From Xestospongia muta (Eukaryota > Porifera > Demospongiae > Haplosclerida > Petrosiidae): a stretch of 64,000 nt of DNA. Positions 1 to 64,000 of this stretch are shown here, in pieces. Both the position numbers and the translations under genes were made by a program. Positions within the stretch are counted from its first letter, which is position 1. Every line of letters begins with the position of its first letter. The notes under the pieces were generated by a model. It was given only the letters and a program-made list of their open reading frames with translations. It did not search any database and had not been told where the DNA came from. The stretch spans positions 1,932,038 through 1,996,037 of the forward strand of contig OY848923.1 of NCBI GenBank assembly GCA_963693285.1, given 5' to 3'.

Positions 1-1938
1 GAACAATCTTAAACTCCATTTTACAAATCTTATAAAATAAAGCATACTGATAGTACTATTCCCAAACTCAATATCTCCTTTATACTTTTCTCAGCTGTAT
101 ATATAATTTAATGATGTTGCTATATAACATATAGCTTATGATTGTCTTCACTCTTGTTAACACAATGATCTGACAAGAATTGTCTTTATAATCTGATATA
201 TTGCATTGAATTATATTGATATATTGTATTATAAACTTACAAAAAAGATATATTATAAATCTATAGATCTATTGACTGCAACTAAATCTATATAATATAT
301 GATGGATTAATGCATTTGCTGTAATAAGTAAAGACTGTCTTACAACTCATTGTGCTCATTTTTAATTTTTTTTCTTAGTAATTCTTGTCTCTATTATGTA
401 TATATAATTAGTGAAAACATTAACTTTATGTGTGTGTGTGTGTGTGCGTGTGTTTATGATGTCATTATGACATTCTATTAATTCTTAACCCTCTTCGTGT
501 CTTCACAAGCTGTAAATCCTTTAGAAATTGTACCCTTTATCGCTACTGTTAATAAATAGAAGTATATATTTCTTTTCTAGTTGTGATTATTAATAATACA
601 ATGATCTTAAAACAATTATGTCATTTCAACCAAGTTTTGATTAATAGCTACCATAGTTTCATCAATGCAATCTTAATGATAATCAACAAATTGTCATTAC
701 TTTATAACCTCATACATGTAGACTGTCAATATATTTAGTATATATATGAGTTGTACAAAGGTAATCATGATAGAACAGGATGCTGTTGTGTATATTATAT
801 ATATTGTATTGACATAAACAATCATTAAACCATTACACTGTATCAATGAGGTAGTATATATAATATCACTAAATGACTTCAACATGTTTGTGTTAATGTT
901 TGACATGATAAACTATGATCTTTACTTTAACAACAGTTCCTTAATTTAAAAATAATAATATTAATATATTTTATCAGCAAATCTTTATGAGCCACTATAG
1001 ACTGCATGATAAATAGTGATCACTAAACACTTACAACTACAATTAATCAGAACATAACATGTACATATGTTCATGTGGTAGATGCTTTAAAATAGTTGAT
1101 TATATTTAATTTAAACAGTATTGTTTATTTAGATCATAATATTCAGTTTTGTACTGACCTATGATTTCTAAGACAAGTTTAATTTCTTTCTAGAGCTTCT
1201 TCGTAGCATATGCTCAGTTTATTATAAACATATATTTCTGTATAATCATATCACTATACACTGATTGGTTGATTTAACCATTATATATTTATACAGGTAG
1301 CATGTAGCTGATTTATGTTGATGCCAAAAAGTAAGCATAATATATTTGTTTTTATTACTAATGTACTACTACTTATGTAGCTAATGGTTAGAACCAATGT
1401 ATAATCATGAATTGTATTGGTGTTTGTATGCATGCATGCAAACCAAATTAAAAATATGTTCATGAATGGGTTAAAACAATTTATCATCACCTTACCTTTT
1501 AAAAACATTGTATATCTGAATATATACAATGAAAATAGTAACATTGGAAATGAATGTTGTTTATTATTTAATTTAAAGAAATATCTGTATTTTATAAAAT
1601 GATTATAGCAGCATTATCTAGTGTTATTATTTTTACCATTAATATATCCAGGTACAATTCCTTTAAGAGATCAATATGATGGCAGACTGAAGTGCATTTA
1701 TAAATTCATAGCAACAAGCAACTTGTGTCTCTAAGAATTAAATAAATCATTATTAGTTCTAACATTAGCTATACAAACTGTCAATTTCATAATACATTAG
1801 TAATCAAAACAGTATTATGTTTATTTTTTGTATATACAACCAGTATAACCATGTATAACTGTATAACTATAACCATGTATTAAAATATAACCATATATTA
1901 GTTACATCAACCAATCAATTTTTACAGTGATATATATA

Positions 1939-1974
<36 letters not shown>

Positions 1975-2577
1975 TGTATGTATGTATGTATATATGTACA
2001 TACATAATTAAGATCTTGTTATTAGTACAAAGATAGCAGCTATTAAAGCTAATATTTAAGTCACTTAGTTTAACTTAATAATGATTACAATACTAATAGC
2101 ATGTTATGTACTATTAAAGTTCATTATTTATATAACAGATCTTAAATTCATTACTTAGAATATCATGCAACAAGAGCAATAATGATGTCAGTCAAATACA
2201 ACAATGCTTTCCTAAAAATTTTTAATAATTATTGTGTGGATATTACTGTAACATTTATTTCAATACCTCTTGCACATCTGCCTTTAAGTAAATGTTCAAT
2301 TACAGTTGCAATGAACAACTGGCATGTAGAATTAGTGTGCATGTGTCTGTTAATTATAATGTATTATAGAATATAGCTAGAGTATTATCTTTTAGCAGTA
2401 ACCTGACAAAAATAAAACTAACTTTATATGACTAAGTAAACATGCAATGTAAATAAACAACAGGAAGTCCATACCTAACCTAACTACCCGTGTAAACATA
2501 TTATACAGTAATAAACAACAATATTACATTTAGTAAATGACAGGAAATGATTACTTGCAATATAGACTCTTACTACT
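1..2577. other. Non-coding region upstream of gene 1
   Basis: I see no convincing gene here; the open frames are short and low-complexity. Long stretches resemble the region upstream of gene 3: the start matches about 24060-24240, and 600-1020 matches about 24790-25700. This flank was therefore duplicated along with the gene. The region contains a GT-rich microsatellite near 430-446 and a TATG microsatellite near 1930-1990. Confidence 0.6.
1930..1992. repeat. TA/TATG microsatellite
   Basis: A run of TA dinucleotides is followed by about ten TATG tetranucleotides. It is a simple repeat with no coding potential. Confidence 0.9.
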
Positions 2578-2583
2578 TATAAA
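2578..2583 (+). promoter_or_regulatory. TATA box of gene 1
   Basis: TATAAA lies 46 nt upstream of the start codon at 2629. The surrounding block (tract ending CTTATAAAGG, then a short leader ending ATCATC before the ATG) is repeated at the same spacing before the other family members, so it is probably the shared core promoter and 5' leader. Confidence 0.6.
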
Positions 2584-2628
2584 GGACAAACACATCTACT
2601 TGCTACTTGTGTAGTAACTATTATCATC

Positions 2629-5600
2629 ATGATCAGAGTTATTGTCATCTTGATGTTACTGGATTGTTACTGCAATGCTATTGTGGACATTGACAAAAGA
2701 ACCAGAGGTAATAATGACACTTAATAAATATACTTTATATATTAAATATTTCCTAGGTATTCCTATGGATGTCTCACATGAAGGGAATTTCTTTTGTTTT
2801 GCCTTCATAAGAAACAAAGCATGCACTGAACCCGGTGGTGCAGAAGCTCCTAGAAATGTAGGAATCTTTATAACCACACAAAACTCAAATCCAGTTGGTT
2901 ATCGAATTAGATCTGGTAGTACTGGCTACACAAGGAATGGTACAGTCACACCTGGAACAATTGTAAGGGAAGAATATATGACACCAAATGTAGAAGAAGT
3001 GAATGCAGGAACAACTTCAGCTGGTATAATTGTGGAAACAATTAATTCAAGTCAAACAATTCAGGTGATGGGATTTAGTGATTCTTTATGTTCTAGTGAT
3101 GGTTTTCTAGCTGTTCCAATAATACAATATAAATCAAATTTTACATATGGTTATGCTAGTTTAACTACATCAGCTCGAAGTTTTAACAGCATGGTAGCTG
3201 TAGTTGCTTGTAGTGACATAGCAGAGAGTGATATTACGTATTCAACTGAAAATAAAGCTACATTTTTTGTAATTACTCCTTATGTAAAAGGTGGATTTGC
3301 AAATCCTGCAAGTGGAGATTTTTTTTCAGGAACAATGAGTGAATATAACACTCTTGGTTTGCGAAGGCCTCAACAATATGATTTTACAGGTTTTCGAGCT
3401 AGTTCTAATCAACCAATTGGTTTCATGACTGGACATGAATGTGCAGAAATACAACTAGGTGAAGATACCTGTGACCATATTATTGAACAGATACCTCCAT
3501 CTTATACATGGGGCTATAACTTTTTTGTGGCTCCATTTGAAGAAAGAACAGGTTATGTATTTAAGGTCTGGCCAAGATATGAAGGTGCTTCCTTCACAGT
3601 GTATTGCTCTGATGGAACAAACTTTAACATCTCAAACTTTCAATTTAATGAAATCAATGTAGACAACAGACAAAGGTTTGAACTAAACAGTCAATCTTAT
3701 TGTTGTATCCAGTCTGATCGACCATTACTTGTTATGCAGTATGGTTTCTCACATGAACATGATAATAACAATCAATTTGGTGATCCTAATATGGTTTTAG
3801 TAGCTCCTATCAGCCAGTATTTGAACCAACATGTCTTTACAACTAATGTCAGTATGTATACTAGACAAAATGATGATTTCACATCTCACTATATATCAGT
3901 GACTGTGTTAACAAGGTACTTTGTTCCTAATGCCATATTACTAGATGGTATACCATTAGAACCTAATGTTACTAAATGGAGTATTATTAACTGCAGTCAA
4001 AATGATCCATGTGGTTATGGTATTAGTAAGAGAGTTAACATTGGTACTCATACAGTTCAACATACCAACCCAAATGCTTCCATTAATGTTATTGTATATG
4101 GTTGGAGAATTGAAAAAGGATATGCCTATCCAGCTGGATATGGTATGACTCCTGTAGGAGGTGAGTGGTATACAAACAACTAACCTTCTCTATACTCTTT
4201 CAACACATAGAAACACTCTACTCACTTGTTGCACTCAATGAATCAGGACTAGAAAATAGTCAAGGACCAATGATTGTTCGAGTATATCGATCAGGAGATG
4301 TCAGTCAATCATCAACTGTAAATTTAAGAACATTTACTACATGTAAGTTATGTCAAATGCTGTAGTGGATATTTGATTAACAGTGTTTTCTCTCCTTTCA
4401 TATTTATCCTCAGCTGGACACAATGCAGCAACAAGTCAGTTTAAATAATAATATTGTATAATTATTCAAAGTAATATCTAATCTGTTAAGAAATGATAAA
4501 CCACATTTTCCTTTATATAAGTGACAATGTTATAAAGAGATTGACCTAGCTATATAAAGTCAATATTATTCTACAGTTGGACCTAGTGGTGACCTCATAT
4601 CACAAACCCAGACAGTTTTCTTTGTATCTGATCAGACATTTGTAGATACCTCATTTGTGTTCATGGATGATACTACACTTGAATCTGATGAAACATTTGG
4701 TGTTGAACTTGTTTCAAGAAATGATCTGACTTTTGGTGTGCCATCCAGTGTTATACTGACAATTATTGATCATGACAGTGAGAGATATTTTATTATTTCA
4801 ACATTATTATTCTAAACAAATGCAGGTATAACAATCTTTTTTAATCCTGTTCAATATAATATCACTGAGGGAGATAGTGCTATAATAGTTACACTGAGAG
4901 TTCAGACTTCCCAACCACTTCTCAAATCTTCTCGTATTAGAATAACAGATCAGTCCACGGGATCAGCTACAAGTAAACTTTGTTAGTTTTATAATTGATA
5001 AGTAGATAATTTGTCTTATAGGAAATGTAGATTATGTAGCCTTTGATAGTTTCATTGATCTTCAAGCTGGAACTACTGAGTTCACATATAATGTCACTAT
5101 CAGATCAAATGCAGCAACTGAACAAATCGAAACATTTAATGTTATCATGTCTTTTGTATTGGAAACATCACCAATAGTCACTCAAAATACAGCAACAGTT
5201 CAAATAGCTGATGTTGATGGTTTGTCATATAATTAATATACCAGTAATTGGTCATATTTCAATAAATATTCTTTCAGAAGTTATAATTGGATTTGATAAA
5301 GATAACTATAGAATTGATGAGAACAAAGGCTATATTACTGTTACTTGTACAGCAAGTGGACCAGTCCTTACTAATATCACTCTTAATATTCAAGATAGTC
5401 CTAATACAGCACAAAGTTAGTTATCAATATACCATAATAATATATCATTGTGATATCTACTATTAGAACCTGATGATTATATTGGATTTAATCAGAACAT
5501 AGTTATACCTCAAGGACAAACCTCAGTATCATTTAATATCACAATTACTAATGATGGTAGATCAGAACTTGATGAAGACTTTTCTGCAACAATTAGTCTA

Positions 5601-6482
5601 GTTTCAGGAGATAAAGTTATAATTGATGAAAATTCTATTACAACTACTATAACAATTAACGATACAGACAGTGAGTTTATTACTTTAAACAAAAAATCAT
5701 CATGACAGTAAACTTGATTTACTTTTAGAGTCTACATACTACTATTCAACTAGTACAGATATCAGTACATCTAGTTCCTTGATTTCAGTTGATTCATCAG
5801 TTGCCATAACTACAGGTAATAAATTCAAAATAACTTATTTGACATTTGTTTTAACAGTCCTAACTTTCAGACTCTGCAGACAACAATTCCATTAGTACTG
5901 GGGTAATAATTGGTTTAGCAGTAATATTGAGTGTTTCTTTTATTATTATTATTATTCTGGTCTTTATTGTCATTTTTGTAAATAAGAAAAAGTCAAATAC
6001 TAATGAACTGAAAAGGTACTAATTTGACATCATTTCATTATAATGTTATGTCTTTTGTTTGTAGATACAAAGGAGATGTTGTTACTAGTCCAAAATCTAT
6101 TAGTGTTACTACACCAACTGAAGTGTTAGTTAATAGTTTAATAATACAACATAGTAAGTGATATTATACTTATAGTGTTCCTGCTGATCATATATATGAG
6201 AAGGTCATTGACGAGTGTTCACCAGCAGATTATGAGATACCTGTAGTTACTACTGATATATCAGTGACTCCATGTCCAGCTTATGCTACTACAACATTTA
6301 GTGAGACAAAAGTGATACCAGTAGTTACTGATGATATACCAGTGACTTCATGTCCTGCATATGTTACTACAACATTCACTGAGACAGAAGTGATACCAGT
6401 AGTTACCAATGATATACCAGTGACTTCATGTCCTCCATATGCTACTACAGCATTCACTGAGACAGAAGTGAAGATAGAGTAA
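2629..6482 (+). CDS. Gene 1: IgGFc-like/3x Calx-beta single-pass membrane receptor
   Basis: Thirteen exons are predicted: 2629-2707, 2757-4160, 4211-4342, 4414-4434, 4577-4777, 4826-4972, 5022-5219, 5278-5415, 5467-5670, 5729-5815, 5871-6015, 6065-6124 and 6176-6482. All phases agree and give 1040 residues. Exon 1 encodes a signal peptide (MIRVIVILMLLDCYCNA). It is in a different frame from the long open frame of exon 2, which is why splicing is needed. Residues 27-494 resemble the IgGFc-binding-protein N-terminal family (DFTGFRASSNQPIGFMTGH at about 235; CDHIIEQIPP at about 265). Three Calx-beta domains follow at about 495-612, 613-727 and 728-841, with DDTTLESDETFGVEL typical of the first. 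Then come a Ser/Thr stalk, a TM helix at about 880-907 and a 130-residue tail. The tail holds YEKV and YEIP plus three copies of a roughly 32-residue repeat built on DIPVTSCPAYATT and TFTETEV. It probably binds an extracellular ligand and signals through phosphotyrosines; function is inferred. Confidence 0.85.
6264..6479 (+). repeat. Tandem tail repeats in gene 1
   Basis: Three in-frame copies of a roughly 96-nt unit encode an acidic, Thr-rich stretch, each with one Tyr in CPxYxTT. Gene 5 has two copies, while genes 3 and 4 have one. The number of intracellular tyrosines is therefore changing by unequal exchange within the last exon. Confidence 0.85.
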
Positions 6483-7214
6483 CTTCTGGTCAATGTCATG
6501 GACATTTGCTGCTATTAAGTGTAATGCTGATGTTTTTGTATGTTAATATCATTGGTCTATTTTTAATAATACAATGGTTAGTATTTAGTAATCTCTTTTA
6601 GTAGTATATTTTTGATGATTAAATGTTATTCTCTATAATGAAATGTTTATTGATGCATCAGTATATAGTGACAGTATTGATATTTATATTAAAAAACAAA
6701 TGTCTTAACGAAATCATTGCATATAATGCACATACACATGAGATTATAAAATGAAAAGAACATGTCACCATTCGCTTTATATGGGATTTATAGTGGGGTG
6801 ATTTATGTAGACCCTATCATTAATGCTGGAGAGTTTTAATATTACATGAGGCAAATTTATGGGATCCCTTAGTTAGTTGGTAAAGACTGTCAGTATATAG
6901 GATCATGACCTATTTGTAGGTAAGACTAAAATAATATTATTCTATATTATATTATGGTTTGTAGAGTAATTAATTTTATTCATCATTATTGTATATGTGT
7001 GGGGCTTTACTTGTTCGAGTTTGTTGATATTTTACTCGTTTTCATCCTTCTTCTCTCTGTCACTTTTATCAACTCCATATCACTATATGACTAGATAAAA
7101 AATCTGTAATACTGGCAATGCGTATCACAAGTCATGTAAGACATACTAACCTTTTATAAATACTAACTGTACAATACTGTAGTGACTATGATCATTTTAT
7201 ACCTGTTTTTTCAG
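6483..7214. other. Intergenic, no gene seen
   Basis: This stretch lies between gene 1 and the LRR relic. It is AT-rich, and no exon-like open frame or RNA gene is recognised. Confidence 0.5.
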
Positions 7215-8072
7215 CTACTTCAAAAGCTAGTACATGGTCCTCTTAAACAGACACTATATCTAGATCTGTCAGGAAGAAAGATAGGTAAGTAGATAGCAGT
7301 CTGTAGTAACATATGAGTTGTTTTGTTGCTATGGTAACACAATACATACTACAAGTACTCCCTTCATGTAACAGTTTGTCACTATTTCCATTCTCTTACT
7401 ATTAATACATTCTTTTCAATCATTTTTCATCCAATCTATCTCTTCTTTATATTATATTCCAGCTGTTATGAACATTTAGAAGAATGTCCTAAGTTACATA
7501 CATTGATATTACAAGATAATGTAATAGATACTATTAATAATATTGAGTGGTGTAGAGGACTATAGAATATTGATCTATCTGGAAATAGGGCAATAGATAA
7601 ATGGATGGATGGATGGATTAATGGATGGATGGAGAGACAGATGATAAACACAATTTGACAGACAAATAATTTACAAATAATAAACTATTACTTACATGTA
7701 TTAACATTCTCTGTTAACAGATTAAATGTTTCAATGGATTATCGCATTTTCCAGCACTAAGTTCAATAGTTATTATCAGATAATTCTCTTGACTGGCAAG
7801 AACTAAAAAGAATCTCACATATACACCTTCTCTCTCTTACACTTACTGGGAATCTAAAACTAGACAATGACCCTCATTGTAACTACACTAGTGACCATTA
7901 CTTCACAACATACTTCCTTATCTCTTAAATAGACCGTTGTCATGTAATTGACCTTTTTCCTCACTTGTGGATGTTAGATGGTCAACTAATAACAGGTATA
8001 CTCCATTATATATGACATCATCATTACATATCACATATAGCTGGAGACAGTAAAGGAGTGCAACAGATTTAC
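7215..8072 (+). pseudogene. Relic of an LRR gene (SDS22-like repeats)
   Basis: Several fragments with splice-like borders translate to leucine-rich repeat sequence: QTLYLDLSGRKI near 7240-7285, CPKLHTLILQDNVIDTI near 7486-7540, NIDLSGN near 7567, FNGLSHFPALSSIVII near 7730, and a C-terminal cap VIDLFPHLWMLDGQLIT near 7945-7990. The order and cap style match SDS22-type LRR proteins. A TAG interrupts the second fragment (CRGL then stop, near 7564). The first two fragments do not join in phase, and another stop follows at about 8070. It is best read as a decayed gene copy; a functional gene with different exons is less likely. Confidence 0.6.
7598..7632. repeat. ATGG microsatellite
   Basis: A short run of ATGG units lies inside the LRR relic. 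Confidence 0.85.
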
Positions 8073-8280
8073 TAATTCAGCTTCTACCTTACATGCTATG
8101 GTGAGAGAATTTAATATATCCTTATCACCTCTCTCTCTCTCTTGTTTACATAGCATCATAAAAACAATGCTCATTCTGGCTTATACCTACTAACTTACAA
8201 AACCTCTCAGTAACTTGTATCTTTGGAGAGAAAGTAAATAATATAACATGTTATAACATTGTTATAAACATGTAATATAT

Positions 8281-8330
8281 CAGGAGCCCATCAATGAAAA
8301 ACTCGTGCGTTTTTCATTGATGGACTCCTG
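8281..8330. repeat. 50-nt perfect-type hairpin
   Basis: Two 22-nt arms (left begins CAGGAGCCCATCAATG, right ends CATTGATGGACTCCTG) are complementary with one mismatch around a 6-nt loop, TCGTGC. It lies between the LRR relic and the 3' end of the minus-strand LRR gene. It may be a tiny inverted-repeat insertion; no function is assigned. Confidence 0.85.
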
Positions 8331-8615
8331 AATATATATAATGTGTAATTTTATAATAGACTACTCAGTTGACGGCAAACTTTCCATTAAAATATACTGA
8401 CAATATTAGTAAGTATAATACAGACTGTACTATATTGATATATTATGTCATATGTATGTACATAGATTTAGAAAAGAGAAGATTACTTCATTTAACAAAT
8501 GTATCAAAAGATGACTTGTAAATTGAGAATGAGCACAGAATAAAGTGAGAAATTTAAAAAGAAAATAAAAGTGAGTGAGAAGACAGATTTAAAATAAACA
8601 ACAAACTACTTACTA

Positions 8616-11600
8616 TTACACAAACACAAGTCTATCTTTAATAACTTGATAATTGTCTAACTTCTTACAATACTCTTTATATTGACTTGATAACCATAGT
8701 GTCCTTATTGTAGTATTTTTAGTAAGTGTTGTGCATATTGTCTTGATATCATCATTGTTCAGTGAAGTATTGTCGAGATATAGTATTGTCAGTGATGTAG
8801 TTGTTTGTATTAGTTCAGCTATTGTGCTGGTACTAACTGAAGTGATCTGATGATTACGACTGATGCTCAAGGTAGTCAATGTTCGGTTTTTGGTAAGTCT
8901 TTCACAGATATATCGGAATCCATTATCAGTGATGTTACAGTTGTAGAGTTCTAGTACTTTTAAAGTTGTATTTTTTGCTAACATGGTAGATAAGTGAGTC
9001 ATATCTTCATCTTCGATATCAGTAACATTAGACAACCATAACTGTTCAAGTGTTTTATTATCAAAGAGACTATCACTGACTTGTTTGATACCACCAGTAA
9101 GTGAAGAGGATGACAACTGTAGTGTCTTTATTGTTTTATTAGTTTTTAATATCTCTGATAATATCGATACATATTTACTGTCAAATGTAGTGTTCTGTAT
9201 ATAAAGACTCCTCACTGTACACTTATTAAGTTTGTTTAGAATAACTGCAGCACTTTTGGGAGATGATGAGAAGAGATAAATACTCCATTCTTTTCCTGTT
9301 TGTTGTTCTTTTATTAATTTACTTATAACATCTTCACTTTCTATTACACTTGGTCTAGTGAGCTCAACAACATTGTTATCATCTCTCCACCGAACACTTC
9401 CAGTGTCTCCTATTATAAAACAGAGTTAGTATATAGTATAGTACACACATAGTAATATATACTATAACACACTACAATACATAGACAATACACTGAAGAA
9501 GAAAGGAAGCCATTACTGTTTACTGAATATGGTTACTATGGCAACGAGCTAATAGAAGGAGAGGCTTATTATTAAATTTTGCAATAGATGCTATTGTCTT
9601 ATGAGAAAAGTCTACTGCTATCAAGAAATAACTGTTAACATTACAATTACAGGATGACATTTTTATAATAATTATGATCTTGTTTGCATTTGTCATAGCT
9701 AACCATGACATATATATAATGGGTATTCAAAGACATATACCTTTGATTGACTCTTTGTCTTTTGACTCTTTATCATTAGAATCCTTCAATATGTCATCTG
9801 GAACAATAAAGACATTTACATTAGAATAAACCATTATTTTTAATTTTAATATTTGTGATTTAAGGATTATCAGTATATTATTACTGTCAACATTATGACT
9901 TTGTGGTAGTAATTTTGAAACTCGATCTTTGTCGTAATACAAATTACAATACTACCTACTTGGACAACGTAATGAATTGTCTTCTTTATCATTAGTTGAA
10001 CCCTTTAACTGATCTTTTAACTCTGATATTGGTAGAGATTCTACAAGAGTATTATAAGACTATTTATATATATTGAATAGTACTACCTGTAGTTTCAGTG
10101 AGATGCAGTGTCTCTTCCTGATTGGACTGTGCTTGAGTCTCCTCAAGTCTTTCATCAGTTACTGGTTTACGAGTCTTCGATATGAATGCTAGATCTAGTA
10201 ACAACGTAATGAGAAGTCACTAATACCAGTTACCTTTCAAGCTTTGCTTTAATTCCTCAATCTGTTGGTCTCTCTTTCTTAATTGTAAAGTCAATGATGT
10301 TATTATTTCTTGCAGTGTTTCTAGCTCTTTCTGTCTCTCAGCAGACACTGACAGTATATTCTTCTCAAAAACTTTATATAAAATGAGAAGAAAATTGATC
10401 ACAAATATATTATGTAAAATATTGACAACATTGGACTTGTGATTGTTGTTGCATTAATTTACCTTCCTTTGTTTTCACAAGTGATGTCAAATGTTCAATT
10501 ATTTTTTCTTTCATTTCTCTTGTTTCTATATAAAGGAACATTAAGTTATAAATCAGATATATTATATAATAGAGAGCTTTAATAAAACAATAGTTATATA
10601 CAAAATACCTTCATTTTGTCTGACAACAGATGACATTTGCATAGTCACCTTTTTCCTCATGCTTTGTTCTAGTTCCAGGTGACTTCTCAACTCTTTTATG
10701 TTCTCTTCTACAATAGTTCTAACCTCCTATATATCAATAAACAACACATATAGTAACTGTTGTCTAATACTACTCATCTCTTACCTTGTCTCTTCTATGA
10801 TCATAAATGATACAGTGACCAATTGTAAGTTGGAGTAATCCTCTCACCTTCATTGATTCAAGAGTCTCTTGAGCTTTAGAAATAAGTAGACTAGTTAGAC
10901 TGCGTGGAAAAAAACAAGTGACAATGATGGAGTTGCCTTTTGCTAAATAACGAATCTCCACATTTCTTTCAAATGACTCTGAAAGGATATCCTCAATATC
11001 TTCTAATGTACAATCTTTAGGATTCCAATTCAAAACAAAGACAGCTGTTTCACATTGGAGAAGAGCAGGAGTATTTGTAACTTTAAACCTTTCATTTAGA
11101 CAAAGAGAAGCTTTTGTTTTTTTACAAAATGATTGAACAAAATCCTTGTATGCTTGTATATGTGTCTCAGCTTCTTTGATTTTGAATCGTGTTACAATAC
11201 CTTCCAAACAACTGATATTGATCAGTGTACAGTGATCATTAACAACATCTAGGACATCATCAATGGAGTTAGAATGAGCTATTTGAGATTTGAGGTGAGA
11301 GTAACCATCTCTAAGAAATCGTTTCATTTTATCTAGAGGTGGAGGTGTTGTGGTGATAGCTTCTCGGATATTACTGAAGGCTATTGCGTATTCTCTTTTA
11401 ATTGATCCAAAAATAGGCCCAAACTTTCGAGGAATCGTAACTTCCTTTAACACATTATCTGTAATTAATAACAATAAATAGTTCTTACATTCTTGCAATA
11501 CTAACCTTGATTTGAAGCTGAACTCTTGTCAATTGAAACTGTAGATAACCTTAGGTCTAATAAGTGATCTTTCAATGACAATTTATCAATATAAATTTAT

Positions 11601-12915
11601 CTATTACCTTGACTTAAACTGCTATCAACTGAAGCTACTGATGTAGTAGTCGATGAATTATCTAATTTGACTCAATGATATCATGATCTTAATGTATCAT
11701 ATTATACCTTCACTAACTACAGTATTAATTGAGTGTATGTCCAATATTGCATTACTAGAAAATGCCTTCTCTATGTCAATATTAGTGTTATTATTATAAA
11801 TCATATATACTTACCATAATCCTTCAACACATCCTTAGCACATGGTACATTGCTAGTAAATTTTGACAGTACACTAGCAAATACTAGCAGGTTACTATGG
11901 TTACTATGTATAGCATGACGTATAGCTCTTAATAGGACAAACAATGCTTCTGCTTCAGATTGAGATTCTGCAGTACTTTTTACTGTAGACAATGTTACTT
12001 TAGAAATAATCCTCTCTCCACAGAGCATTTCTGCTACTCTAATAGGATATTGAAGAGATTGAGAGAGAGTGCCATAATGACAACGTAAAATGTCACTGGC
12101 ACGATCTTCACAACTACTATGACCTGTCATTACTACCTCTTGAACATCAGCTATTGTTGTCTGGTCTTCAGGAAATATTTGACCTTTCAATGATAAAACA
12201 TCAAAATAAATTATTTAAATTAATTATCTCTCACTATATTCACTGATAATTCTCTCAGATAGAAATTTCGTCTCTTCAAACTTGAACAGTACAGTTGCTA
12301 CCACTTTTAACTTCTTGTGATCTGAAGATACTGCTGTATGTATAGCAGATAACAAAGTTGTCTTCTTCTCATTCAGAATGCCCTCCATTGTCTCCATTAC
12401 ATCAAGTGTCACTTCATTGATACACCTCTCGCTAAATAAGAGCTGGGACACTTTTACAGGATTGATCAGACACTGTGATAGTGTATCATTATGGCGCCAA
12501 AGAATAACAATTGTTTCAGTAGCTGAGGAGTCCATTCCTGTAATAAAAATAATGACACACACTAGCTTATCAACCAGATTAACACACCATCAGAGATACA
12601 ACATTTTCTTAATATGACCAGCTCATATTCATGAGCAATAGTGATTTCTTTAATGACTTCCTTCCTCAAAGTATCTACTACTTGTCTTCTGGTAGCATTA
12701 GGGTTGATATCTAACCACAACTCAAACATTCTTGATGTTTTGTAAGTAGAATCTTCTGGTAACTTCTGAATATCATCTCGCAGCTTCTTAGGATCCAGTT
12801 TTAACAGGATTCCTAACTGATACCATTTACTACCAATACGAATATGTTCGCATAATTCATCAAGAGTTGGTTTCTCTTCTAATAACTTCTGAAAAGAAAT
12901 GTTTCTTTCAGCCAT
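8616..12915 (-). CDS. Death domain/CARD-like/coiled-coil/LRR protein lacking NACHT
   Basis: Fourteen exons are predicted on the minus strand: 12915-12588, 12537-12235, 12183-11815, 11770-11708, 11661-11608, 11568-11506, 11458-10785, 10726-10609, 10525-10463, 10371-10234, 10194-10087, 10040-9960, 9797-9741 and 9409-8616. Phases agree and give 1070 residues. Residues 1-109 are Death-domain-like (SKWYQLGILLKLDPKKL, MFELWLDINPNATRRQV). Residues 110-210 and 211-333 are two related helical repeats that look CARD-like (TLSQCLINPVKVSQLL; TLSQSLQYPIRVAEML). Residues 394-618 are a conserved-looking region I do not recognise. Residues 619-724 are charged and probably coiled-coil (RQKELETLQEIITSL). Residues 807-1070 contain ribonuclease-inhibitor-type LRRs (NTTLKVLELYNCNITDNG). 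There is no signal peptide or TM, so it is probably a cytosolic adaptor or sensor. The small middle exons are the least certain. Confidence 0.8.
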
Positions 12916-13434
12916 TGCTTCTTCGTCGGAGCAAAGCGGAACGAAGCCACTTAATGTTCATAAGATTTATTTGATTAGGTTGGTCGATCACGTGAATACT
13001 ACAGTCGTCACATGAACATTGCTTTATATTTTAATAATGAAATCATAAAATAATATTTAAGGTAGGGTAGTCTGTTAATGAAACTATTGTTGTATTGAGT
13101 ATGGATTGTGTTAGACTTATGATGCGTTTAAAACATGTTTAATTTATACATTCTTTCGCTTGATAAATATACCAGTGATACCACTCTTCACATAAGTCAC
13201 ATTGTATCATATTCATTGTTGTAGAAACATTGTTGCATAATTTATAGGCCTATTCACATTTAATTTCATTTACTATATCAAAAAACATCTGAAATAATTC
13301 TTTACATTGCATATATTGATATACCTCTCTGTAGTAATTCATACCAGGTATGATCAGTGAAATAATGCTTCACATCATTAATAGTGTTGTCATTGATTTC
13401 ATCTGGTAATGATAATAAAAGACTATGTGTTGTA
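12916..13434. other. Upstream of the LRR gene, no gene seen
   Basis: This is 5' flank of the minus-strand gene. No coding exon is recognised. Confidence 0.5.
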
Positions 13435-14062
13435 ATTAGTTGTCCATGTTGTGACAAAGTTTCTATACTTCTTTGAGTGATAATTGTATTTGTCTTTCAA
13501 AAGCTTTGTCTTTTGCTATCTTCATGAGCAGATGAACACATTTATCAACACGTCAATTGATTTTACCTTTCATATACAAATAGTTTAGTGTTTTATGGAA
13601 TGCTTCAATATACATGGTGGTGTTGATACCAACTATTTTTCTATAACATGTAATACACTGACGTTTGTGTTGACTGTACTCTAGCTTGAAGTACTTAGCA
13701 AAACAATTTGTTCTCTCATTATTGGTAGTACATGTAAGCTCATTGCAAAGTAGTTCAAAGTTATTGTCATCTTCGTCAAGAAGTGTGTGGAGAGTGGGGT
13801 AGATCTGACATTTCTCCTTTTGTCACTCACTGACTTCAAGCGACCTCTCCAGGCATGATCTACATGCCACAAACATAGTTTTTTTGTGGATGTCTATTGA
13901 ATACTGATATCTATGCTTTATAGAACCATCAAAGTCATCAGATATAAACCACTTTGAAGATATTGTTCTGGTCTTTTTCTTAAAGTGTTCAAAGTAATAT
14001 GTCTATAGTATTTGATTCTCTCTGTTAGTTAGGCACCATGAAACTGGATAGCCCTCGGCATA
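13435..14062 (-). pseudogene. Decayed MULE-like transposase
   Basis: On the minus strand, fragments in shifting frames match the conserved order of Mutator-like (MULE/SWIM-type) transposases. They are GYPVSWCLTNREN at about 14060-14010, KWFISDDFDGSI near 13940, the zinc-ligand-like MWHVDHAWRGRLKSV at 13872-13825, then a region with TTMYIEAFHKTLNYLYMKGK near 13630-13560 and RVDKCVHLLMKIAKDKAFER near 13550-13490. At least two in-frame stops (TGA after the MKGK block, TAG near 13470) and frame changes show that it is dead. Remnants may extend upstream to about 14300. Family assignment is from motif memory. Confidence 0.6.
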
Positions 14063-14499
14063 TATTGGTATATCAGTAGTATATTGGTATATTTCATAAG
14101 ATCCATGTGGTATAACTTGAAGTAATTATATTTTGTTATCATCACTTGTATAGCCTACCAAGGAGTCATCCATCTTGTACCACGTTTGTTGTTTTAAAAT
14201 GTAGGAAACAATAATAACCTTGTGTAGATAGTCCAATGTACTCTATCATTGCCACCAGGTCAAACGTAACTGTAGCTCCCCAAATTGAATAATCTATATA
14301 TGTAATTTGTTCTTTCATATTTTTATTGTCAACCAATGAGAAGAGTATACCTTTGTAATTGAAGTATTAAAATTAATGGAAATGAATGCAGATCTTGTTT
14401 TACTGTTGTTCAAGTTTGTTTGTCATATCTATTGGTAATGGAACTGATTATATTGGACTAGTTGAAATGCATTAATCACCTCATCATACCACCTCTTTT

Positions 14500-17270
14500 T
14501 CAGGAAACATCACTATTTGCAATGAATTTTTGATTATTTTTGATTATATCTTCTATGTTAGCTTCCTGCATGACATGTGCAATGTATATTGTCAACACAT
14601 TAATGGTATACTGTCTATGTCATATCTCCATAGCTACTTGTAGATTTGTTTGGTTACTTTCAAAAGATCTGGACAATCCACACTTTAGACATTAACTGTA
14701 TTATGTTAAATATACATTTTATGTACATATGTGTTCTTACTAGTAGTAGTTATTGTAGTTTCAGATAATTTGTGTGCACTGGTGTCACTTATGATTAAAT
14801 TAATATATCAAAAGCACTAATATTGACTATAAACATCTCTCTTTGATTTGAAGCACTTAGTAAGAAACTAATGGGCGTCTTTGATCACCTGGAGACCAGT
14901 GTGGAATGAATTCTATGAAATATGCAATTTGCTTCATATTAGTTTTGTCAATCACTGTTCAGTTAATTATAGATCTCTATTGGCTGTATCACCTTAGTAC
15001 CTTAGTACAGTCATGCAAAGATTGCAGAGATTCTGCAATCTTTTTATTAAGCATATGCAGCATAATGTAACTAACAGTACATTTATATCATTATGATATT
15101 GACAATAAAATTCTTACTGCATCCTTCATATTCCTCTGTAGGAGAGGAATATGAAGGATTGCCTGAAGAGTTGCATTTGCAAAGCAATTGTTTCCTAGAT
15201 TTGTTAATATTGAGGGAAGACTCGAGTCCATCACAGTTCTCAGTAATCCTAACTAAGTACATTATCATGTTTATTATGTTTTATTACTGTTTATTATTCA
15301 TTAAAAATGTAATATAATAATTAACGGAAGACCATGCCCATCGTGAAATTAAGTGTTGTTCGTCCGGCTAGGACATTGTGTGTTATGAAGTATAGAGTCA
15401 GTGTAAATGAAGGACAATAAACTGATCTAGTTTTAGAAAGTAATCACTATCCGGTTATAGAGAGTAACTAATGTATCATTATAATTATTAATTATAACCA
15501 TCTGGATATGAGATAGTCTCAGTTGAATACTCCATATCCAAACATACCTGTTGCATTATTTACAAGCTACAATTGTGCATTTAGTTCTTTGATCTCTCTC
15601 CAGTTAAAAATTCCATTATTACTAACAAACACTACAACAATAGTAACAATAATGTTTAGGAATGGAATTCAAACAATTTACATCTATCCCACTGGAGAGG
15701 GAGGGGCTACCAAACAATACTCAACCCACCTCATTCATAATTTATAGTGATAGTTCTAAGTATTACATATCTAAAATTTGTACTTTATTGTGATCAGGTT
15801 AGTAGACTATTAAAAGTTATCCTTGATTTGTAGTTTGTCTGATGGGAAGGTAATTTTAATGTAACCAAAGCTTCAACAAGCTAATGAAGGTTGCTACATT
15901 TGTCTAGCTTCATCTATAGAACAGCTAATGGTTTATAATATAATACTATATTGAATAGTAAAACACATTTTTATACAGTATTGATATGGAAGTTATTAGT
16001 ATTATATAATGTTGGCATAAGAATTGTTATCTATATAATAGTGTTTCTAGTTTATCTTTGTTGTTATTTGAGTAAGAATTGTTGAATAGTTACTTATGTA
16101 ATGAAATACTATATTCAATAGTATTATTAATTTTATCAACTTGATCTAACAAGTAAATGTGTCAAAATAACACTAACTAATAACATAAATAAACACATAA
16201 ACACATGTAAAAATGGATTAGTTGATCGAAAAAAACATGGTCATTTACATTTGCAAATAATAAAGAACAAGAACATCACATGTTACTTAAATACACATTA
16301 TGAGATCAATGAAATTTATGTTTAACATTTCATTAGTTAGATGAAATAAATAAATGCTGTAAGGGTTATCACTATGTAATCTGTGGTAGCTGTACTGTGT
16401 CATTGTGTGTAAGGGCTATTGCTATGGAATTGATAATAGGACATCACTAAATACTATGTATGTGCCCTTTTTCGAAGTTTTGTTAGCTATGATTGAGACA
16501 GTCTCAGTAAGAAAAGGCTACTAAACAATACACAACCCACCTCATTCATAATTCATAGTGATAGTTCTCTTAAGTATTACATGTCAAAAATGTATACTTT
16601 ATTGTGAACAGGTTATAAGTCAATTAAAACTTACCTTTTGTGGTTTGGTTGATGGGAAGGTAATTTTAATCCACCACTGTTTCTACAAGTTAATGAAGGC
16701 TGCTACATTTGTCTAGCTTCATTTATACAACAGTTAATGGAGTAATATAATACTATGTTCAATAGTACAACACATTGTTATACAGTATTTATATGGAAGG
16801 TTAATATTATTTACCAATGTTTACATAAGGATTGTTATCTATATAATGGTGTGTCCAGTTTATCTTAGTTGTTATTAGCGTAAAAATTGTTGAATAGTCT
16901 ATTGTGTAATAGAATACTATATTCGATAGTACACCACATTGTTTTACAGTATTTATATTGATGACTAATACTATTATATTAAGTTAATATGAAAGAATTG
17001 TTATCAGGCATGAAATATATAATGGTGTGTCCAGTTTATCTTTGTTGTTATTGGAATATGATAGGTTATTTCTCCAGGAAGTAAGTAATGACTGTGTGGT
17101 AAGCATATCAGGTCATTGGGATGACACAATCCCTGTTAGAGTCATGTGATCTCTTTTATAAGACCATCTGATTGAGATAAAGGTATGTAGGAGAGATAAA
17201 GCTTTTTTGTGTAATTCATAACATGTCCTGTACACGTACCTTTGCATATGGATATGTCTCCATTCTTAAA
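14500..17270. repeat. Repeat-rich intergenic region
   Basis: No gene is recognised. About 15700-16060 and 16510-16900 are diverged copies of one sequence (shared block around CCTCATTCATAATTYATAG), and a third partial copy covers 16880-17040. Relatives occur at about 43030-43410 upstream of gene 4. The stretch 15355-15500 matches about 42690-42810. The stretch 16190-16440 matches one arm of the long inverted-repeat element described below. This is duplicated flank shared by genes 2 and 4. Confidence 0.6.
15120..15160. repeat. Short inverted repeat
   Basis: Arms ATCCTTCATATTCCTCT and its exact complement flank a 5-6 nt loop. The outer flanks are also weakly complementary (about 15095 and about 15185), so the hairpin may be larger. 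No function is assigned. Confidence 0.8.
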
Positions 17271-17274
17271 CATT

Positions 17275-17880
17275 ATAAGCAACAGCCCTAACATACAGAC
17301 TCACCAGCATCCTTGAAATTTTTGGTCTAACTAATGAGATGTTAAACAGAATCTTCATTGCTTTGACACTCATCAGTGTATTAGTAATGACAGTGTGCAA
17401 TGTTTACTACTCTTGTTCTTTATTGTTTGTATTGTAAATGACCACATATATATATATGGATTCATTAGTTCAACCAATGTATTTTACAGTGATACAATTA
17501 TATATATTACAAGTAAATATTGAAATGAGCTGTAGTATATTTAAAACGTTAGTGTATTAATTGTCTAATAAATATTCAATATGTTTATATAGCAACTTGA
17601 TAACAAGTAAATGTCTCTCAATGACAATTGTAAAATGGGCTAGTTGTTTAACAATCCATGGTTATTTACATTGCAAATAATAAAGAATGAGAGTAGTAAA
17701 CATAAAATGCTGTCATTTCTTAAATATGTTGATTAACTGCCATTATCAGATCAATGAAAATTCTGCTTAACGTCTCATTAGTAATATAATATAACTAGAT
17801 GTTCCAAGGATTATCACTATGTAATCTGTGATAACTTTACTGTGTCATTGTGTGTAAGGCCTATCACAAAAGAATTGATA
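17275..17880. mobile_element. Long-inverted-repeat (foldback) element, copy A
   Basis: The left part (from about 17281, AACAGCCCTAACA, through ACTCTTGTTCTTTATTG near 17410) is complementary to the right part (AATAATAAAGAATGAGAGTAG near 17680, then on to GTGTGTAAGGCCTATCAC near 17850). The arms are roughly 150-250 nt and contain many mismatches. The same arrangement appears at 30570-31180 and 43595-44220. There is no coding capacity, so it is a non-autonomous foldback or MITE-type element; the superfamily is not identified. Confidence 0.6.
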
Positions 17881-18220
17881 ATACATCCCCTTTATGGAAG
17901 TTGTTTGTTTAAGTACAAAAACTGTGCCTGTCCTTAGTAACTAATAACCAAGCAGTGTATATTGTTAATACTTTCCAATGTATTTGATGAGAATACAGTA
18001 TAATAATAGCATATTCAATGAGGATACAGATACCCAAGTGACTTTTAATCAATCAAACAACCAATTTATTTAACAGTGAACTAGTTTAACCTAACTACTT
18101 ATTAAAACGTTATTATGCTTATAAATAGACATGTAATATTGTAATAGAACAACAACATTACATTTAATAAATGACAGGAAGTCATTACTTGTTAGACCTC
18201 ACCCATTTTATTTATAACGT

Positions 18221-18332
18221 AGTGTCTATTCGTCCGGCAGGAAATGTATACTTTGTTGTATAAAGGTTTAGGGGGTGGGGATCAGTTTAATACACAACAA
18301 AGTATACATTTCCTGCGGGACGAATAGACACT
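18221..18332. mobile_element. Small inverted-repeat element beside the gene 2 TATA box
   Basis: Two arms of about 40 nt (18221-18260 and 18293-18332), containing TGTCTATTCGTCC and CAGGAAATGTATACTTTG, are almost perfectly complementary around a roughly 32-nt GC-richer loop. Flanking sequence matches the other gene promoters, but this segment is absent from them. It therefore inserted into the promoter of gene 2, ending 7 nt before the TATA box. Confidence 0.75.
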
Positions 18333-18339
18333 GCCTATT

Positions 18340-18345
18340 TATAAA
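18340..18345 (+). promoter_or_regulatory. TATA box of gene 2
   Basis: TATAAA is 40 nt upstream of the start codon at 18385, in the family's conserved promoter context but directly after the inverted-repeat insertion. Confidence 0.55.
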
Positions 18346-18384
18346 GGCACGAACACAGTTACTTGTGCAGCAACTACAATCATC

Positions 18385-21300
18385 ATGATCAGAGTTATTA
18401 TCATTTTGGTGTTAATGAATTGTTTCTGCAATGCTATTGTGGACATTGACAAAAGAGCCAGAGGTAATAATGACACTTAATAAATATACTTTATATATTA
18501 AACATTTCCTAGGTATTCCTATGGATGTCTCACATGAAGGAAATTTCTTTTGTTTTGCCTTCTTAAGAAACAAACCAAATACGGAAACTGGTGGTGGGGA
18601 AGCTCCTAGAAGTCTAGGAATCTTTATAACCACAAAAAACTCAAATCCAGTTGGTTACAAAATTCGATCTGATAGTACTGGCTTTGAAAGCGCTGGTACA
18701 GTCACAGCTGGAACAATTGTAAGGGAAGAATATATGACACCAAATGTACAAGAAGTGAATGCTGCAACAACTTCAGTTGGTATAATTGTAGAAACAATTA
18801 ATTCAAGTCAAACAATTCAAGTGATGGGATTTAGTGATTCTTTTGGTTCTAGTGATGGATTTCTAGCTGTTCCAATAATACAATACAGATCAAATTTTAC
18901 TTATGGTTATGCTAGTCTAACTGCATCAGCACGAAGTTTTAACAGCATGGTAGCTGTAGTTGCTTGTGGTGACATAGCAGTGGATGATATTACATATTCA
19001 ACTGAAAATAAAGCTACCTTTTTTGTAATCAGTCCTTATGTAAAAAGTGGATTTGCAAATCCTGCAAGTGGAGATTTTTTTTCAGGAACAATGAGTGAAT
19101 ATAACACTCTAGGTTTACGAAGGGCAGTCCAATATGATTTTACAGGTTTTCGAGCTAGCTCTAATCAACCAATTGGTTTCATGACTGGACATGAATGTGC
19201 AGAAATAAAACTAGGTGAAGATACCTGTGACCATATTATTGAACAGATACCTCCATCTTATACATGGGGCTATAACTTTTTTGTGACTCCATTTGAAGAA
19301 AGAACAGGTTATGTATTTAAGGTCTGGCCAAGATATGAAGGTACTTCCTTTACAGTGTATTGCTCTAATGGAACAAAATTTAACATCTCAAACTTTCAAT
19401 TTAATGAAATCAATGTAGACAACAGACAAAGGTTTGAGCTAAACAGTCAATCTTATTGTTGTATCCAGTCTGATCGACCATTACTTGTTATGCAGTATGG
19501 TTTCTCACATGAACATGATAATAACATTCAATTTGGTGATCCTAATATGGTTTTAGTAGCTCCTATCAGCCAGTATTTGAACCAACATATCTTTACTACT
19601 AATGTCAGTATGTATACTGGACAAAATGATGATTTCACATCTCACTATATATCAGTGACTGTGTTAGCAAGATACTTTGTTCCTAATGCCATATTACTAG
19701 ATGGTACACCATTAGAACCTAATGTCACTAAATGGAGTATTATTAACTGCAGTCAAAATGATCCATGTGGTTATGGTATTAGTAAGAGAGTTAACATTGG
19801 TACTCATGCAGTTCAACATACAAACCCTAATGCTTCTATTAATGTTATTGTATATGGTTGGAGAGTTGAAAAAGGATATGCCTATCCAGCTGGATATGGT
19901 ATGAATCCTGTAGGAGGTGAGTAGTATATAAACAATTAACCTTCTCTATACTTTTTCAATGCATAGAAACATTCTACTCACTTGTTGCAATCAATAAATC
20001 AGCACTTGAAAGTAGTCAAGGACCAATGATTGTTCGAGTATATCGATCAGGAGATGTCAGTCAATCATCAAGTGTAAATTTAAGAACATTTACTACATGT
20101 AAGTTATGTTAAATTGTATTTAGTTAACATTGTTTTCTCTCCTTTCATGTTTATCTTCAGCTGAACACAATGCAGCAACAAGTCAGTTTAAATAATAATA
20201 TTGTATAACTAGTTTAAATTAATATCTAATTTATAAGAAATGATTAACCACAATTTCCTTTATATAAGTGACAATGTTATAAAGAGATTGATAGAGTTAT
20301 ATAAATTCAACATTATTTTACAGTTGGACCTAGTGGTGACCTCATATCACAAATCAAGACAGTCTCCTTTGTATCTGATCAGACATTTGTAGATACCTCA
20401 TTTGTGTTCATGGATGATACTACACTTGAATCTGATGAAACATTTGGTATTGAACTTGTTCCAAGAAATGATCTGACTTTTGGTATACCATCCAGTGTTA
20501 TACTGACCATTATTAATGATGATGGTAAGAAATATTTAATTATCTCCATATTATTATTCTAAACACATGTAGGTATCATAATCTTATTTAATCCTATCCA
20601 ATATAATGTCAATGAAGGAGATAATGACATAACAGTTACACTGAGAGCTCAGACTTCCCAACGACTTCCCACATCATCTTCTATTAGAATAAGAGATCAA
20701 TTCACAGGATCAGCTACAAGTAATAATTTATCAATTTTACAGTTAATGAATAGTTGATTGTTTTCATAGGTGGTGTAGATTATGTAGCCTTTGATGAAGT
20801 CATTGATCTTCAAGTTGGAGCTACTGGGTTCACATATAATGTCATTATCAGATCAAATCCAGCAGCTGAACCAACTGAAACATTTAATGCTATCATATCT
20901 TTTGTATCTGGAGGGATTCTGACAGTCACTCAAGGCACAGCAACAATTCAAATATTAGATAATGACGGTAAGAGATTTTAAATTATCTCAACACAGGTAC
21001 TCAATTACTGAGGGAAATAGCAATGTGACAGTTACACTGAGAGATATAGACACTGCTACAGTTTACTTGATATTTAATGGGCAAATATTGTAATATGCTT
21101 ACAGCCTTCTTATAATTGATTAAACTCTATATAGACAAAATTGCTGTGGACTAAATGTAATTGTCTAAGAGACCATTGAGTGTTCTGATTATACAAATAT
21201 AGAGCTACTGTCCTGTGTATCTATGTATGGAGTCTGTTTAAATTTTCTAGACATTTGTCAGTTACCTCCTGAAGTTGGACCATGTAGAGGTCAATATCCT

Positions 21301-23786
21301 CGTTGGTTTTTTAACACCACTTCTAGACAATGTGAATTATTTTTATATGGTGGTTGTCAGGGAAATCAAAACCAATTTGAGTCTATTCATGAATGCATTG
21401 ATCATTGTGGTAAGTAAAATACGTACAGAGTATATGCTTTAATGTTTTCTAAACATTTCTATTTAGGATGTCCATTTGGTCAAACAACAAAAAAATGTAG
21501 TGCTGATATTTGTACTAATAGTATTTGCATTGACTATCCTAATGCAGTTTGTTATCCTGATGTGTGTGGAAATTGTTCTCCAAGATATTTCTATAAGACT
21601 ATTGAAGTCACAAATGTTTGTGGTACGTTGTTGATGGAGTAATGAGAAAACATGTCTGGTAGTTTTATTTATGTAAATACTATCAATCACATTTGTTTAT
21701 TGTGTATTAATTCTTTTGTAGACAAGTGTTCACTTTCACCAGATAGTGGTCCTTGTGTTAACAATACTTATCGATGGTATTACAATAGTGCAGTGGGTAG
21801 ATGTCAGCAGTTTACATATGGTGGGTGTGGTGGTAACAAAAACAACTTTAAAAAATTAGAAACCTGTCTACAACAATGTGGTAAGTATTTCAAATAACAC
21901 TCTTTTGATGAAACTGACCTTTTTCATCATATGATTTGTAATATATACTAATTATATTGTTATGACAGGTGGTAATAGATGTGAGAAAGGTGTTCAACAA
22001 TTACAATGTTTACCTAATCCATGTGATGTTACACAATGTCCAAGCATACCTGATGCTATATGTGTGCCATCAACTTGTGGCCAATGCTCTGCTCACTTCT
22101 TTAACACTTCTGGTCACAACATTACAAGAAATTGCAGTATGTAGTAGCAATTTACTAAACCTAATTAAATCAGTTCTTTAGATAATTGTCCTGCTAATAA
22201 ACCAGTACAATATTGATACAATAATCCTTGTGATCATCAAAATTGTTCTAATTTTCCTGATGCTCAATGTGTTCTTGACAACTGTGGACAATGTAAAGCT
22301 AAATTTATAGTCAATGGAACTGATGTTACATATCAATGTAGTAAGTTCTGTCAATACTATAGTTTAGAGCACTTCTGTATACATTAACTTCCTTATTCTC
22401 AATAGAATCATGCACTGTACAAGGTGCTATATTTAAACCATGTGGAGCTACATGTGTTGATACATGTTCTACTAGGAGGAATAATTTACCAGTTATCTGC
22501 TCAGCCTTTTGCAAACCAGGTTGCACATGTCCAGCAGGACAAGTAAGTATTTATTTTCAGCCTCTTTTTTAATACTTTTAGTTATTTAACACTAAATTTA
22601 AAAGTTAATGCCACTTATTATGATAATATTTTGTGATGATATATCTTCCTAGATTGTAGATGAATCTAGTAACAGATGTGTGTATCCTGAACAATGTTCT
22701 TGTTCTACTTGTACTACACTACAACCTACTAACTGTACAAAGCTTGTAAATGATACATGTGGTTGTATTTTCTGTGGAGGTTAGCCAATGTAGTAGTTCA
22801 GTTATGTTACATAGTGTAATTTTTCATATGAAATAGATTGTTCCATTGAAGGTCAAGTGTATCAACAAATTCGTACTTGTTCAAGAACATGCTCTAATCC
22901 ACATATAATTTGTATTGGAAATGTCTCAGGATGTGGTTGTCCAACAAGACAACTTATTGATGAAGATAGAAACCGTTGTGTTCATCCTTATGATTGCCCA
23001 AGTATGATTATATACATCTACTTGTAGTTATTGTTGTAATTTTCTTATATAATTATAGAAAAGAATCCATGTCACCAACCTCCATTTAGTGGTTTATGTC
23101 ATGGTACATATCTACGATACTTTTATAATGTTACCAGTCAGAAATGTGAAAAGTTTATTTATGGAGGTTGCTATGGAAACGAAAATAACTTTTTCACACT
23201 ACATGAATGTCAAGAACAATGCTCAGGTCAGAAATGTTTGTACTGTGATTGCCAAATTGTTTATTGTTACTATATTCAAATATTTATGCTGTAGCTTGCC
23301 CTCCAACCTGCAGTGTTGAATTTTGCTCTGTTAGAAAAGGTGCTATCTGTTCAATGTAAGTTATATTAAAGAATGTTGGACAAGAATTATGTTTTGAAAT
23401 AGTTGTCAGTTTTTAATATTTTCTTTAGACCAACGGCATCTGGTGTTAACTGTCAGTCAGACAATTGTACTATCACTAATTGCTGGGCTTGCTATTATTC
23501 CCACAACACATTACAATTTCCTAAAATTCCTCCTTCCTGTCCTCATGAGTGTGAGAACCCATTAGATGAGGTGTGTATGGAGAAGTGGGGTCAGTGTGTT
23601 CGTGCAAGCTTTCTTAGTATCTACAATAAGGTCGGATTATTATTATATGTAGTAAAGTATATTGTTCAAATATGTCATTTGTTAACACAAGAGACAGTTA
23701 ACTCTGTATCTTTGTAGATTCTGCCTCAGTATGTTTATCCAGAAAACTTTCACTGCTGGAACCACAAGCCCTGCGTTTCACATTGA
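18385..23786 (+). CDS. Gene 2: secreted IgGFc-like/Calx-beta/Kunitz/TIL chimera (in-frame TGA)
   Basis: Nineteen phase-consistent exons are predicted: 18385-18463, 18513-19916, 19967-20098, 20161-20181, 20324-20524, 20573-20719, 20770-20967, 21251-21409, 21467-21622, 21722-21880, 21969-22136, 22182-22340, 22406-22542, 22653-22779, 22837-23001, 23059-23226, 23295-23355, 23429-23630 and 23718-23786. The head matches gene 1 through Calx-beta 2. Exon 7 then joins a Kunitz exon in phase (AAT GAC G|AC ATT TGT). Three Kunitz domains (exons 8, 10, 16) keep the canonical C-8-C-15-C-7-C-12-C-3-C spacing; the residues after Cys2 (the P1 position) are Arg, Val and His. Exons 9, 11 and 12 are Cys-rich repeats around CGxC, and exons 13-15 carry two TIL-like domains. 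There is no TM. A TGA at 22214-22216 (codon 953) would truncate the product to 952 residues; read through or with exon 12 skipped, it is about 1300 or 1250. The Kunitz part could instead be a separate gene, but it has no signal peptide of its own. Confidence 0.75.
20997..21105 (+). pseudogene. Calx-beta exon relic in gene 2 intron 7
   Basis: The sequence following an AG at 20995-20996 translates to SITEGNSNVTVTLRDI, matching the start of the Calx-beta exon in genes 1, 2 and 4 (NVNEGDNDITVTLRAQT). The frame does not fit the upstream phase-1 donor and a stop follows at about 21090. It is the dead remainder of a third Calx-beta cassette now lying in the intron before the Kunitz exons. Confidence 0.7.
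21088..21190. repeat. Cassette-junction repeat, copy in gene 2
   Basis: A block around CTTATAATTGATTAAACTCT followed by GACTAAATGTAATTGTC recurs at about 30408-30480 and 31240-31330 (gene 3), 47755-47850 (gene 4) and 60195-60295 (gene 5). In every case it lies in the intron between the shared Calx-beta exons and the gene-specific exons. Confidence 0.7.
22214..22216 (+). other. In-frame TGA at a conserved Cys position in gene 2
   Basis: Exon 12 reads VQY-stop-YNNPCDHQNC. The paralogous exon 11 reads LQCLPNPCDVTQC, so TGA replaces the Cys codon of that repeat. The exon is otherwise intact to its donor at 22341, and both borders are phase 1, so skipping it restores the frame. Confidence 0.85.
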
Positions 23787-23983
23787 ATGTCTCAGTATTA
23801 TTGCATACAGGGTGTACTAAATATTAATTAGATTAAAGTATTAATATGTAATGATTTAGTTTGAAAACTTTTGTTTATATGGTCAATTGTTGTTATTAAA
23901 TCAAGTGTTTGGTACTTGTGTACACTTTGACCAACAATATTGTATGTAGTGTTGTCGATTGATTTAAAATAACTTTTTTTCAA

Positions 23984-23989
23984 AATAAA
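23984..23989 (+). terminator. Poly(A) signal, gene 2
   Basis: AATAAA lies about 200 nt after the stop codon at 23786, with a second candidate near 24003. This is the likely 3' processing signal. Confidence 0.45.
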
Positions 23990-24321
23990 TATTTGGTTTG
24001 ATTAATAAAAGATTTTACTCATTCCATTATTGGAAATGAAAAGATGTGAGGAAGAGCCAATTTATCAAACATTAGTAAGCTCCATTGTACCAGTCTTAAA
24101 AAACAAAATATACCAACATTCTCATTCCCATACTCAATCTCTCCTTTATAGTTTCTCAGCTGTAAATATAATTTAAGGATGTTGTTGAATTCATTCTTAT
24201 TTATTAACACAATGATGTGACAAGAATTGTCACTTGAATCTGACATATTATGTTTAATATAAAATATTATAAACTTCAAAATATAAAAAAGACATACATA
24301 TACGACTAATGTTAGATTAAT

Positions 24322-24489
24322 CGGGTGCTTCTTTGTGTAACTTGACTGATGATGTAACAACATGTCTTGTGATGTCATCACTATGTGTTATATATAGAGT
24401 TAACATTGTTAGGTTTGGTTTAGGGTTTAAACACTATGTGTCATTTCATTATGATGTCATCATAGTCAAGTTACACCAAGAACCAACCC
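24322..24489. mobile_element. Short inverted-repeat (MITE-like) insertion
   Basis: The left end (GGTGCTTCTTTGTGTAACTTG) and right end (CAAGTTACACCAAGAACC) are complementary over roughly 30-35 nt. The inner arms also pair in part (TGATGTCATCA and its complement). The element is about 168 nt long with no coding capacity. Confidence 0.65.
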
Positions 24490-26106
24490 TTTATCATTGA
24501 TATTGAGAAATGGTCTGAAACTATATGACCCTAAATTATGAATCCATTGTTGTCATAAGTCAACATTGTTCATTTTTAATATGTTACTTCTATTAGTAAT
24601 TCTTGTCTTAACATTATGTGTATAGCATTAGTGAAAACATCAACTATATGTGTGTGTGAGTATTCTGTTTATTTTTATGATGTATTATGACATCGTAATA
24701 ATTATTAACCCTCTTCATGTCATACAAGCTGTAAGTCCTATAGAAATTATAACTTATCCTTATCCTTGCTTCTACTAAATAGAGTTGTATTTTTGTTTGC
24801 TAGTTGTGGTTATTAGTGATATAATGATTATAAAAGATTTATGTTATTACAATCAAATCTCGATTAATAGCTACCATAGTTTCATCAATGCAATCTTAAT
24901 AATAAATAAATTGTCACTAATTACTTATAACCTCATACATGTAGAATATCAATGTATTTAGTCTATATAAGAATTGTACAAATGTAATCATGATAGAAGA
25001 GGATCCAGTTGTATAGTCTCGTACCAAAACAGAACACTTCTCAACAACAAACCTGTCTGGGACTGACACAAAACTAATACTTATTGTTAGGCATCACAAA
25101 AAAACAAGTTTGTGTTCAAGTTTGTTGTGTTTGTGTTAAGAATTATTACAACATCATAATGACATCATAAAAATAACGATGTTAGTTATGAATAAAGTTG
25201 TGTGTTATTAGATTGTATTGACATAAACAATCATTAAAACCATTACACTGTATCAATGAGGTAATAAATATAATATCACTAAATGACTTCAACATGTTTG
25301 TGTTAATGTTTGACACAACAAATTATGATCCTTACTCCAACATGACAAAATGTTACCAGTATTCGTTAAGAAATCTGAGTTAAATTTTTACAGTCCTTCC
25401 CAGTATCAATTAAATATAATACTATATATTATAATGCATTAATAGTATAATAGTAAACTATGCACTAAAAATAATACAATGATTTTAAGTTTCTGTAAGC
25501 CAATCTTTGCGTGATTTTATTAAGCAATAATGAATATGTGTATATGTTATATTTAATACTTTTGCATTTACATCTCTGAGTAAAATTCTAACTACCTTTT
25601 ATTGTCAACTTTATGAATTATACATTGTCTCCTTAATTTAAATATAATCATGTTAATACATTTTATTAGCAACTCTTAATGAGCCATTAAAGACTTACAA
25701 ATATCAATCACTGAACACTTACAGGTGTAGTTAATAATAACAAAATATGTACACGTGTTTATTTGGTAGCTTTAAAATAGTTAATTATCTTTATCAGTAT
25801 TGCTTTCTTAGATCCTTATAGTCAGTTCTATAGTGACATATGATTTCTAAGTCACTCTTGTGCTCAGTATGTCATAAATAGTTATATCTGTATATTCATA
25901 TATAGCGCTCACTGTAAAATGATTGTTTAATTTAACCAATATATGTTTATACAGGTTGCATTTAGTAACGTATAAACTTACATAACTTAATTAAAGTAAG
26001 CATATTACTGTTAGTAGATGTGTTAGTTATATTCAATATATTATAATAAAATTTTTATTAGTGCTTTGTATTGATGTATGCAAAACAAATAATAATAAAA
26101 TAAATA

Positions 26107-26112
<6 letters not shown>

Positions 26113-26147
<35 letters not shown>
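26113..26147. repeat. TA dinucleotide repeat
   Basis: A pure TA run of about 35 nt abuts the hAT-like element and may include its target duplication. Confidence 0.9.
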
Positions 26148-26150
<3 letters not shown>

Positions 26151-26671
26151 TGTTGTAATTGTTTAACAATAACAAAACTATAACTAAAATTAGTTAGAAA
26201 TCATTAACAAACAAAAATTAAAACAAAAATTGCAGCTTTATACTAGTAAAATAAGAAAAAATTATTAACACGTTTATGTGTAAACAAAGGTACATAGACC
26301 TATTGAATGGTCAAAGAACTTTTACAATACCACAAGTCATCACCTGACTTGACTGTTTATATGAGGATTTATTTGTTTCATTCAAAAGGAGAAGAACATT
26401 ATAAAGGTAAAAGAGTCAGCTTTGGCAAAGTCAAAAAGGTCCCAATGTAATTTTACTTAAACATTTGACATTGTACATTTGGCACTTAAATGTTATCCTT
26501 TAAAATAGACTCATCAATAACAATAACAAAAATTTGATTCACTAACAATAACTAAAGGAAATACTCACATCAATTTTGTGAACAATCAATAACAAAAACT
26601 AAAATTCAAACAAATTTTGTACAATAACAATAACAGTAACTAAATACAAATTCAATATTTGTATAACACTA
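26148..26671. mobile_element. Non-autonomous hAT-like element
   Basis: It begins TAGTGTTGTAA and ends with the near-complement (TTGTATAACACTA). These termini resemble hAT-type CAGTGTTG-like ends. It is flanked by ATATATAT on both sides, which fits an 8-bp target duplication but cannot be distinguished from the TA repeat. The interior is rich in AACAATAACAAAAAC-type sequence and carries no transposase. Confidence 0.5.
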
Positions 26672-27388
26672 ATATATATATATAGTTCTAACCATTAGCT
26701 ACATTAGCTACATAAACAGTCAATTTCATGGTATATAATCAAATTATGTTTACTATTTCTATCAAAAACATTTCCTACAGGCAGCCTGTATAACCATGTA
26801 TTACATGTATACATTATTAGTTAAATCAACCAAAATAAAATGATAGCAGCTGTAAAGTTATATTATTTAAGTACAGACATAGTTTGTTTAGTTTGTTCAG
26901 CTTAATAATGATAACAATAGTAATTGTATATTATGTATTATTAGAGTTTATAGTTTATATAACAGATGTTAAGATCATTAGTTAGAACAACAATAGTAAT
27001 ATAAGTTAATTATGACAATGTTTTTTCTACAAATGTGTAATAACTATTGTTATAGTCATAACTGTAACATCTGTTAGTGCTGTTTAAATAACTCTTGCTC
27101 ATCTGGCTTTAAGTAAGGTTTCATTACACTTGAAATGAGCTACCAGTATATAGTATCTTTAAAAAATTAGTGAGCATGATAGTGTCTGATATAGCACATC
27201 ATTATGTAATATCATTTATAACCTGATAAAAGTAAATATAACCTTATATGAGTAAATAAACATACAATGTAAATAAACAACATGAAATCCGTACTTAACC
27301 TAACTACTCAACATATTATACTGTACTAAATAAACAACTTTTAGTAAATTACAGGCAGTTATTACTTGCAATAAAGACCCTTGCTACT

Positions 27389-27394
27389 TATAAA
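27389..27394 (+). promoter_or_regulatory. TATA box of gene 3
   Basis: TATAAA is 47 nt upstream of the ATG at 27441, in the family's conserved promoter block. Confidence 0.6.
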
Positions 27395-27440
27395 GGGACA
27401 AATACATCTACTTGCTACTTGTGCAGTAACTGTAATCATC

Positions 27441-30400
27441 ATGATCAGAGTTATTGTCATTTTGATGTTACTGAATTGTTACTGCAATGCTATTGTGGAC
27501 ATTGACAAAAGAACCAGAGGTAATAATGACACTTAATAAATATACTTTATATATTAAATATTTCCTAGGTATTCCTATGGATGTCTCACATGAAGGGAAT
27601 TTCTTTTGTTTTGCCTTCATAAGAAACAAAGCAAGCACTGAATCCGGTGGTGAAGAAGCTCCAAGAAATCTAGGAATCTTTATAACCACACAAAGCTCAA
27701 ATCCAGTTGGTTATCGAATTCGATCTGGTAGTACTGGCTATGAAAGGACTGGTACAGTCACAGCTGGAACAATTGTAAAGGAACAATATATGACACCAAA
27801 TGTACAAGAAGTGAATGCAACAACAACTACAGCTGGTATAATTGTGGAAACAATTAATTCAAGTCAAACAATTCAAGTGATGGGATTTAGTGATTCTTTT
27901 GGTTCTGGTGATGGTTTTCTAGCTGTTCCAATAATACAATATAGATCAAATTTTACATATGGTTATACTAGTCTAACTGCATCAGCACGAAGTTGTAACA
28001 GCATGGTAGCTGTAGTTACTTGTGGTGACATAGCAGTGGATGATATTACATATTCAACTGAAAATAAAGCTACCTTTTTTGTAATCAGTCCTTATGTAAA
28101 AAGTGGATTTGCAAATCCTGCAAGTGGAGATTTTTTTTCAGGAACAATGACTGAATATAACACTCTAGGTTTACGAAGAGCAGTCCAATATGATTTTACA
28201 GGTTTTCGAGCTAGTTCTAATCAACCAATTGGTTTCATGACTGGACATGAATGTGCAGAAATACAACTAGGTGAAGATACTTGTGACCATATTATTGAAC
28301 AAATACCTCCATCTTATACATGGGGCTATAATTTTTTTGTAGCTCCATTTGACGAAAGAACAGGTTATGTATTTAAGGTCTGGCCAAGATATGAAGGTAC
28401 TTCTTTCACAGTGTATTGCTCTGATGGAACAAACTCTAACATCTCAAACTTTCAATTTAATGAAATCAATGTAGACAACAGGGAAAGGTTTGAACTAAAC
28501 AGTCAATCTTATTGTTGTATCCAGTCTGATCGACCATTACTTGTTATGCAGTATGGTTTTTCACATGCACATGATAATAACATTCAATTTGGTGATCCTA
28601 ATATGGTTTTAGTATCTCCTATCACCCAGTATTTGAACCACCATGTTTTTACTACTAATGTCAGTATGTATGCTAGGGAAAATGATGATTTCACATCTCA
28701 CTATATATCAGTGACAGTGTTAACAAGGTACTTTGTTCCTAATGCCATATTACTAGATGGTAAACCATTAGAACCTAATGTTATTAAGTGGAGTATTATT
28801 AACTGTAGTCAAAATGATCCATGTGGTTATGGTATTAGTAAGAGAGTTAACATTGGTACTCATACAGTTCAACATACAAACCCTAATGCTTCCATTAATG
28901 TTATTGTATATGGTTGGAGAATTGAAAAAGGATATGCCTATCCAGCTGGATATGGTATGAATCCTATAGGAGGTGAGTAGTATGTAAACATTTAACCTTC
29001 TCTATACTCTTTCAACACACAGAAACATTCTACACACTTGTTGCACTTAATGAATCATCACTAGAAAGTAGTCGAAGACCAATGATTGTTCGAGTATATC
29101 GATCAGGAGATGTCAGTCAATCATCAAGTGTAAATTTAAGAACATTTACTACATGTAAGTTATGTTAAATGTTATAGTGGATATTTGATTAACAGTGTTT
29201 TCTCTTCTTTCATATTTATCCTCAGCTGGACACAATGCAGCAACAAGTCAGTTTAAATAATAATATTGTATAATTAGTTTAAAGTAAAATCTAATTTGTT
29301 AAGAAATGATTAACCACATTTTCCTTTATATAAGTGACATTGTTTTAAAGAGATTGATAGAGTTATATAAAGTCAATATTATTCTACAGTTGGACCTAGT
29401 GGTGACCTCATATCACAAGCCCAGACAGTCTCCTTTGTATCTGATCAGACATTTGTAGATGCCTCATTTGTGTTCATGGATGATACTATACCTGAATCTG
29501 ATGAAACATTTGGTGTTGAACTTATTCCAAGGAATGATCTGACTTTTGGCATACCATCCAGTGTTATACTGACTATTATTGATGATGATGGTAAGAAATA
29601 GTTTATTATCTCCACATTATTGTTCTAAATGCATGTATATATTATAATCTTCTCAAATTCTATAACATTATATTTTAACATTATTTCAATATTAACTATA
29701 TTAAAATAATACAACAGTATATACCTGATATTATTTAAGTGATTTAGTTAGTTGATGAATATCCATAGTTGTTTCTGCCATGACATGTATTATTATGTAG
29801 GGATGATGCAATCCCTATCCCTACTATCTTGTTTGTATTGTTTATATTGGACTGATATTACCCATCCCCACAATTATTTCGGTTTTAGGAAATTTTAAAT
29901 TATTTGTTTACTTATTTTTTAAAATGAAAGTAATAGCCAATAGAGAAAACCATAGCATGCTGGAAGCCAATGAAGTTGCATGTTCAACTAGTTTTCTGTG
30001 ATGAAGAAGCAATAATTATTATTGACAAAATGACAACAGAAATGTGGCTGGGAACGTAAGTTCTGGACAATAAGGAGGTTCTCCAAAATGTTATAAGATG
30101 TAATGATACTTGATTCATTTCATCATAGCTAGGCTTACAGTCACTGGCTTGTCACTCATACAATAATGATCCTGGAACTTCTTTATGTTGAGCATCAAAG
30201 CAGAAAATAATCTATAGTTACTACCAGAAGCATGAAAACCTTAGTTTGTCTAACTAAGTCACAACGAAGGGATTATCAGAGAAAAAATTAATTGAAAGAT
30301 TTTGATCAATTTTAAGCGAAATATTTATAGTTTTCTGCCAATACGTTTAAGTGGACAATCTGGGCCATTCCTGCATAAATTCTGTGACCACATATTTAAT

Positions 30401-33400
30401 AGACAAAAATTGTAATATGCTTATAGCCATCTTATGATTGATTAAACTCTATGTAGGCAAGGTTACTGTAGATCACATGATATTCAGTATCAGACCATCT
30501 GCATGAGATAAAGATATCAAGGAATGATAATCTGTCTCTGTTTATTTTGAGATTCCATTCTTAAAGAGAACAAGCAACAGCCCTCACACACAGGATTAGC
30601 ATCATCCTTGAAAACATTTTTTTGTTTAACTAATGACATCTTAAACGGAATCTTCATTGATTTGACAATTAACTAAATAGACTCACTACACACTGTCATC
30701 AGTATATTTTAATAATGACAATGTGTGATGTTTATTAATCTTGTTCTTTATTATTTTTATTGTAAAGTACCACATATACAAATTGGTTAGATCAACCAAT
30801 GTATTTTTACAGCGATATCATTGTAACTCATTTCAATTGAATATTGAAATAAGTTGTTGTATTTTTAAAACATTAGTGTCAGATTTTTTGAATTACAATA
30901 CTTATTTATTAACTTGATCTAACAAGTAAATGTGTCAAAATAACACTATATAATAAGACTGAATAAATACGTAAACTCATGTAAAAATGGATTAGTTGAT
31001 CTAAAAAAATCCATGGTCATTTACATTTGCAAATAATAAAGAACAAGAGCATCACATGCTGTCAATACTTAAATATACATTATTTAGAACAATGAAAATT
31101 CTGTTTAGCATGTTATTAGTTAGATAAAATAAAAAAATGTTATAGAGTTGTCACTATGTAATCTGTTGTAGCTTTGGACAATATGGCCCATTTCTATGTA
31201 GGCTCTGATACCACATACTTAATATTTAATAGACGTAAATAATAATATACTTGTAGCTATCTTATAATTGATTAGACTCTGTGTAGACGAAGTTACTTTA
31301 GACTAAGTGTAATTTTCTGTGAAACTATTAAGATGATTTTTTTGTGAGATTGTTTTAAAATAGTAATTTGTATTATACTATGTATGATTTTTACTAACTT
31401 ATGAAATCTTGCTCCTTTGGTTTTAAGTTCAATAAATTCAATAGAAACCTTTATCACAGTATATAACCCACTATATTTATTGTCATATAATATCCCATTC
31501 AATCTACAGTATTATATTTCAGTGCTAAACTTGTTCCTTTATCAGTTAATGATAATTATAATTATTTTTTATGTCCATCTAGTACCTGCTCCTAATGTAA
31601 CAGTGGATCCTGAAGTTACTATTGTAATCTACAACTCTACATTTGATCTCACTTGTACTGTAATATCATTGACTGTACCTACTATTAACTGGTCATCATC
31701 AGCTATTGCTGGTCTTCCCTCTCAACCACCAATTACAAGTCATATAGCTACTCATACTAGTATATTAACATTGGAACAAGTCAATTTGAATAATACAGGA
31801 ACATATACTTGTACTACTGTCGATGAAGGAGGTAGAAGTACTGCAACAGCTAATATAACTATTGTTGGTAAGGAATGTGATAAAATAAAAATTATTATTG
31901 CTATATCATTGTATACCACTTTTGATGGTATCACTATGTTCTGGTTTAGATAAAAGCCTATAACAATGATACTAATACGGATTGTTTAGTGATGTGGGGA
32001 TTTGTGTTTTGTGTATTGATTCTACCTTTTTCTTTCCTTTTTGGCACTGTAATTTCTTCATCTTTCACTTTTAATTTTTCTTAAAAAGCAGTTCTATAAT
32101 TGTTTGGACCATGTGCTCTATATGTATATAACAATAATTTTGATACATTGTTATATATGACTTTTGAGAGCATTAGATGAAATAAAACCACATCCTTTAA
32201 CTTCCGATGTGTATAGCATCCAATGAGTTCATTAACCCTAACCATCAGTACTACAATGATTGGTATATCTGATAATTCTCAAAACTTCTCATCACCTTGC
32301 TTCTCTACCTATATTTCTAGCACTCTATAGTCTTTCCTCTGACACTGTTGCTAATTATCCAATCTTAGTAGATCTAGTCAATGTTTTACTGTTAAGTTAG
32401 TATCTTCCAAAACAATTTTAGTATGATTTTTCAATTATAATCTTGCTTATTACTAGATTTCATTTTTTGGTATGATCTATTCACATAGTATTGTTCATGA
32501 AAGTACTTAGATTTAATAGTAATAATATTACCTTTAAACTAGCTTCATATACTCAATAATAATAATATTAATAAGCAACAAATTCGTTGTCAATACTGAG
32601 CTGCAACTCGCAAGAAACTGCCATTTTTTGTGAACAATTTTTAGTTATGAAATTGTTGTGTAGCCTATTCCCAAGTAATGCTTTTCTGTAGTATTAAAAC
32701 CATATTGTGAAAACTCTACACATTTTATATGCTGGTCATAAACATCTTATTCAATAAAAATTATTATATTTCATTGCTAAACTTGTTCCTTTATCAATTA
32801 ATGATAATTACAATTGTATTAATTAAATTTATTTTGTCCATCCAGTGCCTGCTCCTGATATAACAGTGGGTCCTGAAAATGCTATTATAATCTACAACTC
32901 TACATTCAATCTCACTTGTACTGTAATATCATTGACAGTACCTACTATTAACTGGTCATCATTGGCTATTGCTAGTCTTCTCTCTCAACCATCAATTATA
33001 AGTCATATAACTACTCATACTAGTATATTAACATTGGAACAAGTCAAGTTGAAAAATACAGGAACATATACTTGTACTGCTATCAATGAAGGAGGTGGAA
33101 GTACTGCAACAACTAATATAACTATTTTTGGTAAGGAATATGATAAAGTAAAAATTATTATTGCTATATCATTGTATACCACTTTTGATGGTATCACTAT
33201 GTTCTGGTTTAGATAAAAGCCTATAACAATGATACTAATACGGATTGTTTAGTGATGTGGGGATTTGTGTTTTGTGTATTGATTCTACCTTTTTCTTTTC
33301 TTTTTGGCACTGTAATTTCTTCATCTTTCACTTTTAATTTTTCTTAAAAAGCAGTTCTATAATTGTTTGGACCATGTGCTCTATATGTATATAACAATAA

Positions 33401-34566
33401 TTTTAATACATTGTTATATATGACTTTTGAGAGCAATAGATGAAATAAAACCACATCCTTTAACTTCTGATGTGTATAGCATCCAATGAGTTTCATTAAC
33501 CCTAACCATCAGTACTACAATGATTGGTATATCTGATAATTCTCAAAACTTCTCATCACCTTGCTTCTCTACCTATATATATAGCACTCAATAGTCTTTC
33601 CTCTGACACTGTTGCTAATTATCCAATCTTAGTAGATCTAGTCAATGTTTTACTGTTAAGTTAGTATCTTTCAAAACAATTTTAGTATGATTTTTTCAAT
33701 TATAATCTTGCTTATTATTAGATTTCATTTTTGGTATGATCTATTCACATGGTATTGTTCATGAGAGTACTTAGATTTAATAGTAATAATATTACCTTTA
33801 AACTAGCTTCATATACTCAATAATAATAATATTATTATTATTATGAATAATAATAATAATAATGATAATAATAATAATAATAAGCAACAAATTCGTTGTC
33901 AATACTGAGCTGCAACTTGCAAGAAACTGCCATTTTTTGTGAACAATTTTGAGTTATGAAATTGTTGTGTAGCCTATTCCCAAATAATGCTTTTCTGTAG
34001 TATTAAAACCATATTGTGAAAACTCTACACATTTTATATGCTGGTCATAAACATTTCATATAATGAAAATTATTATATTTCATTGCTAAACTTGTTCCTT
34101 TATCAATTAATAGTAATTACAATTGTATTAATTAAATTTATTCTGTCCATCTAGTACCTCCTCCTAATGCAATATTAGATCCTAGAAATGCTATTGTAAT
34201 CTACAACTCTACATTTGATCTCACTTGTACTGTAATATCATTGACAGTACCTATTATTTCCTGGTCATCTTCAGATATTGCTGGTCTTCCCTCTCAACCA
34301 CTAATTACAAGTCATATAGCTACTCATACTAGTATATTAACATTGGAACAAGTCAAGTTGAATAATACAGGAACATATACTTGTACTGCTATCAATGAAG
34401 GAGGTACTAATACTGCAGCAGCTGATATAACTATTGTTGGTAAGGAATATGATAAACTAAAACTTATGAGGAATGATGTGATGTTTGGAAGTGATGTTTG
34501 GTATGTGTATATGATATGTTCTAGTAACATTCTCAGTGCTATAATATAGTCCTTGTACCTTGAGAC

Positions 34567-34603
<37 letters not shown>

Positions 34604-37600
34604 GCATTAAGATTTAATGTTATAATATTGTTTTCCAATTATGCATCCTTATACAATTCTCTTTATAATGGTGATTGGCCACTTTTAGTTTTGAGATGAG
34701 TAGATTAATGTTGTAAGTTTAATGTAGGATGTATAATATAGTAATAAAATAATGTATGTGTGTGTTGTAAATAGAGTGTAAGGAGTATATGTATTAGGTA
34801 TCAATTGTTGCTTGTATTTAAAGCTTGTGATCAAAATAAATTAACTAACCACTAAAGTAATGGAAAGTGTTTATTATGACCAGGAGACTTTTTTTTCATT
34901 TTTGATTTCCGTCTCTTTATATTTCAGCAATTGCCAAATTAAGAAATGTCTACATACCTTTTACACTCATCAACTCTTCATCAATATTCATTAGTTGGGA
35001 ACTTCCCCCTTTGGCTATCAATCCAGTTGGAAATAAACCAACTATTGAGAATTTTATAACATCTTATAGAGCCATTGGAGAACTTGTTGCAAAAACAAAA
35101 TCAGTTAATTCCAATCAGTTTAATATAACTATTAGTGGTCTGAAAGTAGATACTGAATATGAAGTTATTGTAGGAGTTAAGTACAAAGAACCCAGTTTCT
35201 CTGGAGAAAATATAACATTTCCAAGTATTAGAACAAGACCACAAAGTAAGTTATTAATTTAAAGAAAGTCTAAATTAATAAGCTATTATATGTTGTAGCT
35301 AGCACATATGGGCAGACACTTTTATTTTTATTTTTCAAAATTTAAATCTCTCTACACAGACAATTTTCCTAACAAAAATACAACTATTGATGATAACTCT
35401 ATTAATGACAGGCAAAATCCTCATGTGTTAGTCATGTGGAATAAACTTAAGGAAGAGGATGGTGCAGAATATTTACAATCTTATAGTGTTGTTGTCGCAA
35501 TTGAGGTGAGGGGATCAAATGGAAATGTACAAAAGAGACAAACTAATGAAAAAAGGAGAACTTTTAATGTGGATAAAACTAGAAACATGTTTCAATATAA
35601 TAACATTGAACCATTTATGTCATATACATTTCAAGTGAATGCAGAATTGTCGGTAAATGGAGAACAACAAATAGTACCTATAACACAACCAAATACTGTT
35701 GTATCAGCTGAAGCAGGTAAAATATTTGTATATATTAATACTGAGGATAATTGTAAATATAACATTAAAATATTTCTAATATTTTAAAGTTTTACATTGA
35801 GGATATTGAAACTATGACAATAACATTGAGTTGTTTTGCTTTTCTATAGTTCCTAGTACTCCTCATAATCTAAGAGCAACTGAAACCAACTTTACTATCA
35901 TTGAATTGAGTTGGGAAAGACCTAATCCTTCCAATGGAATTATTACCAATTACACAGTATGTAAACAATTATAGCATTTTTAAACATACATAGTTACACA
36001 CAAACATTATGAATATAGTACATTACAACGATTTATTTAGCTACATTGTTATTGTTTATTACTGCTCTTTTCTAGATATATTGGGGTGTTAGTGGTCAAC
36101 AACAGACAGTAACTGTGTTACCTTCTCAAATGTTATCATATCAATTTACTTCACTTACTGGAGATATGTCATATTCATTTTCTATTAGAGCAGCTACTAA
36201 AGGAGGAATAGGACAGTATGCTAACATAACAACCAGCACTCATGCTGGAGGTGAGAAACAGTAGAGTTATTGTTGTAATAAAATTGTTATAGACTAGATT
36301 AAACTCACATATTAATAAAATATATTTAGTTGTCTTTGTTATACTTGTGCCTGTTAGTTTAGATTTATCTATATTTAAAATCATAAAATTCACATTTTGT
36401 GTTTAATTTCTTAGTTGCTCCAGTACCTAGACCTGAAATTGTAGCAATTAGTGACAGTACAGATCAATTTAATATTATTATTGGTAATTTTTCAACTCAA
36501 TATGGACCACTAAGGTAAGATCCTTACTGCTTAGACTGGTTGGCACGCTTCTCACTAGTTCTTCTAGTCAACATTTTTCACTATAAACTTGTAATTTAAC
36601 TTCATTTGATGTTTTTTGGACAGATCTTTGAGTTACAATTGAAGTTCCAATAAATGATTTGAAACAGCTGTGTCTTTCCTTTTCAGTATTTACAAACTGA
36701 TTGTGGTTACTAACAACAATGAAGGTCCATTTCCTGATACAACTCTATATCCACACTCAGACAGTAGATGGAATTCACTGGGATACTATGTTACCAGCGT
36801 ATTTCATGCTAAGCATGATGATGTGACATATACTGTTGGTGATAGGGAAAGCCGACAATATCTTGGTGTAACTTATTATAATGCTCCACTGTCTACTGAT
36901 GTCAGTTATTGTGTGTTTATTCGTTTGTATTCAGCAGCTACTGACCCAGTAAGTTAAATAAAATAGATTAAATGTCTGAAATCGAATTAGAACTTCTTTG
37001 TAAAAAATTAATTGATATGATATGTTATTAATAGGAGCAGTCATATGGAGATAGTCCTTTAAGCCTATCATTTGGTAAGTATTCGCTCAGGGATGATACT
37101 CTCTATAAGTTTTCAACATCATAAAATTTTAGAAACTGTTTAAGATAATAAAAATCGGGTAATGATTTTTATCTAGTCTTCTAGTTATACCTTCATTATC
37201 TAACACCACAACACATTGTGTTTAGGACTTCATAAGATGAATATAATACATTATAATGTTTCAAGTATCTGAATCATTTTATAAAAGATAGGACAATGTT
37301 ACTTTGTTATGGAAATTTGGTGTGTTAAAGACTAAAATTGTATATATTCACAGACATTACATTAATCTTGCAGAGCATGCCATCCTAGTGCTCATACAAT
37401 GGATTACTAGGAGACTAGAAGTAAGGTATAGATTGTATGACCTCATCAAATTGTTAGTAAAATAGTTTTATATATAGATGGTTCATTTTATAATAAAGTA
37501 TAAACACTTTATGGTTTCAGATTTACTACTGATAAATGTTTTACTGATGTGTTTATTCTCTTAATAGTACTTTCATCTCAATCTGATTTGAATAATGGAC

Positions 37601-38212
37601 TGTATCTTGTAATTGGTATAGTAATAACAGCAGCTATTTGTTTATCTTGCAGTATATTGCTTATACTGATTATCATGATTGTATGTGTTAAGAATTATAA
37701 AAAGTGCAAATTAAATGCTGAGCTAAGATTACAGTAAGCTATAAAAATGTTTAGACTATTTTAAATTTATTATCCTATGCAGAAGAAAAACTGACATGGA
37801 CATTGTCATGGTAGTCAGTCCAAGTTATGTTGTAGTAGATAAGTCAACTAAATTGTTAGTTTACTATTATTAGTTATCATTAATTGTACTAATATACTCT
37901 ATTTATATTTAGTGATGAAGAGCCGTTGTATGAGACAGTAACAAGAGACAGAATATCTCGCACAAAATATGAAATTCCACTGTTAGTTGACTGCTAGTAG
38001 TTGTCAATAATGTAATTAATCATAATTATATCTATAGAAGTGAAGTCTCAACATATGACAATTTACTAGATGAAGAACATGACATACCTGTGGTCAATGC
38101 TGGAACACATGAATATGATATACCATTATTTGTTACCACTGATATACCAGTGATTTCATGTCCAGCTTATACTACAACAACATTCACTGAGACAGAAGTG
38201 AAGATAAACTAA
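27441..38212 (+). CDS. Gene 3: IgGFc-like/Calx-beta/3 Ig/4 FN3 membrane receptor
   Basis: Nineteen phase-consistent exons are predicted: 27441-27519, 27569-28972, 29023-29154, 29226-29246, 29390-29590, 31583-31867, 32846-33130, 34155-34439, 34928-35245, 35360-35716, 35850-35956, 36076-36250, 36415-36514, 36687-36948, 37035-37074, 37568-37733, 37783-37854, 37913-37981 and 38038-38212. They give 1510 residues. After the shared head and one Calx-beta domain, exon 5 joins the Ig exons (GAT GAT G|TA CCT). Three 95-residue Ig domains (613-897) have the usual Cys, Trp and YTC (LTCTVIS, WSS, NTGTYTC). FN3-like domains lie at about 898-1003, 1004-1122, 1123-1216 and 1217-1350; the last contains VTYYNAPLSTDVSYCVF, reminiscent of receptor phosphatase juxtamembrane FN3. 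A TM helix is at about 1362-1390. The tail has YETV, YEIP, YDNL and YDIP. The length of intron 5 (2 kb, with repeats) is the main uncertainty, and alternative isoforms are likely. Confidence 0.82.
30570..31180. mobile_element. Foldback element, copy B (gene 3 intron 5)
   Basis: Same family as 17275-17880. The left arm runs from AACAGCCCTCACACACAGG through TGTGTGATGTTTATTAATC. The right arm contains AATAATAAAGAACAAGAGC, a CATCACATG match and AATCTGTTGTAGC. The centre holds GGTTAGATCAACCAAT and its counterpart GATTAGTTGATC. Confidence 0.6.
31583..34439 (+). repeat. Tandem Ig-exon units in gene 3
   Basis: Three units of about 1.26-1.31 kb each consist of a 285-nt Ig exon plus its following intron. 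Introns 6 and 7 are nearly identical for about 900 nt, beginning at the donor and including CACTTTTGATGGTATCAC. Exon and intron were therefore duplicated together, and recently. Confidence 0.9.
33801..33884. repeat. AAT/ATT microsatellite
   Basis: A trinucleotide run lies in gene 3 intron 7. It is expanded relative to the same site in intron 6 (about 32555) and is matched at about 49080-49146 in gene 4. Confidence 0.85.
34571..34601. repeat. TA microsatellite
   Basis: A TA run lies in the intron after Ig exon 3 of gene 3. The corresponding site in gene 4 (about 49839-49884) is longer. Confidence 0.85.
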
Positions 38213-41200
38213 CTAAGTTAAAGTCATGTAGTTTGCTTCAGTAGTTATAGAAGCCTTTAACTATACTAAGTGTAGAAATTGTCAATGTAAGAAAATTCTT
38301 TATTTTTGGTAGAATATTATTTTTAGTGAAACTTGGATGGTCGTTAATCATATTCATACAATTTATGAATAATATTTTTTGATGTAGATGAGAAACATAA
38401 GGTATCTATCTATCTACTGATAGAGTGCAGCTGTTTACAAACACAAAGTATCTATTCCTTGATAGATGCCTCATGTTTCTTATTGACATGAAAGAGACTT
38501 TTTCAGAATTCTTCTGAGTCATCACACTTGGGTTAGACTTGTGACATGACTGGACTTGCTTGAGTTGGCCTAATGGCTAAAATGTCTAAATTACTTAGTC
38601 AATACTTTTGAAGTTTCTGCAAAAATAAAATACTATCTAACTTATCTTGAATACAAGATCTTGGCATTCACTTTCTGCTATCACTAAACATCAATCCATG
38701 TTGATAACTCTCTCAAGATCACCATTCTGCTTCAAAAATAATTTTTTGGCAAATACTCCAAATACTGCCTAAGAATCAGTGAGTTTGGAAATTTAGCATT
38801 AAATGAATCCTGTATCTTAACCTTCTCATTCAAATATGTATAACTCTGACATGACATCACTTATTTATATACAGGAATTATCAATGTTCCCTAAAACTTT
38901 AATCATTAATCTACACTCCTATCAATTTCAGACAATGATGTCCTTATATCAAAACTCTGATAGTACTGAATTCATCTTACATTGTGAATTCCACAATGAA
39001 AATATTTTCGTCTTCTTTCTATCACAAAACAGTTTTTAGTATTCTCGCTCTTTGTTATTTGAAATATAAATGACTGTGGATTGGTTAGATCAACCAATCT
39101 ACTTTCAAAGTGATACATATATGTGTGTGTGCATATTTCCCAATGACACTAAACAAACACATGAACACACTGTAGGATGGATTTGTTGATCTAACAAATA
39201 CATTTGCAAAAATGAAAAGAATGAGAGTAAAAAAAATTACACAATAATATCTCATTACTTAGACAAGATAACAGATGGTGTCACTATTTAATATGTATTA
39301 GATTTGCTGTGTCATTGTGTGTAAAGTCTATCACTATAGAATTAATAATAGGACATCACTAAATACTATATACATGCCCTTTTAGGAAGTTTGTTCAAGT
39401 TCACAAAAAAAGCAGTTCCATAGTAATTAAATACCAAAGCAGTCATATGTTCATAAGTTTTCGATGTTTATGAAAATTATACAATTTATGGTTATTAATG
39501 ATTATTAGACAATTTATGAATAATTCTCTTTAATCTGATTAGAAACATGATCTATCAATAGAATGTAAATTGTTTATAAACATGAGGTATCTGTGTCCTC
39601 AATAGATACCTAAGGTTTCTAATTAAGATCAAAGAGAGTTCAGAATTCTGTTAAGCCATCACATGATTTAAGTTAGACTTGTAGTATGACCAATTTGGGT
39701 TGGTCTTGTGGCTCAAAATTGTTTAAACCTTGACCCCACTGCCTAACCTGTATATAACCTATGTCTTCATTGCTGCCTGTACTTCTCTACATCTATACAA
39801 GCATATCTATTACCAGTATTAACATATTGAATTCATGTCTATCTTCCACATAATAATTGGTGTTCCCTCTTAAGCCTTTATAATTCACTTCAGCCCCAGT
39901 TCTAGTTATATGTCATCTTGTTTGCAATTAATGTCATGTAGATTTTGAAACTTTTAATAATACTAAGAGTAGAAAATTGCCACTAATACTTCATTTTTAA
40001 TTTTTAGTATATGAAACTTGCCATAAAATCATAGAAATTAAACAATAGTCATTAATTTAATATCTAATAGGTAATGGTATTGTGTCTGACAAGTTTGAAA
40101 TAATTACAGACACGAAAACTTTCCTTCCAAAAATGTAAAATTGTCACTGTGAGTAATTTTTCTCTTTTTGGCAGAAATTTAATTTTAGCAAAACTTGCCA
40201 ATAATGCATGGAAATTAAAATAATAGTCATTAATTATTTTTAGACAATTTATGAAAAAATTACCTTTGAAGTTGATTAATAATCTATCAATAGAGTACAA
40301 ATTGTTTATAAACATGAGGTATCTGTTTTCTCAAAACATAACTCAGGTTTCTTATTAACATCAAAAAGAATTATGCAGAATTCTCTTAAGTCATCATACA
40401 CTTAAGTTGGATTTGTAGTATGACTGGGCTTGTTTGGTTGTGTCTTGTGGCTCAAAAATATCTAGGCTTTACCCTTGCATGCTCTTTTTTCTTGAACCCC
40501 CTTTTCTAACCTATATATCTGGTATGGAATTATAACTTTACAAAACAATAGGCTTACTCTTAAAATTATGATTATTAATAATTGTGGGGTCATTGGTAAG
40601 GTAATTGTTGCTATGGTAACATATACATATGTTGTTGCTACTGTAGTGTTGTTATCACAGTTTTCATAGTAGTCTCTGTTAAACATCGAGTGTTACTTTA
40701 TCTGTTTCCACAGCTATCATATATAGAACCATCAAAAACCTTTTATTGGTTCTAGACCTTTTGGCACTGAATTCAGTTGGTGTTTGGTTTGGATGTCTCC
40801 ATCTCTACACTTCTCTACATCTATACAAGCATATGCATCACTCCTGTTAACTTATAACCTCAACTTCATGTCTATCCTAGCTCAATATAATACTTGCTGT
40901 TCCCTCTTGAACCTTCTCAAGTTCCCTGACCATTCTTCCTATCTTCAGTTCTAGTTATATATCATCTTCTTGGCACTGTTCCTCTCAAATGTCTACTATT
41001 GCTGAGGCATCTATCTTTTTTAAGAAGCCTTCTCAAGCTCCCTCGCCATTGCAAAAGAGGTATAACATTTCTATATGCTGCATGGGTAACTCTACAGGTG
41101 CAATATTTCCTAATTGCTCATGAAAGTACTATACTACAATCGATTAGAGACAAAACGGCTCCCCATGATCTGTAAATTAAATACTGCAGTCTCGTTAAAA

Positions 41201-42650
41201 GGATTTATATCATATGACCACTTGATGGGTGGACTCTATTTGAATTCTTGATTAAATTCCAACGTGTACTTGGCCTTTCATTCTCAACTGCACAGTTTTC
41301 ATCTGTCCTATCTTCTTGATTAACTGATCTCTATTTTTATCTAGTAAAGGGGACTCTCATCTATAGAGGAAGTAAGAAAGAAGAAAAAGATAAAGGTAAG
41401 GGAAAGTTCTATTAGGTGTAATTGTAAATATCCAGCATTTATTCTTTGCCTGCCTATATAATGGCTCATAAAGACTTGCTGCAGTTGCTGGTATAAACGT
41501 AACATGTATTTTTTGGTTATATTAAAATTAAGAAAACAATATATAGATCAACGAGTTGAAAATATAAGGCGATTAGAATATTAGTCAGAAATGAAAATAG
41601 ATTGGCAAAGTTAAACAGTCTTTTTGAAATTTGTATATACCAACATTGCTATTTCTATATTTTGTTAACATATCTATCATTTTAACAAAAGTGCTATTTA
41701 TTATTTCTTTCAACCCTTTAATACTAATTTTCCATATACCTGTGTGACTGCAGTTCATGTCTGCCAGCTCAGATTCTTTCAAAGTTTTCAATGCTTTAAT
41801 TTGTATATTAATTGGCTACATCTAAAATCTAGTCAATGTCATTCAGCTCTGCTGTAAAGTCAAGGGTTTTGTTGATTTTAAAGTATCATGTACGTGTCAT
41901 TGTTAAAATAGTTTGGTTGTTTTAACTGATTTTTAGTCACTTAGATTACATGCATCCATAGGAATTAATTGATAAGATAACAATATACACTGTTTTGATT
42001 AATGGATTATATAGTTTGTGCAATTAAATAAAGTGATTCTAAAAAGGACATATGTGTAGTATGGTAGGATGTTCATACATTGACACTGTAAAGCTATTGA
42101 AGTATCCAAAGCACAAATCTGGCTTTCAGTCTTTATTACTAAAATTGGAATATAACTAATACATACTTATACAGGTTGTATATGCAAAATGTAAACATAA
42201 TACTATTTTAATTACTAACATAATATGAGATTGATGGTTTTCTAGCTACATAAACAATAGTACATTAGTAATGAAAACAGTATTATAATTACTTTTTTGA
42301 CAAAAATAAGTTTGCAATTGCAGCCTGTATAACCAAATGATGGATAAATCAACTATCTTTTTTTACAGTGAATTGTAATCATTATTAAAACAGTTTGGTT
42401 GTTTTAACTGATTTTTAGTCACTAAGATTGCATGCATTTATAGAAAGTCATTGATAAGATAACAATATACACTGATTTGATTAATGGATTCTATAGTTTG
42501 TGCAATTAATTCTAAAAAAGGACATATGTGTAGTATGGTAGGATGTTCATGGTGACAGTCCTTATAATATACACAATAACACTGTAAAGTTATCTATTGT
42601 AGTATCCAAAGCGCAAAGTTGGCTTCCAGTCTTTATTATTAAAATTGGAA
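38213..42650. repeat. Repeat-rich 3' flank of gene 3
   Basis: No gene is recognised. Diverged copies of one block (marker GTATCTGTGTCCTCAATAGA with its flanking ACATGAGG) occur at about 38390-38560, 39540-39730 and 40260-40460, and again at about 54355-54530 after gene 4. Part of 38650-39050 matches 54815-55080. About 41905-42130 and 42385-42630 are a direct duplication (marker AGATAACAATATACACTG). Confidence 0.6.
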
Positions 42651-43594
42651 TGTCTGCACATTTAAACCACTACAGCTGTCTATACTCCAGGACCTTGTGT
42701 GTCATGAAGTATAAAGTTCAGTGTGAAAGGAATCACTACAAGGTTATAGATAGTAACTAATGTATCATATAATAATTAATCAAAAACATCTGGCAATGAG
42801 AGAGTCTCAGTTTGGTTTTCCAGATCTGTTACATTATTTACAAACTATTAATACAATTGTGCATTTAATTCTTAGCAGTTAATCTAATAATAATTTGAGA
42901 TCTCTCCAATTAAAATTCCAATTTCAAATTTAGAATTTTTGCTAAAATATTAACAAATACTCTAACAAATTGTAACAATAATGTTTAGGAATGGAATAAG
43001 GAAGATTCAAACAATTTACATCTATCCCACTAAAGAGGAAGGGGCTACTAAACAATACTCACCTCACCTCATTCATAATTCATAGTGACAGTTCTAAGTG
43101 TTACATATCTAAAATTTGTACTTTATTGTGATCAGGTTAGTAGTCTATTAAAAGTTATCTTTGACTATTAGTTTGTCTGATTGGAAACTAATTTTAATGC
43201 CACCAAACCTTCTACATGCTAATGAAGATTGCTACATTTGTCTAGCTTCATCTATAGAACAGCTAATGGTTTATAATATAATACTACATTCAATAGTATA
43301 ACACATTGTTATACAGTATTTATATAGAAGGTTATTACTATTATATAATGTTGACATGAGTATTGTTATCTATATTATGGTGTGTCCAGTTTATCTTTGT
43401 TGTTATTGGAGTAAGATTGGTTACCTCTTCAGTAAGCAACTTACAACCATGTGGTTAACATGTCAGGTCACTGGCATGACATCCTCCCTCTTAACAGTCA
43501 TGTGATCTTTATGATAAGATCATCTGCATGAGATAAAGGTATCAAAGAATGATACATCTGTCTCTGTGTATTTGAGATTCCATTCTTAAAGAGA

Positions 43595-44220
43595 ACAAGC
43601 AACAGCCCTAACACACAGGCTTAGCATCATCCTTGAAAACTTTTTGTCTAACTATTGACATCTTAAACAGAATCTTCATTGCTTTGACATTTAACTACAT
43701 AGACTGACTATACACTGTCATCAGTGTATGTGATGTTTATTAATCTTGTTCTTTATTATTGTATTGTAAAGAACCACGTGTATGGATTGGTTAGATCAAC
43801 CAATGTATTTTACAGCAATATAATTATAACTCATTTCAATTAAATATTGAAAAGAGTTGTAGTTTTTTAAAACATTAGTGCGCTCATATTATGTTTTTTG
43901 AATCACAATACTTATTTATTAACTTGATCTAACAAGTAAATGTGTCAAAATAACACTATATAATAACACTAAATAAACATATAAACACATGTAAAAATGG
44001 ATTAATTGATCTAAAAAACCCACGGTCATTTACATTTGCAAATAATAAGAACAAGATTAGTAAACATCACATGCTATCTATACTTAAATATACATTATTC
44101 AGAACAACGAAAATTCTGTTTAGCATGTTATTAGTTAGATAAAATAAATAGATGTTGTAAGGATTATCGCGATTTAATCTGTAGTAGCTGTGTCATAGTG
44201 TGTAAGGGCTATCACTAAAG
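43595..44220. mobile_element. Foldback element, copy C (upstream of gene 4)
   Basis: Same family as copies A and B. The left arm begins AACAGCCCTAACACACAGG, and the right arm ends GTGTGTAAGGGCTATCAC, its imperfect complement. The inner arms carry ATGTTTATTAATCTTGTTC and GAACAAGATTAGTAAACAT, which are exactly complementary. Confidence 0.7.
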
Positions 44221-44540
44221 AATTGATAATACATGCCCTTTATGGAAGTTGTTTGTTTAAGTACACAAACTGTGCAGTTTGATAATAACTAATTTACAAA
44301 GTAGTGTATATAGTTAATTTTTTCAATGAATTTGGTGAAGATACAGATATACAGATATGATACACTGTTAATCATTCAAAACAACCAATCTATTTTATCT
44401 TAATATATTTAACCTGACTACTTATTAAAACATTATTATGTTAATAAATAAACATATAGTACTGAAATAAATAACAACAACATTACATTTAATAAATGAC
44501 AGGAAATCACTAGTCATTGTTAGATGTCACTTCTTTTATT

Positions 44541-44546
44541 TATAAA
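44541..44546 (+). promoter_or_regulatory. TATA box of gene 4
   Basis: TATAAA lies 47 nt before the ATG at 44593. The local context is slightly diverged from the other copies. Confidence 0.55.
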
Positions 44547-44592
44547 AGGACAAACACATCTACTTTCTATAAATGTAGTAAATGTAATCATT

Positions 44593-47500
44593 ATGATCAG
44601 AGTTATTATCATCTTGGTGTTTCTGAATTTTTTCTGCAATGCTATTGTGGACATTGACAAAAGAACCAGAGGTAATAATGACACTTAATAAGTATACTTT
44701 ATATATTAAATATTTCCTAGGTATTCCTATGGATGTCTCACATGAAGGGAATTTCTTTTGTTTTGCCTTCATAAGAAACAAAGCAAACATAGAACCTGGT
44801 GGAGGAGAAGCTCCTAGAAATTTAGGAATCTTTATAACCACACAAAGCTCAAATCCAGTTGGTTATCAGATTAGATCTGGTAGTACTGGCTATGAAAGGA
44901 CTGGTACAGTCACAGCTGGAACAATTGTAAGGGAAGAATATATGACACCAAATGTACAAGAAGTGATCATGGCAACATCATCAGTTGGTATAATTGTGGA
45001 AACAATAAATTCAAGTCAAACAATTCAAGTGATGGCATTTAGTGATTCTTTTGGTTCTAGTGATGGTTTTCTAGCTGTTCCAATAATACAATATAAATCA
45101 AATTTTACATATGGTTATGCTAGTCTAACTGCATCAGCTCGAAGTTTTCACAGCATGGCAGCTGTAGTTGCTTGTGGTGACATAGCAGTGGATGATATTA
45201 CATATTCAACTGAAAATAAAGTTACCTTTTTTGTAATCAGTCCTTATGTAAAAACTGGATTTGCAAATCCTGCAAGTGGAGTTTTTTTTTCAGGAACAAT
45301 GACTGAATATAACACTCTAGGTTTACGATCGTCAAACCAATATGATTTTACAGGTTTTCGAGCTAGCTCTAATCAACCAATTGGTTTCATGACTGGACAT
45401 GAATGTGCTGAAATACTACTAGGTGAGCAGACCTGTGACCATATTATTGAACAGATACCTCCATCTTATACATGGGGCTATAACTTTTTTGTAGCTCCAT
45501 TTGAAGAAAGAAGAGGTTATGTATTTAAAGTCTGGCCAAAGTATGAAAGTACTTCATTTACAGTGTATTGCTTTGATGGAACAAACTTTAACATCTCAAA
45601 CTTTCAATTTAATGAAATCAATGTAGACAACAGACAAAGGTTTGAACTAAACAATCAGTCTTATTGTTGTATCCAGTCTGATCGACCATTACTTGTTATG
45701 CAATATGGTTTCTCACATGAACATGATAATAACATTCAATTTGGTGATCCTAATATGGTTTTAATAGCTCCTATCAGCCAGTATTTGAACCAACATGTCT
45801 TTATTACCAATGTCAGTATATATACTAGGGAAAATGATGACTTCACAAATCACTATATATCAGTGACTGTGTTAGCAAGGTACTTTGTTCCTAATGCCAT
45901 ATTACTAGATGGTACACCATTAGAACCTAATGTTACTAAATGGAGTATTATTAACTGCAGTCAAAATGATCCATGTGGTTATGGTATTAGTAAGAGAGTT
46001 AACATTGGTACTCATACAGTTCAACATACAAACTCTAATGCTTCCATTAATGTTATTGTATATGGTTGGAGAGTCGAAAAAGGATATGCCTATCCAGCTG
46101 GATACGGTATGAATCCTGTAGGAGGTGAGTAGTATATAAACATTTAACATTCTCTATACTCTTTCAACACATAGAAACATTCTACTCACTTGTTGCACTT
46201 AATGAATCATCACTAGAAAACAGTCAAGGACCAATGATAGTTCGAGTATATAGATCAGGAGATGTCAGTCAATCATCAACTGTAAATTTAAGAACATTTA
46301 CTACATGTAAGTTATGTCAAATGTTGTAATAGATATTTGATTTAACAGTATTTTGTCTCCTTTCATATTCATCTTCAGCTGGACATAATGCAGCAACAAG
46401 TCAGTTATAATAATAATATTGTATAATTAGTTTGAAGTAGTATCTAATTTGTTAAGAAATGATAAACCACATTTTCCTTTATATAAGTGACAATGTTATA
46501 AAGACATTGATAGTTATATAAAGTCAATATTATTCTACAGTTGGAGGTAGTGGTGACCTCATATCACAAACCCAGACAGTCTCCTTTGTATCTGATCAGA
46601 CATTTGTAGATACCTCATTTGTGTTCATGGATGATACTATACCTGAATCTGATGAAACATTTGGTGTTGAACTTGTTCCAAGAAATGATCTGACTTTTGG
46701 TGTACCATCCAGTGTTATACTGACCATTATTGATGATGATGGTAAGAAATATTTTAATATCTCCACATTTTTATTCTAAATACATGTAGATATTACAATC
46801 TTTTTTAATCCTAACCAATATATTGTCAATGAAGGAGATAGTGGTATTACAGTTACACTGACAGTTCAGACTTCCCAAACACTTCTCATGTCTTCTCGTA
46901 TTAAAATAACAGATCAGTCCACAGGATCAGCTATAAGTAAAAATTTATTAGTTTTAAATTGATAAGTAGATAATTTGTTTTATAGGAAATGTAGATTATG
47001 TAGCCTTTAATAGTTTCATTGATCTTCAAGCTGGAACTACTGGGTTCACATATAATGTCATTATCAGATCAAACCCAGCACCTGAACCAACTGAAACATT
47101 TAATGCTATCATATCTTTCGTATCAGGAGGGACTCTGATAGTCACTCAAGCCACAGCAACAATTCATATATTAGATGTTGACGGTAAATGTTAATTTATT
47201 ATCTCCACATTATTAGACTAAACACATTTAGGTATAACACTCTTTTTTAATCCTATCCAATATAATGTTACTGAGGGAGATAGTTATATTACAGTTACAC
47301 TGATAGCTCAGACCTCCCAACCTCTCATATCAACTTCTCGTATTAGAATAAAAGATCAGTCCACAGAATCAGCTACAAATAAAAAATTTATTTATTATTA
47401 TTTATTATTGAATTACAATACTTATTTATTAACTTGATCTAACAAGTAAATGTGTCAAAATATCACTATATAATAAGACTGAATAAATACGTAAACTCGT

Positions 47501-49104
47501 GTAAAAATGGATTAGTTGATCTAAAAAATCCATGGTCATTTACATTTGCAAATAATAAAGAACAAGAGCATCACATGGTGTCAATACTTAAATATACATT
47601 ATTCAGAACAATGAAAATTCTGTTTAGCATGTTATTAGTTAGATAAAATAAATAGATGTTATAGAGTTGTCACTATGTAATCTGTTGTAGCTTTGGACAA
47701 TATGGCCCATTTCTATGTAGGCTCTGATACCACATACTTAATATTTAATAGACAAAAATTGTAATATACTTGTAGCCATCTTATAACTGATTAGACTCTG
47801 TGTATATAGGCAAGGTTACTGTAGACTAAGTGTAATTTTCTGTGAAACTATTAAGATGATTTTTTTGTGAGATTGTTTTAAAATAGTAATTTGTATTATA
47901 ATATGTATGATTTTTACTGACTTATCAAATCTTGCTCCTTTGGTTTTAAGTTCAATAAATTCAGTAGAAACCTTTATCACAGTATATAACCCACTATATT
48001 TATTGTCATATAATATCCCATTCAATCTACAGTATTACATTTCAGTGCTAAACTTGCTCCTTTATCAGTTAATGATAATTACAATTATTTTTTTACGTCC
48101 ATCTAGTACCTGCTCCTAATGTAACAGTGGATCCTGAAGTTACTATTATAATCTACAACTCTACATTCAATCTCACTTGTACTGTAATATCATTGACTGT
48201 ACCTAATATTACCTGGTCATCAACAACTATTGCCGGCCCTCCCTCACAACCACCAATTACAAGTCATATAGCTACTCATACTAGTATATTAACATTGGAA
48301 CAAGTCAAGTTGAATAATACAGGAACATATACTTGTAATGCTATCAATGAAGGAGGTAGAAGTACTGCAACAACTAATATAACTATTGTTGGTAAGGAAT
48401 GTGATAAAATAAAAATTATTATTGCTATATCATTGTATACCACTTTTGATGGTATCACTATGTTCTGGTTTAGATAAAAGCCTATAACAATGATACTAAT
48501 ACGGATTGTTTAGTGATGTGTGGATTTGTGTTTTGTGTATTGAATCTACCTTTTCTTTCCCTTTTTGGCACTGTAATTTCTTCATCTTTCACTTTTATTT
48601 TTTCTTAAAAAGCAGTTCTGTAATTGTTTGGACCATGTGCTCTATATGTATATAACAATAATTTTGATACATTGTTATATATGACTTTTGAGAGCAATAG
48701 ATGAAATAAAACCACATCCTTTAACTTCCGATGTGTATAGCATCTAATGAGTTTCATTAACCCTAACCATCAGTGCTACAATGATTGGTATGTCTGATAA
48801 TTCTCAAAACTTCTCATCACCTTCCTTCTCTACCTATATTTCTAGCACTCTATAGTCTTTACTCTGACAGTGTTGCTAATTATCCAATCTTAGTATATCT
48901 AGTCAATGTTTACTGTTAAGTTAGTATCTTCCAAAACAATTTTAGTATGATTTTTTCAATTATAATCTTGCTTATTAGTAGATTTCATTTTTTGGTATGA
49001 TCTATTCACATGGTATTGTTCATGAGAGTACTTAGATTTAATAGTAATAATATTACCTTTAAACTAGCTTCATATACTCAATAATAATAATATTATTATT
49101 ATTA

Positions 49105-49147
<43 letters not shown>

Positions 49148-49830
49148 GCAACAAATTCATTGTCAATACTGAGCTGCAACTTGCAAGAAACTGCCATTTT
49201 TTGTGAACAATTTTGAGTTATGAAATTGTTGTTTAGTCTATTCCCAAGTAATGCTTTTCTGTAGTATTAAAACCATATTGTGAAAATTCTACACATTTTA
49301 TGTGCTGGTCATAAACATTTCATTCAATAAAAATTATTATATTTCATTGCTAAACTTGTTCCTTTATCAATTGATGGTAATTACAATTGTATTAATTAAA
49401 TTTATTCTGTCCATCTAGTACCTCCTCCTAATGCAATATTAGATCCTAAAAATGCTATTGTAATCTACAACTCTACATTTGATCTCACTTGTACTGTAAT
49501 ATCATTGACAGTACCTATTATTACCTGGTCATCTTCAGCTATTGCCGGTCTTCCCTCTCAACCATCAATTATAAGTCACATAGCTACTCATACTAGTATA
49601 TTAACATTGGAACAAGTCAAGTTGAATAATACAGGAACATATACTTGTACTGCTATCAATGAAGGAGGTACTAATACTGCAGCAGCTGATATAACTATTG
49701 TTGGTAAGGAATATGATAAACTAAAAGTTATGAGAAATGATGTGATGTTTGGAAGTGATGTTTGGTATGTGTATATGATATGTTCTAGTAACATTCTCAG
49801 TGCTATAATATAGTCCTTGTACCTTGAGAC

Positions 49831-49887
<57 letters not shown>

Positions 49888-50891
49888 GCATTAAGATTTA
49901 ATGTTATAAATTTTTTTTTCGATTATGCATCCTTATACAATATTCTCTTTATAATGGTGATTGGCCATCATCTCAACTTACTGAATAATGTAACTTATAA
50001 CAGCTCAATGTAGATCATTATATCAATAATTATATAACAAGTAATAAACAATGTTTTAAATAATAAATAATGATGATACAATGCAAAAAAAGAAACACAA
50101 AATATAGGAATAAATACACAAATGAAATCTATATTAATGGAAACCTGAATAAAACTATTAGTCACTACAAATTGATTTATTGTTGCAATATCATTGTATA
50201 TCACTTTTGATGGTATCACTATGTTCTGGTTTAGATAAAAGACTATATAACAATGATATTAATACTTAATTAATATTAATTGGCTAGTGATATAGGGATT
50301 TGTGTATTGTGTATTGGTTTCTACCTTTTTCTTTCCTTTTTGGCACTGTGATTCCTACATCTTTCACTTATAATTTTTTTAAAAATCATTTTGGACCATG
50401 TGTTCTATATATTTATATATAATAATAATAATATTTATATGTTCACATTTATAATTTAAATACATTGTTGTATACAACTTTTAAGAGCAACAGATAAAAA
50501 ATAACCACATTCTTTAACTTGCTATGTCAATGAATTTATTAGTCCTAACCATCAGTGCTATAACAATGGGTATGTATGTCTTATAATGCTCCAAACTTCT
50601 CATTAGCTTGCTTCTCTGCCTATTTGCCCAGCATTCTATAGCAATTACCTATAGGAATTATCTTTCACAACACTGCTGCTAACTATGTAACCTTTGTAGC
50701 TCTAGTCAATATTTTACTGTTAAATTAATATCTTCTAAAACAATTATAGGATGATTTTTTCAATTATATTATTGCTTATTACAAGGTCTTATTCTGTTTT
50801 TTTATATGATCTATTCACCTCGACCCGTTTTACGTTCTATTGTTAATGACAATGCTCAGGTTCAGTAGTAATAATATTAACATTAAATAGC

Positions 50892-50925
<34 letters not shown>

Positions 50926-53900
50926 CATGAAAAGTAATAAGCAAAGATATTATTGTTGATACTGAGTTGCAGCTTGCAAGAAACTGTCATTTATGAACAA
51001 TTTTGAGTTATGAGATAGTTATGTAGCTTGTTCCCAAGTAATTTTTTCTATAGTACTAAAACCATATTGTGAAAACTCTACACATTTATATGCTAGTCAT
51101 AAACTCATTCAATGTAAATTATTATATTTCCATGCTAGACATGTTCCTTTATCAATTAATGATATTTACAATTATTTTTATGTCCATCTAGAACCTACTT
51201 TTAATGTAATAGTGGATCCTGAAAAAGCTACTAAAAACTATAACTCTACGTTTGATCTCACTTGTACTGTAATATCAATGACAGTACCTACTATTACCTG
51301 GTCATCAACAGCTCTTGTTGGTCTTTCTCCTAAACAATCAATTACAAGTCATATAGCTACTCATACTAGTATATTAACATTGGAACAAGTCAAGTTGAAT
51401 TATACAGGAACATATACTTGTATTGCTGTCAATGAAGGAGGTAATGATACTGCGACAGCTGATATAACTATTATTGGTAAGGAATATAATAAAATAAAAA
51501 ATTTGAGAAATGTTGTAGTGTATATATGACATGATGTTCTCAGATAGCATCATCACTGCTTGTAACTTAAGAGCTGTATAATATATGTATGTATGTATGT
51601 ATATTACTTCATTATGATTTAATGTTAAAAGCTTTTATTAATTTACCAAAAATTATGTATCCTCATACAATTATCTTTATAATGGTTAATTTGTCATAAT
51701 CCTAACTTTTTAAATTTATAACAAGTCAATTTGTTTTATTATATCAATAAATAAATAACATGTATAACTTCTATCTTATAGTACCACCACCTACCATAAA
51801 ACCTATACCAGACATTAATGTAACAACTGGACTTAATGCAACCTTTACTTGTAAAGCTACTGGATTTGGTCTTAAATATTCTTGGGAAGTACCATCTTCT
51901 CTTATTAATAATAACGGAATTGTTATTGGTGACAATACCAATGAATTGACTGTTGTTAATGTGACAAAACATGTCAATGGAATTTATACTTGTAATGTCA
52001 CTGATTTTATTGGACAAACAGACATTGCTATGGCTGAACTGATAGCTGTTGGTGAGTTTATAGACTATTGTACATTATATATTAATATGAAGTCTGTTAA
52101 TATGTGTAAATATATTAATATGGGGCTTTATGAAGTCTACTAATATGTGTAAATATCATTTGAGATTATTAGTATTGTTGATTTTTAATAAGTAGCTCTT
52201 ATGATATGTTTTGTAAGTTTGTTTTGTGACATTTTAGAAATTAATTAGCAATTGGAAATATAAGGAAATTACTTTGAGAATATTGATAGCTTACATATTT
52301 GGAATAAAATAAATGGGAAATAACTTATTTTATTGTTAATATGATTTATATTCTATTTGCACAGGTCCACAGATACTTGAGTCTAATAACACTGATTCAA
52401 TTGTTGTAGAGAATACTGTGAGGTTTTTGAGATGTGTTGTACAAAACAGACGTGATGCACAAGCAAATTTGAACATAAGATGGATCAATCAAGGAAGAGT
52501 TGTAAATGTATTAGAATATCCTTCACTTATTATTAACATAACAATGGAAGATAATAATAGGATAGTGACAAGCACATTAACTTTTAATCCTGTTAATTAT
52601 AAAGTGTTCGATCCACTAAATGGCTATAAAAATAATTTTCAATGTGAGGCATTCATTGGTAATTATATTTTTGATGTTGTCAAGAACAGAGGTGCTGTAT
52701 TAACTGTAAACTGTAAGTTAATGTAATAGAATATAAGTTGGTTATAACAAGTGCCTATAGTGTTTTAGATGTACATATTGAATGCTTGGGATATCAGTGT
52801 TTTTTTCTCCTTTAGTTGCTCCCAAGTTTATGTTACAACCATCAAGTATTGTTAAAATCAACCTTACTGATACCAAAGAACTAGAGTGTGGAGGAACAGC
52901 AAGACCTCAAATGACCATAATGTTTTATAGACACTATGACAATGGATCATCATTACTTATTGATCAAATAAAAGATGATGTGTTGAAGACAACAATCAAC
53001 AATGCTAACTATGATGATACTGGTAACTACAGTTGTCAGATGTCTAATTCTGTTGGTGTAAATGTATCAAATTTTACTATCATAATACAAGGTAAGTCAG
53101 TGGCTTTATTATAATAGTTTTAGTTTATTAAGTGTCTCTATCATTTTATTAAAAGATAGGCCAAAGCTATTTTGTAAGGTAAAAAATTAGATTGTTGAAT
53201 TAAGACTAAAAATTGTTGAAAATTTGTTCACAAACATTAACATCAACCTGACAGACCAAGTCATCCTAGTGTCTTATGAATAAATTACTAGGAGAATGGA
53301 AGTAAGATATAGATTGTACAGTCTCACAGCAAATTTTTAGTAAAATAGTTTTATATAGATATAGTTCATTTTATAATAAAGTATAAACACTATTTATTTT
53401 AGTTTATATCAGATTTACTGATAAATGTATTACTGATGTACTTATTCTCTCCAGTACTTTCTGTCTCCAGTACTGAATCTGATTTGAATAATGGACTGTA
53501 TCTTATAATTGGTGTAGTAATGGCAGCAGTTATTTGTTTATCTTGCAATATCTTACTTATACTGATTATCTTCATTATGTGCGTTAAGAATTATAAAAGG
53601 AAATTAAATGCTGAACTGAGATCACAGTAGGCTACCAAAACTTTTGATAATTATCATTAATTGTACTAATATACTCTATTTATATTTAGTAATGAAGAGT
53701 CGTTGTATGAGACATTAGCAAGTGATGAAATACCTCCTCCAAGTGATGAAAAAAAAGTGTTAGTTGGCTGCTTGTAGTTGTCAATGATCTAAATGAGTGT
53801 AATTATATCTTATAGAAATGAAGCCCCAATATATGATAATTTGCCAGATGAAGAATATGACGACATACTTGCAGCTAATGCAGTTTATGAAATACCAGCA

Positions 53901-53981
53901 CTTACTACTGATATACCAGTGACTCCTTGTCCAGCTTATGCTACTACAACATTTACTGAAACAGAAGTGAAGATAGACTAA
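44593..53981 (+). CDS. Gene 4: IgGFc-like/2 Calx-beta/6 Ig membrane receptor
   Basis: Sixteen phase-consistent exons are predicted: 44593-44671, 44721-46124, 46175-46306, 46379-46399, 46541-46741, 46790-46936, 46986-47183, 48107-48391, 49419-49703, 51192-51476, 51782-52051, 52365-52712, 52816-53091, 53455-53626, 53690-53758 and 53816-53981. They give 1445 residues. The shared head carries two Calx-beta domains, to about 727. Three 95-residue Ig domains (728-1012) are close relatives of those in gene 3; three unlike Ig or Ig-like domains follow (1013-1102, 1103-1218 and 1219-1310; DDTGNYSCQMSNSVG in the last, while the fifth lacks the usual YxC). There is no FN3. The TM exon is almost identical to those of genes 3 and 5. 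The tail has YETL, YDNL, YDDI and YEIP and one CPAYATT unit. It lacks the 72-nt tail exon of genes 3 and 5; because that exon is phase 2-2, the frame is kept. Confidence 0.82.
47232..47379 (+). pseudogene. Orphan Calx-beta exon with lost donor in gene 4
   Basis: After an intact acceptor, the exon reads ITLFFNPIQYNVTEGDS and stays open to SATN, matching the Calx-beta start exon. Its donor GCTACAAGTAA has become GCTACAAATAA, and the partner exon is replaced by repeat sequence from about 47385. It probably cannot be spliced and marks a recombination breakpoint. Confidence 0.75.
47405..47690. mobile_element. Half foldback element in gene 4 intron 7
   Basis: This is only the right arm of the family (from ATTACAATACTTATTTATT to CTGTTGTAGCTTTGG). 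It is almost identical to 30895-31175 in gene 3. It begins right after the truncated Calx-beta exon, so the element or its arm was involved in the breakpoint. Confidence 0.65.
49078..49146. repeat. AAT microsatellite
   Basis: A trinucleotide run in gene 4 intron 8, at the site homologous to 33801-33884. Confidence 0.85.
49839..49884. repeat. TA microsatellite
   Basis: A TA run of about 45 nt in the intron after the second Ig exon of gene 4. Confidence 0.9.
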
Positions 53982-54010
53982 CTAAATTAATGTGGTTGTA
54001 CATTTGCTGC

Positions 54011-54016
54011 AATAAA
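54011..54016 (+). terminator. Poly(A) signal, gene 4
   Basis: AATAAA is 30 nt after the stop codon. The same arrangement follows gene 5. Confidence 0.5.
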
Positions 54017-55339
54017 TATAGAAACTTTTAACTATACTAATAATAATAGATAATTGTCACTGTGACTAAATTCTTCACTTTTTGGTATAAGTTGTATTGT
54101 AGTGAATCTTGCCAATAATGTATGGAAATTAAACAATGGTCATTAATTTAATATCTGGTAGGTTTTGTTATTGTTTTTGACAAGCTTGGAATAGTTACAA
54201 TAAACACTTTCCTTTAAAAATATTAATATTATTATTACAAGTAAATTCTTGACGTTTTTAGAGTATTATTTTAGCAAAACTTGCCAATAATTTATGGAAA
54301 TTATACAATTTATGGTTATTAATGATTATTAGACAATTTATGAATAATTCTCTTTAATCTGATTAGAAACACGATCTATCAATAGAATGTAAATTGTTTA
54401 TAAACATGAGGTATCTGTGTCCTCAATAGATACCTCAGGTTTCTAATTAAGATCAAAGAGAGTTCAGAATTCTGTTGAGCCATCACATTAAGTTAGACTT
54501 GTGGTGTGACCTAATTTGGGTTGGTCTTGTGGATCAAAATTGTTTAAACCTTGAACCCACTGCCTAACTTTTATATAACCTGTCTTGATTGCTGCCTGTA
54601 TTTCTCTACATCTATACAATCATATGTATTACCAGTATTAACATATTGAATTCATGTCTATCTTCCACATAATAATTGTGTCCCTCCTAAGCCTTTATAA
54701 TTCTCACACAAGCTCCAGTTCTACTTATACATCATCTTCTTGGCACTTTTCTCTCAGATTTCTACTATTGTTTAAACTTGCATCCTTCTTACATATTCAT
54801 CCTTCTCAAGGCTCCCTCATATTCTGTCCCAAAACAATTTTTCAAAACTCCTCAAACATTGCCGATAAATCAATGTACTTGGAAAGTTCACATTACATTC
54901 TATTCTGTATCTTAAATTTCTCAACGAAATACATAACTCTGGCATGCCATCACTTACAAAAATTATCAACATTCCGTAACAATTTAATTGTTCATCTGTA
55001 CTTTATTCAGTATCAATTACAAAGGATGATGTCTTTATATCTTATCTCTAAAACTCCTGAATTATTATGATCATTATGCATTTCTCAGCAACCTTCCAGT
55101 CTTCCTCCCATCACAAAACAGACATTTCCTACTACATTTCCTTATGTAACTCCAAAGCTGCACCATTTTCTAATTGAATGTACTCTACTACGACCAATCA
55201 GATACAAGTGGCTCCTGATGATCTATTAAAAATACTACAGTTTCATCAAAAGATCTATATCACATATCATACCCACTTGATTGTGGACTCTTTGGTTTCA
55301 TGATTTAAATTCCAATATGACTGTATTAATTTCGTTCTT
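54017..55339. repeat. 3' flank of gene 4
   Basis: This region is related to the 3' flank of gene 3 (39440-39800 and 38650-39050). A 138-codon plus-strand open stretch at 54654-55070 is compositionally poor, and its homologous region after gene 3 is not open. I do not call it a gene. Confidence 0.55.
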
Positions 55340-57533
55340 AGCCAGCCATTTCCAACGGGAGAATAACCTATTTTCTTGGCAGAGGATCTTGTGATTGTCA
55401 TATGATAGGAAGTGACGATTCATAGTTATTGTTAGTTATTAATATCAAATTATTAAGCCAAAAACCCTAACTACTGCTATTCTTCATTAACGCCAGATTT
55501 GTGTCTATTTGGCAACAGCTATTTAAATTGTTACTACATGTATTTTCACAAGTGAAAGTTTGTAACGATTAGTCTATTACTGACAACTAACTCGCATTTT
55601 ATCCGCAAAATAATATAACATTTATAAGTCATGTAAGACCACATAGCATAGAACAAATGTGATTGGTTTGATCTAGCATTCATCTCAGGTGCCAAGAAAT
55701 TGAGTCATGTCACACGATTTTTCGCCTGTGGGCATGGCAGGCTGCCACAAAACATATTAATTACGCAAGTTTCGTCTGTCTTACATTTCCTCCCGTTTCT
55801 TATTAATTTCTTTCTTATCTGCTAAAGTAGACTCTCTAAACTAATAAAAAGAAAGAAAAAAGAAGAGTCAAGAAAGAAGAGGGAGAAGAAGGTAAACCAG
55901 AATAGAAGTCAAAGGTCAGTACAGAACTGAATATGATAGTGTAAGTAAACAATACTATTTAAATTAAAGACAATTAACTATTTTAAAGCAGCTACTTCAT
56001 GAACACATGTACATATTATGTTCTTATTAACTGTAGCTGTAAGTGTTCAGTGATCATTGTTTGTCAGCCTATATTGGGTTATCAAGACTTGCTGATAAAA
56101 TGTATTAATGAGATTATTTTTAAATTAAATAAAAATATATAATTCATCAAGTTGACAATATAAGTTATTTCGAATTGAAGTCAGAGATATGGCAAAGTTA
56201 AACAGCCTTTTCAAAATGTCTATATACCAACACTTTATTTCTGTATGATATTGCCATATCTATTATTTGACATAATGTTATATATGACTTGTGCATATGA
56301 AGCAACTATATTATTATTATTAAGCATCAATTTTAAATAAACTGTCAACAGACTAAGATAAAACTATTGAGGTCATTATTAAAATAGTTATTTATTTATT
56401 TATTTACAAATCAATATCATTCTTTCATTGCATATATAATTATTGTCACACTGTATAGTAAACACTGCTCAGTGCTCATTCTATAATACATAATGATAAG
56501 TCATTTAATTGACTAATTATTGTTATGCAAATAGCCACCTTAATCTGTATGTGTGTACAATATAGTCCATTACAGGGTCAGTATTATCCATGAAAAGGTT
56601 TCTGTGTATCTTAAATGAGATGTTAAATAGAATCTTTATAGCTTTAACTATATAGACTGACTACACATTGTTATCAGTTTATTTTAATAATAACGAAGTT
56701 TGATGTTTATTAGTCTCAATCTTTATTGTTTATATTGTAAATGACCATATATTGGTTAGATCAACCAAATTTGTTTTTATTGTGATATAGCCACTTTTAA
56801 AGTAAACACGGAAACTCTTTGTAATATATTTATTTATTAACTAGCTCTAACAAATAAATGTCTCTCAATATCACTAAAGAACATATAAACATGCACATTC
56901 TAATGATGAATTGGTTGATCTACCAAATCCATCATCATTTAATTAATATCTATACATTTACAATTAATAAAGAAAGAGAGTAGTAATCATAAAATACTTT
57001 CATTGCTAAAATATAATACTAATTAATAGTCATGTTTTTAATAATCAGAATATTGTCTTTAATATCTTATTAGTTAAACGAAATAAATATATCCTGTAAT
57101 GTTTGTCACTATGTCACTACGGTAGATTATCTGTGTCATTATATATAAAAGCTATCACTATATATAATTTGTTGGGACTTCCCACACATGCCCTTTTTGG
57201 AAGTTGTTTATACAAGTTCACAAACTGTGTAGTTAATAATTAATAATGAAAGCAGTGAATGTTGTTGATACTTTTCAATGTATTTAGTGAGAATACAACT
57301 ACTCAAGTGACTGTTAATCAGTTTAAACACCCAAAATATTTTAACAGTGAACCTGTTTAACCAAACTACTTATTATAAAATTGTAATCTTTATAAATAAA
57401 TATATTGTACAGTAAAAAACAACAATATCACATTTATTAAATTACAGGAAGTCATTACTTGCAATATAGACCCTTACTACTTATAAAGGGACAAATACAT
57501 CCACTTGCTACTTGTGCAGTAACTGTAATCATC
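55340..57533. repeat. Duplicated upstream block of gene 5
   Basis: It is near-identical to 61492-63550 upstream of gene 6 apart from indels. One indel is a deletion of about 245 nt in the second copy, corresponding to about 56853-57097, which removed part of an inverted-repeat element. Both copies contain a purine-rich tract (about 55840-55892 and 61944-61994). No gene is recognised in either copy. Confidence 0.85.
57482..57487 (+). promoter_or_regulatory. TATA box of gene 5
   Basis: TATAAA is 47 nt before the ATG at 57534, in the conserved promoter block. Confidence 0.6.
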
Positions 57534-60500
57534 ATGATCAGAATTATTGTCATCTTGATGTTACTGGATTGTTACTGCAATGCTATTGTGGACATTGACA
57601 AAAGAACCAGAGGTAATAATGACAGTTAATATTAAATATATATTTTTTTTGTATATTATATTTGTAGGTATTCCTATGGATGTCTCACATGAAGGGAATT
57701 TATTTTGTTTTGCCTTCATCAGAAACAAAGCAAACACAGAACCTGGCAGTGGTGGAGAAGCTCCTAGAAATCTAGGGATCTTTATAACCACACAAAACTC
57801 AAATCCTGTTGGTTATCAGATTAGATCTGGTAGTACTGGCTATAAAAGAACTGGTACAGTCACAGCTGGAACAATTGTAAGGGAAGAATATACAACACCA
57901 AATGTACAAGAAGTGAATTCTCCAACAACTTCAGCTGGTATAATTGTGGAAACAATTAATTCAAGTCAAACAATTCAAGTGATGGGATTTAGTGATTCTT
58001 ATGGTTCTAGTGATGGTTTTCTAGCTGTTCCAATAATACAATATAAATCAAATTTTACATATGGTTATGCTAGTCTAACTGCATCAGCTCGAAGTTTTAA
58101 CAGCATTGTAGCTGTAGTTGCTTGTAGTGATATAGCAGTGGATGATATTAGATATTCAACTGAAAATAAAGCTTCATTTTTTGTAATTAGTCCTTATGTA
58201 AAAGGTGGATGTGCAAATCCTGCAATTGAAGATTTTTTTTCAGGAACAATGAATGAATATAACACTCTAGGTTTACGAAGGGCATCCCGATATGATTTTA
58301 CAGGTTTTCGAGCTAGTTCTAATCAACCAATCGGTTTCATGACTGGACATGATTGTGCAGAAATACAACTAGGTGAAGATACCTGTGACCATATTGTTGA
58401 ACAGATACCTCCATCTTATACATGGGGCTATAACTTTTTTGTGGCTCCATTTGAAGAAAGAAGAGGTTATGTATTTAAGGTCTGGCCAAGGTATGAAGGT
58501 TCTTCCTTCACAGTGTATTGCTCTGATGGAACAAATTTTAACATCTCAAACTTTCAATTTAATGAAATCAATGTAGACAACAGACAAAGGTTTGAGCTGA
58601 ACAGTCAATCTTATTGTTGTATCCAGTCTGATCGACCATTACTTGTTATGCAGTATGGTTTCTCACATGAACATGATAATAACATTCAATTTGGTGATCC
58701 TAATATGGTTTTAGTAGCTCCTATCAGCCAGTATTTGAACCACCATATCTTTACTACTAATGTCAGTATGTATACTAGGGAAAACAATAATTTCACATCT
58801 CATTACATATCAGTGACTGTGTTAGCAAGGTACTTTGATCCTAATGCCATATTACTAAATGGTAATGCATTAGAACCTAATGTTACTATATGGAGTATTA
58901 TTGACTGCAGTCAAAATGATCCATGTGGTTATGGTATTAGTAAGAGAGTTAACATTGGTACTCATACAGTTCAACATACAAACCCTAATGCTTCCATTAA
59001 TGTTATTGTATATGGTTGGAAAATTGAAAAAGGATATGCCTATCCAGCTGGATATGGTATGAATCCTGTAGGAGGTGAGTGGTATGTAAACATTTAACCT
59101 TCTCTATACTCTTTCAACACATAGAAACATTCTACTCACTTGTTGCACTCAATAAATCAGGACTAGAAAATAGTCAAGGACCAATGATTGTTCGAGTATA
59201 TCGATCAGGAGATGTCAGTCAATCATCAACTGTAAATTTAAGAACATTTACTACATGTAAGTTATGTCAAATGATGTAGTGGATATTAGATTAACAATGT
59301 GTTCCCTCTTTTTATGTTTATCTTCAGCTGGACACAATACAGCAACAAGTGAGTTTTAATAATAATATTGTATAAGTAGTTTAAAGTAATATCCAATTTA
59401 TTGCAAAAATGTTTCATTTATCAAGGTGACAGTAATGTTAATATTGTCTTAACATTTCAATATATGATAAAGAAATTGACTGAAGTATAAAAAGTCAATA
59501 TTATTCTACAGTTGGACCTAGTGGTGATCTCATATCACAAACCCAGACAGTCTCTTTTGTATCTGATCAGACATTTGTAGATGCCTCATTTGTGTTCATG
59601 GATGATACTACACTTGAATTTGATGAAACATTTGGTGTTGAACTTGTTCTAAGAAATGATGTGACCTTTGGTGTACCATCCAGTGTTATATTGACCATTA
59701 TTGATGATGATGGTAAGAAATATTTTATTTACTTACAGTCACTAGCATATCAGTCATGAGTTCTGGATTACAAAAAGATCCTCCATAATACAATAAGAAA
59801 ATTGTAATGATACTTACTTCAATGCATTATTGTTAGACTTACGGTCACTAGTATATCAGTCATACAATAATGATCCTGGATCATCTTTTGAGCTGAACAT
59901 CAATACTGAATGTAGACTGTAGTTACTGTCAGAAAGAGGAGATTATTTACAATCAATATTATTGTCACTTCACATCCATTGTTTTCCTTACTATCAATTA
60001 TTAACAAAGAAAATGACTCTTCCAAGAGTAAGTCTTGACAGTAAACTTATGAAATGACTAGTTTTTTTCCTGAAGTGTTCAAAGTGAGACCTACAAAAGG
60101 CCATACTTTTTAGTTGAGTGCTAATACATTTCAATGGACAAGCTGAGTCATCCCTACATAGGCTCTGCTACTGCGAGCTTATATGTAATATATAAAGACT
60201 GTAATATACTTATAGTCATCTTATGATTGATTAGACTTTACATGAATAAGGTTACTGTAGACTAAGTGTAATTGTCTATGAGACTATTAAGTAAATTTAT
60301 TATACATAGCTAAATGCATGTTATTGTTTTAATTGTCAGTGAATAACTTGTAACAAAGTCTCATGTTCATAAGTTATGGAGAAACATGATGTGTTGAAGT
60401 ATACCAAAAATTGTTGAATATATCCATTGCATGTAGGCTGGAAGTCAAATATAGATTATATGGCCTCACATCAAATTATTAGTAAAATAATTTTTATATA

Positions 60501-61327
60501 GTAAAAGTTCATTTATAATAAGGTATAAGCACATTTTGTTGTAGATATACTATTAATAAATGTATTACTGATGTGCTTATTCTCTCCAGTACTTTCTGTC
60601 TCCAGTACTGAATCTGATTTGAATAATGGACTGTATCTTGCAATTGGTATAGTAATGGCAGCAGTTATTTGTTTATCTTGCAATATCTTACTTATACTAA
60701 TTATCTTCATTGTGTGTGTTAAGAATTATAAAAAGAACAAATTAAATGCTGACTTAAGATCACAGTAAGCTATCAAAAATATTAATACTAATTATTAATT
60801 ATTTCTAATAACATCTTAAATTTGTTATTGTATACAGGCAAAACACTGACGTGGATATTGTCATGACAGTCAGTTCAACTTACACTGTAGTAGATAAGTC
60901 AACTAAATTGTTAGTTTACTATTGTTAGTTATCATTAATTGTACTAATATATTATTCTATTTATATTTAGTAATGAAGAGCCATTATATGAAATGTTATC
61001 AAATGACAAAGAACCTCTTCCAAGTTATGAAAAACCAGAGTTAGTTGATTGCTAGTAATTGTTAATTGAATAATTATAATCATATCTTATAGAAATGAAG
61101 TCCCAATATATGAAGAACACAAAATACCTGTGGTTAATGCTGTTTATAAGATACCAGTAGTTACTACTGATATATCAGTGACTCCATGTCCAGCTTATGC
61201 TACTACAACATTCACTGAGAAAGAAGTGATACCAGTAGTTACTGATGATATATCAGTGACTTCATGTCCAGCTTATGCTACTACATCATTCACTGAGACA
61301 GAAATGAAGATAGACCAACTAAGTTAA
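57534..61327 (+). CDS. Gene 5: minimal IgGFc-like/Calx-beta membrane receptor
   Basis: Nine phase-consistent exons are predicted: 57534-57612, 57668-59074, 59125-59256, 59328-59348, 59512-59712, 60590-60764, 60838-60909, 60971-61039 and 61093-61327. They give 796 residues. The head has one extra codon (PGSGGEAP). After the single Calx-beta domain, exon 5 joins directly to the TM exon in phase (GAT GAT G|TA CTT), so no Ig, FN3 or Kunitz cassette is present. Intron 5 (59713-60589) still carries sequence related to gene 3 intron 5 (about 59800-59940 versus 30095-30230), which suggests loss of a middle cassette. The tail has YEML, YEKP, YEEH and YKIP plus two CPAYATT repeats. The usual stop is lost (TAG/TAA context changed to CAA), adding DQLS at the C-terminus. 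Confidence 0.83.
60195..60295. repeat. Cassette-junction repeat, copy in gene 5
   Basis: Same block as 21088-21190 (CTTATGATTGATTAGACTTT, then GACTAAGTGTAATTGTC). It remains in the intron although no middle cassette follows. Confidence 0.65.
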
Positions 61328-61346
61328 TGTCGTGCACATTTGCTGG

Positions 61347-61352
61347 AATAAA
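61347..61352 (+). terminator. Poly(A) signal, gene 5
   Basis: AATAAA lies 20 nt after the stop codon, matching the position after gene 4. Confidence 0.5.
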
Positions 61353-61491
61353 TATAAAAACTTTTAACTTTACTAAGAGTAGAAATTGTCACTGTACTTT
61401 TTTCATTTTTTGGTTTAAATTGTATTTTAGTAATGCATAATAGATTCAACAATCTAATTCATATTATGATCTTTTGGGAGTCTGACAGAGC

Positions 61492-63550
61492 TAGCCAGCC
61501 ACGTCCAACGGACGAATAACTGTTTGGAAAGAATTTTCTTGGCAGAGAAAGTTGTGATTGTCATATGATAGGAAGTGACGATCATAGTTATTATTAGTTA
61601 TTAATATCAAATTATTAGCTAAAACCATAACCTCAACTATTCTTCTTTAACGCCAGGCTTGTGTCTATTTGATGTCAGCTATTTACATTGCTCGCATTTT
61701 ATCCGCAAAATAATATAACATTTATAAGTCATGTAAGACCTCATAGCATAGAACAAATGTGATTGGTTTGATCTAGTATTCATCTCAGGTGCCAAGAAAT
61801 TGAGTCATGTCACACGATGTTTCGCTTATGGGCATGGCAGGCTGGCCACAAAACATATTAATTACGCAAGTTTCGTCTGTCTTACATTTCCTCCCGTTTC
61901 TTATTAATTTCTTTCTTATCTGCTAAAGTAGACTCTCTAAACTAATAAAAAGAAAGAAGAAAGAAGAGTCAAGAAAGAAGAGGGAGAAGAAGGTAAACCA
62001 GAATAGAAGTCAAAGGTCAGTACAGAACTGAATATGATAGTGTAAGTAAACAATACTATTTTAAATAAAGATAATTAAATATATTTTAAAGCAGCTACTT
62101 CATGAACACAAGTACATATTATGTTCTTATTAACTGTAGCTGTAAGTGTTCAGTGATCATTGTTTGTCAGCCTATATTGGGTTATCAAGACTTGCTGATA
62201 AAATGTATTAATGAGATTATTTTTAAATTAAAGAAAAACATATAATTCATCAAGTTGACAATATAAGTTATTTCGAATTGAAGTCAGAGATATGGCAAAG
62301 TTAAACAGCCTTTTCAAAATGTCTATATACCAACACTTTATTTCTGTATGATATTGCCATATCTATTATTTGACATAATGTTATATATGACCTGTGCATA
62401 TGAAGCAACTATATTATTATTATTAAGCATCAATTTTAAATAAACTGTCAACAGACTAAGATAAAACTATTGAGGTCATTATTAAAATAGTTATTTATTT
62501 ATTTATTTACAAATCAATCAATATCATACTTTCATTGTATATATAATTATTGCCACACTGTATAGTAAACACTGCTCAGTGCTCATTCTATAATACATAA
62601 TGATAAGTCATTTAATTGATTAATAGTTATGGCCACCTTAATCTGTATGTGTGTACAATATAGTCTATTACATTCTTATGTAAATTTGGGACAAAACAGT
62701 GGACTTTAAAAGGCTTCAAAACAGTTTCAATGTACCTCAATAAGAGGATTCTGTTGAGATTAACATATCATGCTTGACAAAAATGAGAACATGTCACTTA
62801 AAATAGATTGGTTGATTTAACTGATTTGTAGTCATTTCGGTAATATCCATGAAAATTTTCTGTGTTCTTAAATGAGATGTTAAATAGAATCTTTATAGCT
62901 TTAACTATATAGACTGACTACACATTGTTATCAGTTTATTTTAATAATAACGAAGTCTGATGTTTATTAATCTCAATCTTTATTGTTTATATTGTAAATG
63001 ACCATATATTGGTTAGATCAACCAAATTTGTTTTTATTGTGATGTAGCCACTTTTAAAGTAAACATGGAAACTATTTGTAATATATTTATTTATTAACCA
63101 GCTCTAATATATCCTGTAATGTTTGTCACTATGTCACTATGGTAGATTATCTGTGTCATTATATATAAGAGCTATCACTATATATAATTTGTTGGGACTT
63201 TTCACACATGCCCTTTTTGGAAGTTGTTTATACAAGTTCACAAACTGTGTAGTTAATAATTAATAATGAAAGCACTGAATGTTGTTGATACTTTTCAATG
63301 TATTTAGTGAGAATACAACTACTCAAGTGACTGTTAATCAGTTAAAACACCCAAAATATTTTAACAGTGAACCTGTTTAACTGAACTACTTATTATAACA
63401 TTGTAATCTTTATAAATAAATGTATTATACTGTAAAAAACAATATCACATTTATTAAATTACAGTAAGTCGTTACTTGCAATAAAGACCCTTGCTACTTA
63501 TAAAGGGACAAACATATCTACTTGCTACTTGTGCAGTAATTGTAATCATC
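61492..63550. repeat. Duplicated upstream block of gene 6
   Basis: Second copy of 55340-57533. It includes a local unmatched insertion near 62665-62840. The gene 5 to gene 6 start-codon distance is 6017 nt, giving the duplication period. Confidence 0.85.
63499..63504 (+). promoter_or_regulatory. TATA box of gene 6
   Basis: TATAAA is 47 nt before the ATG at 63551, in the conserved promoter block. Confidence 0.6.
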
Positions 63551-64000
63551 ATGATCAGAGTTATTGTCATCTTGATGTTACTGGATTGTTACTGCAATGC
63601 TATTGTAGACATTGACAAAAGAACCAGAGGTAATAATGACACTTAATAAATATACTTTATATATTAAATATAATTTATAGGTATTCCTATGGATGTCTCA
63701 CATGAAGGAAATTTTTTTTGTTTTGCCTTCATCAGAAACAAAGCAAACACAGAACCTGGCAGTGGTGCAGAAGCTCCTAGAAATCTAGGAATCTTCATAA
63801 CCACACAAAACGCAAATCCAGTTGATTATCGGATTAGATCTGGTAGTACTGGCTATACAAGGACTGGTACAGTCACAATTGGAACAATTGTAAGGGAAGA
63901 ATATATGACACCAAATGTACAAGAAGTGAACATGGATACAACTTCAGTTGGTATAATTGTGGAAACAATTAATTCAAGTGAAACAATACAAGTGATGGGA
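63551..64000 (+). CDS. Gene 6: sixth family member (5' part only)
   Basis: Exon 1 is 63551-63629 (signal peptide MIRVIVILMLLDCYCNA). Intron 1 is 63630-63680 (51 nt), and exon 2 starts at 63681 and runs off the window, open throughout. The visible part matches the start of the IgGFc-like domain (IPMDVSHEGNFFCFAFIRN) with its own substitutions at the variable sites, such as VQEVNMDTTS and an Asp where the others have Gly in NPVGY. What lies in its middle and tail cannot be seen. Confidence 0.85.

Follow-up and report, generated by a model that had tools for sequence, protein, structure and literature searches.

The window analyzed here, a 64,000-nucleotide stretch of sponge DNA (C7:1932038-1996037, where C7 is the contig that holds it), contains five complete paralogues and a sixth that is cut off, all on the plus strand. 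Each of the six copies opens with a signal peptide and an IgGFc_binding head (PF17517), and Calx-beta follows the head in all five complete genes. The middles then differ by gene and consist of Calx-beta, Kunitz/TIL, Ig, or Ig plus FN3 modules (Table 1). A transmembrane (TM) segment and tyrosine tail are modelled in four of the five complete genes, where one TM module is common to genes C, D and E, each of which has two alternative-looking terminal exons, one short and one long, and the TM of gene A differs. No TM was found in the model of gene B, the product of which looks like a secreted form. Gene F continues beyond the window with Calx-beta, TM and tail.

Table 1. Features of the window, in window positions. 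Genes A to F start at the start codon of their heads; the ends given for A, B, C, D and E are open-frame ends.
Feature	Position	Strand	Remark
Gene A	2629..6482	+	Pfam scans and splice model
A signal peptide	2629-2707	+	
A IgGFc head	2757-4160	+	
A Calx-beta A	4211-4342/4414-4434/4577-4777	+	
A further Calx-beta exons	4826-4972, 5022-5219, 5278-5415, 5467-5670	+	
A stalk	5729-5815	+	
A TM, neighbour type	5871-6015	+	59% identity over 46 residues to TM of left neighbour L032
A tail	6065-6153 and 6226-6482	+	
Antisense open frames between A and B	8619..12957	-	LRR (8619-9425), weak Death (12565-12957)
Gene B	18385..23717	+	Signal peptide first; 3' end provisional
B head	18513-19916	+	
B Calx-beta A and B	19967-20967	+	
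B Kunitz x3	21251-21409, 21722-21880, 23059-23226	+	
B TIL-like cysteine-rich exons	22406-23001 and others	+	
Gene C	27441..38212	+	Signal peptide first
C head	27569-28972	+	
C Calx-beta A	29023-29590	+	
C Ig x3	31583-31867, 32846-33130, 34155-34439	+	
C FN3 and juxtamembrane exons	34928-37074	+	
C TM	37568-37733	+	
C terminal exons	37913-37997 (short), 38038-38212 (long)	+	Alternative-looking
Gene D	44593..53981	+	Signal peptide first
D head	44721-46124	+	
D Calx-beta A; Calx-beta B	46175-46741; 46790-47183	+	
D Ig-like x6	48107-48391, 49419-49703, 51192-51476, 51782-52051, 52365-52712, 52816-53091	+	
D TM	53455-53626	+	
D terminal exons	53690-53777 (short), 53816-53981 (long)	+	
Gene E	57534..61327	+	Minimal form
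E signal peptide; head	57534-57612; 57668-59074	+	
E Calx-beta A	59125-59712	+	
E TM	60590-60764	+	
E terminal exons	60971-61055 (short), 61093-61327 (long)	+	Long exon has two PAYAT units
Gene F	63551..64000	+	Signal peptide and head start; cut by window end

The domain searches proposed in an initial annotation of this DNA, run with Pfam, matched IgGFc_binding, Calx-beta, Kunitz, TIL, fn3 and Ig. PF17517 scores 134.1 bits on the head of gene A against a cut-off of 25.6; this head alone was scanned singly, and the other C7 heads were judged by their 85-90% identity to the head of gene E. Calx-beta reaches 97.1 bits in spliced A, Kunitz and TIL reach 170 and 27.6 bits in spliced B, and fn3 reaches 76.5 bits in spliced C. 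Eight of the nine Ig-like exons of C and D lie above a Pfam cut-off, with no match for the D exon at 52365-52712. The juxtamembrane exon of C scores 17.5 bits against a receptor-phosphatase profile, below the 24.7 cut-off, and this match is absent from the spliced scan. Among the exons and three spliced pieces scanned, neither vWD nor C8 was matched, and TIL was matched once, in B only. The sequence behind the TM exons showed no open frame large enough for a kinase.

Inspection of the models reveals GT-AG borders for all 64 introns, with frames open throughout; a 25-base intron in A was dropped, and the acceptor at 5278 was taken instead. Phase 1 is found at 55 of 59 ectodomain exon ends, and all four TM exons end in phase 2. 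Because the module borders lie in phase-1 introns, middle and end exons can be joined with the frame intact. The initial annotation had described six paralogues with a signal peptide and IgGFc-like head, Calx-beta in the five complete genes, a TM and tyrosine tail in four of these and the same TM in three. These points are confirmed, and the three genes with the same TM are C, D and E. Its account of differing middles also holds, with details corrected: a second Calx-beta is present in B and D as well, and D has six Ig-like exons. The overall layout, in which an invariant head leads through an exchangeable middle to a tail with tyrosines, is supported by the gene models, the phase-1 exon ends, paralogues outside the window and predicted relatives in Amphimedon.

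The tandem cluster recognized in that annotation is real but far larger than the window, as C7 carries at least 27 heads over 345 kb (C7:1839640-2184219), 26 of them without a stop. Duplicated blocks include one of 15.3 kb at 97.4% identity and 10-kb two-gene units at 94-97% identity in four places. Across seven genes, the distance between TMs does not follow the distance between heads (r 0.16; Mantel p 0.30; low power at n=7), as would be expected if parts are exchanged. Six head copies also lie on C1, where a 10-kb stretch of one copy was read; it holds a head and Calx-beta A with a subtilase frame downstream, and no C7-type TM or tail was seen in it by eye. Genome searches with the tail and TM exons gave zero matches on C1, with all 40 tail-exon and all 11 TM-exon matches falling on C7.

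One adjoining stretch was sampled to the left and one to the right, and both contain FN3/Ig genes whose tails are homologous to those of the head genes. Pfam identifies the right-hand neighbours as Ig/FN3 and the left one as FN3, with Ig below the cut-off. The tail of gene E shares 41% identity over 85 columns with that of the right-hand neighbour (E-value 1e-13, nine short pieces compared), and a neighbour's tail used as query again found C7 only (34 of 34 matches). YxxP occurs in all eight long tails listed for head genes. The ITAM pattern (YxxL/I x6-8 YxxL/I) is absent from all 15 tail exons tested, 13 from head genes and 2 from neighbours. The ITIM pattern ([IVLS]xYxx[IVL]) is matched once each in C long, D short and one paralogue at -41 kb, thus in 3 head-gene exons out of 13 and at no common site; the L029 neighbour tail also has a match. 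These motif counts exclude four further tail pieces, and open frames beyond tails at 68724 and 77859 were not counted as tails.

Evolutionary rates differ between the modules. The head has an overall dN/dS of 0.52 (21 heads, changes counted on a tree); its best window, at 1.94, has p 0.044 when left uncorrected for the 93 windows. The variable residues of the head, numbered as in gene E, are 59, 85, 179, 204-206, 265, 371 and 377. Pairwise pN/pS windows of up to 1.1 had raised the prospect of positive selection in the head, but the tree count leaves none above 1 after correction. The Ig exons are the most divergent part of the family, in a comparison that covered 20 of the 21 Calx A2 exons, the longer Calx B2 matches and, for the TM, the 7 copies read of 11. 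Ig dN/dS is 1.24 (16 copies), 1.34 (18 copies) or 1.40 (the six of the window); every interval includes 1, and positive selection was not accepted here either.

The head-Calx core is also present in predicted proteins of Amphimedon queenslandica. P0056 (LOC109589679), P0074 (A0A1X7TQT2) and P0075 (LOC109586454) share with the present genes an IgGFc head and a similar Calx-beta (FYS...VYRSGD), which is followed by a TM and short tyrosine tail or by VWA. P0056 runs head-Calx-TM-tyrosine tail, read by eye as the part order of gene E, and P0074 runs head-Calx-VWA-Ig. These relatives are predictions without names and differ from the present genes in their middles, and a short-piece comparison of the P0056 tail with the C7 tails gave no match. 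No description of the gene family was found in the literature searched; the paper on the Halichondria panicea repertoire names IgGFc-binding and Calx-beta solely among the other domains listed in a figure legend.

With modest confidence, we favor an exon-shuffled, fast-duplicating receptor family that would signal through tail tyrosines, and for which the likeliest role would be recognition of non-self, microbial or cellular. Common first exons provide the signal peptide, head and Calx-beta, and tandem duplication, presumably by unequal crossing-over, would multiply the combinations of what follows. Displayed at the surface, the extracellular parts would bind a putative ligand, be it microbial, a host glycan or a partner molecule. 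In the membrane forms, the YxxP and PAY tyrosines would be phosphorylated and recruit SH2- or PTB-type adaptors, where alternative terminal exons may provide a short or long signalling tail. The Kunitz/TIL form could act as a soluble inhibitor or opsonin. An immune or allorecognition role is what we hypothesize; tandem duplication, a stop-bearing head copy, linked FN3/Ig genes with homologous tails and an Ig dN/dS of about 1.2-1.4 lean toward it, and a head dN/dS of about 0.5, the lack of ITAM and of a common ITIM, an Ig interval that includes 1 and the secreted-looking Kunitz/TIL form do not.

A narrower account, in which the IgGFc-headed and linked FN3/Ig receptors are polymorphic fusion/rejection loci comparable to Hydractinia Alr, appears unlikely. 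Two receptor families with homologous tyrosine tails in one chromosomal region, near-copies in tandem, and the divergence of the Ig exons, the greatest among the parts, are consistent with it. Seven database heads from another contig match the 26 genome heads at 86.9-96.8% with none exact and could represent a second haplotype, but that contig may belong to a sister species. The absence of demonstrable positive selection in the head and the secreted look of the Kunitz/TIL members also argue against it, as does an Amphimedon graft transcriptome paper, in the main text of which a passage search matched neither IgGFc, Calx-beta nor immunoglobulin. Alr ectodomains belong to the Ig superfamily and are not known to have an IgGFc head or Calx-beta. 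Alr genes are described as clustered single-pass receptors, with many copies and likely pseudogenes in one interval (PMC11067881), and the sponge genes resemble them as a clustered multigene family that is single-pass by sequence. In contrast to Alr, two ectodomain families here share homologous tails. Among the complete genes of the window, C and D alone have Ig. For Alr, a polymorphism and a control of the response are reported. A Geodia cydonium receptor tyrosine kinase with Ig domains, cited in an allorecognition review (PMC12018476), is a further sponge Ig receptor; its name implies a kinase, unlike the tyrosine motifs found here.

We likewise think it unlikely that the genes form an adhesion, mucus or matrix family without recognition, comparable to FCGBP with vertebrate mucin, in which copies serve dosage or tissue-specific adhesion. 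The family name of the head, its dN/dS and the missing TM of gene B would fit, as would the use of Calx-beta in sponge aggregation factors (PMC10815962). In FCGBP the PF17517 head is followed by vWD/TIL/C8 repeats. This protein, described as a mucus protein, shares the head, whereas the present genes have Calx-beta, Ig, TM and tail. Sponge aggregation factors are marked by a Wreath domain/MAFp3 core, a family name that did not come up among the Pfam matches here, and they are not known to carry an IgGFc head, a TM or a tail with tyrosines. They are similar to the present genes in extracellular Calx-beta and clustering and have a proposed role in adhesion or allorecognition (PMC10815962). Against a purely adhesive family stand the tyrosine tails of four complete genes, their homology to tails of FN3/Ig genes, the duplication and Ig exons near or above the neutral rate.

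It is rather improbable that uncollapsed haplotypes inflate the copy number, which would make the true cluster smaller and leave its anatomy unchanged. Blocks about 100-114 kb apart share 94-97.4% identity, one head, at C7:2155792, matches that of B at 99.8% identity, and the Hydractinia assembly retained two Alr1 alleles (PMC11067881). However, several units have more than two copies (the 10-kb unit, and an Ig exon type in three sub-clusters), many head pairs are only 84-92% identical, and the region is a single contig with 0 N in 264 kb. Separate adjoining genes for the head exons and the middle or tail exons are highly improbable. In C, D and E, introns of 0.9-2 kb do separate head-Calx from the module that follows. 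However, the joins as modelled do not call for another start codon, all of them are GT-AG with matching phase, and such joins occur within single (also predicted) proteins in P0056 and P0074.

To our knowledge, it is not yet agreed which genes underlie allorecognition and specific immunity in sponges. The favored recognition family makes the C7 region a source of mappable candidates, as its exon design makes recombination harmless and it adjoins FN3/Ig receptors with homologous signalling tails. Should graft outcome or microbial response map here, the region would reveal how modular recognition complexes were assembled in early animals and would allow direct comparison with the allorecognition complex (ARC) of Hydractinia, which holds the Alr genes. 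A speculative and distinctly doubtful extension is that C7:1.76-2.95 Mb is a sponge histocompatibility complex. Two ectodomain families (one IgGFc-Calx headed, the other Ig/FN3 with its own first exon) would be mounted on a common scaffold with a tyrosine tail through the exchange of phase-1 exons. Alternative tails would give opposite signals, some members would be secreted, and a Death/LRR gene would be duplicated within the block, so that a single haplotype would carry recognition, signalling and perhaps a killing step.

The open frames found on the minus strand between genes A and B are part of the duplicated unit, with a copy at 110593-111126 in window-relative coordinates, and are outside the receptor family. 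They match LRR_4 at 28.7 bits and Death at 19.6 bits, the latter under the cut-off of 22.6.

Gene models were built by exon joining for the five complete IgGFc-headed paralogues of the window (genes A-E; F is cut by its end), which lie on contig OY848923.1 (C7) of a 158-Mb genome in 28 contigs. By these models, the locus has the anatomy expected of modular receptors. Exon 1, which on visual reading encodes a signal peptide, has a phase-1 end ahead of a short intron, and exon 2 holds the entire IgGFc_binding head (PF17517; ~468 residues; 134 bits in gene A). The first Calx-beta domain occupies three further exons, one of just 21 bases. All 64 modelled introns of the five genes are GT-AG, phase 1 is found at 55 of the 59 exon ends upstream of the transmembrane (TM) exons (for B, all internal exon ends were counted), and the four TM exons all end in phase 2. 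A C-terminal TM and tyrosine tail are modelled in A, C, D and E, and TM is absent from the model of B. The juxtamembrane part of C gives a receptor-phosphatase match below the cut-off. The constant head, differing middles and, in most genes, TM-tyrosine tail proposed in the initial annotation are borne out by the five models, with B and D now described in greater detail. The sequence itself shows how the genes are built and phased, how many copies there are, that they are linked and that their tails are homologous.

IgGFc-headed paralogues (starts counted from the window start) and linked receptor genes
Feature	Position	Strand	Middle or content
Gene A	2629	+	additional Calx-beta
Gene B	18385	+	second Calx-beta, three Kunitz, TIL-like exons
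Gene C	27441	+	three Ig, FN3 exons, juxtamembrane part
Gene D	44593	+	second Calx-beta; six Ig-like exons (Pfam hits in five)
Gene E	57534	+	none
Gene F	63551	+	
Right neighbour (L029-L031)	C7:2226038-2256037 (30 kb, ~42 kb right of last head)		FN3/Ig receptor genes in tandem
Left neighbour (L032)	C7:1810038-1820037 (~20 kb left of first head)		similar receptor gene

Two terminal exons lie behind the TM exon in C, D and E, first a short one (ending LVDC or VGCL), then a longer one; both are phase-compatible, and they look like alternative last exons. Motifs were tested in 15 tail exons (13 from head genes and two from neighbours), with four further tail pieces left out. YxxP is present in all eight head-gene long tails, a count that is partly selected, as four of the eight were picked by a filter for tyrosines plus EP, EEP, PAY or IPV. 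An ITIM-like site occurs in three of the 13 head-gene tail exons, and NPxY is restricted, among the 15 tested, to the two neighbour tails. YxxP, NPxY and like sites bind SH2 or PTB domains. Some of the tails in A, E and their paralogues repeat a ~27-residue unit (e.g. PAYATTTFTETEVIPVVTTDIPVTP), up to four times in a single open frame, so that genes differ in their number of tyrosines.

The tail is a feature of this part of the chromosome. All 11 genome matches to the TM exon are on C7, as are all 40 matches to the long tail exon of E (1.76-3.64 Mb), several of which are repeat units within one tail. The right neighbour's genes contain many Ig and FN3 exons and a TM, and their tail includes YDIPVV and NPAY; a search with their tail gave 34 matches, again all on C7 (1.76-2.95 Mb). 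The left neighbour has FN3 (73.9 bits), Ig below the cut-off, a TM and a tail; its first exon is of the same kind as in the right neighbour, V-like by eye there, and without a Pfam hit in either. When nine short pieces were compared, the E tail was 41% identical to the right neighbour's tail (E 1e-13) and the A TM 59% identical to the left neighbour's over 46 residues (E 1e-10). By these identities, from the two neighbouring stretches read, IgGFc-headed and FN3/Ig genes share a chassis. Close copies of the Ig exon type seen in C and D (at least 71% identity) number 18 and occur only on C7, 16 of them in the cluster. The other two, at C7 ~484243-487214, are 73% identical to the Ig exon of C and lie 1.4 Mb off the cluster beside more diverged Ig exons; the Ig module may have come from there. 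In 10 kb around one head copy on contig C1, no C7-type TM or tail was found; a subtilase frame (Peptidase_S8, 39.4 bits) lies downstream of that copy (317-751, minus strand, of stretch L033).

The receptors would be displayed on the cell surface, where they would bind a ligand, and their tail tyrosines would be phosphorylated and then bound by adaptors. Their role may be the recognition of microbes or other cells, of which allorecognition is one hypothetical version. The family would work like clustered recognition families of the kind of the Hydractinia ARC, but it is not assigned to any of them. Its genes differ from FCGBP in layout and from ITAM receptors in that none of the 15 tail exons contains an ITAM. 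A layout of head, exchangeable middle and tyrosine tail was not found described in the literature searched.

A genome search with the head of E, in which 91 of 240 candidates were scored, places at least 27 heads at C7:1839640-2184219, all on the plus strand and 26 without a stop. At least six further matches are on C1 (two partial, one with two TGA), at least two on C10 (84% and 45%) and at least one on C2 (50%); the remaining 55 scored show 27-38% identity. The Pfam IgGFc_binding search gave at least 132 matches scored among 240 candidates across many contigs, and the domain has undergone a large expansion beyond the C7 cluster. Clustered matches were seen on C1, C2, C4, C5, C13 and others. 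All head counts are lower bounds because the C7 cluster is missing among the Pfam matches listed.

In a span of 264 kb free of any N, the heads read number 21, of which 20 are open and one carries a stop. A 26-residue head fragment lies at 81248, and near -5.3 kb and 209-212 kb there are pieces of Calx, TM and tail that lack a head (positions here and below are window-relative); between 214 kb and the right neighbour, coverage consists of four head exons and three Ig exons only. A 15.3-kb block is duplicated at 97.4% identity (6316-21596 versus 108221-123516), and two-gene units of 10 kb, 94-97% identical, occur at four places. Part of this duplication could represent unmerged haplotypes, but several units are present more than two times. 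Antisense between A and B (8619-13822, minus strand) is an LRR frame, accompanied by a Death-domain match of low score and by repeated, unassigned pieces; it is copied along with the block and also found at 110593 and 213928. The five pieces scanned gave no NACHT hit. Long tandem arrays at ~151.4-187.1 kb are made of ~624- and ~655-base units; those of one array mostly agree at 94-97%, and no open frame of at least 150 aa lies in 152.0-187.5 kb. Head and TM distances disagree among seven head genes (r 0.16, Mantel p 0.30), which, in this small sample, fits an exchange of parts.

Among named proteins, those nearest to the head are predictions from Amphimedon queenslandica. Read by eye, LOC109589679 (P0056) consists of head, Calx-beta, TM and a short tyrosine-bearing tail; the Pfam domains listed for P0074 and P0075 are head, Calx-beta and VWA, with Ig in addition in P0074. 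Since it is present in these predicted proteins, the head-Calx core is older than Xestospongia muta. Of the 35 close heads in the database, 13 match one of the 26 genome heads compared exactly; seven, grouped on one other contig, are 86.9-96.8% identical to these and none identical, and that contig may derive from another haplotype or a sister species. Tail homologues number 25 in a search within a length range excluding long proteins; all 25 are unnamed proteins, and several come from contigs whose lengths recur among the head hits. The head is modelled with confidence and as mostly beta (pLDDT 88.9, pTM 0.91), with no convincing match among solved structures.

Of the modules measured, the Ig exon has the highest ratio of replacement to silent change, short of proof of positive selection: pairwise pN/pS is 1.38 for six window copies, and changes counted on a tree of 16 copies give 1.24 (interval 0.79-2.23). 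Head dN/dS is 0.52 (21 copies), and no 20-codon window of the head passes correction for a raised value. Pairwise pN/pS is 0.64-0.69 for Calx-beta, 0.48 for TM (seven copies), 0.37 for TIL and 0.36 for Kunitz.
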